From an uncultured Clostridium sp. (GTDB taxonomy: Bacteria; Bacillota; Clostridia; Lachnospirales; Lachnospiraceae): a stretch of DNA of 40,929 nucleotides. The stretch spans positions 1 to 40,929 of the forward strand of contig CAMNRM010000047.1 of NCBI GenBank assembly GCA_946553025.1, written 5' to 3'. Below the pieces are notes generated by a model. That model was given only the letters and a program-made list of their open reading frames with translations. It did not search any database and was not told where the DNA came from. This document shows, piece after piece, positions 1 through 40,929 of the stretch (within the stretch, counting starts at the first letter, position 1; the number at the start of each line of letters is the position of its first letter). A program made the position numbers and the translations under genes.

Positions 1-279
1 CTTCTGGATGAAGTATTGGACGGCAGAGTGGAAAAAGTAGTCATTACCTATAAAGACAGGCTGTCCAGAGTGGGCTTTGAACTGTTTTATCATTTATTTA
101 AAAAATACCATTGTGAGATTATTGTGATGAGTGAAATTGGATCGGAAAAACTGGACAGCGAGGAGTTTTTTGAAGAAATTGTTTCGCTGCTGCATTGCTA
201 TTCCATAAAGCTTTACAGCAAAAGAAAAGCAGGAAGGATTAAGAAGGTGCTGGAAGAAGATGATTGTACAGAGAGTTGA
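1..279 (+). CDS. tnpA: IS607-family serine recombinase TnpA, C-terminal part (5' truncated by window)
   Basis: The frame is open from the first base, so the gene starts upstream of the window; the TTG at 16 is internal. The visible 92 residues include the end of the resolvase fold (VVITYKDRLSRVGF, then FELFYHLFKKYHCEIIVMSE). They finish with the helix typical of IS607 TnpA (EEIVSLLHCYSIKLYSKRK). These enzymes cut and join the transposon through a serine nucleophile, which is not visible here. The stop lies inside tnpB, suggesting translational coupling. Confidence is high for the family; integrity cannot be judged from this fragment. Confidence 0.85.
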   Translation, partial: LLDEVLDGRVEKVVITYKDRLSRVGFELFYHLFKKYHCEIIVMSEIGSEKLDSEEFFEEIVSLLHCYSIKLYSKRKAGRIKKVLEEDDCTES

Positions 280-1498
280 AAAGCATATTCTAAAACCATC
301 AAATAAGCATTACACAATGCTAGACTATTTTTGTTTCCTTTCCAAGAATTTGTATAACCATGCCAATTATATCCTGCGTCAGGAATTTACAGGCAGCGGC
401 AAGGCTGTCCCTTATGGCGATTTGGATAAGTTACTAAAAGCAGATACAGAATATCCCGATTACCGGGAAATGCCAGCGGCACAGTCCGCCCAGCAGGTTT
501 TGCGTCTGTTAGAAAAGAACTGGAAGTCCTTTTTTGTATCCATAAAAGACTGGGCAGGGAACAAAGAGAAGTATACAGGCCAGCCAAAGCTTCCCAAGTA
601 TAAAAAGAAAGACGGCAGAAATATCCTTATCCTGACCAATCAAAATGTAAAATTAAGAGATGGCATTTTAAGATTCCCAAAGAAATTTGAAGGCTTTGAA
701 CTAAAACTGAAATGCTGTGCTAAGAATAATTTTCAGGCATTCAACCAGATAAGGTTTATACCAAAGCAGGGTTATATTCTGGCAGAAGTCGTTTACCGTA
801 TATCCATTGATGAAGTAAAGCCAGATAACCAGCGCTACTGTAGTATTGACATCGGCATAGGCAACTTAGCAGCCGTAACAACCAATATAGGGGACAGAAC
901 CTATATCATCAACGGCAGGGGTCTTAAGTCGGTGAATCAATACTACAATAAGCAGATGGCACATTACAGGGAAACGGCGAAGCGGATGAATGGCAGGGAT
1001 TTTACCCGGAGGATGGCGCGGATGACGGAAAAAAGGAACCGGAAAATGGATGACTACATGCATAAGGCCAGCCGAAAAATAGTCGATTATTGTACAGACA
1101 GAACTATCCATACCATCGTAATCGGTTATAACAAAGACTGGAAAAGGGATGCAAATCTAAGCAAAACAGTAAACCAGAATTTTACAGGTATTCCAACCCA
1201 GCGTTTGATTAAAATGCTGCAGTATAAAGCACAGGAAGCCGGGATTAATGTTATTCTAACCGAAGAATCCTATACATCCGGTACAAGCTTTCTTGACGAT
1301 GAAATGCCGGTAAAGCAGAATTACAGGAACATACGGCGCATCCACAGGGGATTATTTGTCAGCGAAAATGGAATAAAAATTAATGCAGACGTTAATGCGT
1401 CCTATCAGATATTGAAAAAAGTATTCCCGACAGCCTATGCGAACGGGATAGAGGATGTGGGGTTACATCCAGTCAGAGTAAATGCAGCTTTTTTATAA
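260..1498 (+). CDS. tnpB: TnpB, RNA-guided nuclease of IS607 element, rearranged RuvC site and no zinc ribbon
   Basis: A 412-residue OrfB/TnpB protein. TnpB proteins are RNA-guided DNA nucleases that help their transposon persist. The first RuvC aspartate is D197 (SIDIGIGNLA) and the last is D377 (INADVNASYQIL). The canonical second-motif glutamate (normally in IxxEDL) is absent: the strand reads IVIGYNKDW with G289. A Glu pair (E335/E336, in LTEESYTSG) about 46 residues later probably supplies the acid, as described for the rearranged TnpB and Fanzor class. The region that normally carries two CxxC pairs between EES and NAD has no cysteines. ATG at 260 overlaps tnpA. The frame is intact, so the protein is probably functional. 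Confidence 0.9.
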   Translation: MIVQRVEKHILKPSNKHYTMLDYFCFLSKNLYNHANYILRQEFTGSGKAVPYGDLDKLLKADTEYPDYREMPAAQSAQQVLRLLEKNWKSFFVSIKDWAGNKEKYTGQPKLPKYKKKDGRNILILTNQNVKLRDGILRFPKKFEGFELKLKCCAKNNFQAFNQIRFIPKQGYILAEVVYRISIDEVKPDNQRYCSIDIGIGNLAAVTTNIGDRTYIINGRGLKSVNQYYNKQMAHYRETAKRMNGRDFTRRMARMTEKRNRKMDDYMHKASRKIVDYCTDRTIHTIVIGYNKDWKRDANLSKTVNQNFTGIPTQRLIKMLQYKAQEAGINVILTEESYTSGTSFLDDEMPVKQNYRNIRRIHRGLFVSENGIKINADVNASYQILKKVFPTAYANGIEDVGLHPVRVNAAFL

Positions 1499-1627
1499 AT
1501 TGTATTGACTGATATACAAATTTTATTAAAATTACTATATTAGTATAGTGACTTTGATGAATTTGATAACCTAATGGGAAGCTGAAAAGAAAAGCGGATA
1601 AACTACAGGGAAAAGGAGAATGTTGCT

Positions 1628-3121
1628 ATGAGAGAGTGCGGAATGCTTCTTCCGGTGTCCAGCCTTCCCTCCCGTTACGGGATCGGGGCGTTTTCCAGGG
1701 AAGCTTATGATTTTATTGATACTTTGCAGCGGGCAGGACAGAAGTACTGGCAGATCCTGCCGTTAGGGCCAACCGGCTATGGGGATTCCCCTTACCAGTC
1801 GTTTTCGGCATTTGCAGGGAATCCTTATTTTATTGATCTGGAAACTTTAATTGAGGAAAAACTGCTGACGAAAGAAGAGTGTGACCGGGCGGATTTTGGG
1901 GACAACCGACGCTATATTTCTTACGATAAGCTTTACCAGAACCGTTTTCCCTTGCTGAAGCTGGCTTTTGAGCGCTGGATGGAAAAAAACGGGAAAGATA
2001 AGGCGAAGAAGTATTTTGCTGAGAGCCTGACCCCGGAAACCAGGGAATACTGCCTTTACATGGCCATTAAAAACGATTATGACGGGGAAGCGTGGATAAA
2101 CTGGGATAAGCCAATCCGCCTTCATCAGCCGGACGCCGTAGACTCCTGTGCGCAGAAGCTGGAAAATGAAATTATGTTCTATCAGTTCCAGCAGTTAAAG
2201 TTCCAGGAACAGTGGAAAAAGCTGAAAGCCTATGCCAATGCACACGAGATTAAGATTATCGGGGATATTCCGATTTATGTGGCGTTTGACAGCGCAGATG
2301 CCTGGGCGCATCCGGAGCTTTTCCAGTTTGATGAAGAAAATCTCCCGGTGGCTGTAGCCGGATGCCCGCCGGATGCCTTTTCCGAAACCGGACAGCTCTG
2401 GGGGAACCCGCTGTACTGCTGGGAATATCATAAAAAGACGGATTTTGCCTGGTGGATGAAGCGGATGGAATACAGCTTTGGACTTTACGACGTGGTGCGG
2501 GTCGATCATTTCCGGGGCTTTGACGAATACTATTCGATTCCTTATGGGAATAAGGACGCTACGGAGGGAAGCTGGGAGAAGGGTCCTGGAATTTCCATTT
2601 TCCAGACGATGAAGAAGTATTTTGCAACCGAGAATCTTCCGATTATTGCCGAGGATCTGGGGTTTCTTACGCCCAGTGTGCTCAAGCTGGTGGAAGAAAC
2701 CGGTTTTCCGGGGATGAAGGTGCTGGAATTTGCCTTTGACTGCAAGGAAGAGAGCGCCTATCTTCCGCATAACTACACGAAAAACTGTGTGGTTTATACC
2801 GGAACCCACGATAACGACACGCTCCGCGGCTGGTTTGAAAAGATGCCGGAGCAGGATCGTTTTATGGCGCTGGAATATATCAGCGGGCGAAACGGCGACG
2901 GCCCCTGGGCTAACTGGGACTTTATCCGGCTTGCTTTAGCCAGCGTGGCAAACCTTGCCATTATCCCGGTGCAGGATTATCTGGGGCTGGGAACCGACGC
3001 CCGGATCAACGAACCTTCAACCCTGGGAAAGAACTGGAAATGGAGGATGAAGGAAGGCGAACTGACCAATGAAATCTGCCAGAGGGCGCGAAGGATGGCA
3101 AGGCTTTACGCACGGTATTAG
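1628..3121 (+). CDS. malQ: 4-alpha-glucanotransferase (amylomaltase), GH77
   Basis: A cytoplasmic 497-residue enzyme that transfers 4-alpha-glucan segments between maltodextrins, releasing glucose. The GH77 signatures are all present: the early PTGYGDSPYQSFSAFAGNPY block, the nucleophile D293 in VRVDHFRGF, the acid/base E342 in IIAEDLG and the stabilising D395 in TGTHDNDT. Length and spacing match bacterial amylomaltases. AAAAGGAGAA lies 8 bases before the ATG. It stands alone between the IS element and a convergent gene, and no other maltodextrin genes are in the window. No strong terminator was seen in the 48 bp after it. Confidence 0.97.
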   Translation: MRECGMLLPVSSLPSRYGIGAFSREAYDFIDTLQRAGQKYWQILPLGPTGYGDSPYQSFSAFAGNPYFIDLETLIEEKLLTKEECDRADFGDNRRYISYDKLYQNRFPLLKLAFERWMEKNGKDKAKKYFAESLTPETREYCLYMAIKNDYDGEAWINWDKPIRLHQPDAVDSCAQKLENEIMFYQFQQLKFQEQWKKLKAYANAHEIKIIGDIPIYVAFDSADAWAHPELFQFDEENLPVAVAGCPPDAFSETGQLWGNPLYCWEYHKKTDFAWWMKRMEYSFGLYDVVRVDHFRGFDEYYSIPYGNKDATEGSWEKGPGISIFQTMKKYFATENLPIIAEDLGFLTPSVLKLVEETGFPGMKVLEFAFDCKEESAYLPHNYTKNCVVYTGTHDNDTLRGWFEKMPEQDRFMALEYISGRNGDGPWANWDFIRLALASVANLAIIPVQDYLGLGTDARINEPSTLGKNWKWRMKEGELTNEICQRARRMARLYARY

Positions 3122-3169
3122 TTTCATAATACGGGCCGGTTTTTCAGGGAACAGCACGAATACACTTTT

Positions 3170-4084
3170 TTATTCATCCGTGCGGATATGAATGATAATT
3201 TCGTCATCGTCTGCGGAGGCTGTCTGTTCAGAGGAAGGCTGCTGTGCCGGAGCAGTCTGGGCAGGTGTTGTCTGTGCGGAATCTGCCGGTTCAAAAGCAG
3301 CTGTGGTTTCGGTGATTCCTTCGACAGAAACCGAACCTTCGACAGAAGCAGAACTTTCCATGGCAGGGGTACTGTCGGCCTGTGTCGGATACGTGGCGGC
3401 CGGGATTTCGCCGGGAGTTAAGGTTTCAATATGGGTGCTGAATGTGGCCTGCATCCCATTGCCCGCCAGATCATTGGCATAAATTATCAAAAGCTCTTCT
3501 TCCATGGGAAAGGTGATCACACCGGTTTGCCGATCCGCAGAGAGGGGAAGAAGGGTCTGACCGGAGGGGGTGGCGGCAAAGACAGACTGGAAATCCACAC
3601 CGGACTGGCTGTCCTCTAAGGTCATCGTTAAAATTCCGTCCTGGATGCTGTAGGTTTCGCCCACAAGCGGGGCCACATCGTCCAGGATATTGACATGTTC
3701 ATATTTGGTAACGGACATCCCGTTTAAGCCTTTGGCATAGATTTCGATAACGCCGTTGCGCACAATATCGGCAGTGTACTGCCCTTTTTTTGTTTCCGTT
3801 AAAGGCAGGGGTGTGCCTTCCTGTGAAGAAACAAACTCTTTCACCGGAAACAGGGATTCTACGGTAATGGAAGCCGTGGTTGTCTTGTAGTCTTTGGTAT
3901 TGGCAACCTGAATATTGATTTTGGGTTTTGATGCAACAAGAACGAATAAAATTCCGTTAAACACGAAAAAAGGCAGTAAATAAAACAAAAGAATCTCCGT
4001 CCATTCACCGAATCCGCCTTTGGCCTGTGCAGATTCGCGGCGGCTGGAAGCAGCGCGTGAATGAGGATTTTGTGATGTATTCAT
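3170..4084 (-). CDS. Unknown membrane-anchored extracellular protein with Ig-like beta domains
   Basis: I do not recognise this 304-residue protein. It has a basic, Ser/Arg-rich N terminus, one transmembrane helix at about residues 29-51 (ILLFYLLPFFVFNGILFVLVA), then two beta-rich segments (about 55-130 and 130-215). These segments repeat the pattern ITVESLFPV... and VAPLVGETYSIQDGILTMTLEDS..., which resembles bacterial Ig-like modules. A tail of about 85 residues follows, rich in Thr, Ser, Ala, Gln and Glu. Topology should be N-in, C-out. AGGAGG sits 6 bases before the ATG. It converges with malQ and is transcribed alone. A scaffold or sensor stalk is possible, but nothing shows a catalytic role. 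Confidence 0.75.
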   Translation of the reverse strand: MNTSQNPHSRAASSRRESAQAKGGFGEWTEILLFYLLPFFVFNGILFVLVASKPKINIQVANTKDYKTTTASITVESLFPVKEFVSSQEGTPLPLTETKKGQYTADIVRNGVIEIYAKGLNGMSVTKYEHVNILDDVAPLVGETYSIQDGILTMTLEDSQSGVDFQSVFAATPSGQTLLPLSADRQTGVITFPMEEELLIIYANDLAGNGMQATFSTHIETLTPGEIPAATYPTQADSTPAMESSASVEGSVSVEGITETTAAFEPADSAQTTPAQTAPAQQPSSEQTASADDDEIIIHIRTDE

Positions 4085-4372
4085 GACGTTCCTCCTGTAA
4101 TTGAAAAGAAGCGGGAAAAGATTTTAACACTTCTTTATTTAATATATCTTAATGATAGAATACCCTTTTGAAAAATTAATATCAATAGCATAGCAGAAAA
4201 GAAGAAATCTTACAAGTTTTTCTTCTAAATTAAAGAAGGATATGTTATGATAAAGTTAAAGGGAATGCATGTGAGAAGGATCAGTGAAAGCAGCAAGGCA
4301 GTTACACGATGGGGACAGGTGTAAAGAGAAACTACAAGGTGCAGGTATTTGTTTGGGGATGGGGGAAGCAAG

Positions 4373-4933
4373 ATGGTTAAGAAAGCAGCGGCATTTGCGG
4401 AGCGTGCCCACAGGGGGGCGGTGCGGAAGGGGACAGCGATTCCCTATATTACGCATCCATTAGAAGCAGCGGTGATTGTGGCTTCGGTTACCGAGGATCA
4501 GGAGCTGATAGCAGCGGCGCTTCTGCACGATGTTATGGAAGATGCAGGCGTATCCAGGGAGAAGCTGAAAGCCGAATTTGGTAGCAGGGTGGCAGACCTG
4601 GTGGCCGCAGAAACAGAGGATAAGACCAAAAGCTGGAAAGAGAGAAAAAGTGCCACACTTGAACATCTCAAAAGCGCATCGAGAGAGGAAAAGATTGTGG
4701 TTTTGGGGGACAAACTCAGCAATGTCCGCTGTACGGCACGGGATTACTTTCTTTTTGGGGAGAAGATTTGGGATCGTTTTAATGAAAAGCGGAAGGAACA
4801 GCATGGGTGGTACTATGTAGGCGTAGCCGAACGCCTTGCCGAACTGAAGGATTTGCAGCCTTATCAGGAATATGTAAGGCTCTGCCAGATGGTGTTTGGG
4901 GAGATGGGGCAGCAAAAGGGATGTAGTTTGTAA
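4373..4933 (+). CDS. Small HD-domain hydrolase, (p)ppGpp-hydrolase (MESH1/SAH)-like
   Basis: A 186-residue single-domain protein resembling the hydrolase half of RelA/SpoT enzymes, which remove pyrophosphate from (p)ppGpp in a manganese-dependent reaction. Visible motifs are H13-RG, YITHP with H28, the metal-binding LLHDVMED (H52, D53, E56, D57) and GDKLSNVR (D113, N117). There is no synthetase or TGS domain. I place the start at ATG 4373; an in-frame TTG at 4349 would add eight residues, but neither start has a strong Shine-Dalgarno sequence. The substrate could also be another nucleotide. It appears monocistronic. Confidence 0.85.
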   Translation: MVKKAAAFAERAHRGAVRKGTAIPYITHPLEAAVIVASVTEDQELIAAALLHDVMEDAGVSREKLKAEFGSRVADLVAAETEDKTKSWKERKSATLEHLKSASREEKIVVLGDKLSNVRCTARDYFLFGEKIWDRFNEKRKEQHGWYYVGVAERLAELKDLQPYQEYVRLCQMVFGEMGQQKGCSL

Positions 4934-4979
4934 GGGTAACAGAAGCAGAATAATAAAAGTAAAATTTTGGAAATAATAC

Positions 4980-5008
4980 TTGCAAATTTTTGGAATGGGT
5001 GTTATACT
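4980..5008 (+). promoter_or_regulatory. Sigma-A promoter of the large surface-protein gene
   Basis: TTGCAA (4980-4985), a 17-bp spacer and TATACT (5003-5008). Transcription would begin near 5015, immediately before the first leader hairpin, giving a 5' leader of about 140 nt. Confidence 0.8.
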
Positions 5009-5014
5009 ATCTTT

Positions 5015-5085
5015 ACGGCGGTATCCTTCTTATACCGCCTGCCGGAAACGGCATCTGGTTTGTTCTGAACCAGGTAAACTCCAGA
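5015..5085 (+). ncRNA. Structured 5' leader with three consecutive hairpins (unidentified RNA element)
   Basis: Three perfect stems follow the predicted start: GGCGGTAT/ATACCGCC (5017-5024 with 5032-5039), GCCG-GAAA-CGGC with a GNRA tetraloop (5041-5052), and CTGGTT/AACCAG (5055-5060 with 5068-5073). A CCAG at 5081-5084 could compete for the CTGG of the third stem. There is no U-tract, so it is not a simple terminator. It matches no riboswitch class I can recall. It could be a stabiliser or a ligand- or protein-responsive leader of the downstream surface protein. Confidence 0.55.
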
Positions 5086-5154
5086 GATTAGGGTACGTTG
5101 AAAACAGAATAAAAAGCTCTTCTTATCCGCGGATTGCGGAAAGGAGATAGTAAG

Positions 5155-8100
5155 ATGAAGCAGAAACAGGTAAAAAGATGTCGAAAAGGAAAGGCCGGCG
5201 TGGTGTTTATTCTTGTGCTGGTGCTGACACTGTCGCCCTGCGGTGCATTTTTTTCAGGGAATGTTACCGCCTGGGCAGAGAATTTTACGATCCGAAAGTT
5301 AAAGGACAGCAGCATTATTAAGAACGGAAACTTTGCCTTTTACGGAAGTCCGCTGCGCTCGGATCTGCTTTACTGGATTAAAAGCGACGGGACGCCTCTG
5401 TTTTGTGTGGAGCGGGAAAAGCATCTCCTGGCAAATCTTGACGGCAGTGAGGTAAGCGAGGAATATGGAGAGAGCACCTATTTGGACGAACAGGAATATG
5501 AACTGGTTTCTCTGGTTCTCCAGTGCTGCGGGATGATCCGGGGAGAAGCAGTGGAACTGCACCCGGGGGTTTACATTGCCGGACAGGCAGCGGTGTGGGG
5601 GATAACTTCCACAAGCTGGAAAGGGGTGAATCATTTCCGCAAGGAGATGGAAAAGGTGTACGCCCATATTGAAGACTGGTATGAATTTCCGGGGGAGGAG
5701 ATTTTAGCCCAGTGCCAGGAGGCAACCGAGAAGATCTGTGAAACCATTGAAGCCTATTACGGGGATGAAAGCCCGTTTGTCCCTTCCTTTGCCTCGAAAT
5801 ATAAAGAAAAAGCCCCGGTTTGGGCTGCCTACAGAAATTCGGAAGGGAACTGCCGCATCAGCTTTGGCCTGGATGGAAAATCGGAGGCAGTCAAGGACTT
5901 TATCTTTGAAATGCCGGAGGGATGGAACTATGAGTGGCAGGGAGATCAGGTGGTATTTTATGCGGAGAAAGCAGAGGAAGGAATGATTTCCATTACCGGA
6001 AGGGCGAAGGAGGGAACGCTTCTGGATAAGGCGATGCCGATTGGCCTGGTTCATATTGTAGGGCCGAAGTATTATTCCTTCTTTCAGCATCTGGCATCGG
6101 CGGTTGAATGTAAGACGAATTGGAGCTGCTATTTTAAGCTGCAGGTGACAGAACCGGAGCTTTCCGGAAAATGGGAGATGCCGGAGGTTCTGCATTACCG
6201 CCATCAGGAAACGTTTTATACACTTTACGGGGTTGGCCTGGAAAAAATTGACGGCGATACGACAGAGCCGATTTCCGGTGTAAGCTTTCAGCCGTTGGAG
6301 TATTTTGATGAAAAACAGCTGGAGAAAACGGATTTAGACCGGAGTCAGATTAAGACCTGGAAGGGCTGGAAGGCGAACTGCGGCCCGGAAATCACCGATG
6401 AGGACGGATGTCTGGAACACTGGGATAAAAAAGAATACCTCTACGAAAAGACCTATTGCAGCGGCCATCCCGAGCCGGAAATCAACTACCAGGGAAGCGA
6501 TGAAGCTTACAGGGAAATTCTGGAACAGGAGGCGCATAAGGTATGGGAAGAATGTGTGGAGGAGTGCAGCAGGAAATGTGATTTTCATAGTCTGGATGGC
6601 AGCGGGCGAAAACAGATGGAAGAAGAGCGGGATTTACTTTACCAGCAGTTCATCCATCTGGTTTATGGCTATACCTTCCAGGAAATAAGCCCCGCTCCCG
6701 GCTATCTGCCCCATGGGGAACATGAAGGAGAAGCGGAGATTGAAAAAGTATTTCTTGTTTCCCAGCAGGCAGGAGGAGAAGTACAGGAGAAGCAGGAGGA
6801 GAAAATACAGCGGAGTGTTTTTCAGGTAAATAAGGTGAACGCTTTTTTGGGCGGAACAGCCAGCAGCAGCGATGCAGAAGAGGAAGAGATGGGAGAGAAG
6901 GAGGAAAATAATAAGGCAGCAGAGAATAGGGAAGAAGATGATAGGACAGAAGACAATGGGGAAGAAAATACAGAAGTAGATAACAGGGCAGGAAATAACA
7001 GGGAAGAAGACAATCAAGCTGAAGAAAGCGGAATAGAAGAAAATAAGGCCGATGAGGACGTGGAGGAAGGGGATGCAAAAGAAAGAGAAAAGGAACTTGT
7101 CAAAAAAATTATGCGATTAAAAAAGAAAAAAATTATCTGGCTGACAAGTGAGGTTGAAAAAATAGAAACACAGGAAGCGGACGATTATTCGCTTTATCAA
7201 TTCACGGTAAAAAATTATAAAATACCGCCGGAAGAAACAACTCCCGAAGAAACGCCGCCCGAAGAAACAACTCCAGAAGAAACGACTCCCGAGGAAACGC
7301 CGCCCGAAGAAACGATCCCGGAAGAAACAACCCCGGAAGAAACATTGCCCGAGGAAACGCCGCCCGAGGAAACAACTCCGGAAGAAACTACACCGGAAGA
7401 AACGCTGCCGGAAGAAACAACTCCAGAGGAAACACTGCCGAAAGAAACGCCGCCGGAAGAAACCACACCTAAAGAAACATTACCGGAAGAAACACCTCCG
7501 CCGTCCACACCTAAAAGGCCAGGAGGAGGGCGCGGGAAGGTTATAACGCCTCCTCCATCTATACCGGAAGAAACAACAGAGGCTTTTACTGTTGATGAAG
7601 AACCTGTTCCGCAGGCGCTTTTGCGTATGGGATGGATTGAAGCAGAATATGCCACACCTTCTATTGTTCAGAAAAAGAGGGCGAATAAGGGAGATAGGAT
7701 GGATACTCTGCCTGAAACGGGGGAACGGGGAGGCTGTGTATTTGCGGTGCTGTTTTTCCTTTCGGGGATTGGAGTTTTGCTGACGCTGGTGCTGAGAAAG
7801 CGTCGAAAAGCTTTGGCTGTTTTCTTTTTCTTGTCCTTTTCTTTCTTCTGGACAGATAACATACAGGCGGCAGCAAAAGCAGGTGCAGAGGAAGTACAGG
7901 CGGTAGCGGAAGCAGGTGCAGAGGAAGTACAGGCAGCAGCGGAAGCAGGTGCAGAGGAAGTACAGGCGGCAGCGGAAGCAGGTGCAGAAGAGCAGAAAGA
8001 TGCGCCGATTTCGATGGAAGTCTGTGCAGAGGGACGGGAAGCATGGCTGGACAGGAAAATGCAGGTTGATGATCAGGAAATAGGAAGCAATGGCGATAAG

Positions 8101-8949
8101 CTGCTTTTTTATTATTCCACAGAGGAAGTTTCCGGCGATGGAAGTCCGGAAAAACTCACTGCTGAAAATGGACAGGTGTACTGGTTAGAAAGCTGCCGGC
8201 CGGTTTGGCTGACCCTTTCGGAAAAAGAGGAGTGGATTTCGGAAACGGCGATTTACCAGAAAGTTGAACGTAACGGGCAGATTCCGGAAAGTTTAAGCTA
8301 TAAGGACGAGGATGAGGAATCCGGAAGGTATGGCGAGGGGGAACTTTTAAAGACTTCCATGACTGTTTTGGATTCTTATTGGGATAATCAGTTTCAGATT
8401 CCTTTACGGTTTTGCGATTATGATGCGGAAACTTATCATTTACAGGAGCTGGAAGTGCCTAAGGAAGATGCTCTGGAGTTTTTGCTGGAGCATCAGCAGG
8501 GGCTTTTGGAAGCGGTGGGCTGTGCTCCGGACAGTTACCATATTGATTCGATTATCTGGAACGGAGAAAGCTATAATGTTGGGGGCGTGGCTTACCGGGA
8601 TGCCCTGGCTTACGGAAGAAGGCTGGTTTGTGATTACTTCGTGGAATACGGGGGAACCGTTATCTATCCGGAAACGGAGCAGGAGCAGTGGGAAGCCGTC
8701 TATACGGCAGCCGTTTCGGAGATTCTGCCGCAGGCTCCCGAAGAAGATGAGAGCCGGACGGAGGAAGTTAAGGAAGAGAAAGTAACCAAGGGCGCTGTAC
8801 CTTTGGCTGTACCCCCGGAAGAAAAAACATTTTCATGGAAGCTGTTTCGCCGTATTGTCGCTTACAGTGTATCTCTTTTGGTGTTCCTGCCTGTTTTGGG
8901 TTATTTGTTCCTTCTCTTTCGCCGCAGAAAAAAACGTTTTGTTCGTTAG
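5155..8949 (+). CDS. Giant thioester-domain surface protein with internal LPETG and a second membrane module
   Basis: A 1264-residue exported protein. ATG 5155 is preceded by AAGGAG 8 bases upstream; the earlier TTG lacks this. Order: signal peptide (about 1-40); thioester domain with Cys84 (LFCVE) and Gln144 (AGQAAVWGIT), which in Gram-positive adhesins form an internal bond that couples to host protein; a SpaA/CnaB-like segment (LEKIDGDTTEPISGVSF); an acidic linker; 18 PEETx repeats (about 692-781); LPETG at 852-856, a hydrophobic span and RKRRK at 881-885. The chain continues with a second hydrophobic span (about 886-900), Ala/Glu repeats, a domain of about 280 residues and a C-terminal transmembrane helix ending in RRRKKRFVR. 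The second half looks like a separate secreted protein fused to an LPXTG adhesin. No sortase gene is in the window. Confidence 0.85.
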   Translation: MKQKQVKRCRKGKAGVVFILVLVLTLSPCGAFFSGNVTAWAENFTIRKLKDSSIIKNGNFAFYGSPLRSDLLYWIKSDGTPLFCVEREKHLLANLDGSEVSEEYGESTYLDEQEYELVSLVLQCCGMIRGEAVELHPGVYIAGQAAVWGITSTSWKGVNHFRKEMEKVYAHIEDWYEFPGEEILAQCQEATEKICETIEAYYGDESPFVPSFASKYKEKAPVWAAYRNSEGNCRISFGLDGKSEAVKDFIFEMPEGWNYEWQGDQVVFYAEKAEEGMISITGRAKEGTLLDKAMPIGLVHIVGPKYYSFFQHLASAVECKTNWSCYFKLQVTEPELSGKWEMPEVLHYRHQETFYTLYGVGLEKIDGDTTEPISGVSFQPLEYFDEKQLEKTDLDRSQIKTWKGWKANCGPEITDEDGCLEHWDKKEYLYEKTYCSGHPEPEINYQGSDEAYREILEQEAHKVWEECVEECSRKCDFHSLDGSGRKQMEEERDLLYQQFIHLVYGYTFQEISPAPGYLPHGEHEGEAEIEKVFLVSQQAGGEVQEKQEEKIQRSVFQVNKVNAFLGGTASSSDAEEEEMGEKEENNKAAENREEDDRTEDNGEENTEVDNRAGNNREEDNQAEESGIEENKADEDVEEGDAKEREKELVKKIMRLKKKKIIWLTSEVEKIETQEADDYSLYQFTVKNYKIPPEETTPEETPPEETTPEETTPEETPPEETIPEETTPEETLPEETPPEETTPEETTPEETLPEETTPEETLPKETPPEETTPKETLPEETPPPSTPKRPGGGRGKVITPPPSIPEETTEAFTVDEEPVPQALLRMGWIEAEYATPSIVQKKRANKGDRMDTLPETGERGGCVFAVLFFLSGIGVLLTLVLRKRRKALAVFFFLSFSFFWTDNIQAAAKAGAEEVQAVAEAGAEEVQAAAEAGAEEVQAAAEAGAEEQKDAPISMEVCAEGREAWLDRKMQVDDQEIGSNGDKLLFYYSTEEVSGDGSPEKLTAENGQVYWLESCRPVWLTLSEKEEWISETAIYQKVERNGQIPESLSYKDEDEESGRYGEGELLKTSMTVLDSYWDNQFQIPLRFCDYDAETYHLQELEVPKEDALEFLLEHQQGLLEAVGCAPDSYHIDSIIWNGESYNVGGVAYRDALAYGRRLVCDYFVEYGGTVIYPETEQEQWEAVYTAAVSEILPQAPEEDESRTEEVKEEKVTKGAVPLAVPPEEKTFSWKLFRRIVAYSVSLLVFLPVLGYLFLLFRRRKKRFVR
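7228..7497 (+). repeat. 15-bp tandem repeat coding for PEETx, 18 units
   Basis: Eighteen consecutive 15-bp units encode P(E/K)ETx, where x is T, P, L or I. They form an extended proline-rich stalk just before the sorting signal, as in many wall-spanning adhesins. Such repeats change copy number by slippage without breaking the frame. The opposite strand shows a long spurious open frame because of the repeat. Confidence 0.95.
7879..7989 (+). repeat. 33-bp tandem repeat coding for Ala/Glu-rich 11-mers
   Basis: Three full 33-bp units (from 7879, 7912 and 7945) and a 12-bp partial unit encode AGAEEVQAAAE-type 11-mers. The near identity of the copies suggests recent expansion. The segment lies just after the second hydrophobic span of the surface protein and would form a short helical stalk. 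Confidence 0.92.
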
Positions 8950-9011
8950 TCTGACGACAAAGAGTTATTCTGACTCAGGAAGCGGGGCGCTCGTGGAATA
9001 CCTGAGCAGAT

Positions 9012-9028
9012 GCCGCCTAATCGGCGGC
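9012..9028 (+). terminator. GC-rich hairpin after the surface-protein gene, possible terminator
   Basis: GCCGCC (9012-9017) pairs with GGCGGC (9023-9028) across a 5-nt loop. Only a weak T-rich run follows (AGTTTCTTG), so termination is uncertain. A second stem (CTCAGG 8974-8979 with CCTGAG 9001-9006) lies just upstream. Confidence 0.4.
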
Positions 9029-9168
9029 GGAGTTTCTTGATAGGTTAAAGTAAACAGCGGCGGAAGTTTGTACGTTTTGTAGGAAATGCTGGCAGGAATG
9101 GCAGAATTTTTTGGATAAACTAAAAGTAAATTAATAAAATTCCTTTCGTTTTCTTAAGTTTTATCGTG

Positions 9169-9174
9169 TACAAT
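9169..9174 (+). promoter_or_regulatory. Probable -10 element of the lipoprotein gene
   Basis: TACAAT lies 34 bp before the lipoprotein start codon. No good -35 hexamer is visible at the right distance, so this is a weak call. Confidence 0.4.
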
Positions 9175-9208
9175 ATGCACACAGGAACAGAAAGGAGAAA
9201 TAATTATT

Positions 9209-10117
9209 ATGAAAAGAACCTGTTTGATTTTAGCAGCTGCCTGCCTGCTTCTGGGCAGTACGGCATGTTCCTCAAAAACCTCAGAAACAACTGCGGCGGA
9301 AACGACGGTTCAGGCCGAAGAAAGCAGTGGGCAGGAAGAGGAAGAAAGTACTGCGCAAGATAAAGAAGGCGAAAAAGAAGAAAAGGAAACGAAAGAAACA
9401 TCCGAGGAAACAACCCAGGAAGAAACAACGGCAAAAATAGAAAAGGAAGCAGTGACCGGCCGGGTAACGAAGGTAGAAAAGAATATTCTTACCCTTAAAG
9501 GCCAGGATGAATTGGAATATCGGTTTGATATTAAAGATGCGGATACGGAGAGCGATCTGGAAATTGGAGAAGGAGATGAGATTCAGGTTGTTTTTATGAA
9601 TGAGGATGATGAAGATACGGACGACGCCAAGGCGATAAAGGCCGAGTCTTATCTGATTATAACCTCGATGGCCATGGTCGGCGATATGGACCCGGTTGTT
9701 TTTGGCGTTGTCCAGAAGGCAGACGCGAAAACCATTACGATTGAGGCAGGAAGCGGGAAAACCTATCGTTTCTCTACGGCAATCGCTCAGATTGTGGATG
9801 GCGGCGAGGGAATTCAGGTCGGTGAAAATGCAGAAATTACGTACATGGGAGGTCTGTCGGATGGAAAGGCGCTTCGGGTAGTTATGGAAAAGGCATCCGG
9901 AGATGCAGAGGCAACCTATTATTCCATGCGCGGAACTCTGGTACAGGCAAGCGATACATCAGTAACGATAAGCACCGCAGACGGAACACCCCTTACCTTT
10001 CCTTTAGGAGAAAATGTATTTGCCACCGATTATGAAGTCGGGGAAGCATTGGAAATCAGCTATGAAGGCAGCCTGACCAATAAAAATGCCATAGCCATTG
10101 CCGTGGATTATGAGTAA
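9209..10117 (+). CDS. Lipoprotein with three repeated small beta domains
   Basis: A 302-residue predicted lipoprotein. The signal peptide ends in LLLGSTAC, with Cys20 as the likely lipidated residue; the box is imperfect because position -3 is Ser. A linker of about 60 residues rich in Glu, Thr and Lys follows. Then come three related modules of about 70 residues, starting VTGRVTKVEKNILTLKG, VVFGVVQKADAKTITIE and MRGTLVQASDTSVTIST. This pattern resembles DUF5666-like OB-fold domains. AAAGGAG lies 11 bases before the ATG. It would sit on the outer face of the membrane. The role is unknown; binding of a small ligand or wall component is a guess. A terminator follows. Confidence 0.8.
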   Translation: MKRTCLILAAACLLLGSTACSSKTSETTAAETTVQAEESSGQEEEESTAQDKEGEKEEKETKETSEETTQEETTAKIEKEAVTGRVTKVEKNILTLKGQDELEYRFDIKDADTESDLEIGEGDEIQVVFMNEDDEDTDDAKAIKAESYLIITSMAMVGDMDPVVFGVVQKADAKTITIEAGSGKTYRFSTAIAQIVDGGEGIQVGENAEITYMGGLSDGKALRVVMEKASGDAEATYYSMRGTLVQASDTSVTISTADGTPLTFPLGENVFATDYEVGEALEISYEGSLTNKNAIAIAVDYE

Positions 10118-10170
10118 TGAATAAGCCGTAAAAAAGAAAAAAGCTGTAAAATGAATAAAAGGCATCAAAA

Positions 10171-10199
10171 AAGAACCTCTCCGTAAAGAAGAGGTTCTT
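10171..10199. terminator. Intrinsic terminator, probably bidirectional
   Basis: AAGAACCTCT (10171-10180) pairs perfectly with AGAGGTTCTT (10190-10199) over a 9-nt loop. An A-run precedes it, which is a good U-tract for minus-strand transcripts coming from the ATP-grasp gene. The plus-strand tail is weaker. It serves the lipoprotein gene and the convergent operon. A further perfect 8-bp hairpin (GCTGATTA/TAATCAGC) lies at 10221-10240. Confidence 0.8.
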
Positions 10200-10394
10200 A
10201 CTTTAGAAAAAGGGAGGAGAGCTGATTATCTCTAATCAGCCCGAGTATTATGAAAAAAATCTTGTAAGCAGTTAGTTTTAACAAAAAGGATTGTTTTTAT
10301 CTCTCTCTTTGCTATGGTTAAAGTATATCGGTAAATCATGAAGAAATCATGATTTGTGTGTAAATGTTTTTTAAATGATTTTTGAACAAAGTAT

Positions 10395-10463
10395 GAACGC
10401 TTGTTGCTGTGATCGTGTGAACAGCAACGAACGCTTGTTACTGTGATATAGTAACAAATGCTT
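10395..10463. repeat. Two tandem copies (A and B) of the mini-palindrome element with 8-bp flanking repeats
   Basis: Copy A (10403-10428, 26 bp) has ends GTTGCTGT and ACAGCAAC and is bounded on both sides by GAACGCTT (10395-10402 and 10429-10436). Copy B (10437-10455, 19 bp, GTTACT...AGTAAC) follows directly. It is bounded by the same GAACGCTT and by AAATGCTT (10456-10463), a 6/8 match that abuts the ATP-grasp stop codon. In RNA both form hairpins. Confidence 0.85.
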
Positions 10464-11669
10464 TTATTGCTGGCTGGCGCGAAGGGCTAAGATATCCTGG
10501 TAGAAGGCATCCACTTCTTTCTGGGAGTTAAAGATAGCCACATACATTTGATTTCCCATGGCGTCGGAAAGTGCGTCAGGGATACGGTCAATCATTTTAA
10601 TCTGTGCGCCGTATTTTTCCAAAATATCCGTGTGGCTCATGGCAAAATCTTTATCGTCCCTACGCCCGGCAAATGCACAGTAATGGTGTTTGCCGATTGG
10701 CATGGTGGATCGGTCAAAGGCAATCATATCCGCCCAGATCTTATAGACATCCGTATTGTGGGCAAAGTCAATCATATCGGGGGTGAACCCGCCGCTCGGG
10801 CGCATATTGACTTCCAGTGCGACAAGATCCCCGGTTTTTCCAAGGCCTTCCTGATCCTTGGTCAGACGGAAGAATTCAAAATGAACGAAGCGGCTTTTTA
10901 CGCCGAAGCTTTTTACGGTAGCGCGTCCGGCAGCCCGTGTGTCTTCCGGCAGGGTTTTTAAGATATAGTAAATGGAGTTGTCGTTGTGATTGACAATGTC
11001 CATAATGGAAATCGGGGAAACATTGCCGGTTTCAAACATGGGCTCGCCGTTGGAGTCGATTATAGCATCGTAGGAGTTGACCTCGCCGTTAATATATTCT
11101 TCCATAATATACTGGGTATTCGGCCATTTCAGTTCAAAAAAGCGGCGGAGTTCGTGTTCGTCTTCCAGCTTAAAGGTGTGGGATGCGCCTACGCCGTTAT
11201 CCGGTTTGGCGACAATAGGATAGCCGACCTTATTTGCAAATTCGACACAGCTTTCGGGGTCATCGACCATGTGGTAGCGGGCTACGGGGATTTTTGCCTG
11301 GATATAGTATTCTTTCATCTTGGATTTTAACTTAATCCGCGGGATATCCCAGACCTGGAAACCGCTGGTAATATTAAAATCCGTGCGGAGTTTGGCATCG
11401 CGCTCAAGCCAGTATTCGTTGTTGGATTCAAGCCAGTCAATGCGCCCGTGCTTAAAGGTTAAGAAGGCAACACCGCGGTAAACCTCATCATAGTTTTCAA
11501 GATTGCTTACCTTGTAATACTCATTTAAGCTGTCTTTTAAATCGCTGGTCAGTTCATCGTAGGGCTGATCGCCGATACCTAAGACATTCAGTCCGTTCTT
11601 TTTCAGTTCCCGGCAGAACTGCCAGTAATTTGTGGGGAAATTGGGGGAAATAAAAATAAAATTTTTCAT
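10464..11669 (-). CDS. ATP-grasp carboxylate-amine ligase of unknown substrate
   Basis: A 401-residue soluble enzyme with an ATP-grasp fold, the type that activates a carboxylate as acyl phosphate and joins it to an amine or thiol. Visible elements are an N-terminal Rossmann-like domain (1-110), a nucleotide-binding lysine in PIVAKPDNGVGA (K155), the adenine-contact strand YIMEEYI (190-192) and metal ligands in HFEFF (E265) and LEVNMRPSGG (E286, N288). I chose ATG 11669, with AAAGGA 8 bases upstream, over a start 27 codons earlier that runs through a mini-palindrome element. It is the last gene of a minus-strand unit with two esterases and is flanked by mini-elements. The product is unknown. 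Confidence 0.88.
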   Translation of the reverse strand: MKNFIFISPNFPTNYWQFCRELKKNGLNVLGIGDQPYDELTSDLKDSLNEYYKVSNLENYDEVYRGVAFLTFKHGRIDWLESNNEYWLERDAKLRTDFNITSGFQVWDIPRIKLKSKMKEYYIQAKIPVARYHMVDDPESCVEFANKVGYPIVAKPDNGVGASHTFKLEDEHELRRFFELKWPNTQYIMEEYINGEVNSYDAIIDSNGEPMFETGNVSPISIMDIVNHNDNSIYYILKTLPEDTRAAGRATVKSFGVKSRFVHFEFFRLTKDQEGLGKTGDLVALEVNMRPSGGFTPDMIDFAHNTDVYKIWADMIAFDRSTMPIGKHHYCAFAGRRDDKDFAMSHTDILEKYGAQIKMIDRIPDALSDAMGNQMYVAIFNSQKEVDAFYQDILALRASQQ

Positions 11670-11677
11670 TGTGCTGT

Positions 11678-11718
11678 CCTTTCTGGTTACAGTGACGTGT
11701 GAAGCGTAACCCTTTCTG
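11678..11718. repeat. Mini-palindrome element copy H with perfect 8-bp flanking repeats
   Basis: The element (11686-11710, 25 bp, GTTAC...GTAAC) is bounded by CCTTTCTG on both sides (11678-11685 and 11711-11718). It lies in the leader of the ATP-grasp gene. Read on the minus strand the direct repeat is CAGAAAGG, so the duplication carries a second copy of that gene's Shine-Dalgarno sequence. Confidence 0.85.
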
Positions 11719-11777
11719 TAGTGACGGTTGTGCCTGCCTGCGGTTGACAAAGGATAAGGTATACGGGCTGTGTGGCT

Positions 11778-12530
11778 TTAATCTAAAAGGTAGGGAAGGA
11801 AATAAAGAACCTGTTTATACCACCAGTACCAGTCGTGGGTGCAGTCATTGCCCCAGAAATCTACCCAGGCGGGGATGCCCTTGCTCTGTAAGATGCCCTG
11901 AAGCTGACGGGTGGAGTCCGGCAGTTCCCACGAACCCTGTCCCACACAGATTGCGGCCTTTTTCAGGGAGTAGATAGGGATGTAGGGATGGTCAAGGGGC
12001 ATGTTGGCCAGGTAATGCACGGGGGAGTTGGCATAAACCAAATCGTCCATATAGCGTCCGAAGCCGTATTCTGCCGTGTAAATCCCGCTGAGTGCCAGAA
12101 GGCGGTCAAAGAGATCCGGACGGCGGAAGTAAAGGTTGGCTGCATGTGTGGCACCTAAGCTGCAGCCAAAAACCATAATTCCGGGATAGCCAGTCCAGCC
12201 GTTCGCTTCATTGACCGTATGGCGCATAAAGGGTACGAATTCATCCGTAATATAGCGGAACCACTGTTCATGGCGCTCGATACGCCAGCGGGCATCGCCG
12301 GATGCATTCGACCAGGTTTCCTTGTCGATGGTGTCAATGGAAAAGACCATAACTTTTCCGGAGTCAATCCAGGGCTGCCAGGTATCGGTCATCTTAAAAT
12401 TTTCAAAATCGAAAAAGCGCCCGTCCTGGCAGGGGATGAACAGCACCGGACGTCCGGCATGGCCGTAAATCTTACATTCCATATCGCGGTTAAGCGAAGG
12501 GCTGTACTGCTTTAGATATTGTACGTTCAT
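11778..12530 (-). CDS. Alpha/beta-hydrolase, esterase D-like
   Basis: A soluble hydrolase of about 250 residues. The nucleophile elbow is FGCSLGA (G122-C-S124-L-G126). A late histidine in GNDCTHDWYWW (about H231) fits the catalytic base. The N terminus (RDMECKIYGHAGRPVLFIPCQDG) gives the first strands and oxyanion region of the fold. There is no signal peptide. GGAGG lies 4 bases before the ATG. The upstream bases ACAGAATGGAGG are shared with the preceding esterase gene. Its acid residue is not certain. Substrate is unknown; placement between another esterase and an ATP-grasp ligase suggests hydrolysis of an ester, thioester or amide in the same pathway. Confidence 0.85.
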   Translation of the reverse strand: MNVQYLKQYSPSLNRDMECKIYGHAGRPVLFIPCQDGRFFDFENFKMTDTWQPWIDSGKVMVFSIDTIDKETWSNASGDARWRIERHEQWFRYITDEFVPFMRHTVNEANGWTGYPGIMVFGCSLGATHAANLYFRRPDLFDRLLALSGIYTAEYGFGRYMDDLVYANSPVHYLANMPLDHPYIPIYSLKKAAICVGQGSWELPDSTRQLQGILQSKGIPAWVDFWGNDCTHDWYWWYKQVLYFLPYLLD

Positions 12531-12617
12531 TTTGCCTCCATTCTGTGTTCAAGGGTTATAAGGATGCTTTGTTTTTTAATCTAATTCGGCTTAAGGAAGA
12601 GAAGAATCAAATCCTTA

Positions 12618-13376
12618 TTAGTATAGTAAAGTACGCATAAAGAAAGGAATCTGCTTCTCCCAGCTTGCCTCACAGTGATCGCCTCCGGGAACAATCCGGC
12701 AGTCTAATAAAACCTGGTGTTCCAAAAGCCGGGACGCTGTTTTTCTGAACTGGTAGGCCATATTTTTATGGTGCGAGAGTTCATTGGAACCATAGTCCAT
12801 ATAGATAACCGTGTCCGGCTGCAGAGAAGAACGGCGGATCAGCCATTCCAGTTTATCCGGGGCAGTCCAGAGCGAAGGGGAGAGGGCGGCAGCACGGGAA
12901 AATACAGAATTGTATTCCAGAACGGCATAAAGGCTCATCAGTCCTCCCATGGAACTTCCGGCGATAAAGCAGTGTTCTCTTTCCGGCAGGGTACGGAAGC
13001 GCTGGTCGATATCCGCTTTAAAACGGTGAATCATCCAGTTCATGGTCAGCTTTCCCCAGCCTTCAATCAGACCTAAAGAAGGGTCACGGAAACTAAAAGG
13101 AGAATATTCTTTGAGCCGCCCGTGATCCGGGCTGTGGTTGCACTCTACGGCGGCAATCAGCATCTGTGTGTTGGTGTAGTCCATGTACTCTTTCATTCCC
13201 CAGGATTTTCCATAGGTGGCGTCGGAATCAAAAAATACATTGTGGCCGTCAAACATATAAAGTACGGGGTATCGTCTGTCGGGTTCATAGTCATAGGACT
13301 CCGGCAGGTAAAGATAGGCATTCCTGGTTTCCTTCCCCGTCAGTTCAGGAATGGTAACATCCCATTGCAAGACCAT
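12618..13376 (-). CDS. Alpha/beta-hydrolase, enterochelin-esterase-like (Fes/BesA type)
   Basis: A 252-residue soluble esterase. RRYPVLYMFDGHNVF is the typical N-terminal strand of the putative-esterase family. The nucleophile is S142 in AGSSMGG, the acid is probably Asp in IYMDYGSNE, and the base is His in PGGDHCEASWEKQIP. Members cleave ester bonds of siderophores, acylated sugars or formylglutathione. It is the first gene of the minus-strand unit, with a good promoter at 13472-13500 and GGAGG 7 bases before the ATG. There is no siderophore gene nearby, so the enterochelin name should not be taken literally. Confidence 0.87.
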   Translation of the reverse strand: MVLQWDVTIPELTGKETRNAYLYLPESYDYEPDRRYPVLYMFDGHNVFFDSDATYGKSWGMKEYMDYTNTQMLIAAVECNHSPDHGRLKEYSPFSFRDPSLGLIEGWGKLTMNWMIHRFKADIDQRFRTLPEREHCFIAGSSMGGLMSLYAVLEYNSVFSRAAALSPSLWTAPDKLEWLIRRSSLQPDTVIYMDYGSNELSHHKNMAYQFRKTASRLLEHQVLLDCRIVPGGDHCEASWEKQIPFFMRTLLY

Positions 13377-13471
13377 TTTCTGTCCTCCATTCTGTAAAAC
13401 GGACTACCCGGAGCCGTCAAAGGATAACCGATATGGTTGGGCAGAGATTCCGGGTCGTCGTGATTAGGTTA

Positions 13472-13500
13472 AATATAGCACAAGCAGGAAGAAATTTCAA
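13472..13500 (-). promoter_or_regulatory. Sigma-A promoter of the esterase/ATP-grasp unit
   Basis: On the minus strand, TTGAAA (13500-13495), a 17-bp spacer and TATATT (13477-13472). It is divergent from the cyclophilin promoter, with the two -35 boxes only 20 bp apart, so a shared regulator could act on both. Confidence 0.75.
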
Positions 13501-13520
13501 CTTGCATCCATGAACGCCAC

Positions 13521-13549
13521 TTGCCCAAAAACAAAGGATATGCTATAAT
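13521..13549 (+). promoter_or_regulatory. Sigma-A promoter of the cyclophilin gene
   Basis: TTGCCC (13521-13526), a 17-bp spacer and TATAAT (13544-13549) with an extended TGC before the -10 box. It lies 50 bp before the chosen start. Confidence 0.85.
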
Positions 13550-13598
13550 CGTGCAAGAAGATTAAACAAAAAATGCAGGAATGAAGGAGAATAAGAAG

Positions 13599-14117
13599 AT
13601 GGAGAATCCAATAGTAACGATTGAGATGGAAAACGGCGATGTGATTAAAGCAGAACTTTATCCGGAAGTTGCACCGAATACGGTGAATAATTTTATCAGC
13701 CTGGTGCAGAAGGGATTTTATAACGGGCTGATTTTTCACCGTGTCATTGCCGGGTTTATGATTCAGGGCGGATGTCCGGACGGTACGGGCATGGGCGGTC
13801 CGGGATATTCGATTAAGGGTGAGTTTAAGCAGAACGGCTTCCAGAACGACCTCTGCCATACCCCGGGTGTGCTTTCCATGGCGCGTGCGATGTCACCGGA
13901 CTCGGCTGGTTCTCAGTTCTTTATCATGCATGAAACTTCTCCGCATTTAGACGGGGCTTATGCAGCCTTTGGTCAGGTTATGGAAGGAATGGACGTGGTG
14001 AATAAGATTGCCGCGGTTCGCACCGACTACAGCGATCGTCCCATGAAGGAGCAGAAGATTGCCAAGATGACAGTAGAAACCTTTGGACAGACCTATCCGG
14101 AACCGGAAAAGTGCTGA
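13599..14117 (+). CDS. Cyclophilin-type peptidyl-prolyl cis-trans isomerase
   Basis: A 172-residue cytoplasmic cyclophilin that isomerises Xaa-Pro bonds. The core signatures are FHRVIAGFMIQGGCPDGTGMGGPGY (split here at the FHR arginine and FMIQGG), SMARAMSPDSAGSQFFI and HLDGAYAAFGQVMEGMDVV. There is no signal peptide. The earlier ATG at 13581 is rejected because AAGGAG (13584-13589) lies inside that extension and sits 9 bases before ATG 13599. The stop overlaps the next start by one base, so it is co-translated with the GNAT gene. Confidence 0.96.
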   Translation: MENPIVTIEMENGDVIKAELYPEVAPNTVNNFISLVQKGFYNGLIFHRVIAGFMIQGGCPDGTGMGGPGYSIKGEFKQNGFQNDLCHTPGVLSMARAMSPDSAGSQFFIMHETSPHLDGAYAAFGQVMEGMDVVNKIAAVRTDYSDRPMKEQKIAKMTVETFGQTYPEPEKC

Positions 14118-14854
14118 TGAAAAAAGAATATTCCGTGATTGTGGAAAAAACAGCTTATCCTGTCCTTTTCTCGGATGAAAAAGAAGCTCTTCTGGCGGCA
14201 AAGGCTGCCGGGAGGGCTGTTCTTGGCTTATGGGATGCAGGGTGTCCGGAAAATATCCCCGCAGAGATTCCTTATCTGGTGGAGGATGAAGCGCAGGTTA
14301 CGGAAGAATTTCTGGAGCGTCTGGTTCGCCGGTTTTTAAACCTTCCCTGGATTATCGCTAAAACCCGCCGTCTGCGGATAAGAGAATTTATTCCCGGTGA
14401 TTGGGAAAGGATTTCGGCTTTTTTTGGAAATGATCCCCGGAAAATATTTGGGCAGACCTTTACCGACGGGGAATGTCCGGCGGTATTTGCCGATGAATGG
14501 GCATTTCTTTCCTACATCCGTGTTCAGTATCCCTTTTATGAGTATGGGATCTGGGCGGTGGAGGAAACAGAGAGCCATGAACTTATCGGGGGCTGCGGTT
14601 TTTGGGACGGAGAAATGGGAGAAACCGAGATTGGCTACTGGATTTTTCCGGCTTTTCAGCGAAGGGGCTATGCCAAAGAAGCCGTACAGGCCGTACTTGC
14701 TTATGCGAGAGATCTGGGAAAAATCCCTATATATGCACAAATCCGGGAAGAGAATCTCCCCTCCCGGAAATTAGCGGAAAAATTACAGTTTATTCTCCTT
14801 CCAGAGCAAAGTCAATCCAGGAAATTACGGTATCGATACGCGCCGTATTATTGA
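14117..14854 (+). CDS. GNAT-family N-acetyltransferase with an N-terminal extension
   Basis: A 245-residue protein. Residues from about 85 form a GNAT domain of the ribosomal-protein-alanine acetyltransferase type (TRRLRIREFIPGDWERISAFF; ELIGGCGFWDGEMGETEIGYWIFPAFQRRGYAKEAVQAVLAYA, the acetyl-CoA loop being QRRGYA). The first 80 residues (YPVLFSDEKEALLAAKAAGRAVLGLWDAG) resemble a HAD-phosphatase motif region without the catalytic Asp, so they are probably structural or regulatory. The ATG overlaps the cyclophilin stop by one base. The last 65 bp overlap the 3' end of the convergent gene. The acceptor substrate is unknown. Confidence 0.9.
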   Translation: MKKEYSVIVEKTAYPVLFSDEKEALLAAKAAGRAVLGLWDAGCPENIPAEIPYLVEDEAQVTEEFLERLVRRFLNLPWIIAKTRRLRIREFIPGDWERISAFFGNDPRKIFGQTFTDGECPAVFADEWAFLSYIRVQYPFYEYGIWAVEETESHELIGGCGFWDGEMGETEIGYWIFPAFQRRGYAKEAVQAVLAYARDLGKIPIYAQIREENLPSRKLAEKLQFILLPEQSQSRKLRYRYAPYY

Positions 14855-15473
14855 CAATGCCCAGATAACACGGATTCATGTCTATACCGGTTTTTTTACA
14901 GAAATAAGAATCACTGAGATCGATGCCGCAGGGGATCTCCTCTCCGGCTTCATTTTTGCCGTAATAGACAAAGGGTTCCACCTTCTGCCATAAATCTTTG
15001 GGAAGAGTTTCTTTGAGATTGCGAAAGCCGTCAAGCTCGGCATAGTGGTCGATGTTAAGCTGATCGCAGATAAGGATATCCAGATCCTGTGCGGCAACCA
15101 GGGCGGAAACCTTGGCCATATTGCCGTACTCCATCTCGGAAATGACATCCCCATAGCGGATAACCATAGAACCGTCCGCTTCGATAACATCCTTTTTTCC
15201 GTAGCCCATGACTGCCTTAAACTCCTCATTAAATTCCTCAAAGGAATAGTCCGGGCTGAAGTTATTGATGGTTGCGTAGGACAGCTGCGTGGTGAAGGTT
15301 TTATTATAAAAGATTTCACCAATCAGGCCAAGCAGCATAAATAAGCCAATAAGAATAAAAATATGGATTTTATAGTATTCCCAGATATACCAGGCCCTGT
15401 CTTTGGGCGGCATGTTTTTCAATTTTTCCCGTTCTTTGGTTCCTTCTTCTTTTAAATGTTCTTTCCACGACAT
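14790..15473 (-). CDS. Unknown single-pass membrane protein
   Basis: I do not recognise this protein of 227 residues (236 if the upstream ATG at 15500 is used). GAGGTG lies 6 bases before ATG 15473, while the longer start has no Shine-Dalgarno sequence. A charged N-terminal region (KEHLKEEGTKEREKLKNMPPKDRAWYIWEYYKIH) leads into one transmembrane helix (IFILIGLFMLLGLIGEIFY). A soluble alpha/beta domain of about 165 residues lies outside. The external part (DLDILICDQLNIDHYAELDGFRNLKETLP) is reminiscent of periplasmic-binding-like folds, but this is weak. Its 3' end overlaps the GNAT gene by 65 bp. Confidence 0.75.
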   Translation of the reverse strand: MSWKEHLKEEGTKEREKLKNMPPKDRAWYIWEYYKIHIFILIGLFMLLGLIGEIFYNKTFTTQLSYATINNFSPDYSFEEFNEEFKAVMGYGKKDVIEADGSMVIRYGDVISEMEYGNMAKVSALVAAQDLDILICDQLNIDHYAELDGFRNLKETLPKDLWQKVEPFVYYGKNEAGEEIPCGIDLSDSYFCKKTGIDMNPCYLGIVNNTARIDTVISWIDFALEGE

Positions 15474-15543
15474 TTTTGGCACCTCGTTTTGATTTTCCAT
15501 GGATTCCAGTGTTTTTTACATGTTGACGGATAAAAATCCCCGG

Positions 15544-15571
15544 ATTTTACCGTTTATTGTGAATGATGCAA
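15544..15571 (-). promoter_or_regulatory. Possible promoter of the unknown membrane protein
   Basis: On the minus strand, TTGCAT (15571-15566), a 16-bp spacer and TAAAAT (15549-15544), about 70 bp before the chosen start. Match quality is moderate. Confidence 0.5.
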
Positions 15572-15642
15572 AGCCCATTTCAACAGTATAGCACAGTTTG
15601 CGCCCCTGTGTTGTAAATTTTTTATGAATTTGTCAAGATAAT

Positions 15643-15671
15643 TTGCTTTTTGCTTTAAAGTCCGCTATACT
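15643..15671 (+). promoter_or_regulatory. Sigma-A promoter of the YesL-like gene
   Basis: TTGCTT (15643-15648), a 17-bp spacer and TATACT (15666-15671). The leader of about 100 nt contains mini-palindrome copy C. Confidence 0.75.
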
Positions 15672-15716
15672 TACTATCGAACGGAATCCTATACAGTCAA
15701 GGGCAGTACATTTTGG

Positions 15717-15742
15717 GTTGCTGTGAATATGTGAACAGTAAC
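15717..15742. repeat. Mini-palindrome element copy C
   Basis: A 26-bp copy with ends GTTGCTGT and ACAGTAAC; one more base pair (G/C) extends the stem on each side. Unlike the other copies it has no convincing 8-bp flanking repeat (4/8 match), so it may be old. It lies between promoter and ribosome binding site of the YesL-like gene and would be transcribed as a hairpin. Confidence 0.75.
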
Positions 15743-15780
15743 CGGTTCTGCTGGAATTTTTCAGAAGAGAGGTAGATACG

Positions 15781-16521
15781 ATGTTGCAAGGAATTTTTAA
15801 TTATGACAATCCTGTATGGCGTCTTATTGGAAAGCTGGGCGATCTGATGATTTTAAACATCCTGTGGGTTATCTGCAGTATTCCGATTTTTACCATGGGT
15901 GCTTCGACAACGGCTGTTTACTACGTGACCATGAAGCTGGTCCGCGGGGATGACGGCTACACGTTCCGCAACTATTTTAAATCCTTTAAGGAGAATTTTA
16001 AGCAGGCAACCGCGATTTGGCTGTTAATGCTTCTGACCGGATTTATCCTGGGCTTTGATTTATATTTCTTTTTGCGGGTATTGACCGGAAATTCTGTGTT
16101 CCGCACGGTATTTACCGCAGCTATCGGTGCGCTGAGTATGATCTGGCTCTGTATATTCAGCTATGTCTTCCCGCTGCAGTGCCGTTTCTATAACCCTGTG
16201 AAGAGAACCTTATTTAATGCGTTCTTTATGTCCATCCGCCATTTTTTCCATACTCTGGGAATGTTGGTGCTGGATGTACTGGTTGTGGTGTTCTTTATTT
16301 TTTCCATTTACTATATGCCGCAGGTCACGGTATTGTCGATTATGTTCGGCTTTCCGCTGATTGCCTTTATTAACTCTTATATTTTAAATCCCATCTTTAA
16401 CAAGTATATTCCGGAAGAGGAGAAGCAGGAAAATCCGGATGAACTGCGGCCGATTTTACAGGACGTGGTGATTGAACATCCGGAAAAGAAAAACGACGAG
16501 GAAAAAGAAGAAGAAAAATAA
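15781..16521 (+). CDS. YesL-like (DUF624) integral membrane protein
   Basis: A 246-residue polytopic membrane protein. The start (NPVWRLIGKLGDLMILNILWVICSIPIFTMGASTTAVYYVTMKLVRGDDGYTFRNYFKSFKENFKQA, shown by its key parts LGDLMILN and GASTTA) is the signature of the DUF624/YesL family. About five helices are visible: near residues 20-42, 75-98, 110-135, 155-180 and 182-202. A charged Glu/Lys-rich cytoplasmic tail follows. In other Firmicutes, yesL lies near carbohydrate transport genes, but none are here. AGAGAGG precedes the ATG. Function is unknown. Confidence 0.85.
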   Translation: MLQGIFNYDNPVWRLIGKLGDLMILNILWVICSIPIFTMGASTTAVYYVTMKLVRGDDGYTFRNYFKSFKENFKQATAIWLLMLLTGFILGFDLYFFLRVLTGNSVFRTVFTAAIGALSMIWLCIFSYVFPLQCRFYNPVKRTLFNAFFMSIRHFFHTLGMLVLDVLVVVFFIFSIYYMPQVTVLSIMFGFPLIAFINSYILNPIFNKYIPEEEKQENPDELRPILQDVVIEHPEKKNDEEKEEEK

Positions 16522-16551
16522 CTTTTTGACTGTTTTAGTTGCGATAATGAC

Positions 16552-16580
16552 TTGTATTTTTCTGGAAAACGCTATATACT
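16552..16580 (+). promoter_or_regulatory. Sigma-A promoter of ispE-gntR
   Basis: TTGTAT (16552-16557), a 17-bp spacer and TATACT (16575-16580). The start would be near 16587, leaving a leader of about 115 nt that contains a palindrome just after the start site. Confidence 0.75.
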
Positions 16581-16595
16581 TTCTTTATAAGAATA

Positions 16596-16605
16596 TTGTA
16601 TACAA
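16596..16605. promoter_or_regulatory. TTGTATACAA palindrome, candidate GntR (FCD) operator
   Basis: A perfect 10-bp palindrome about 10 bp downstream of the predicted start site. It has the shape of operators bound by FadR/FCD-type GntR proteins. The regulator encoded second in this transcript is of that type. Outer bases GAATA (16591) and TATTC (16612) add a wider, looser symmetry. Confidence 0.6.
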
Positions 16606-16700
16606 AATAATGTATTCTTAAAACAAGAAAAAAACAATTAAAAACATTGAAAAACAATCGATGAAACTTTCTTATCAGCCAGTAAAGTTGAGGACGAGCA

Positions 16701-17588
16701 ATGACTACACATTTAAAATTAAAGGCTTACGGAAAAATTAATCTTGCCCTGGATGTTCTCAGGAAGAGAGAGGACGGCTATCACGATGTGCGGATGATTA
16801 TGCAGACGGTAGGGATTTATGACCAGTTGGAACTTCAGGCTACCCGCAAGCCGGGGATTGCCGTAGAAACCAACTTATCCTATCTTCCGGTCAATGAAAA
16901 TAACCTGGTTTATCAGGCGGCAAAGCTGCTTATGGATGAATTTTCGGTTAAAAGCGGCATCCACATCACCCTGCGCAAGTTTATTCCGGTAGCTGCCGGC
17001 ATGGCCGGGGGAAGCAGTGACGCTGCATCGGTGCTTTTTGGCGTCAATAAGATGTTTAATCTGGGGCTTTCCCGGGAGGAACTGATGAAGCGGGGCGTAA
17101 AGATTGGCGCGGATGTTCCGTACTGTCTTCTGCGCGGAACGGCGCTTTCCGAGGGAATCGGCGAAAAATTAACCCCCCTTCCCGCCATGCCGCAGTGCCG
17201 GGTGCTGATTGCAAAGCCCGGGATCAGTGTTTCAACCAAGCTGGTTTATGAAAATCTGAACATCAATGCGAGGAGCAGGGACTGCCATCCGGATATTGAC
17301 GGGATGATTCAGGCAATTCAAAAACAGGATCTTTTGGGAGTGGCCAAAAAATTCGGCAATGTTCTGGAACTGGTGACGGCAGAAAAGTACCCGGTTATCG
17401 AAGAAATCAAGGCGGTGATGAAGAAAAACGGTGCCCTGAATGCTTTGATGAGCGGGAGCGGGCCTACGGTTTTTGGATTGTTTACGGATGAAAGGGCAGC
17501 CCAGAAGGCTTATGAAGAACTGCGCTACGGTTCGCTGGCCTCTCTTGCCAAACAGGTTTACCTGACCAATCTGTTTAACCGTCGGTGA
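16701..17588 (+). CDS. ispE: 4-diphosphocytidyl-2-C-methyl-D-erythritol kinase
   Basis: A 295-residue GHMP kinase that phosphorylates CDP-methylerythritol with ATP in the MEP isoprenoid pathway. The N-terminal strand LKAYGKINLALDVLRKREDGYHDVRMIMQ (key parts GKINLALDV and DGYHD) is specific for IspE. The ATP loop PVAAGMAGGSSDAASVL starts at P96. The third GHMP motif is LMSGSGPTVFGLF near residue 252. AGGA lies 7 bases before the ATG. It is followed after 28 bp by the GntR regulator, an arrangement that suggests co-transcription. Full length. Confidence 0.97.
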   Translation: MTTHLKLKAYGKINLALDVLRKREDGYHDVRMIMQTVGIYDQLELQATRKPGIAVETNLSYLPVNENNLVYQAAKLLMDEFSVKSGIHITLRKFIPVAAGMAGGSSDAASVLFGVNKMFNLGLSREELMKRGVKIGADVPYCLLRGTALSEGIGEKLTPLPAMPQCRVLIAKPGISVSTKLVYENLNINARSRDCHPDIDGMIQAIQKQDLLGVAKKFGNVLELVTAEKYPVIEEIKAVMKKNGALNALMSGSGPTVFGLFTDERAAQKAYEELRYGSLASLAKQVYLTNLFNRR

Positions 17589-17616
17589 AACAACAGAAAA
17601 CACAGGAGGAGATTTT

Positions 17617-18309
17617 ATGGGAAGCACGTTTAAAGTAACGATGAATGAATATCTGCCGCTGCGGGATGTTGTGTTTAACACCCTGCGCCAGGCTATTTTA
17701 AAGGGAGAATTAGAGCCGGGAGAGCGGCTGATGGAAATTCAGCTTGCCGAGAGGCTGGGGGTGAGCCGAACTCCAATCCGTGAAGCTATCCGAAAGCTGG
17801 AACTGGAAGGTCTGGTGCTGATGATTCCCAGAAAAGGCGCGGAGGTGGCAGAGATTTCCGAAAAAAGTCTTCGGGAAGTCCTGGAAGTCCGCCGTTCCTT
17901 AGAAGAACTGGCGATTGAACTGGCCTGTCAGCGGATTACCCCGGAAGAACTGACGGCTTTAGAGGAAGCAGAGAACCGTTTTGCCAGGGCGGTAGAAGAC
18001 GGGGAGGTTATGGCGATTGCCGAGAGCGATGAAAACTATCATGAACTGATCTATCAGGCGACAGCCAACGATCGCCTGGTGCAGATTTTAAATAATCTCA
18101 GGGAACAGATGTACCGTTATCGTCTGGAATATATCAAGGACGAGGACAGGCGTCAGATTCTGGTGGTGGAGCACGAACATATTCTCCGCGCTGTCCGCAG
18201 GAGGGATATTGCGGATGCAAAGAGCGCAGTAAGGGAACATATCGATAACCAGCAGCTGACCATTACAAGGAATTTAACAACAGCAAAAAAAATCTCTAAA
18301 ATGGTGTAA
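17617..18309 (+). CDS. GntR-family transcriptional regulator, FCD type
   Basis: A 230-residue regulator. The winged helix (about 10-75) contains LGVSRTPIREAIRKLELEGLV, the standard GntR recognition region. The C-terminal FCD effector domain (about 85-210) keeps the likely metal ligands: Asp and His in DENYHELIYQA, His in EHEHILRAV and His in AVREHIDNQ. This suggests a carboxylate effector held by a metal. AGGAGG lies 7 bases before the ATG. It is probably co-transcribed with ispE. The TTGTATACAA site in the leader could be its own operator. The target pathway is unknown; the link to isoprenoid synthesis may be accidental. Confidence 0.93.
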   Translation: MGSTFKVTMNEYLPLRDVVFNTLRQAILKGELEPGERLMEIQLAERLGVSRTPIREAIRKLELEGLVLMIPRKGAEVAEISEKSLREVLEVRRSLEELAIELACQRITPEELTALEEAENRFARAVEDGEVMAIAESDENYHELIYQATANDRLVQILNNLREQMYRYRLEYIKDEDRRQILVVEHEHILRAVRRRDIADAKSAVREHIDNQQLTITRNLTTAKKISKMV

Positions 18310-18367
18310 ACAAACAGGGTATATTGTGGGCGGTTTATAAAAAATTGTAAAAAAAAGATAAACTCTA

Positions 18368-18396
18368 TTGACAAAGTGACAACCTGTCATTATTAT
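18368..18396 (+). promoter_or_regulatory. Consensus sigma-A promoter of the tetR-RND operon
   Basis: TTGACA (18368-18373), a 17-bp spacer and TATTAT (18391-18396). The spacer and the start site are both covered by TetR-type palindromes. Confidence 0.88.
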
Positions 18397-18415
18397 AGGT
18401 GACAGGTTGTCACTT
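18374..18415. promoter_or_regulatory. Double TetR-type operator
   Basis: AAGTGACAACCTGTCA (18374-18389) and its exact reverse complement (18400-18415) form a 16-bp inverted repeat around the -10 box. Each arm is itself a palindrome TGACA-NNN-TGTCA (18377-18389 and 18400-18412). Two dimers could therefore bind, one in the spacer and one at the start site, 23 bp apart. The TetR gene is the first in the operon, so it is probably the ligand. Confidence 0.85.
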
Positions 18416-18420
18416 TTCTT

Positions 18421-18460
18421 GTTTTAGGAAGCTTTAGGAAACTTCAGGCAGGTTTAGGAA
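18421..18460 (+). repeat. Four degenerate 10-bp direct repeats in the tetR leader
   Basis: Units GTTTTAGGAA, GCTTTAGGAA, ACTTCAGGCA and GGTTTAGGAA lie between the operator and the tetR start. They could be a slippage product or a protein or RNA site. No function can be assigned. Confidence 0.6.
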
Positions 18461-18530
18461 AAAAGCGAAAAGGATTTTTGTCTTCCAAAGATGGAGAGAA
18501 GTGGCCAAAGCGGGGAAAGGATGAGTAAAG

Positions 18531-19211
18531 ATGCCAACGGAACGTTTTTATCATTTGCCGGAGGAAAAGAAGCGGCTGATTCAGGAGGCAGTGATTCAGG
18601 AATTTGGCAGGGTACCTTTAGATAAGGTATCCATCAACAAAATCGTAAAAAGCGCGGAGATCTCCCGGGGAAGCTTTTATACCTACTTTCAGGACAAAGA
18701 AGACGCATTTCAGTATATTTTTGAAGATTTTGTTGAACAGATACAGTTATACTGTAAAGAAGTAATGATCAAACTGTCTGGGGATTTCTGGGCATTGCCG
18801 GAAAAACTTTTGGAATATGTGCTGGATGCGTGTGATAAACATAAGATGATCACTCTTGCACAGAATGCTGTCGGACATCAGGGGCTGATGAAGATGCTGG
18901 AGAATAGAGCATTTTGTATGCCCTTAAAGGAAACCAAAAACCGATGGCTGAAAGAGGTCTATGCGTCCACGGACTGCAGTCAGCTTCGTGTGAAAAGCTT
19001 TGAGGATTACCAGATTTTATTTTCTTTATGTATAAATATTCTGGTCGAGGCGATGGGCGAAATTTATCACGCAGGAGAAACGAGGGAGAGGGCGAAGGAA
19101 TCATTTAAGAAGCGCCTGAACCTGATTAAGTATGGTGCTGTTTGTGCAGATGCAGAACCGGCAGAGGAAGGCCGTACAGCAGCAGAAAAAGCATCAGGAA
19201 GCAAAGAATAA
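18531..19211 (+). CDS. TetR-family regulator of the RND export operon
   Basis: A 226-residue regulator. The N-terminal helix-turn-helix spans about residues 28-52 (VSINKIVKSAEISRGSFYTYFQDKEDAF, key part SRGSFYTYF). The rest is a helical ligand domain that is not conserved. The C terminus ends in a loose Ala/Glu tail. AAAGGA lies 11 bases before the ATG. It heads the operon, with 19 bp to the membrane fusion protein gene. The double operator over its promoter predicts self-repression relieved by a substrate of the pump. Confidence 0.93.
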   Translation: MPTERFYHLPEEKKRLIQEAVIQEFGRVPLDKVSINKIVKSAEISRGSFYTYFQDKEDAFQYIFEDFVEQIQLYCKEVMIKLSGDFWALPEKLLEYVLDACDKHKMITLAQNAVGHQGLMKMLENRAFCMPLKETKNRWLKEVYASTDCSQLRVKSFEDYQILFSLCINILVEAMGEIYHAGETRERAKESFKKRLNLIKYGAVCADAEPAEEGRTAAEKASGSKE

Positions 19212-19230
19212 ATAACGAGGAGATTAAACC

Positions 19231-20391
19231 ATGAAAACAGGTGCGAAAATCTTAACCGGAGTTGTGATTGCAGGGGTTTTGGCGGCAGTGATTGTGCCCA
19301 GGCTGATGAAGGAGGAACCGCCGATTGAGGCAGCCCCCCTGCCCAATGTAACCGTTGAGAACCCGTTAAAGAGGGATATTGTATTAGAGAGCGGATTAAT
19401 CGGAACCATAGAGCCTTCCGATATTCTCTATGTCACCCCCAAGGTTGCCGGAGAAATTCAGCAGGTGCTTGTAAGTGCCGGGGATGTGGTAAAGCAGGGG
19501 CAGGCGCTCTGTAAGATTGATAATAAAAAACAGATTGACAATGCAAAGATTCAGATGGATTCAGCGGCGGTTGCCCTGCAGAATGCGCAGTCAAATTTAA
19601 ACCGGATGCAGGTGCTCTTTGCCTCCGGTGATATATCCGCACAGTCTTTTGAGCAGGTGCAGGTGCAGGCAAGATCCGCCCAGCTTCAGTACCAGGCGGC
19701 AAAGCTTGGCTATGATACCCAGGTGGAGTACAGCACGGTTACTGCGCCGATTGGCGGAAAATTAGAAAGTGTAAATATGGAACTTCATTCGATGGTCAGC
19801 CAGAGTTCCCAGCTCTGTGTGATTACCGGGGAGGGCGTAAAGAAAGTAAGCTTTTCCGTTCCGGAAAGGATAAAAGTCAATCTGGAACTGGGGGGCCGTA
19901 TCCGTCTGCAGAAACAGGGGACGGAATATGAAGCGGAGATTACCAAGCTGGCGGATATGATTTCTCCGCAGACGGGATTGTTTGAGGTCGAGGCGGCCAT
20001 TGAAGGGGGCGACGGGCTGGCACCGGGAAGCACGGTGAAGCTGTTCGTCGTTTCGGATTATACCAATGATGCCATAACGATCCCGGTAGATGCCGTGTAC
20101 TATGACGGCGGGGATGCCTATGCTTATACCTGCGAGGGTTCGACCGTACATAAGGTTCCGGTAGAAACAGGAATTTTTGATGAAGAGAGAATCGAAATTC
20201 TTTCCGGTATTACCATGCAGGATAAGGTCATCGTTACCTGGAGTTCCGAACTGTATGAAGGTTCTCAGGTTAATGCCATGACCGGGGAAAATAAAACCCC
20301 ATTGCCGACACAGGCCAGTGAACCTGCCAAAGAAAACCCGACCGAAAACGAAGAAAATGCCGGGACCGAAACAAGTGCACAGACAGAATAA
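19231..20391 (+). CDS. RND membrane fusion (adaptor) protein
   Basis: A 386-residue HlyD/AcrA-like adaptor. An N-terminal anchor (about 7-23) leads to a lipoyl-like half motif (LYVTPKVAGEIQQVLVSAGDVVKQGQALCKID), then a coiled-coil hairpin (about 100-165). The second lipoyl half is YSTVTAPIGGKLESVNMELHSMV, followed by beta-barrel and membrane-proximal domains to about 345. The last 40 residues are disordered and rich in Glu, Thr and Pro. There is no lipobox. In diderm bacteria such proteins join the inner-membrane pump to TolC; here the cell is probably monoderm. The RND gene starts 12 bp after the stop. Confidence 0.93.
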   Translation: MKTGAKILTGVVIAGVLAAVIVPRLMKEEPPIEAAPLPNVTVENPLKRDIVLESGLIGTIEPSDILYVTPKVAGEIQQVLVSAGDVVKQGQALCKIDNKKQIDNAKIQMDSAAVALQNAQSNLNRMQVLFASGDISAQSFEQVQVQARSAQLQYQAAKLGYDTQVEYSTVTAPIGGKLESVNMELHSMVSQSSQLCVITGEGVKKVSFSVPERIKVNLELGGRIRLQKQGTEYEAEITKLADMISPQTGLFEVEAAIEGGDGLAPGSTVKLFVVSDYTNDAITIPVDAVYYDGGDAYAYTCEGSTVHKVPVETGIFDEERIEILSGITMQDKVIVTWSSELYEGSQVNAMTGENKTPLPTQASEPAKENPTENEENAGTETSAQTE

Positions 20392-20403
20392 GGAGGCGGC
20401 TGT

Positions 20404-23400
20404 ATGAATTTAACAAGAACAGTCTTAAGAAGGCCGGTCACTACTGTACTGTGTGTGCTGTGCCTGATTGTATTCGGCGGGTTGTCGATTTTCAATTCAA
20501 AACTGGAACTGACGCCGGAGATGGAAATGCCCATGATGGTTATCAGCACCCTGTATGTGGGGGCAAGTCCTGAGGATATCAACGATCTGGTGACTAAGCC
20601 CGTGGAAGACGAGGTCAGCACCTTAAGCGGCATTGACAGCATTACGTCCATCTCCAATGAAAATATGTCCCTGGTTCTTTTGCAGTATGAGTACGGAACC
20701 GATATGGATAAGGCATATTCCGACTTAAAGAAAAAGATGGATGCCCTGGAACGGGATTTGCCGGAGGATGCCGGCGACCCGACCATTATGGAATTTGATA
20801 TCAATGATACCGCAAGCATTTATCTGGCGGTCAATAACCCGGAGGTGAATAATCTCTACAACTACGTGGACAACGAGATTGTCCCTGAATTTGAAAAACT
20901 TTCCTCCGTAGCAAGCGTAGACTTAAGCGGCGGCCGTCAGCAGTACATTCAGGTTAAGCTGGATGCAGAAAAGATGCAGCAATACCATTTAAACATTGCT
21001 TCGGTGGCTTCTACTTTGGGAAATGCAGATTTTACTCTGCCTGCCGGGAATACCCGGATGGGTGACCAGGAACTTTCCGTTTCTGCCGGTGTGGAGTATG
21101 CCACGGTAGAAAGCCTGAAAAAGATCCCGGTAATTACCGGAGGCGGAAACGTGCTGTACATGGAAGATATCGCCGAAATCGGATTTACCCTGGAAGATGC
21201 CTCCGGTGTTGGCCGTTATAACGGCAGCGATACCATTACCGTGAGCATTAAAAAACAGCAGAAATCCAGTGCAATTGAGGTTTCCCGTCAGGTGATGCGC
21301 ACCATCGACCAGCTGCTGGCAAAAACGCCGGGGCTGGAAATTATTGTGATTAACGATATGAGCGACCAGATTAATAATTCCCTGAAATCCGTGGTGCAGA
21401 CCATGGTTATGGCCGTTATCGTATCCATGGTCATTATCTTCCTGTTCTTCGGTGATTTTAAGGCGTCCATGATTGTCGGAACCTCGATTCCGATTTCGAT
21501 TCTGGCTGCGCTGGTCGGTATGTGGGCAGCAGGCTTTTCCTTAAATGTGATTACCTTAAGTGCCCTGGTTCTGGGCGTAGGTATGATGGTGGATAACTCC
21601 ATCGTTGTCCTGGAAAGCTGTTTCCGTGCGACGGAAAATACCGGTTTTGTGGAATATGCCGAGGCGGCAATCAAAGGGAGCGGCATAGTTCTCCAGTCCA
21701 TTATCGGTTCAACCGTAACGACCTGTGTTGTATTCGTACCCATGGGTCTGATCAGCGGAATGAGCGGACAGATGTTTAAGCCATTGTCCTTTACGATAGT
21801 ATTCTGTATGCTGGCTTCTTTGATTTCCGCGATGACGATTGTGCCGCTGTGCTATTCGGTTTACCGCCCAAGGGAAAAACAAAATGCACCGATGGGGCCG
21901 GTTATCCGCGGTCTTCAGAATATTTACCGGGGAATGATGGAAGTGATTCTTCCTAAACGTAAAACGGTTATGCTCGTTACCATTATCCTTCTTGTCCTGT
22001 CCTTTATGGCCGCAGGACAGCTGGGAATGGAGATGATTCCTGCCGGGGATGAAGGAACCATCAGTATTTCCATAGAAACCCAGCCGGGAATTACCGTGGA
22101 AAAAGCAGATACCATTTACCGGCAGATCGAGGCGGTGGTTGCCGCCGAAGAAGACCTGGATTCCTATGTGATCTCCGGCGGAGGAAGCGGTATATCCTTA
22201 TCCGGGGCAGGGGCAAGCCTGACTGCTTACTTAAAGGATGACCGAAAACTCGAAACCAGTGAAGTCGTTAAGAAGTGGAAATCGTTATTAGGATCGATGG
22301 ATAATTGCAATATTACCATCAAAGAGCAGAGTACCATGAGTGCCATGGATCTGGGCATGGGGAGTTATGAGCTGATTCTCCAGAGTACTCAGTACGATGA
22401 ATTAAAGGAAGTGTCCGATAAGATTGCCAATATCTTAAAGGCGCGTCCCGATGTGACCAAGGTACATTCTACACTGGAAAACGCAGCGCCCGTGGTAAAA
22501 ATCCATGTCGATCCCGTACAGGCCGCCGCAGAAGGTCTGACCCCGATGCAGGTAGCCGGAAGCGTAAACCAGATTTTAAGCGGCACCACAGCGACAACGA
22601 TGGAAGTGGACGGAAACGATATCGACGTCAAGGTCGAGTATCCGGCAGAAGATTATGATACCATCGATGAAGTGGAAGGCATTATGCTGATGAATACTTC
22701 CGGCGCAAGCATTGCGTTAAGCGATATTGCCGAGATACGTTTTGAAGACAGCCCGCAGAGTATTACACGATCGGATCGCCAGTACCAGGTAACGATCAGT
22801 GCCGATTATACCGAGGCCGCCAATCCGGATCTGATGGTGAACCGAAACATTATATATAAGGAAGTTGTTGAGCAGAATTTAGGGCCGGATGTCACGATTG
22901 CAACCAATGCGATGACCGAACAGATGAACAATGAGTTTTCTGCCCTTGGTCAGGCAATCGCCGTGGCGGTATTCCTGGTATTCGTCGTTATGGCTGCGCA
23001 GTTTGAATCGCCGAAATTCTCCTTCATGGTTATGACCACGATCCCGTTCAGCTTAATCGGTTCCTTCGGTCTTTTATGGCTTGCCGACTGCAGCATCAGT
23101 ATGCCCTCGCTTTTAGGCTTTTTAATGCTGGTTGGTACGGTAGTAAACAATGGTATTCTCTATGTCGATACGGTGAATCAGTACCGCTCCGAGATGGATG
23201 TAAAAACCGCGCTGATTGAAGCCGGAGCAACCCGTCTTCGTCCGATTTTAATGACCACGCTGACGACCATTGTTGCGATGATTCCTATGGCGATGGCCTA
23301 CGGAGAAAGCGGCGAGATGATGCAGGGCCTGGCTCTGGTGGATGTGGGCGGACTGATTGCCTCGACGATACTTGCTCTTTTAATGCTTCCGGTATACTAT

Positions 23401-23445
23401 TCCCTGATGAACCGGAAGCCCAAGAAAACCGTGAACTATGACTGA
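20404..23445 (+). CDS. RND-superfamily efflux transporter (AcrB/HAE-like)
   Basis: A 1013-residue proton-driven exporter with the 12-helix RND layout: helix 1 at about 12-30, helices 2-6 at about 325-490, the second half repeating this. Proton-relay positions can be read against AcrB. The Asp pair is D397-N398 (MMVDNSIVV), so one Asp is kept. The AcrB Lys940 position is Asn915 (VVNNGILYVD). The Arg971 position is kept as R946 (RLRPILMTTL). This pattern is common in Firmicutes RND pumps as far as I recall. GGAGG precedes the ATG. Substrates are unknown. The large loops would face outward. Confidence 0.95.
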   Translation: MNLTRTVLRRPVTTVLCVLCLIVFGGLSIFNSKLELTPEMEMPMMVISTLYVGASPEDINDLVTKPVEDEVSTLSGIDSITSISNENMSLVLLQYEYGTDMDKAYSDLKKKMDALERDLPEDAGDPTIMEFDINDTASIYLAVNNPEVNNLYNYVDNEIVPEFEKLSSVASVDLSGGRQQYIQVKLDAEKMQQYHLNIASVASTLGNADFTLPAGNTRMGDQELSVSAGVEYATVESLKKIPVITGGGNVLYMEDIAEIGFTLEDASGVGRYNGSDTITVSIKKQQKSSAIEVSRQVMRTIDQLLAKTPGLEIIVINDMSDQINNSLKSVVQTMVMAVIVSMVIIFLFFGDFKASMIVGTSIPISILAALVGMWAAGFSLNVITLSALVLGVGMMVDNSIVVLESCFRATENTGFVEYAEAAIKGSGIVLQSIIGSTVTTCVVFVPMGLISGMSGQMFKPLSFTIVFCMLASLISAMTIVPLCYSVYRPREKQNAPMGPVIRGLQNIYRGMMEVILPKRKTVMLVTIILLVLSFMAAGQLGMEMIPAGDEGTISISIETQPGITVEKADTIYRQIEAVVAAEEDLDSYVISGGGSGISLSGAGASLTAYLKDDRKLETSEVVKKWKSLLGSMDNCNITIKEQSTMSAMDLGMGSYELILQSTQYDELKEVSDKIANILKARPDVTKVHSTLENAAPVVKIHVDPVQAAAEGLTPMQVAGSVNQILSGTTATTMEVDGNDIDVKVEYPAEDYDTIDEVEGIMLMNTSGASIALSDIAEIRFEDSPQSITRSDRQYQVTISADYTEAANPDLMVNRNIIYKEVVEQNLGPDVTIATNAMTEQMNNEFSALGQAIAVAVFLVFVVMAAQFESPKFSFMVMTTIPFSLIGSFGLLWLADCSISMPSLLGFLMLVGTVVNNGILYVDTVNQYRSEMDVKTALIEAGATRLRPILMTTLTTIVAMIPMAMAYGESGEMMQGLALVDVGGLIASTILALLMLPVYYSLMNRKPKKTVNYD

Positions 23446-23501
23446 TTAGCTGGGTAAAGCTAAGAACATGAAAACCGTAAACAAAAGTGGATTTATTCGG
23501 A

Positions 23502-23528
23502 TGTGCCGGAATTACAGGCACATTCCGG
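23502..23528 (+). promoter_or_regulatory. Mutually exclusive hairpins before the first TolC-like gene
   Basis: TGTGCC (23502-23507) can pair with GGCACA (23517-23522), while CCGGAAT (23506-23512) can pair with ATTCCGG (23522-23528). The two stems share bases and cannot form together. They lie 5 bp before the GGAGGGAG ribosome binding site. A third stem (TTAGCT/AGCTAA) follows the RND stop. They may tune translation or mRNA ends within the operon. Confidence 0.45.
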
Positions 23529-23545
23529 AGATTGGAGGGAGAATA

Positions 23546-24727
23546 ATGAACCGAACCCGTAAATATGCCGCCTTTGGTCTGGCGTGCCTGCTGGCTGCGG
23601 CTGCTCCTGTGTCGGTGATGGCAGCTGCCCGAACCGATACCCCGGAATTTGCCCGGAGTGCCGAGGAATGGGCAAGGCTGCAGGACAACCGCCTGGAATA
23701 TGAAGAAATTCCGGATTTGATTCATGAATATAATACCACCGTGATTAATAACCGCATAGACTACCGCGATTACCGGGGAAAGGACAGGAAGGATATTGCC
23801 CAGAGATATCGGGATACCGCAAAGGATATCCGTGACAGCATTGAATATCCGGGAGATCCCACCGATATGTCCTATTCCCTCATGCTGATGGCGGCGCAGA
23901 CCAGTGAAACAACGGCAAAGAGCCTGGAAGAAATGGCAGACAATAACGTGGATGACGAACAGGTTATCCGTCTGCAGTACGAACAGGTAGAAGAGAATCT
24001 GGTGCTGAACACAAGGCTGAATCTGATTACTTATTATCAAAAACTTATCAATCAGCAGCTTACCGAGGAAAATGAAAAGCTTCTGCAGCTTCAGTATGAG
24101 GTTGCCCAGAATCAGGCAGCGGCAGGAACCGCTACACAGCTTGAAGTGATCAACGCCCGACAGGCTATCGAACAGCAGTCTACTACGGTGATTACGGATA
24201 AACGGGAAACCGAAACCTTAAAGCAGCAGATTTGTGTGGCTACTGGCTGGAATTATGATGCAAGTCCGGAGTTTGGCCCATTGCCGGAATTTGACCTGGA
24301 AACCATTTATCAGATAAATCTGGAGGCAGATAAGGCAAAAGCCCTGGAATCCAACTATACATTAAGAATTAACCGGCGCAAGTACGAGAACAGCACCAGT
24401 GATAATACAAGGAAAACTTTAGAGGAAACGATTCGTGACAACCAGCAGAAGATTTCCGCTGATATTCAGACAAAATATAATACTCTGTTAAATGCCGCTG
24501 TTTCCTATGAAGTGGCCCAGACCGAGGAAACCGTAGCTGCTCAGAATCTGGCGGCGATGGAAACAAAATTTCAGACCGGCATGGCCAGCCGCCTGGAATA
24601 TCAGCAGGAACAGTTTAATCTGACTTCAAAGACTGTTGCGATAGAAAATGCAAAGATGGCATTATTTTCCGCCTGGGTGACCTATGAGGGGGCAGTGAAC
24701 GGTTTAGCGTCAGCATCAGCGCAATAA
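23546..24727 (+). CDS. TolC-family (outer-membrane-factor-like) protein, first of two
   Basis: A 393-residue exported protein. ATG 23546 has GGAGGGAG 5 bases upstream; the earlier ATG has none. A signal peptide ends near AAA at about residue 27. The rest is mostly long helices with the TolC repeat logic: two halves, each ending in AxAGxATxLEVINAR-like segments (QAAAGTATQLEVINARQAIEQ and FQTGMASRLEYQQEQFNLTSK). Outer-membrane TolC proteins are usually about 430-490 residues. The shorter length suggests reduced beta-barrel parts, which I infer rather than see. Partner of the adjoining RND pump. Confidence 0.85.
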   Translation: MNRTRKYAAFGLACLLAAAAPVSVMAAARTDTPEFARSAEEWARLQDNRLEYEEIPDLIHEYNTTVINNRIDYRDYRGKDRKDIAQRYRDTAKDIRDSIEYPGDPTDMSYSLMLMAAQTSETTAKSLEEMADNNVDDEQVIRLQYEQVEENLVLNTRLNLITYYQKLINQQLTEENEKLLQLQYEVAQNQAAAGTATQLEVINARQAIEQQSTTVITDKRETETLKQQICVATGWNYDASPEFGPLPEFDLETIYQINLEADKAKALESNYTLRINRRKYENSTSDNTRKTLEETIRDNQQKISADIQTKYNTLLNAAVSYEVAQTEETVAAQNLAAMETKFQTGMASRLEYQQEQFNLTSKTVAIENAKMALFSAWVTYEGAVNGLASASAQ

Positions 24728-24751
24728 AACGGCTTTTTGGAGGTGGACAGG

Positions 24752-25939
24752 ATGCAAAATAAAAAGAAATACTTATCCGAAATGCTCAGTCTTTTGCTGG
24801 CAGTTTCCCTGGCAATCCCTCAGACTCTGCCGGCAGCCGCCGCCGAAAAGCCTGAAACCATGGAGGATGTTCAGTGGGAGCAGCTTACCGATAATGTGCT
24901 GGAATACGATGAACTGGAAAATCGCGTTGCGTATTTTAACCCTATGATTTGTCAGATTGTGGATCAAATTAATGAGAGTTACGATACAGTGAAAGAAAAT
25001 ATTCTGGATTTTCAGCAGGAAGCTGATAATTTTATCTATCTTGAGGAACAGGCGAAGAAAGATATGGATATTTTGTCTGCAAGAATGTATCGGGCGAACC
25101 GTCAAATGTTGCGTTCGATGTCCAGTAAATCTATTAAAGAGGAAAAGAAGAGAGGGACTAAAATTGATCGGCAAACAAGGAGCACCAAAAAAGTTTTACT
25201 CTCCAGCTGCCAGCAGTTAATGGTTGCCTATAATAATATGGCTTTAAAGAAAGAAACCCTGGAAAAGCAGGTCGAACTCTACGGCCAGATGGCGGCAATG
25301 TACGAAACTCAGGCGCAAATCGGCATGGCAACCCAGACCCAGGTGCTTTCTGCCCAGGCAAGCCGCGACAGTGCAAAGACTTCCCTGTCCGGGTTAAGCG
25401 ATCAGATGGAGTCCATTAAGAGCAGCCTTCTTCAACTGACAGGGTGGGATTTTGACAGTGATGTTACGATAGGTACGATCCCGGCTGCCGATGTCAGCCA
25501 GATTGCGGCGATTGACTTTGAGGCAGATAAAGCTATTGCGCCAAAAAACAATTACACCATTATCAATATGCAAAATTCGTCCCCCAACGATGCGGATAAT
25601 GACGGAAAGTATGAAAATAAAGATTACCGTGCAAAGGAACAGGGCTTAGAACAGGCGATGCAGCAGCTTTCAATTACGATAGACAGCCTGTACCAGACCT
25701 TATTTGAAAAACAGGCCGCGCTGACGGCCGCCCAGACTGCCTTTGACGCTGCGCAGATCAAATGGGACGGGGCAGTCCGCAAATATCAGTTAGGGATGAT
25801 GGGGCAGGCAGAATATCTGGGAGAAGAACTGGCTTACTGTGCAGCAGAAGCCGCCTATAAGTCCGCCGACTTGGATATGACCCAGGCGCTTTTAAATTAT
25901 TACTGGGGAGTAAACGGGCTGGGGCAGCTGACGGAGTAA
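24752..25939 (+). CDS. TolC-family (outer-membrane-factor-like) protein, second of two
   Basis: A 395-residue exported protein, a diverged paralogue of the preceding one. The signal peptide ends around residue 32 (PAAAAEKP). Long coiled-coil helices follow, with the two TolC-like turn motifs IGMATQTQVLSAQASRDS and LGMMGQAEYLGEELAYCAAE. A short Asn/Asp-rich insert (SSPNDADNDGKYENKDY) separates the halves. GGAGGTGG lies 6 bases before ATG 24752, and the gap to the previous gene is 24 bp. Two different TolC-like chains could form a mixed trimer. It ends 28 bp from the convergent spoIIR stop. Confidence 0.83.
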   Translation: MQNKKKYLSEMLSLLLAVSLAIPQTLPAAAAEKPETMEDVQWEQLTDNVLEYDELENRVAYFNPMICQIVDQINESYDTVKENILDFQQEADNFIYLEEQAKKDMDILSARMYRANRQMLRSMSSKSIKEEKKRGTKIDRQTRSTKKVLLSSCQQLMVAYNNMALKKETLEKQVELYGQMAAMYETQAQIGMATQTQVLSAQASRDSAKTSLSGLSDQMESIKSSLLQLTGWDFDSDVTIGTIPAADVSQIAAIDFEADKAIAPKNNYTIINMQNSSPNDADNDGKYENKDYRAKEQGLEQAMQQLSITIDSLYQTLFEKQAALTAAQTAFDAAQIKWDGAVRKYQLGMMGQAEYLGEELAYCAAEAAYKSADLDMTQALLNYYWGVNGLGQLTE

Positions 25940-25967
25940 AAATGTTGTCTAATCGGCGGTGGACTTA

Positions 25968-26753
25968 TTAAGGTAATCCGTGCATTTTTATATCTGCAGG
26001 CTGAGGGCTGTCAGGAGAAAATGGTTTCAGCCCCAGCTTCTCAAGGGCAAAAAAGGAAAAACGTATATTCGGCATTAACGCAGGACGCTCAAGCAGCAGT
26101 TTCTGATAATCCTCCGGAGAGAGAATTTGCGAAAGTTCTTCCAAGGAGGAATCAGGAATTGTGGCGAGGGTGTCTTTTGTTATGCAGACTTTAGGGTAAA
26201 GCACACACCACCAGTTATGGCCGCGGGCGGTGCCGATCTTTAACTGGGCAGCCTCATAGGTTCCGGCGGGCAGGCGAAGGTTTCCGTAAGTTTTTTCCGG
26301 AAATTCACACCAGGCAACATCCAAAGAAACCGGATAGGATCTGCCTAGATGACGGATGTAATTTTCCGCGTCGCGCTCCAGATCCTCTCTGTGGGTGAGG
26401 AGAAAAGATTTCAGGTCTTCTTTTTCATGATTTTTTTCAGGAGCGTTTTCTTCCGAACTGTTTTTTTCGGGCAGATCTTGTTCAGGGGCATTTTGGAAAG
26501 CTATATCAGTTGCGTTGGTTTGCGGACAGGTTTGCAGGTAAAATTCCTGGTAAATATGTTCAAGCAGATAGGATTTTACCTTCAGCTTGATTTCCTGGTC
26601 TTCGGGGGTGTTGCTGTTGGCGATAACATGAAAGCGCAGAATCTGCGGGGCAATGTGCCCGGCCAGGGTTAGCTGATCACGGCGGATTTGAGCAAGCCAG
26701 AGGCATAGCGCAGAGAGGAAGCATAAAATAAGAAGAGATAGGTTTTTTTTCAT
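25968..26753 (-). CDS. spoIIR: Stage II sporulation protein R
   Basis: A 261-residue exported signalling protein. SpoIIR is made in the forespore under sigma-F and triggers SpoIIGA to process pro-sigma-E in the mother cell. The family signature LRFHVIANSNTPEDQEIKLKVKSYLLEHI is near residue 40 (key part FHVIANS). The conserved C-terminal block contains PAGTYEAAQLKIGTARGHNWWCVLYPKVC. An N-terminal membrane segment is present. A low-complexity Glu/Asn/Lys-rich insert (about 80-110) makes it somewhat longer than usual. AAAGGAG precedes the ATG. Its presence indicates an endospore former. Confidence 0.95.
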   Translation of the reverse strand: MKKNLSLLILCFLSALCLWLAQIRRDQLTLAGHIAPQILRFHVIANSNTPEDQEIKLKVKSYLLEHIYQEFYLQTCPQTNATDIAFQNAPEQDLPEKNSSEENAPEKNHEKEDLKSFLLTHREDLERDAENYIRHLGRSYPVSLDVAWCEFPEKTYGNLRLPAGTYEAAQLKIGTARGHNWWCVLYPKVCITKDTLATIPDSSLEELSQILSPEDYQKLLLERPALMPNIRFSFFALEKLGLKPFSPDSPQPADIKMHGLP

Positions 26754-26807
26754 GGGTACTCCTTTCTTGAAATTATGTAATGTTTTTTGAAGTGAATTCG
26801 ATTCTAT

Positions 26808-26835
26808 TTGTAATTATGACCAGATATGCTATAAT
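26808..26835 (+). promoter_or_regulatory. Sigma-A promoter of ddl
   Basis: TTGTAA (26808-26813), a 16-bp spacer and TATAAT (26830-26835) with extended TGC. The leader is about 110 nt. Confidence 0.75.
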
Positions 26836-26841
26836 GTAAAC
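26812..26841 (-). promoter_or_regulatory. Candidate sigma-F promoter of spoIIR
   Basis: On the minus strand, GTTTA (26841-26837), a 15-bp spacer and GGTCATAATT (26821-26812). This is close to the sigma-F pattern (GYATA, about 15-16 bp, GGNNANANTR), with one mismatch at the last base. It lies on top of the divergent ddl promoter. Confidence 0.5.
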
Positions 26842-26952
26842 ACAGGGAACCGTTTATCTATGTATTTTTTTGGAAAAGCCCTCAAAAGTGCAGATATGCA
26901 TATTGTTAATAATAAGTAGAGAAATCAAGCGGTATAAAAGGAGAATGGGATC

Positions 26953-28014
26953 ATGGATAGATTGAATCTTGCGGTGATTTTTGGCGGACAGTCATCGGAG
27001 CATGAGGTTTCGTGCATGTCGGCGGTAAATATTATCGGGCAGATTGACCGGGAAAAATATCATGTTTTGCTGATAGGGATTACAAAAGAGGGGCATTGGC
27101 TGAAAACCGAGAAGGCAGAAGATATCTCTTCGGGAAAATGGCGGGAAAGCAAGGAAGAGGCCGTGATCCTTCCGGACGCGACAAAAAAATGCGCTCTGCT
27201 GACTGACAAGGACGGAAAAGTAACCCGGCAGCCTTTGGATTTGGTTTTCCCGGTGCTTCATGGCCTTTACGGAGAGGACGGAACGATTCAGGGACTTTTG
27301 GAGATGGCAGGGATTCCCTATGTGGGCTGCGGCGTGCTGGCGTCGGCATTGTCTATGGATAAATTATACACAAAACAGATTGCAGACAAACTGGGAATCC
27401 GGCAGGCGGTGTATGAGCCGGTGATGAAAGATGAACTGGAATCGATCGATAAGGTTGTGGAGAGAATTGAAGCGCACATCCCCTATCCTGTTTTTATTAA
27501 ACCTTCCAATGCCGGTTCTTCGTGCGGGGTAAGCTGTGCCGCTTCCCGGGAGGAACTGGTTCGCGGTCTTTATCTGGCAGCGGCAGAGGATCGAAAAATA
27601 CTGGTCGAGGAAAAGATTACCGGCCATGAAGTGGAGTGCGCGGTGTTCGGCGGCGGAAAAGAACCGGTGATTGCCAGCGGCGTAGGCGAAATCCTAGCCG
27701 GAGCCGAGTTCTACGATTATGATGCAAAATACCACAACCCCCAATCCCAGACGATTACCGATCCCAAGCTTCCCGGGGATGCCGCCGAAAAAATTCCGGA
27801 AATCGCCAAAGCTATTTTTAAAGCCGTGGACGGCTATGGTTTGTCCCGCGTAGACTTTTTTGTCGAACCTGACGGAACGATAATTTTTAACGAAATCAAC
27901 ACCATGCCCGGCTTTACCGCCATCAGCATGTATCCTATGTTGTGGGAAGCCAGAGGAATCAAGAAGCAGGAATTAGTCGAAAGGCTTCTGTGCCATGCCC
28001 GAAAGCGTGTGTGA
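26953..28014 (+). CDS. ddl: D-alanine--D-alanine ligase
   Basis: A 353-residue ATP-grasp enzyme that makes D-Ala-D-Ala for peptidoglycan. Signatures are VIFGGQSSEHEVS at the N terminus, HGLYGEDGTIQGLLEMAGIPYVGCGVLAS, EEKITGHEVECAVFG and the metal site FNEINTMPGFT. The omega-loop reads FYDYDAKY with Tyr, the form associated with D-Ala-D-Ala rather than D-Ala-D-lactate, so no intrinsic vancomycin-type resistance is expected from this enzyme. AAAGGAGA lies about 9 bases before the ATG. The YwiB-like gene follows after 59 bp and may share its transcript. Confidence 0.97.
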   Translation: MDRLNLAVIFGGQSSEHEVSCMSAVNIIGQIDREKYHVLLIGITKEGHWLKTEKAEDISSGKWRESKEEAVILPDATKKCALLTDKDGKVTRQPLDLVFPVLHGLYGEDGTIQGLLEMAGIPYVGCGVLASALSMDKLYTKQIADKLGIRQAVYEPVMKDELESIDKVVERIEAHIPYPVFIKPSNAGSSCGVSCAASREELVRGLYLAAAEDRKILVEEKITGHEVECAVFGGGKEPVIASGVGEILAGAEFYDYDAKYHNPQSQTITDPKLPGDAAEKIPEIAKAIFKAVDGYGLSRVDFFVEPDGTIIFNEINTMPGFTAISMYPMLWEARGIKKQELVERLLCHARKRV

Positions 28015-28073
28015 AGAAAGCTATTTTCGGATACTTTCCAGCATTTTCCTGAAACGCCATAAGGAGTAAAGAA

Positions 28074-28520
28074 ATGACAAAAGACGTATTAATAACCATC
28101 AGCGGAATGCAGATGATTGACGGAGATAACAGTGATATCGAAATGATTACCACCGGTGCCTACTACATGAAAAACGGAAAGCACTACATCACCTACGACG
28201 AGGTGCTGGAAGGTTATGAGGGAAAGATCCGAAACTTAATTAAAATCCAGCCTGACAGCATGGACATTATTAAATCCGGCTTGACGAACGTCCATATGAC
28301 TTTTGAGAAAAATAAAAAACGCCTGACCTGCTACGCTACTCCCATGGGGGATATGATGGTCGGCTTAAGCACAAGAAGTATTCATGTCAGCGAAAAAGAA
28401 GACAGCTTAAACGTTATGATAGAATACTCCCTGGACATTAACTATGAGCATATTTCCGAGTGCAATATCCAGGTCGCCATCCAGTCCCGATCTCAGGCGC
28501 AGGTGCATCTTCGGTCGTAA
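28074..28520 (+). CDS. YwiB-like beta-barrel protein (DUF1934)
   Basis: A 148-residue soluble protein. The sequence TISGMQMIDGDNSDIEMITTGAYYMKNGKHYITYDE matches the start of the DUF1934/YwiB family, a calycin-like barrel (key parts DGDNSDIEMITTG and HYITYDE). Family function is unknown. AAGGAG lies 8 bases before the ATG. It follows ddl by 59 bp and is probably in the same operon. About 100 bp of non-coding sequence and a terminator follow. Confidence 0.85.
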   Translation: MTKDVLITISGMQMIDGDNSDIEMITTGAYYMKNGKHYITYDEVLEGYEGKIRNLIKIQPDSMDIIKSGLTNVHMTFEKNKKRLTCYATPMGDMMVGLSTRSIHVSEKEDSLNVMIEYSLDINYEHISECNIQVAIQSRSQAQVHLRS

Positions 28521-28593
28521 TTATATTTATAATCCATCTGCAAACCGGCGAAACCATTATCCAGTATGACCGGCTGATGCCAAAGCAAAAGAA

Positions 28594-28643
28594 AAAAGGG
28601 GAAGGCAGAGAGGAAAAATAAATTCCTTTCAGCCTTCCCTTTA
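28594..28643. terminator. Bidirectional intrinsic terminator
   Basis: GGGGAAGGC (28598-28606) pairs with GCCTTCCC (28632-28639). An inner stem GAGAGGAA with TTCCTTTC continues the helix. A-runs and T-runs flank it on both sides. It separates the ddl unit from the convergent membrane-protein gene. Confidence 0.8.
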
Positions 28644-28659
28644 TTGCTGCTATACTTTT

Positions 28660-29163
28660 TCAGCTTTTCTTCTTATTCCCTTTAGTCTTTCCGCCATCAT
28701 TCTTTGCACCGGCATCCTTATCTTTTTTAAACCGGGCAAAAATTCCTTTCTTCTTTGGCGGAGCGGTTTCTAACTTTCCGCCTCTTACACTCTTAATCTG
28801 CGTGATATAAATTCCGCTGACCACGGCCTTAACTTCTGCTTTCACTGGAAGCGTTGCAAAAACCTTTTCGTCGGCAATCAAGGTCATAATCTTTGGCCCG
28901 ACCTTTGCCTTGACGATAGGAACCTTCGCCCAGGCCATATATTTCGGTGTCTGGTCGATCACCATCTTTGGCAGTCCCGACTCCTTAATTTTCATCTTCT
29001 TCTTATCAATAATCAGCATAGACACGACCTGTTCCGCCGCCTTTAACATCGACTGCTGCTCCATCTGCCGCCGTTCCAGCTTGCGTCCGAAATAATAGAG
29101 CACGGCCAGGATGATGATTAAAATCACCAGAATAACAAAGAGAACTTTCATAAATGTACTCAT
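28660..29163 (-). CDS. Unknown single-pass membrane protein with basic tail
   Basis: I do not recognise this 167-residue protein. ATG 29163 has GGAGGG 9 bases upstream; a frame open 16 codons further lacks this. One transmembrane helix occupies about residues 5-25 (MKVLFVILVILIIILAVLYYF). A beta-rich cytoplasmic part follows (KMKIKESGLPKMVIDQTPKYMAWAKVPIVKAKVGPKIMTLIADEKVFATLP; key part PIVKAKVGPKIMTLIADE). It ends in a strongly basic, Lys/Gly-rich tail of about 35 residues. It lies divergently upstream of rpoB. A nucleic-acid or ribosome contact through the tail is only a guess. Confidence 0.75.
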   Translation of the reverse strand: MSTFMKVLFVILVILIIILAVLYYFGRKLERRQMEQQSMLKAAEQVVSMLIIDKKKMKIKESGLPKMVIDQTPKYMAWAKVPIVKAKVGPKIMTLIADEKVFATLPVKAEVKAVVSGIYITQIKSVRGGKLETAPPKKKGIFARFKKDKDAGAKNDGGKTKGNKKKS

Positions 29164-29277
29164 CTTGGGGAACCCTCCAATTCTTACGTGTGACAGACGA
29201 TATTTCGCCAATTTTCTGCCTGCCCAATATCTAATCTAGTATACCATTTTATTGAAAAAAAGGCAAGCAAAAAATGC

Positions 29278-29306
29278 TTGACACCTTGACAACCATATGT
29301 TAAGAT
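29278..29306 (+). promoter_or_regulatory. Promoter of rpoBC
   Basis: TTGACA (29278-29283), a 17-bp spacer and TAAGAT (29301-29306). A second TTGACA at 29286-29291 has no good -10 partner. Transcription would start near 29313. Confidence 0.8.
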
Positions 29307-29312
29307 GGAATG

Positions 29313-29489
29313 TGCACTATTATGGCGGCGTGGGCCTAAAGATAGGCTTATTTTGCCTGAAAAGGAAATAATCATCATTAAATATCGAAATAACCAAGGC
29401 AGTTATGTAGGAATCTGCTGCTGTGAACATGTAAACAGGAACAGGAATCCAGACGGCTGCCAACTAAGAAAACAGGGGTGAAACGTCAT
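29313..29489 (+). promoter_or_regulatory. rpoB leader with competing hairpins and a mini-palindrome element
   Basis: This 177-nt leader fills the gap before rpoB. GCCTA (29334-29338) can pair with TAGGC (29343-29347), followed by TTATTTT, a small terminator-like form. Alternatively AGGC (29344-29347) can pair with GCCT (29355-29358). The two forms exclude each other, which suggests attenuation. Mini-palindrome copy D lies at 29417-29442. The rest, including 29164-29277, shows no gene. Confidence 0.45.
29409..29450. repeat. Mini-palindrome element copy D with 8-bp flanking repeats (7/8)
   Basis: The element (29417-29442, 26 bp, GCTGCTGT...ACAGGAAC) is bounded by AGGAATCT (29409-29416) and AGGAATCC (29443-29450). 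It lies about 30 bp before the rpoB Shine-Dalgarno sequence. Confidence 0.75.
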
Positions 29490-32400
29490 ATGGAGAAAAG
29501 CAGGATGCGTCCGGTGAAGGCCGGTAAGAGCATGAGAATGAGCTTCTCAAGGCAGAAGGAAGTTCTTGAGATGCCCAACTTGATCGAGATTCAGAAAAAC
29601 TCTTATCAGTGGTTCTTGGAAGAAGGACTGAAAGAGGTTTTTGAGGACATCTCTCCCATTGCAGACTTTGCCGGCCATTTAAGTTTGGAATTCGTGGACT
29701 TTAAGCTGTGCAAAGATGATATTAAGTACAGTATTGAGGAGTGCAAGGAGAGAGATGCTACGTATGCAGCGCCTTTGCAGGTGAAAGTACGTCTTTGTAA
29801 TAAGGATAAAGCTGACGAGATTAACGAACACAAGATTTTCATGGGTGATCTTCCGCTGATGACGGATACCGGTTCTTTTGTGATTAACGGCGCAGAGCGT
29901 GTTATCGTAAGCCAGCTGGTTCGCTCCCCTGGTATTTATTACGGCATTGCCCATGATAAGGTGGGAAAGGAACTGTATTCCTGTACGGTTATCCCCAACC
30001 GTGGTGCATGGCTGGAATATGAAACAGATTCCAACGATATCTTTTATGTCCGTGTAGACCGGACGAGAAAGGTTCCCGTAACCGTGCTGGTTCGTGCCCT
30101 TGGATTTGGGACGAATGCAGAGATTCTGGATTTATTCGGCGAGGAACCAAAGATCCTGGCAAGCTTCGGAAAAGACCCCTCGGAAACCTATGAGGACGGT
30201 CTTTTGGAACTGTACCGAAAGATTCGGCCAGGCGAGCCGCTGAGTGTGGATAGTGCAAAAAATCTGTTGGAACTGATGTTTTTTGACCCCAGAAGATACG
30301 ATTTGGCAAAAGTCGGAAGATATAAATTTAATAAAAAGCTGCATTTCAGAAACCGGATCAAGGGCCACACCCTGGCAGAGGATGTGGTAAACACCAGCAC
30401 CGGTGAGATTTTGGCGGAAGCGGGTACGATAGTGGATAAGGATCTGGCGGATAAGATTCAGAATGCGGCAGTTCCGTTTGTGTGGATTGAAGGCCCCACA
30501 AGAAAGCAGAAAGTTCTTTCTAATTTAATGGTTGATTTAAGTTCCTATGTTTCCTTTGACCCGAAGGAAGCAGGGGTAACGGAGCTGGTATTCTATCCGG
30601 AACTGGAAAAGATTCTGGATGAGTACGGCCAGAATGAGGAAGAACTTAAGGATGTGATTTCCCGCAGCGTTCATCAGCTTGTTCCCAAGCACATTACGAG
30701 GGAAGATATTCTTGCTTCCATTAACTATAATATGCATCTGGAAGAGGATGTGGGAACGAAGGATGATATTGACCATTTGGGAAACCGAAGAATCCGTGCG
30801 GTCGGCGAACTTTTACAGAACCAGTACCGGATTGGCCTTTCCCGTATGGAGAGGGTTGTCCGCGAGAGGATGACGACGCAGGATGTGGATTCGCTTACCC
30901 CGCAGTCCTTAATTAATATTAAGCCGGTGACGGCAGCCGTGAAGGAGTTCTTTGGAAGTTCACAGCTGTCCCAGTTCATGGATCAGAACAATCCATTGTC
31001 CGAACTCACCCATAAGCGGCGTCTGTCGGCATTGGGTCCCGGCGGTCTGTCCAGAGAGAGGGCCGGTTTCGAGGTTCGTGACGTACACTATACGCACTAT
31101 GGCCGTATGTGTCCGATTGAAACCCCTGAAGGTCCCAACATCGGTCTGATTAACTCGTTGGCCTGCTATGCCCGGGTGAACCAGTACGGTTTTGTCGAGG
31201 CACCTTACCGCGTAGTGGATAAGACCGACCCGATGAATCCTGTGGTTACGGATGAAGTGGTTTATCTGACCGCGGACGAAGAAGATAATTTTATCGTGGC
31301 ACAGGCGAACGAGCCTTTAGATGAAGAGGGTCACTTTGTTCATAATAATGTATCCGGGCGTTTCCGCGAGGAAACTTCCGAGTTCCAGAAAAAGAATATT
31401 GACCTGATGGATGTTTCCCCGAAGATGGTATTCTCCGTGGCTACTTCCATGATTCCTTTCCTGCAGAATGACGATGCCAACCGCGCCCTGATGGGTTCAA
31501 ACATGCAGCGTCAGGCTGTTCCTCTGCTCCGCACGGAAGCTCCGGTTGTGGGTACGGGAATTGAAGGAAAGGCAGCGGTGGACTCCGGCGTGTGCGTGGT
31601 TGCGAAAAACGCAGGCACGATTGAGCGCTCCGCGTCGAATGAAATCATTATCCGCAGGGATAAGGACAACCAGAAGGATGTTTACCGCCTGACAAAGTTT
31701 AAGCGAAGCAACCAGTCGAACTGTTATAACCAGAAGCCCATTGTCTTTAAGGGGATGCACGTGGAAGCCGGAGAGGTTATCGCGGACGGGCCTTCTACGG
31801 ATAACGGTGAAATTGCTCTGGGAAAGAATCCGCTGATTGGGTTTATGACCTGGGAAGGCTATAACTACGAGGATGCGGTTTTATTAAGCGAGCGTCTGGT
31901 GCAGGAGGATGTATATACCTCTGTGCATATTGAAGAATATGAGGCCGAGGCCAGGGATACCAAGCTTGGGCCGGAAGAGATTACCCGCGATGTTCCCGGT
32001 GTGGGTGAGGATGCCTTAAAGGATCTGGATGAGCGGGGCATTATCCGTATTGGTGCAGAGGTCCGTGCAGGAGATATCCTGGTGGGCAAGGTTACGCCGA
32101 AAGGGGAAACCGAGCTGACCGCGGAGGAGCGTCTGCTTCGTGCAATCTTTGGCGAGAAGGCGAGAGAAGTGCGCGATACTTCCCTGAAGGTTCCGCACGG
32201 CGCTTACGGGATTATCGTTGACGCAAAAGTATTTACCCGGGAAAACGGCGATGAATTAAGCCCCGGAGTAAACCAGACCGTCCGTATTTACATTGCCCAG
32301 AAGAGAAAGATTTCTGTGGGCGATAAGATGGCCGGACGTCATGGAAACAAGGGCGTGGTTTCCCGAGTGCTTCCGGTGGAAGATATGCCGTTTTTACCGA

Positions 32401-33362
32401 ACGGGCGTCCGCTGGATATTGTATTAAATCCTCTGGGCGTGCCTTCCCGTATGAATATCGGACAGGTACTGGAGATTCACTTAAGCCTTGCCGCAAGGGC
32501 ACTTGGGTTTAATATTTCCACCCCGGTATTTGACGGGGCAAACGAGATGGATATTATGGATACCCTGGATGTGGCGAATGACTATGTCAACACGGAATGG
32601 GAAGATTTCCAGGAAAAATATAAAGATACGTTAAAACCGGAGGTTCTGGACTATCTGGGAAGCCATCTGGAACACCGCGCAGTCTGGAAAGGGGTTCCCT
32701 TAAGCCGGGACGGCAAGGTGCGCCTGCGTGACGGGCGGACGGGTGAGTATTTTGACAGCCCGGTTACGATTGGACACATGCATTATCTGAAGCTTCATCA
32801 TCTGGTGGATGATAAGATTCATGCGCGTTCGACCGGCCCATACTCCTTAGTTACCCAGCAGCCGCTGGGCGGAAAGGCACAGTTTGGCGGACAGCGTTTC
32901 GGCGAGATGGAAGTCTGGGCGCTGGAGGCTTATGGTGCATCCTACACCCTGCAGGAGATTCTGACCGTGAAGTCGGATGATGTTGTGGGACGTGTAAAGA
33001 CCTATGAGGCGATTATCAAGGGTGAAAATATCCCTGAACCGGGAATTCCGGAATCCTTTAAGGTATTGTTAAAGGAGCTGCAGTCCCTGGGTCTGGATGT
33101 CAAAGTGCTTAGGGATGATAACACCGAAGTTGAACTCAGTGAGAACATCGACTACGGTGATACGGATCTGCGCTCGATTATCGAGGGCGACCGCCGCTAT
33201 CAGGATGAAGAGTCCTTTGCCGACTACGGCTATCAGGAGCAGGAATTTAAGAATGATGAACTGGTGGCTGTTGATGACGAGGATGATTACGAGGATGAAC
33301 CCGACGCATATCTGGACGATTTGGATGATGACGGATATGACGATTCGGATGAGGAAGAATAA
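29490..33362 (+). CDS. rpoB: DNA-directed RNA polymerase beta subunit
   Basis: A 1290-residue beta subunit of RNA polymerase. ATG 29490 has GGGGTGA 8 bases upstream, whereas the in-frame GTG at 29478 is part of that signal. The rifampicin pocket reads [16 protein letters not shown] at 490-505. D498, H508 and S513 (E. coli 516, 526 and 531) are wild type. The hybrid-binding and flap motifs are intact ([12 protein letters not shown] form as [14 protein letters not shown]). The last 50 residues form an acidic tail ([20 protein letters not shown]), longer than in many bacteria. rpoC follows after 21 bp. The usual rplJ-rplL genes are not upstream. Confidence 0.99.
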
Positions 33363-33383
33363 GATAGAAGGGAGTATGCGCTC

Positions 33384-36300
33384 ATGCCAGAAACGAATGA
33401 AACTTATCAGCCCTTAACTTTTGATGCAATCAAAATCGGCCTGGCTTCTCCGGAGAAAATATTAGAGTGGTCCCACGGCGAAGTAAAAAAGCCGGAAACC
33501 ATTAACTACCGAACCTTAAAGCCGGAAAAAGACGGTTTGTTCTGCGAGAGGATTTTCGGACCTACTAAGGACTGGGAGTGTCACTGCGGCAAGTATAAAA
33601 AGATTCGCTATAAAGGTGTGATCTGCGACCGGTGCGGCGTGGAAGTTACAAAAGCCAGTGTCCGCAGGGAGCGTGTCGGCCATATCGCTTTGGCTGCTCC
33701 TGTATCCCATATCTGGTATTTTAAAGGAATTCCTTCCCGGATGGGATTGATTTTGGATATTTCTCCAAGGACTTTGGAGAAGGTGCTGTATTTTGCTTCC
33801 TATATTGTATTGGACCCCGGCCAGACCGGACTGCAGTATAAGCAGGTATTGTCGGAAAAGGAATACCGGGAAGAGGTGGAAAAGAACGGTTACGGCTCTT
33901 TTCGCGTAGGAATGGGTGCGGAGGCGATCCAGGAGCTTTTAAAGGCCATCGATCTGGAAAAGGATTCGGAGGTTCTGCGCAAAGGCTTAAAGGATGCTTC
34001 CGGACAGAAGCGGGCAAGGATTATCAAGCGTCTGGAAGTGGTTGAAGCCTTCCGCAACTCGGGCAATAAGCCGGAGTGGATGGTGATGGATGTTATTCCG
34101 GTTATCCCGCCGGATATCCGCCCGATGGTACAGCTCGACGGCGGACGTTTTGCAACCTCGGATTTGAATGACTTATACCGCCGGATTATTAACCGGAACA
34201 ACCGTCTGGCAAGGCTTCTGGAACTTGGCGCTCCGGATATCATTGTCCGGAACGAAAAGCGTATGCTTCAGGAGGCTGTGGATGCCCTGATTGACAACGG
34301 GCGCCGCGGACGTCCGGTAACGGGGCCCGGAAACCGTGCCTTAAAGTCCTTATCCGATATGCTTAAAGGTAAGCAGGGACGATTCCGTCAGAACCTGTTG
34401 GGAAAACGTGTGGATTATTCCGGGCGTTCGGTAATCGTCGTCGGGCCGGAGTTAAAGATTTACCAGTGCGGCCTGCCCAAAGAGATGGCGATTGAACTTT
34501 TTAAGCCCTTTGTTATGAAGGAACTGGTGTCGAACGGCACCGCGCACAATATTAAAAATGCAAAGAAGATGGTGGAACGCCTTCAGCCGGAGGTGTGGGA
34601 CGTTTTGGAGGATGTTATTAAAGAGCATCCGGTCATGTTAAACCGTGCGCCCACCCTGCACCGTCTGGGTATCCAGGCATTTGAGCCGATCCTTGTGGAA
34701 GGTAAGGCGATTAAGCTTCACCCGCTGGTTTGTACGGCGTTTAACGCGGACTTTGACGGCGACCAGATGGCTGTCCATCTGCCGCTTTCGGTAGAAGCAC
34801 AGGCAGAGTGCCGTTTCCTGCTTCTTTCGCCGAATAACCTGTTAAAGCCCTCCGACGGCGGCCCTGTGGCTGTTCCGTCCCAGGATATGGTTCTTGGCAT
34901 TTACTATCTGACCCAGGAGCGCCCGGGAGCAAAGGGTGAGGGCAGTATCTTTAAGAGTGTAAACGAGGCGATTCTTGCCTATGAGAATAAAGCCGTAACC
35001 CTGCATACCCGTGTTACCGTGCGGGTAAGCAAGGAAAAGCCGGACGGTTCTGTAAAGACCAGTATTATCGAATCCACCGTGGGACGGTTCATCTTTAATG
35101 AGATTATCCCGCAGGACCTTGGCTTTGTGGATCGTAGCATTCCGGAAAATGAATTAAAGCTGGAAGTTGACTTCCATGTAGGAAAGAAGCAGTTAAAGCA
35201 GATCCTGGAAAAAGTTATCAATGTCCATGGGGCAATCCAGACCGCGATTACCTTAGACGATATCAAGGCCATTGGCTATAAGTTCTCGACCAGGGCGGCG
35301 ATGACCGTATCGATTTCGGATATGACCGTGCCGGAGTCCAAGAAAAAGCTGATTGCCGATGCACAGGATACCGTTGACCATATTTCCAAGAACTTCCGCC
35401 GCGGTCTGATTACGGAGGAAGAGCGCTATAAAGAGGTTATTGAAACCTGGAAGAATACGGACGACCAGTTGACTCACGATCTGCTGACCGGACTGGATAA
35501 GTACAACAATATCTTTATGATGGCGGACTCCGGTGCCCGTGGTTCCGATAAGCAGATTAAGCAGCTTGCCGGTATGCGCGGACTGATGGCCGATACCACC
35601 GGACATACGATTGAACTTCCGATTAAGTCCAACTTCCGTGAGGGCCTGGACGTACTGGAGTACTTTATCTCTGCGCACGGCGCGAGAAAGGGACTGAGCG
35701 ATACGGCTCTGCGTACCGCCGACTCCGGTTATCTGACCCGAAGACTGGTTGACGTATCGCAGGATTTGATTATCCGTGAAGTGGACTGCTGTGAGGGCGG
35801 AGAGATTCCGTACATGGAGATTAAAGCCTTTATGGATGGAAGGGAAACCATAGAATCCCTGGAAGACCGTCTGACCGGGCGTTATATTGCCGAAACGATC
35901 ACCGATCCGGATACCGGAGAAATCGTGATTAAGGCAAACCATATGTGTACCCCCAAGCGGGCCAAGGCCGTTATTCAGGTACTGGAAAAGACCGGGCGTC
36001 AGTCCGTAAAGATCCGTACCGTGCTTTCCTGTAAATCCCATATCGGCGTGTGTGCCAAGTGCTACGGTGCGAACATGGCCACCGGACAGCCGGTGCAGGT
36101 GGGTGAGGCTGTAGGTATTATTGCAGCGCAGTCCATCGGTGAGCCGGGTACGCAGCTGACTATGAGAACCTTCCATACCGGCGGTGTAGCGGGCGGCGAT
36201 ATTACTCAGGGTCTTCCCCGTGTCGAGGAACTTTTCGAGGCGAGAAAGCCGAAGGGACTTGCCATTATCACGGAGTTTGCCGGCGCAGTGGCGATTAAAG

Positions 36301-37097
36301 ATACCAAGAAAAAACGGGAGATTACCGTTACCAATAATGAAACCGGAAATTCCAAGACCTATCTGATTCCCTATGGTTCCCGAATTAAGGTTCAGGAGGG
36401 CCAGTATCTGGAAGCCGGTGATGAACTGACCGAGGGTTCCGTGAATCCGCACGATATCTTAAAGATTAAAGGCGTGCGGGCGGTACAGGACTATATGATC
36501 CAGGAAGTACAGCGTGTATACCGCTTACAGGGTGTGGATATTAATGACAAGCACATCGAGATGATTGTCCGCCAGATGCTTAAGAAAGTTAAGGTCGAGG
36601 AGAGCGGCGACAGCGATGTTCTGCCCGGCGTATCCATGAATGTCCTGGAGTTTAATGAGATGAATGACCGGCTGATTGCCGAGGGCAAGCTTCCGGCGGA
36701 AGGAAAGCAGGTTATGCTCGGTATCACCAAGGCATCCCTGGCTACCGATTCCTTCCTCTCCGCGGCATCCTTCCAGGAAACAACCAAGGTGCTGACCGAA
36801 GCTGCAATTAACGGAAAGGTTGACCATTTGATCGGCCTGAAGGAAAATGTGCTTATCGGTAAGCTGATTCCTGCCGGTACGGGCATGAAGCGCTACCAGA
36901 ATGTAAAACTCAATACGGATCTTCTTATGGAAGATGAAATTTTCTTTGATGAAGATGAAGATTTTGAGGATGAAGAAATTCTGGAAAACGATGCAGAACC
37001 GGATTTCATGGAAGATGAGGATGACATCATCGACGAAGATATGGATGACGAAGAAGGGATGGAAGAAGTCCTGGATTTCGGCGACGAAGAATTGTAA
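33384..37097 (+). CDS. rpoC: DNA-directed RNA polymerase beta' subunit
   Basis: A 1237-residue catalytic subunit. The N-terminal zinc site uses C66, C68, C81 and C84. The active-site loop [12 protein letters not shown] carries the three magnesium aspartates D456, D458 and D460. The trigger-loop region contains [32 protein letters not shown] (key part TFHTGGVA). GAAGGGAG lies 9 bases before the ATG. Like RpoB it ends in a very acidic tail of about 50 residues ([20 protein letters not shown]). A strong terminator follows. Confidence 0.99.
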
Positions 37098-37153
37098 TAC
37101 AGCATATCTTGGTTATAAAAACGGTATGTTAAAGGATAACGATAAAGAACAGT

Positions 37154-37193
37154 AAAAAAGAGAGCCTGCAGGAAAAATGCGGGTTCTCTTTTT
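37154..37193. terminator. Bidirectional intrinsic terminator after rpoC
   Basis: AAAAAGAGAGCC pairs with GGGTTCTCTTTTT over a short interrupted stem; the U-tract is inside the distal arm on both strands. It ends rpoBC and also the convergent wall-protein gene, whose stop is 14 bp further. Confidence 0.88.
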
Positions 37194-37206
37194 AACCTTT
37201 TTTATA

Positions 37207-38313
37207 TTAGTTCGTACCGGGCCCTCCGGTCTTTCCGGCAGCCAGACCGTTAGAACCGGAAGGGGTACTGGATGCCGAACCGCTCTGGGTATTCCCGGGA
37301 CCTCCGGTAGAGCCGGGGGTCAGGCCGTCAGAGGAAGAAGTGGGTGCATTGCTTCCGGAATTTCCGGAGTTTGTATTCGGTGCAGTCGAAGAACCGCCGG
37401 GGCCGTAGGTGGTGGAAGAGGAGTTTGTCTGGTTGGTATTGCCGGAAACTCCTGGAGGATTGGCAACCACCGCGTTAACTCCTGCGGCATTCTGGCAGGA
37501 ACCATCGACATTGAAGACATAGTTTGTGCCGTTAATATTCAGCGTTGTGTTAGCAACCATGCGGCCGGTGTTTGGATCGAGGTAATAGTACTTATTGCCC
37601 ACCTGAATCCAGCCGGTCATCATATGGCCTGCATTGTTAAAGTAGTAGTAGGCACTGTCAATTTCTTTCCAGGTGCGTGCCATCTTTCCGGATTCCGGGT
37701 CCATATAGTATTTATTTGTGCCGTCGCTGAGCCAGCGGGTGAGCATCTTGCCGTCAGAACTGTTTAAATAGTAGTAATCGCCGTTAATCTCATTCCAGCC
37801 GGTAACCATCTTGCCGTCTGTGCCGAAATAGTACCAGGAACCGTCAATCTGCCTCCACGCACCGACAACGCAGCGTCCGTCATCGCGGAAATAGTACCAG
37901 GCATTATCCATAAAACGCCATCCGATGTACATGGAACCGTCGCTCCGGAGATAGTAGTAATTATCGCCTTCCTTCAGCCAGCCCTTGACCATGGTTCCGT
38001 CCTGCCACATATAGTAATATTTGCCCTCGACCTTAATCCAGCCTAAAGCCATCAAACCATTAGGGTTGAAATAGTACCATTTACCGTCGATTTGTTTCCA
38101 GCCTAAGGTCATGTGGCCATCGGAGAGATCCATGTAATAATAGCCGTCACTGGTCTGAATCCAGCCCTTGCGGGTAGTTCCGTTTGCTTCTATGTAAATC
38201 CAGCTGTTTCCCGATGCCGTCCATCCGGCAGCCATGGAATCCATAGCAGGGGCAAACATCAAAAGGCCAAAAAGACCGGCTGTAGCGGCAGCTTTTCCCA
38301 AAGTGTGTTTCAT
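37207..38313 (-). CDS. Choline-binding-type wall repeat protein (CW_binding_1 repeats)
   Basis: A 368-residue exported protein. The signal peptide ends at SMAAG (about residue 29). About eleven repeats of some 20 residues follow (for example GWKQIDGKWYYFNPNGLMAL and GWNEINGDYYYLNSSDGKML), with the Gly-Trp and aromatic pattern that binds choline in teichoic acids or similar wall sugars. Residues from about 280 form a disordered Gly/Ser/Asn/Thr/Pro tail. There is no catalytic domain. AAGGAGG precedes the ATG. Its leader contains mini-palindrome copy E. The neighbouring upstream gene encodes a choline kinase/cytidylyltransferase fusion, which fits choline as ligand. Confidence 0.9.
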   Translation of the reverse strand: MKHTLGKAAATAGLFGLLMFAPAMDSMAAGWTASGNSWIYIEANGTTRKGWIQTSDGYYYMDLSDGHMTLGWKQIDGKWYYFNPNGLMALGWIKVEGKYYYMWQDGTMVKGWLKEGDNYYYLRSDGSMYIGWRFMDNAWYYFRDDGRCVVGAWRQIDGSWYYFGTDGKMVTGWNEINGDYYYLNSSDGKMLTRWLSDGTNKYYMDPESGKMARTWKEIDSAYYYFNNAGHMMTGWIQVGNKYYYLDPNTGRMVANTTLNINGTNYVFNVDGSCQNAAGVNAVVANPPGVSGNTNQTNSSSTTYGPGGSSTAPNTNSGNSGSNAPTSSSDGLTPGSTGGPGNTQSGSASSTPSGSNGLAAGKTGGPGTN

Positions 38314-38351
38314 TTATTTCGTCCTCCTTGTTCTGATAGGTTTGTAATGGA

Positions 38352-38419
38352 TAAACCTAGTTACTGTTCATGCAGGTCTGCACACCTGCTGCGCTGCATG
38401 GGAACAGGAACTAAACCTA
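38352..38419. repeat. Mini-palindrome element copy E with perfect 8-bp flanking repeats
   Basis: The element (38360-38411, 52 bp) starts GTTACTGTTCATGCAGG and ends GCATGGGAACAGGAAC. It is bounded by TAAACCTA on both sides (38352-38359 and 38412-38419). An inner stem GCAGGT/ACCTGC (38372-38389) is nested in the outer one. It lies in the leader of the wall repeat protein. Confidence 0.88.
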
Positions 38420-38486
38420 TTCTAGTATAACATAAGTGTAAAAAGATTGCTTAACAAATTTATTACGATTTTACCGGAGTGCAGCG

Positions 38487-38542
38487 GGAAGTTAGTTACT
38501 GTTCATGTAGGTCTGCGCACATGTGAACAGTAACGTAAGTTA
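38487..38542. repeat. Mini-palindrome element copy F with 8-bp flanking repeats (7/8)
   Basis: The element (38495-38534, 40 bp) has an 11-bp perfect stem (GTTACTGTTCA/TGAACAGTAAC). It is bounded by GGAAGTTA (38487-38494) and GTAAGTTA (38535-38542). It shares an AGGTCTGCRCAC core with copy E. It lies just downstream of the choline kinase fusion gene. Confidence 0.85.
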
Positions 38543-38572
38543 GTACCTATGGGGCTGCGCTGGCGGGGCTGT

Positions 38573-40402
38573 TCAGGAGCGCAGCTGATAAAGCACGGGG
38601 CGCAGGCGGGAATAGCCCTGCTTTCCATAGCGGTACATGGTAATCGTGTATTCGCCGAACTCTTCACCCAGGTTGCTCTTATAGATGGCCCATAAACTCC
38701 AGAGGAAGCCGGAAAGGGCCATGGAGGCAATAAGGATAAAGTCTTCCTCGTCCGTGGGCTTTCGTTCCAGATAGATTTCCAGTAATTGCAGTCCCTCGTC
38801 AAAGCTGTAATAGGAATAGACGGCACACATGGCAATATCGAGGATGGGATCAGCCATTCCGGAATATTCCCAGTCGATTAATTTAAGGGAACCGTCTTCC
38901 AAAATCAGGATATTATCGACAACAGGGTCAATATGGCATAGGGTCTGCGGACGGTTCTTTCGCTGAAGTTTTGTCAGTAGCTGTTCCATCCATTGGCGAA
39001 CCTCGGCATAATCCTCAAAAGGAATTCCCCCGTGGGACAGACAAAGGCTTTCATAAAACTGAATTTTTTCCTTCAGGTCAAAAGAATGGTCTACATGAAG
39101 GGCTGCACCGTGCAGTTTTCGCAAAAGCGACATGCCCAGTTTCATATCGTCAGGGTTTTTAGCATCGGCTGTCCGTGCGTGTTCGTAAAATTCGGAGATT
39201 TTATAACCGGTTTCTCCATTAAAATAAAGAACATGTTCCGTAATGCCTAAGGGGGCAACCGTGTCATAGACGGCTTTTTCTTCCTTCCGGTTAATTAAAG
39301 CCTCCGTTCCCGGGCCGGGAATACGGCAGATATAGGAACGGCCATGGATTTGAAAAAGGAAGGATTTATTCGTCATCCCTGCTTTAAGACAGCGGATATG
39401 GGTAATCTCGGCTTCCGGCACATGAAAAACCGAGGCAACCAGTTCCATAGCCTGGTTGTTGGAACGGTTATTATACTGAGAATCGAAAAGACGAAGCTCC
39501 TCCAGGTTTTCAAATTCGTAAACCTGATTGTCTGGCTGGCGGTTTAAGAAGAGAGCGGGGACAGCGGGTGCCTGGTGCAGGGACAGACGTTTTTGGGCGC
39601 TGCCGTTGAGTAAATCCATGTAGACCTGCTCCCAGTAGAATTGTTCCGTTCCCGGCTGATGATAGTATTCTTCCAGGACAGGAAGAAAGTCCGCAGAAAA
39701 TTCCCTGGAAAAAAAGGCCGGGCCGTACATTATCCAGGAATCCCTGCCGCCGATCGTTACATCGGTAATCAAACCGCGTTTATTATAGGAAAGACACCAC
39801 TCCGAAGTTTCACCGGGAATGTGGACGCTGGAGTACCATGGCCCCCATTCGTAGGCGTGGAACATATTTTCCCGCATCCAGTTATCGGAGGAGAGAAGGT
39901 ATATATTGCGGCCTTTTAGCACATCACGGGCATGATAGAGCGTAGCCAGCGTATTTTTGCAGGCATATTCCGGATTGTAGAGCAGAGTGATATCGTATTT
40001 ATCAATAAGGTATTCAAACTTTTCTTTTAGATAGCCGACGACGATGGTAATGTCGGAAATTCCGGCTTCTTTAAGCTGGCGGATTTGACGTTCAATCATC
40101 CGCTCGCCCTGTACCTCTAAAAGACCCTTGGGCATCTCATAGGTAAGCGGAACAAAACGGGAGCCAAAACCTGCGGCGATAAAGAGAGCGCCGTCCACCT
40201 TAAAAGGAGCCAGGAACGCATGGCCATCCTCTGTTAGATAACGATTGCCGTTCGTGTCCTGGGCAATATAGCCGGAGAGCGTGCACTCTTTTATCAGGCT
40301 GTTTGCCGTCCCCAGAGAAACATTCAGCCTTTCCGCCAGTTCCCGCTGCGTGATATCGGGCTGTTCCAGGATGGTTCTGCATAATAGAGCTTGTCGGTTC
40401 AT
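38573..40402 (-). CDS. Three-domain fusion: winged helix, LicC-like cytidylyltransferase, LicA-like choline kinase
   Basis: A 609-residue cytoplasmic protein. Residues 1-66 form a MarR/wHTH-like DNA-binding fold (TQRELAERLNVSLGTANSLIKEC). Residues 70 to about 300 are a nucleotidyltransferase with AAGFGSRFVPLTYEMPKGLL (G80, R82, P91, K92). The last 290 residues are a choline/aminoglycoside kinase fold with H490-I-D492-P-V-V-D-N497 and the metal site LIDWEYSG (D510). LicA phosphorylates choline and LicC makes CDP-choline, so one chain could carry out both steps. The helix-turn-helix may add regulation. The choline-binding-type repeat protein lies just downstream on the same strand. Substrates such as ethanolamine are possible. 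Confidence 0.88.
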   Translation of the reverse strand: MNRQALLCRTILEQPDITQRELAERLNVSLGTANSLIKECTLSGYIAQDTNGNRYLTEDGHAFLAPFKVDGALFIAAGFGSRFVPLTYEMPKGLLEVQGERMIERQIRQLKEAGISDITIVVGYLKEKFEYLIDKYDITLLYNPEYACKNTLATLYHARDVLKGRNIYLLSSDNWMRENMFHAYEWGPWYSSVHIPGETSEWCLSYNKRGLITDVTIGGRDSWIMYGPAFFSREFSADFLPVLEEYYHQPGTEQFYWEQVYMDLLNGSAQKRLSLHQAPAVPALFLNRQPDNQVYEFENLEELRLFDSQYNNRSNNQAMELVASVFHVPEAEITHIRCLKAGMTNKSFLFQIHGRSYICRIPGPGTEALINRKEEKAVYDTVAPLGITEHVLYFNGETGYKISEFYEHARTADAKNPDDMKLGMSLLRKLHGAALHVDHSFDLKEKIQFYESLCLSHGGIPFEDYAEVRQWMEQLLTKLQRKNRPQTLCHIDPVVDNILILEDGSLKLIDWEYSGMADPILDIAMCAVYSYYSFDEGLQLLEIYLERKPTDEEDFILIASMALSGFLWSLWAIYKSNLGEEFGEYTITMYRYGKQGYSRLRPVLYQLRS

Positions 40403-40454
40403 GGTGTAATCCTTTCTATATTAATAATGATATTTGTGTAGAGCGTTTTTTGAT

Positions 40455-40530
40455 GATTGTTTTTGTATAGGTTGTTTTTGTATGCGTTATTTTTGTATGT
40501 GTTGTTTTTATATGTGTTATGTTTGCATCA
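40455..40530. repeat. Five degenerate 15-bp tandem repeats upstream of the choline kinase fusion gene
   Basis: Units are about GTTGTTTTTGTATGT (40455-40470 with one extra base, then 40471, 40486, 40501 and 40516). Decay increases outwards. The array sits 50-130 bp upstream of the gene's start on its promoter side, so copy number could affect expression. Confidence 0.75.
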
Positions 40531-40841
40531 ATTATTTTGAGGCAGAGTTTGTTCAAAAAAAATAATAATTATAGATATATGAACATTATAGCAGATCTGA
40601 CGGGAAAATCAATCCTGTATTTCATTTGTTTTTTAGGGAAGGGGAGGGGGGTTGCCTTGTATTTTAGGGGATTTGGAAGAAACAGGGGAAAAGGCAGGGG
40701 CTTCCTCTGGTGGGAGGAAATAGGGGAAAAAGCCAATAATGTATAGAAATCCGTACAATTTAAGAATGGAAATTAACTTCTGTAATAATTCTGTAAGAAA
40801 ATGCACAGAGAAATGTTATGGTAATTTTCCGAAAGGTGTAT

Positions 40842-40904
40842 TATACTATGGGTGTGATGGAGGAAAACGTACTTCCGATAAGTTCAATTATCGGAAGTAA
40901 ATAA
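40842..40904 (+). promoter_or_regulatory. Promoter-like site and strong hairpin at the right edge
   Basis: TATACT (40842-40847) is followed by a perfect 11-bp stem, ACTTCCGATAA (40871-40881) with TTATCGGAAGT (40888-40898). No good -35 box is seen. An 18-codon frame (ATG 40848 to TAA 40904) spans the hairpin but has no ribosome binding site. It is probably the leader of a gene beyond the window. Confidence 0.45.
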
Positions 40905-40929
40905 CCTCAGTAATGCAATTAGGAATTTC

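Follow-up and report, generated by a model that had tools for sequence, protein, structure and literature searches.

Minute palindromes in an uncultured Clostridium genome match the right end of a MITE of 132 bp with IS66-like tips and often carry 8-bp target duplications

Bacterial MITEs share several properties with the elements described here: they are non-coding, bounded by terminal inverted repeats, flanked by a target duplication, mostly intergenic, and able to form strong hairpins. In passages of two sources, their size is given as 70-300 bp (PMC3733652) and about 100-400 bp (PMC3116915). The commonest form here measures 26 bp and lies far under the ranges in those passages. Among the matches listed in the open-access literature, the portions available hold no description of this MITE family under its tip letters or under IS66 combined with MITE.

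The window is a 40,929-nucleotide stretch of DNA from an uncultured Clostridium sp. of the Lachnospiraceae (contig CAMNRM010000047.1). Seven palindromes with flanking octamers had been reported in it from inspection alone, and all are present as described. The ends GTTRC...GTAAC that had been assigned to all seven fit five of them, the exceptions being the copies at 29417 and 38360. The features are as follows.

10395..10402, no strand: left copy of the 8-bp duplication, GAACGCTT
10403..10428, plus strand: stand-alone 26-bp right-end palindrome, flanks 8/8
10429..10436, no strand: GAACGCTT, common to both adjoining palindromes
10437..10455, plus strand: shortened palindrome of 19 bp with flank AAATGCTT, flanks 6/8
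11678..11685, no strand: octamer CCTTTCTG, reading CAGAAAGG on the minus strand
11686..11710, plus strand: diverged palindrome of 25 bp, duplication 8/8
15717..15742, plus strand: palindrome of 26 bp in the DUF624 leader (gene at 15781), flanks 4/8, taken as no duplication
29417..29442, plus strand: palindrome of 26 bp, running GCTGC...GGAAC and lying upstream of an rpoB-like gene (29478), flanks 7/8
38360..38411, plus strand: 52-bp form made of a left-end part and a shortened right end, ending GGAAC, duplication 8/8
38495..38534, plus strand: 40-bp form, flanks 7/8

Read on the minus strand, CAGAAAGG resembles a ribosome-binding site for the gene whose start lies at 11669; the duplication at the 11686 copy would thereby leave one CAGAAAGG beside that gene's start codon. 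An Rfam search of the window returned nothing at gathering score.

Genome-wide, the 26-bp form occurs at 247 places with at most two mismatches (a count that takes in the right ends of longer copies), compared with 7 for a reversed-pattern control. Flanks identical at 8/8 over exactly 8 bp were found in 34 of 149 candidate spans, nested and spurious ones included, against 0.35 expected from 200 reshufflings; at 7/8 or better the figures are 53 of 149 and 0.72. Among duplication lengths from 4 to 12, only 8 bp gives more than one full match, and the excess at that length is far beyond chance. A census of the exact pattern gave 69 places, of which 67 were examined and 47 stand alone; L124 was left out, an identical pair at overlapping contig ends was counted once, and L080, plainly a solo although scripted sorting had placed it with the MITEs, was moved into the stand-alone class. 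Flanks of these 47 copies match at 8/8 in 19, at 7/8 or better in 26, and at 6/8 or better in 31. Two of the 16 other solos fit a 9-bp duplication (L073 at 3299, 9/9; L063 at 1000, 8/9), and some intermediates have lost theirs, as in a 51-bp span in L029 with flanks of 3/8. A search for paralogous empty sites among the fetched loci gave only self matches and the contig-end overlap L040/L043. Many of the 26-base palindromes are confirmed as real insertions with 8-base target duplications, and the exact flank duplications give good support to the proposed transposition with an 8-bp staggered cut.

Comparison with relatives points the same way at the three sites covered, 10403, 11686, and 15717, although the congeners are distant and the matched blocks mostly 65-80% identical. 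The palindrome is absent from the orthologous place of the 10403 site in 3/3 congeners fetched, from 8/8 leaders fetched for the 11686 site (8 of the 10 congeners), and from 10/10 leaders for the 15717 site, two of which hold one lone tip. Congener G003 keeps GAACGGTT once at the orthologue of the 10403 site. The checkable congener sites are without the palindrome, so orthologous sites that always hold it, which would have spoken against the original prediction, were not what was seen. A strict 26-mer scan of genome contigs, with about 0.2 chance matches expected, found three other Lachnospiraceae records (flanks 6/8, 7/8, and 5/8) in a collection that may omit records near the window's own genome. 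Scans of viral contigs for the 26-mer, the MITE core, and the 27-mer gave no match, in a collection that may likewise omit own-genome relatives.

The placement of the copies in leaders or trailers is broadly as first described, since 8 of 55 stand-alone copies fall inside crude ORFs, compared with 77.6% of random positions. Folding follows the original prediction in part: typical copies are predicted to form an 8-bp stem at -8 to -10 kcal/mol, whereas the 11686 copy reaches -1.4 kcal/mol, no better than shuffles. Intergenic position and such stems would also suit selected sequences, either regulator binding sites or RNA terminators, whose flanks repeat by chance, as would the copy at L079 829, which lies within the loop of a terminator-like hairpin. 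This reading is scarcely credible given flank repeats of exactly 8 bp, about 100 times above chance, and congener leaders that are without the element.

The stand-alone palindrome is the right end of a MITE that has the same tips and 8-bp duplications and measures 132 bp in this genome and 131-134 bp in congeners. The full form falls inside the usual MITE range of about 70-400 bp, and the 26-bp form outside it. The MITE is made up of a left tip (GTTACTGT), an interior with two hairpins, and a palindromic right end, itself composed of an inner tip (GTTGCTGT), about 10 bp, and an outer tip (ACAGTAAC). The inner tip repeats the left tip in direct orientation at a distance of 106 bp. In 23 aligned copies, 98.8% of cells in the 11-bp inverted tips are paired, which marks a non-coding element bounded by terminal inverted repeats. 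Distinct full-length rows number at least 22 (40 of 280 candidates scored), and this genome and the congeners together supplied 31 distinct full-length MITEs once spurious spans L017 and L020 were dropped, of which 17 have flanks of 8/8 and 26 of 7/8 or better. Duplications of 8 bp occur at all main element sizes, the 26-mers and the longer forms alike. A tandem array of left-end units is found on contig C37. By their sequence, the 26-bp palindromes are apparently no separate kind of element but MITE right ends.

The MITE is present in 7 of 10 congeners, with right ends that measure 27 or 28 bp; solo 27- and 28-mers flanked by 8-bp duplications also occur there. Congener solos number 23 among 49 places examined of 53, with part-MITEs such as L195, L218, and L221 kept out of the count; 6 have flanks of 8/8, 11 of 7/8 or better, and 15 of 6/8 or better.

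Plasmid-borne IS66 elements have GTAAC-type tips and perfect 8-bp duplications in 9 of 12 cases examined; tip similarity was required first when ends were chosen, and candidates were ranked partly by flank match, which makes the 8/8 values less than fully independent of that choice. The tip GTAACTATTCAG occurs in four of the nine, including ISGst1 and ISGka4, while the tip of L255, also among the nine, is more distant (GTAACTCCCAAG). The remaining three (L248, L249, and L252) yielded no supported ends with a duplication. The closest IS66-type elements are L154, a complete 2,207-bp element from the same bacterial family with GTTACTGTTCAG at both ends, and L153, with tips GTATCTGTTCAG/GTAACTGTTCAG; an 8-bp duplication was seen at neither. 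The original prediction suggested looking for an insertion sequence with the same terminal inverted repeat, and the IS66 family was found to have similar tips and duplications of equal length. The similar tips and equal duplication length lead us to infer that an IS66-type transposase acting in trans probably inserted the MITE.

This 99.75%-complete draft (G000) has 0 matches to PF03050 and 0 to the L137 protein, so the mover is absent from this genome or was transient. PF03050 matches are present in two of the ten congeners, G002 and G003. The IS256 family also makes duplications of 8-9 bp, and its intact resident element, L094, is without such tips. Duplications of 8 bp are also made by ISL3, IS6, IS1595, ISAs1, and IS1; the search for a source of the tips covered IS66 and IS256. 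That search scope and the lack of an IS66 gene in this genome leave some room for tips derived from another DDE family with an 8-bp stagger, such as ISL3, IS6, or IS1595. Such an origin is nevertheless improbable, as the tips resemble those of ISGst1 and ISGka4 and match the IS66-type element L154 over 12 bp.

The palindromes are probably size-reduced members of this one IS66-tipped MITE family, inserted by IS66 transposase and shrunk mostly by deletion in situ. An IS66-family transposase in trans would insert the 132-bp MITE with an 8-bp staggered cut. Deletion between the left tip and the inner tip, by slippage or recombination, would then leave exactly the 26-bp palindrome between the two copies of the original 8-bp duplication, and deletion between the shorter TGCTG/TTGCTG repeats would give the 51-54-bp forms. 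By eye, the junctions of the 51- and 54-bp forms fall at TGCTG repeats, and the tandem array on contig C37 also speaks for this reading. A duplication of at least 6/8 is kept in 13 of 14 solos that carry the outer-left A at the left tip, compared with 18 of 33 that carry G (Fisher p 0.016, computed before one G solo was reclassified). Left tips with A are commoner in solos than inner tips with A are in MITEs, but the difference falls short of significance (13:17 vs 4:17, p = 0.08); a second count, made at base 4 and leaving out the window and this genome's loci L001-L009 (G-only pattern), gave p = 0.13. The 26-mers seem to outnumber full copies, so deletion must be frequent or old, and no site was found to hold the 132-bp form in one genome and the 26-bp form in another. 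Deletion in situ would have produced most of the 26-mers.

The inner tip and the outer right tip form an inverted pair, and the double-tip right end could conceivably be a transposon inside a transposon, a minimal unit of 26-28 bp cut out and inserted alone by an IS66-type transposase. Stand-alone 26-, 27-, and 28-mers are identical to the right end of the subfamily each belongs to and carry 8-bp duplications, the subfamilies differ by one and the same base change in all three MITE tips (columns 3, 110, and 133), and most solos (33/47) have the inner-tip G. However, the other 14 of 47 carry the outer-left A, with the duplication retained in nearly all of them, and other sizes resemble internal deletions. 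A 26-bp duplex would also be short and stiff for the pairing of two ends. We give autonomous movement of the right end a minority share of the probability. If true, the unit would be among the smallest conceivable DDE-type mobile units, and the transposon-in-transposon right end would occur in parallel across three subfamilies within a single genus and predominate in this species.

The original prediction had offered two origins, MITE-like hairpins moved in trans and excision scars of a larger transposon. A larger element with these tips does exist, and internal deletion is likelier than transposase excision as the source of the short forms. That the palindromes are scars of a same-tipped transposon excised by its transposase is quite unlikely: each 26-mer is an intact stretch of MITE right end and not a variable footprint, and the junctions of the 51- and 54-bp forms lie at direct repeats, as deletion predicts.

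On the deletion reading, a size ladder leads from IS66-like ends to a 132-bp MITE and on to 26-bp remnants, many with the original 8-bp duplications. DDE transposons can be the origin of very small palindromic repeats in bacterial leaders, and intergenic hairpins that lack an explanation may be MITE ends worn down. The system also allows a direct test of the minimum length of a transposable unit.

Several known systems resemble these palindromes in part. The small dispersed repeats of cyanobacteria, reportedly treated by Elhai in 2008, are said to be repeated units of very small size with the behaviour of inserted modules, a likeness drawn here from citing passages. One of them, SDR5, reportedly inserts within HIP1 sites; judged against that partial account, the palindromes here differ in occupying varied sites, in their 8-bp duplication, and in having an identified parent MITE. 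REP/REPIN sequences with RAYTs are likewise small, numerous, extragenic, and palindromic, and carry a GTAG/CGTC head. Movement of the present elements as REP-type palindromes by a RAYT tyrosine transposase is extremely improbable in view of their exact 8-bp duplications and inverted tips, and no GTAG or CGTC head lies beside the listed copies by eye. IS66 elements, with one annotated transposase gene in ISGst1 and ISGka4, share the GTAAC-type tips and the 8-bp duplications. They are coding and about 1.4-2.2 kb long, whereas the palindromes and MITEs here are non-coding, in a genome in which no IS66 transposase was found, and have the tip GTTACTGTTCAC in this genome and GTWACTGTTCAG in congeners, compared with GTAACTATTCAG in ISGst1 and ISGka4.

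All seven palindromes and flanking octamers predicted in the window (starts 10403, 10437, 11686, 15717, 29417, 38360 and 38495) are present as described; the predicted ends hold in five copies and differ in those at 29417 and 38360. The 8-bp flank repeats are a true target duplication. Among 149 spans with inverted tips in the window and loci L001-L093, compared at flank lengths 4 to 12, 34 are identical at all 8 positions versus 0.35 in 200 reshufflings, while each other length gives 0 or 1 identical spans. Length 8 alone stands out, and the duplication proposed in the original prediction is genuine. A pattern search places the strict 26-bp form at 64 positions in the own genome (G000) and at 0 in 40 relatives, 10 of which are congeners; a looser form gives 247 places in the own genome versus 7 with the reversed control. 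Only three other records in the named collection carry the strict 26-mer, all from Lachnospiraceae, which makes this the likely family of the own genome too. The literature consulted includes PMC3116915, PMC3733652, PMC4390886 and PMC10969869; among the matches listed in the searches, no description of this family of elements is found.

Many palindromes with no duplicated octamer directly on their left side are the right end of a 132-bp non-coding element (MITE), which starts with GTTACTGTTCACRYAGGTCTGCGCACYTG, ends with GTTGCTGTGAACGTGTGAACAGTAAC and is enclosed as a whole by 8-bp duplications. Seventeen distinct full copies were scored in the own genome: 7 with 8/8 identity between flanking octamers, 6 with 7/8 and 4 with at most 4/8. 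Intermediate forms of 24, 40, 47, 51, 52 and 54 bp have duplications of 6/8 to 8/8, except one 51-bp span (L029) with only 3/8. Given this size series with its duplications, the predicted elements of 19-52 bp are most readily interpreted as members of a single family shortened by deletion. On the minus strand of L039, positions 2449-2492 hold 44 bp from the left part of the MITE with no right tip; the 8 bp immediately after it, AATCTTTT, repeat its left flank exactly. Locus L244 (own genome, contig C37, about 38.95-39.11 kb) contains MITE left-end units of 33-34 bp in a tandem array, which suggests slippage or recombination at left-end repeats.

The MITE left tip GTTACTGT and inner tip GTTGCTGT are direct repeats, and a deletion between them would remove 106 bp and leave a 26-bp palindrome inside the old duplication. 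The 51- and 54-bp forms fit this model, with junctions, judged by eye, at TGCTG repeats. So does base 4 of stand-alone palindromes (solos) with duplications, which is an A/G mixture in the left tip (16:16) and nearly constant A in the right tip (30:2, p = 0.0002). Duplications are kept in 13 of 14 solos with left-tip A versus 18 of 33 with G, which also fits deletion; this gap is expected if many duplication-less G copies are worn MITE right ends. Compared directly, the left tips of solos and the inner tips of MITEs do not differ significantly (p = 0.13 and 0.08), so some weight stays with the 26-mer itself hopping as a unit, which we consider rather unlikely.

BLAST with the 132-bp copy (E ≤ 1, at most 40 candidates scored per genome) gives matches in 10 of 11 genus genomes, own included. 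They are strong (4.1e-20 or better) in 7 of 10 congeners (G001, G002, G003, G005, G008, G009 and G010), no more than weak in G006 and G007, and absent from G004. Congener MITE tips read GTTACTGTTCAG or GTAACTGTTCAG, and the right-end palindromes measure 28 or 27 bp. A directional search of the 10 congeners finds 53 places, spread over 5 genomes, while the controls give zero; of the 49 examined, 23 are solos. Measured at the 27-/28-mer's own ends, 6 solos have 8/8, 11 at least 7/8 and 15 at least 6/8, so stand-alone right ends exist in three subfamilies. At L118 (congener G001, about 1620-1646), two extra copies of a 12-bp unit ending ACAGTTAC adjoin a MITE right end.

At orthologous sites, the palindrome is absent from all 8 congener sequences for 11686 and all 10 for 15717, where two congeners have a single isolated tip, GTTGCTGT in one and ACAGTAAC in the other. 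At 10403, the three congeners fetched keep the flank up to TATGAAC and contain no element at the site; one keeps GAACGGTT once, matching 7/8 of the octamer, and in G008 the right end of a worn MITE lies several hundred bases off. Congener blocks are mostly 65-80% identical, too diverged for a base-exact demonstration of the empty sites sought in relatives. Nearby, window positions 10162-10398 lie between two gene ends with no long ORF and no Rfam family at gathering score, and are strongly conserved in three aligned congeners, with blocks around AGAAAAAGGGAGGAGAGCTGATTAT and TATGGTTAAAGTATAT.

The MITE folds strongly on its two strands (z -4.5 and -5.8). In an alignment of 23 copies, standard pairs fill 98.3% of the 821 pair cells versus 96.2% in shuffles, and two-sided changes occur in one tip pair and two pairs of one inner hairpin. 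Covariation support is modest, since 75 of 500 shuffles also reach 3 pairs. Only 8 of 55 solos lie inside crude ORFs, versus 77.6% of random positions; either later selection or target choice would be expected to produce such gene avoidance. Typical 26-mers have a predicted fold of -8 to -10 kcal/mol, and these hairpins may affect leaders. In L079, a terminator-like inverted repeat (GGAATCAGGG...CCCTGATTCC) carries a 26-bp palindrome (829-854) in its loop.

Two transposase families with duplications of about 8 bp, IS256 and IS66, were tested as movers. The single intact IS256-family gene in the own genome (L094, contig C102) lacks MITE tips, and IS256 was rejected because the ends of the resident element differ from them. 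Window positions 260-1498 encode a TnpB-like protein with OrfB_IS605 and Cas12f1-like TNB domains. IS66 fits as the likely mover of the MITE. The own genome contains 0 PF03050 (IS66) matches and 0 relatives of the IS66-type query protein (L137). An element of 2,207 bp from another genus of the same bacterial family (L154) has GTTACTGTTCAG at both ends, and its 536-aa protein scores 71.8 bits against PF03050 and 172 bits against NCBIfam NF033517, below the cut-off of 180. A second relative's element, L153, has tips GTATCTGTTCAG and GTAACTGTTCAG; flanking 8-bp duplications were looked for at both elements and not found. In congener G003, a contig stops just past an IS66-type gene with the final tip GTTACTATTCACAG, and GTTACCATTCACAG lies about 2.3 kb before this tip; the duplication is unreadable since the element closes at the contig end. 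Relatives of the L137 protein occur in 126 plasmid records (40 listed), and 9 of 12 plasmid IS66 elements examined, including ISGst1 and ISGka4, combine GTAAC-type tips with perfect 8-bp duplications.
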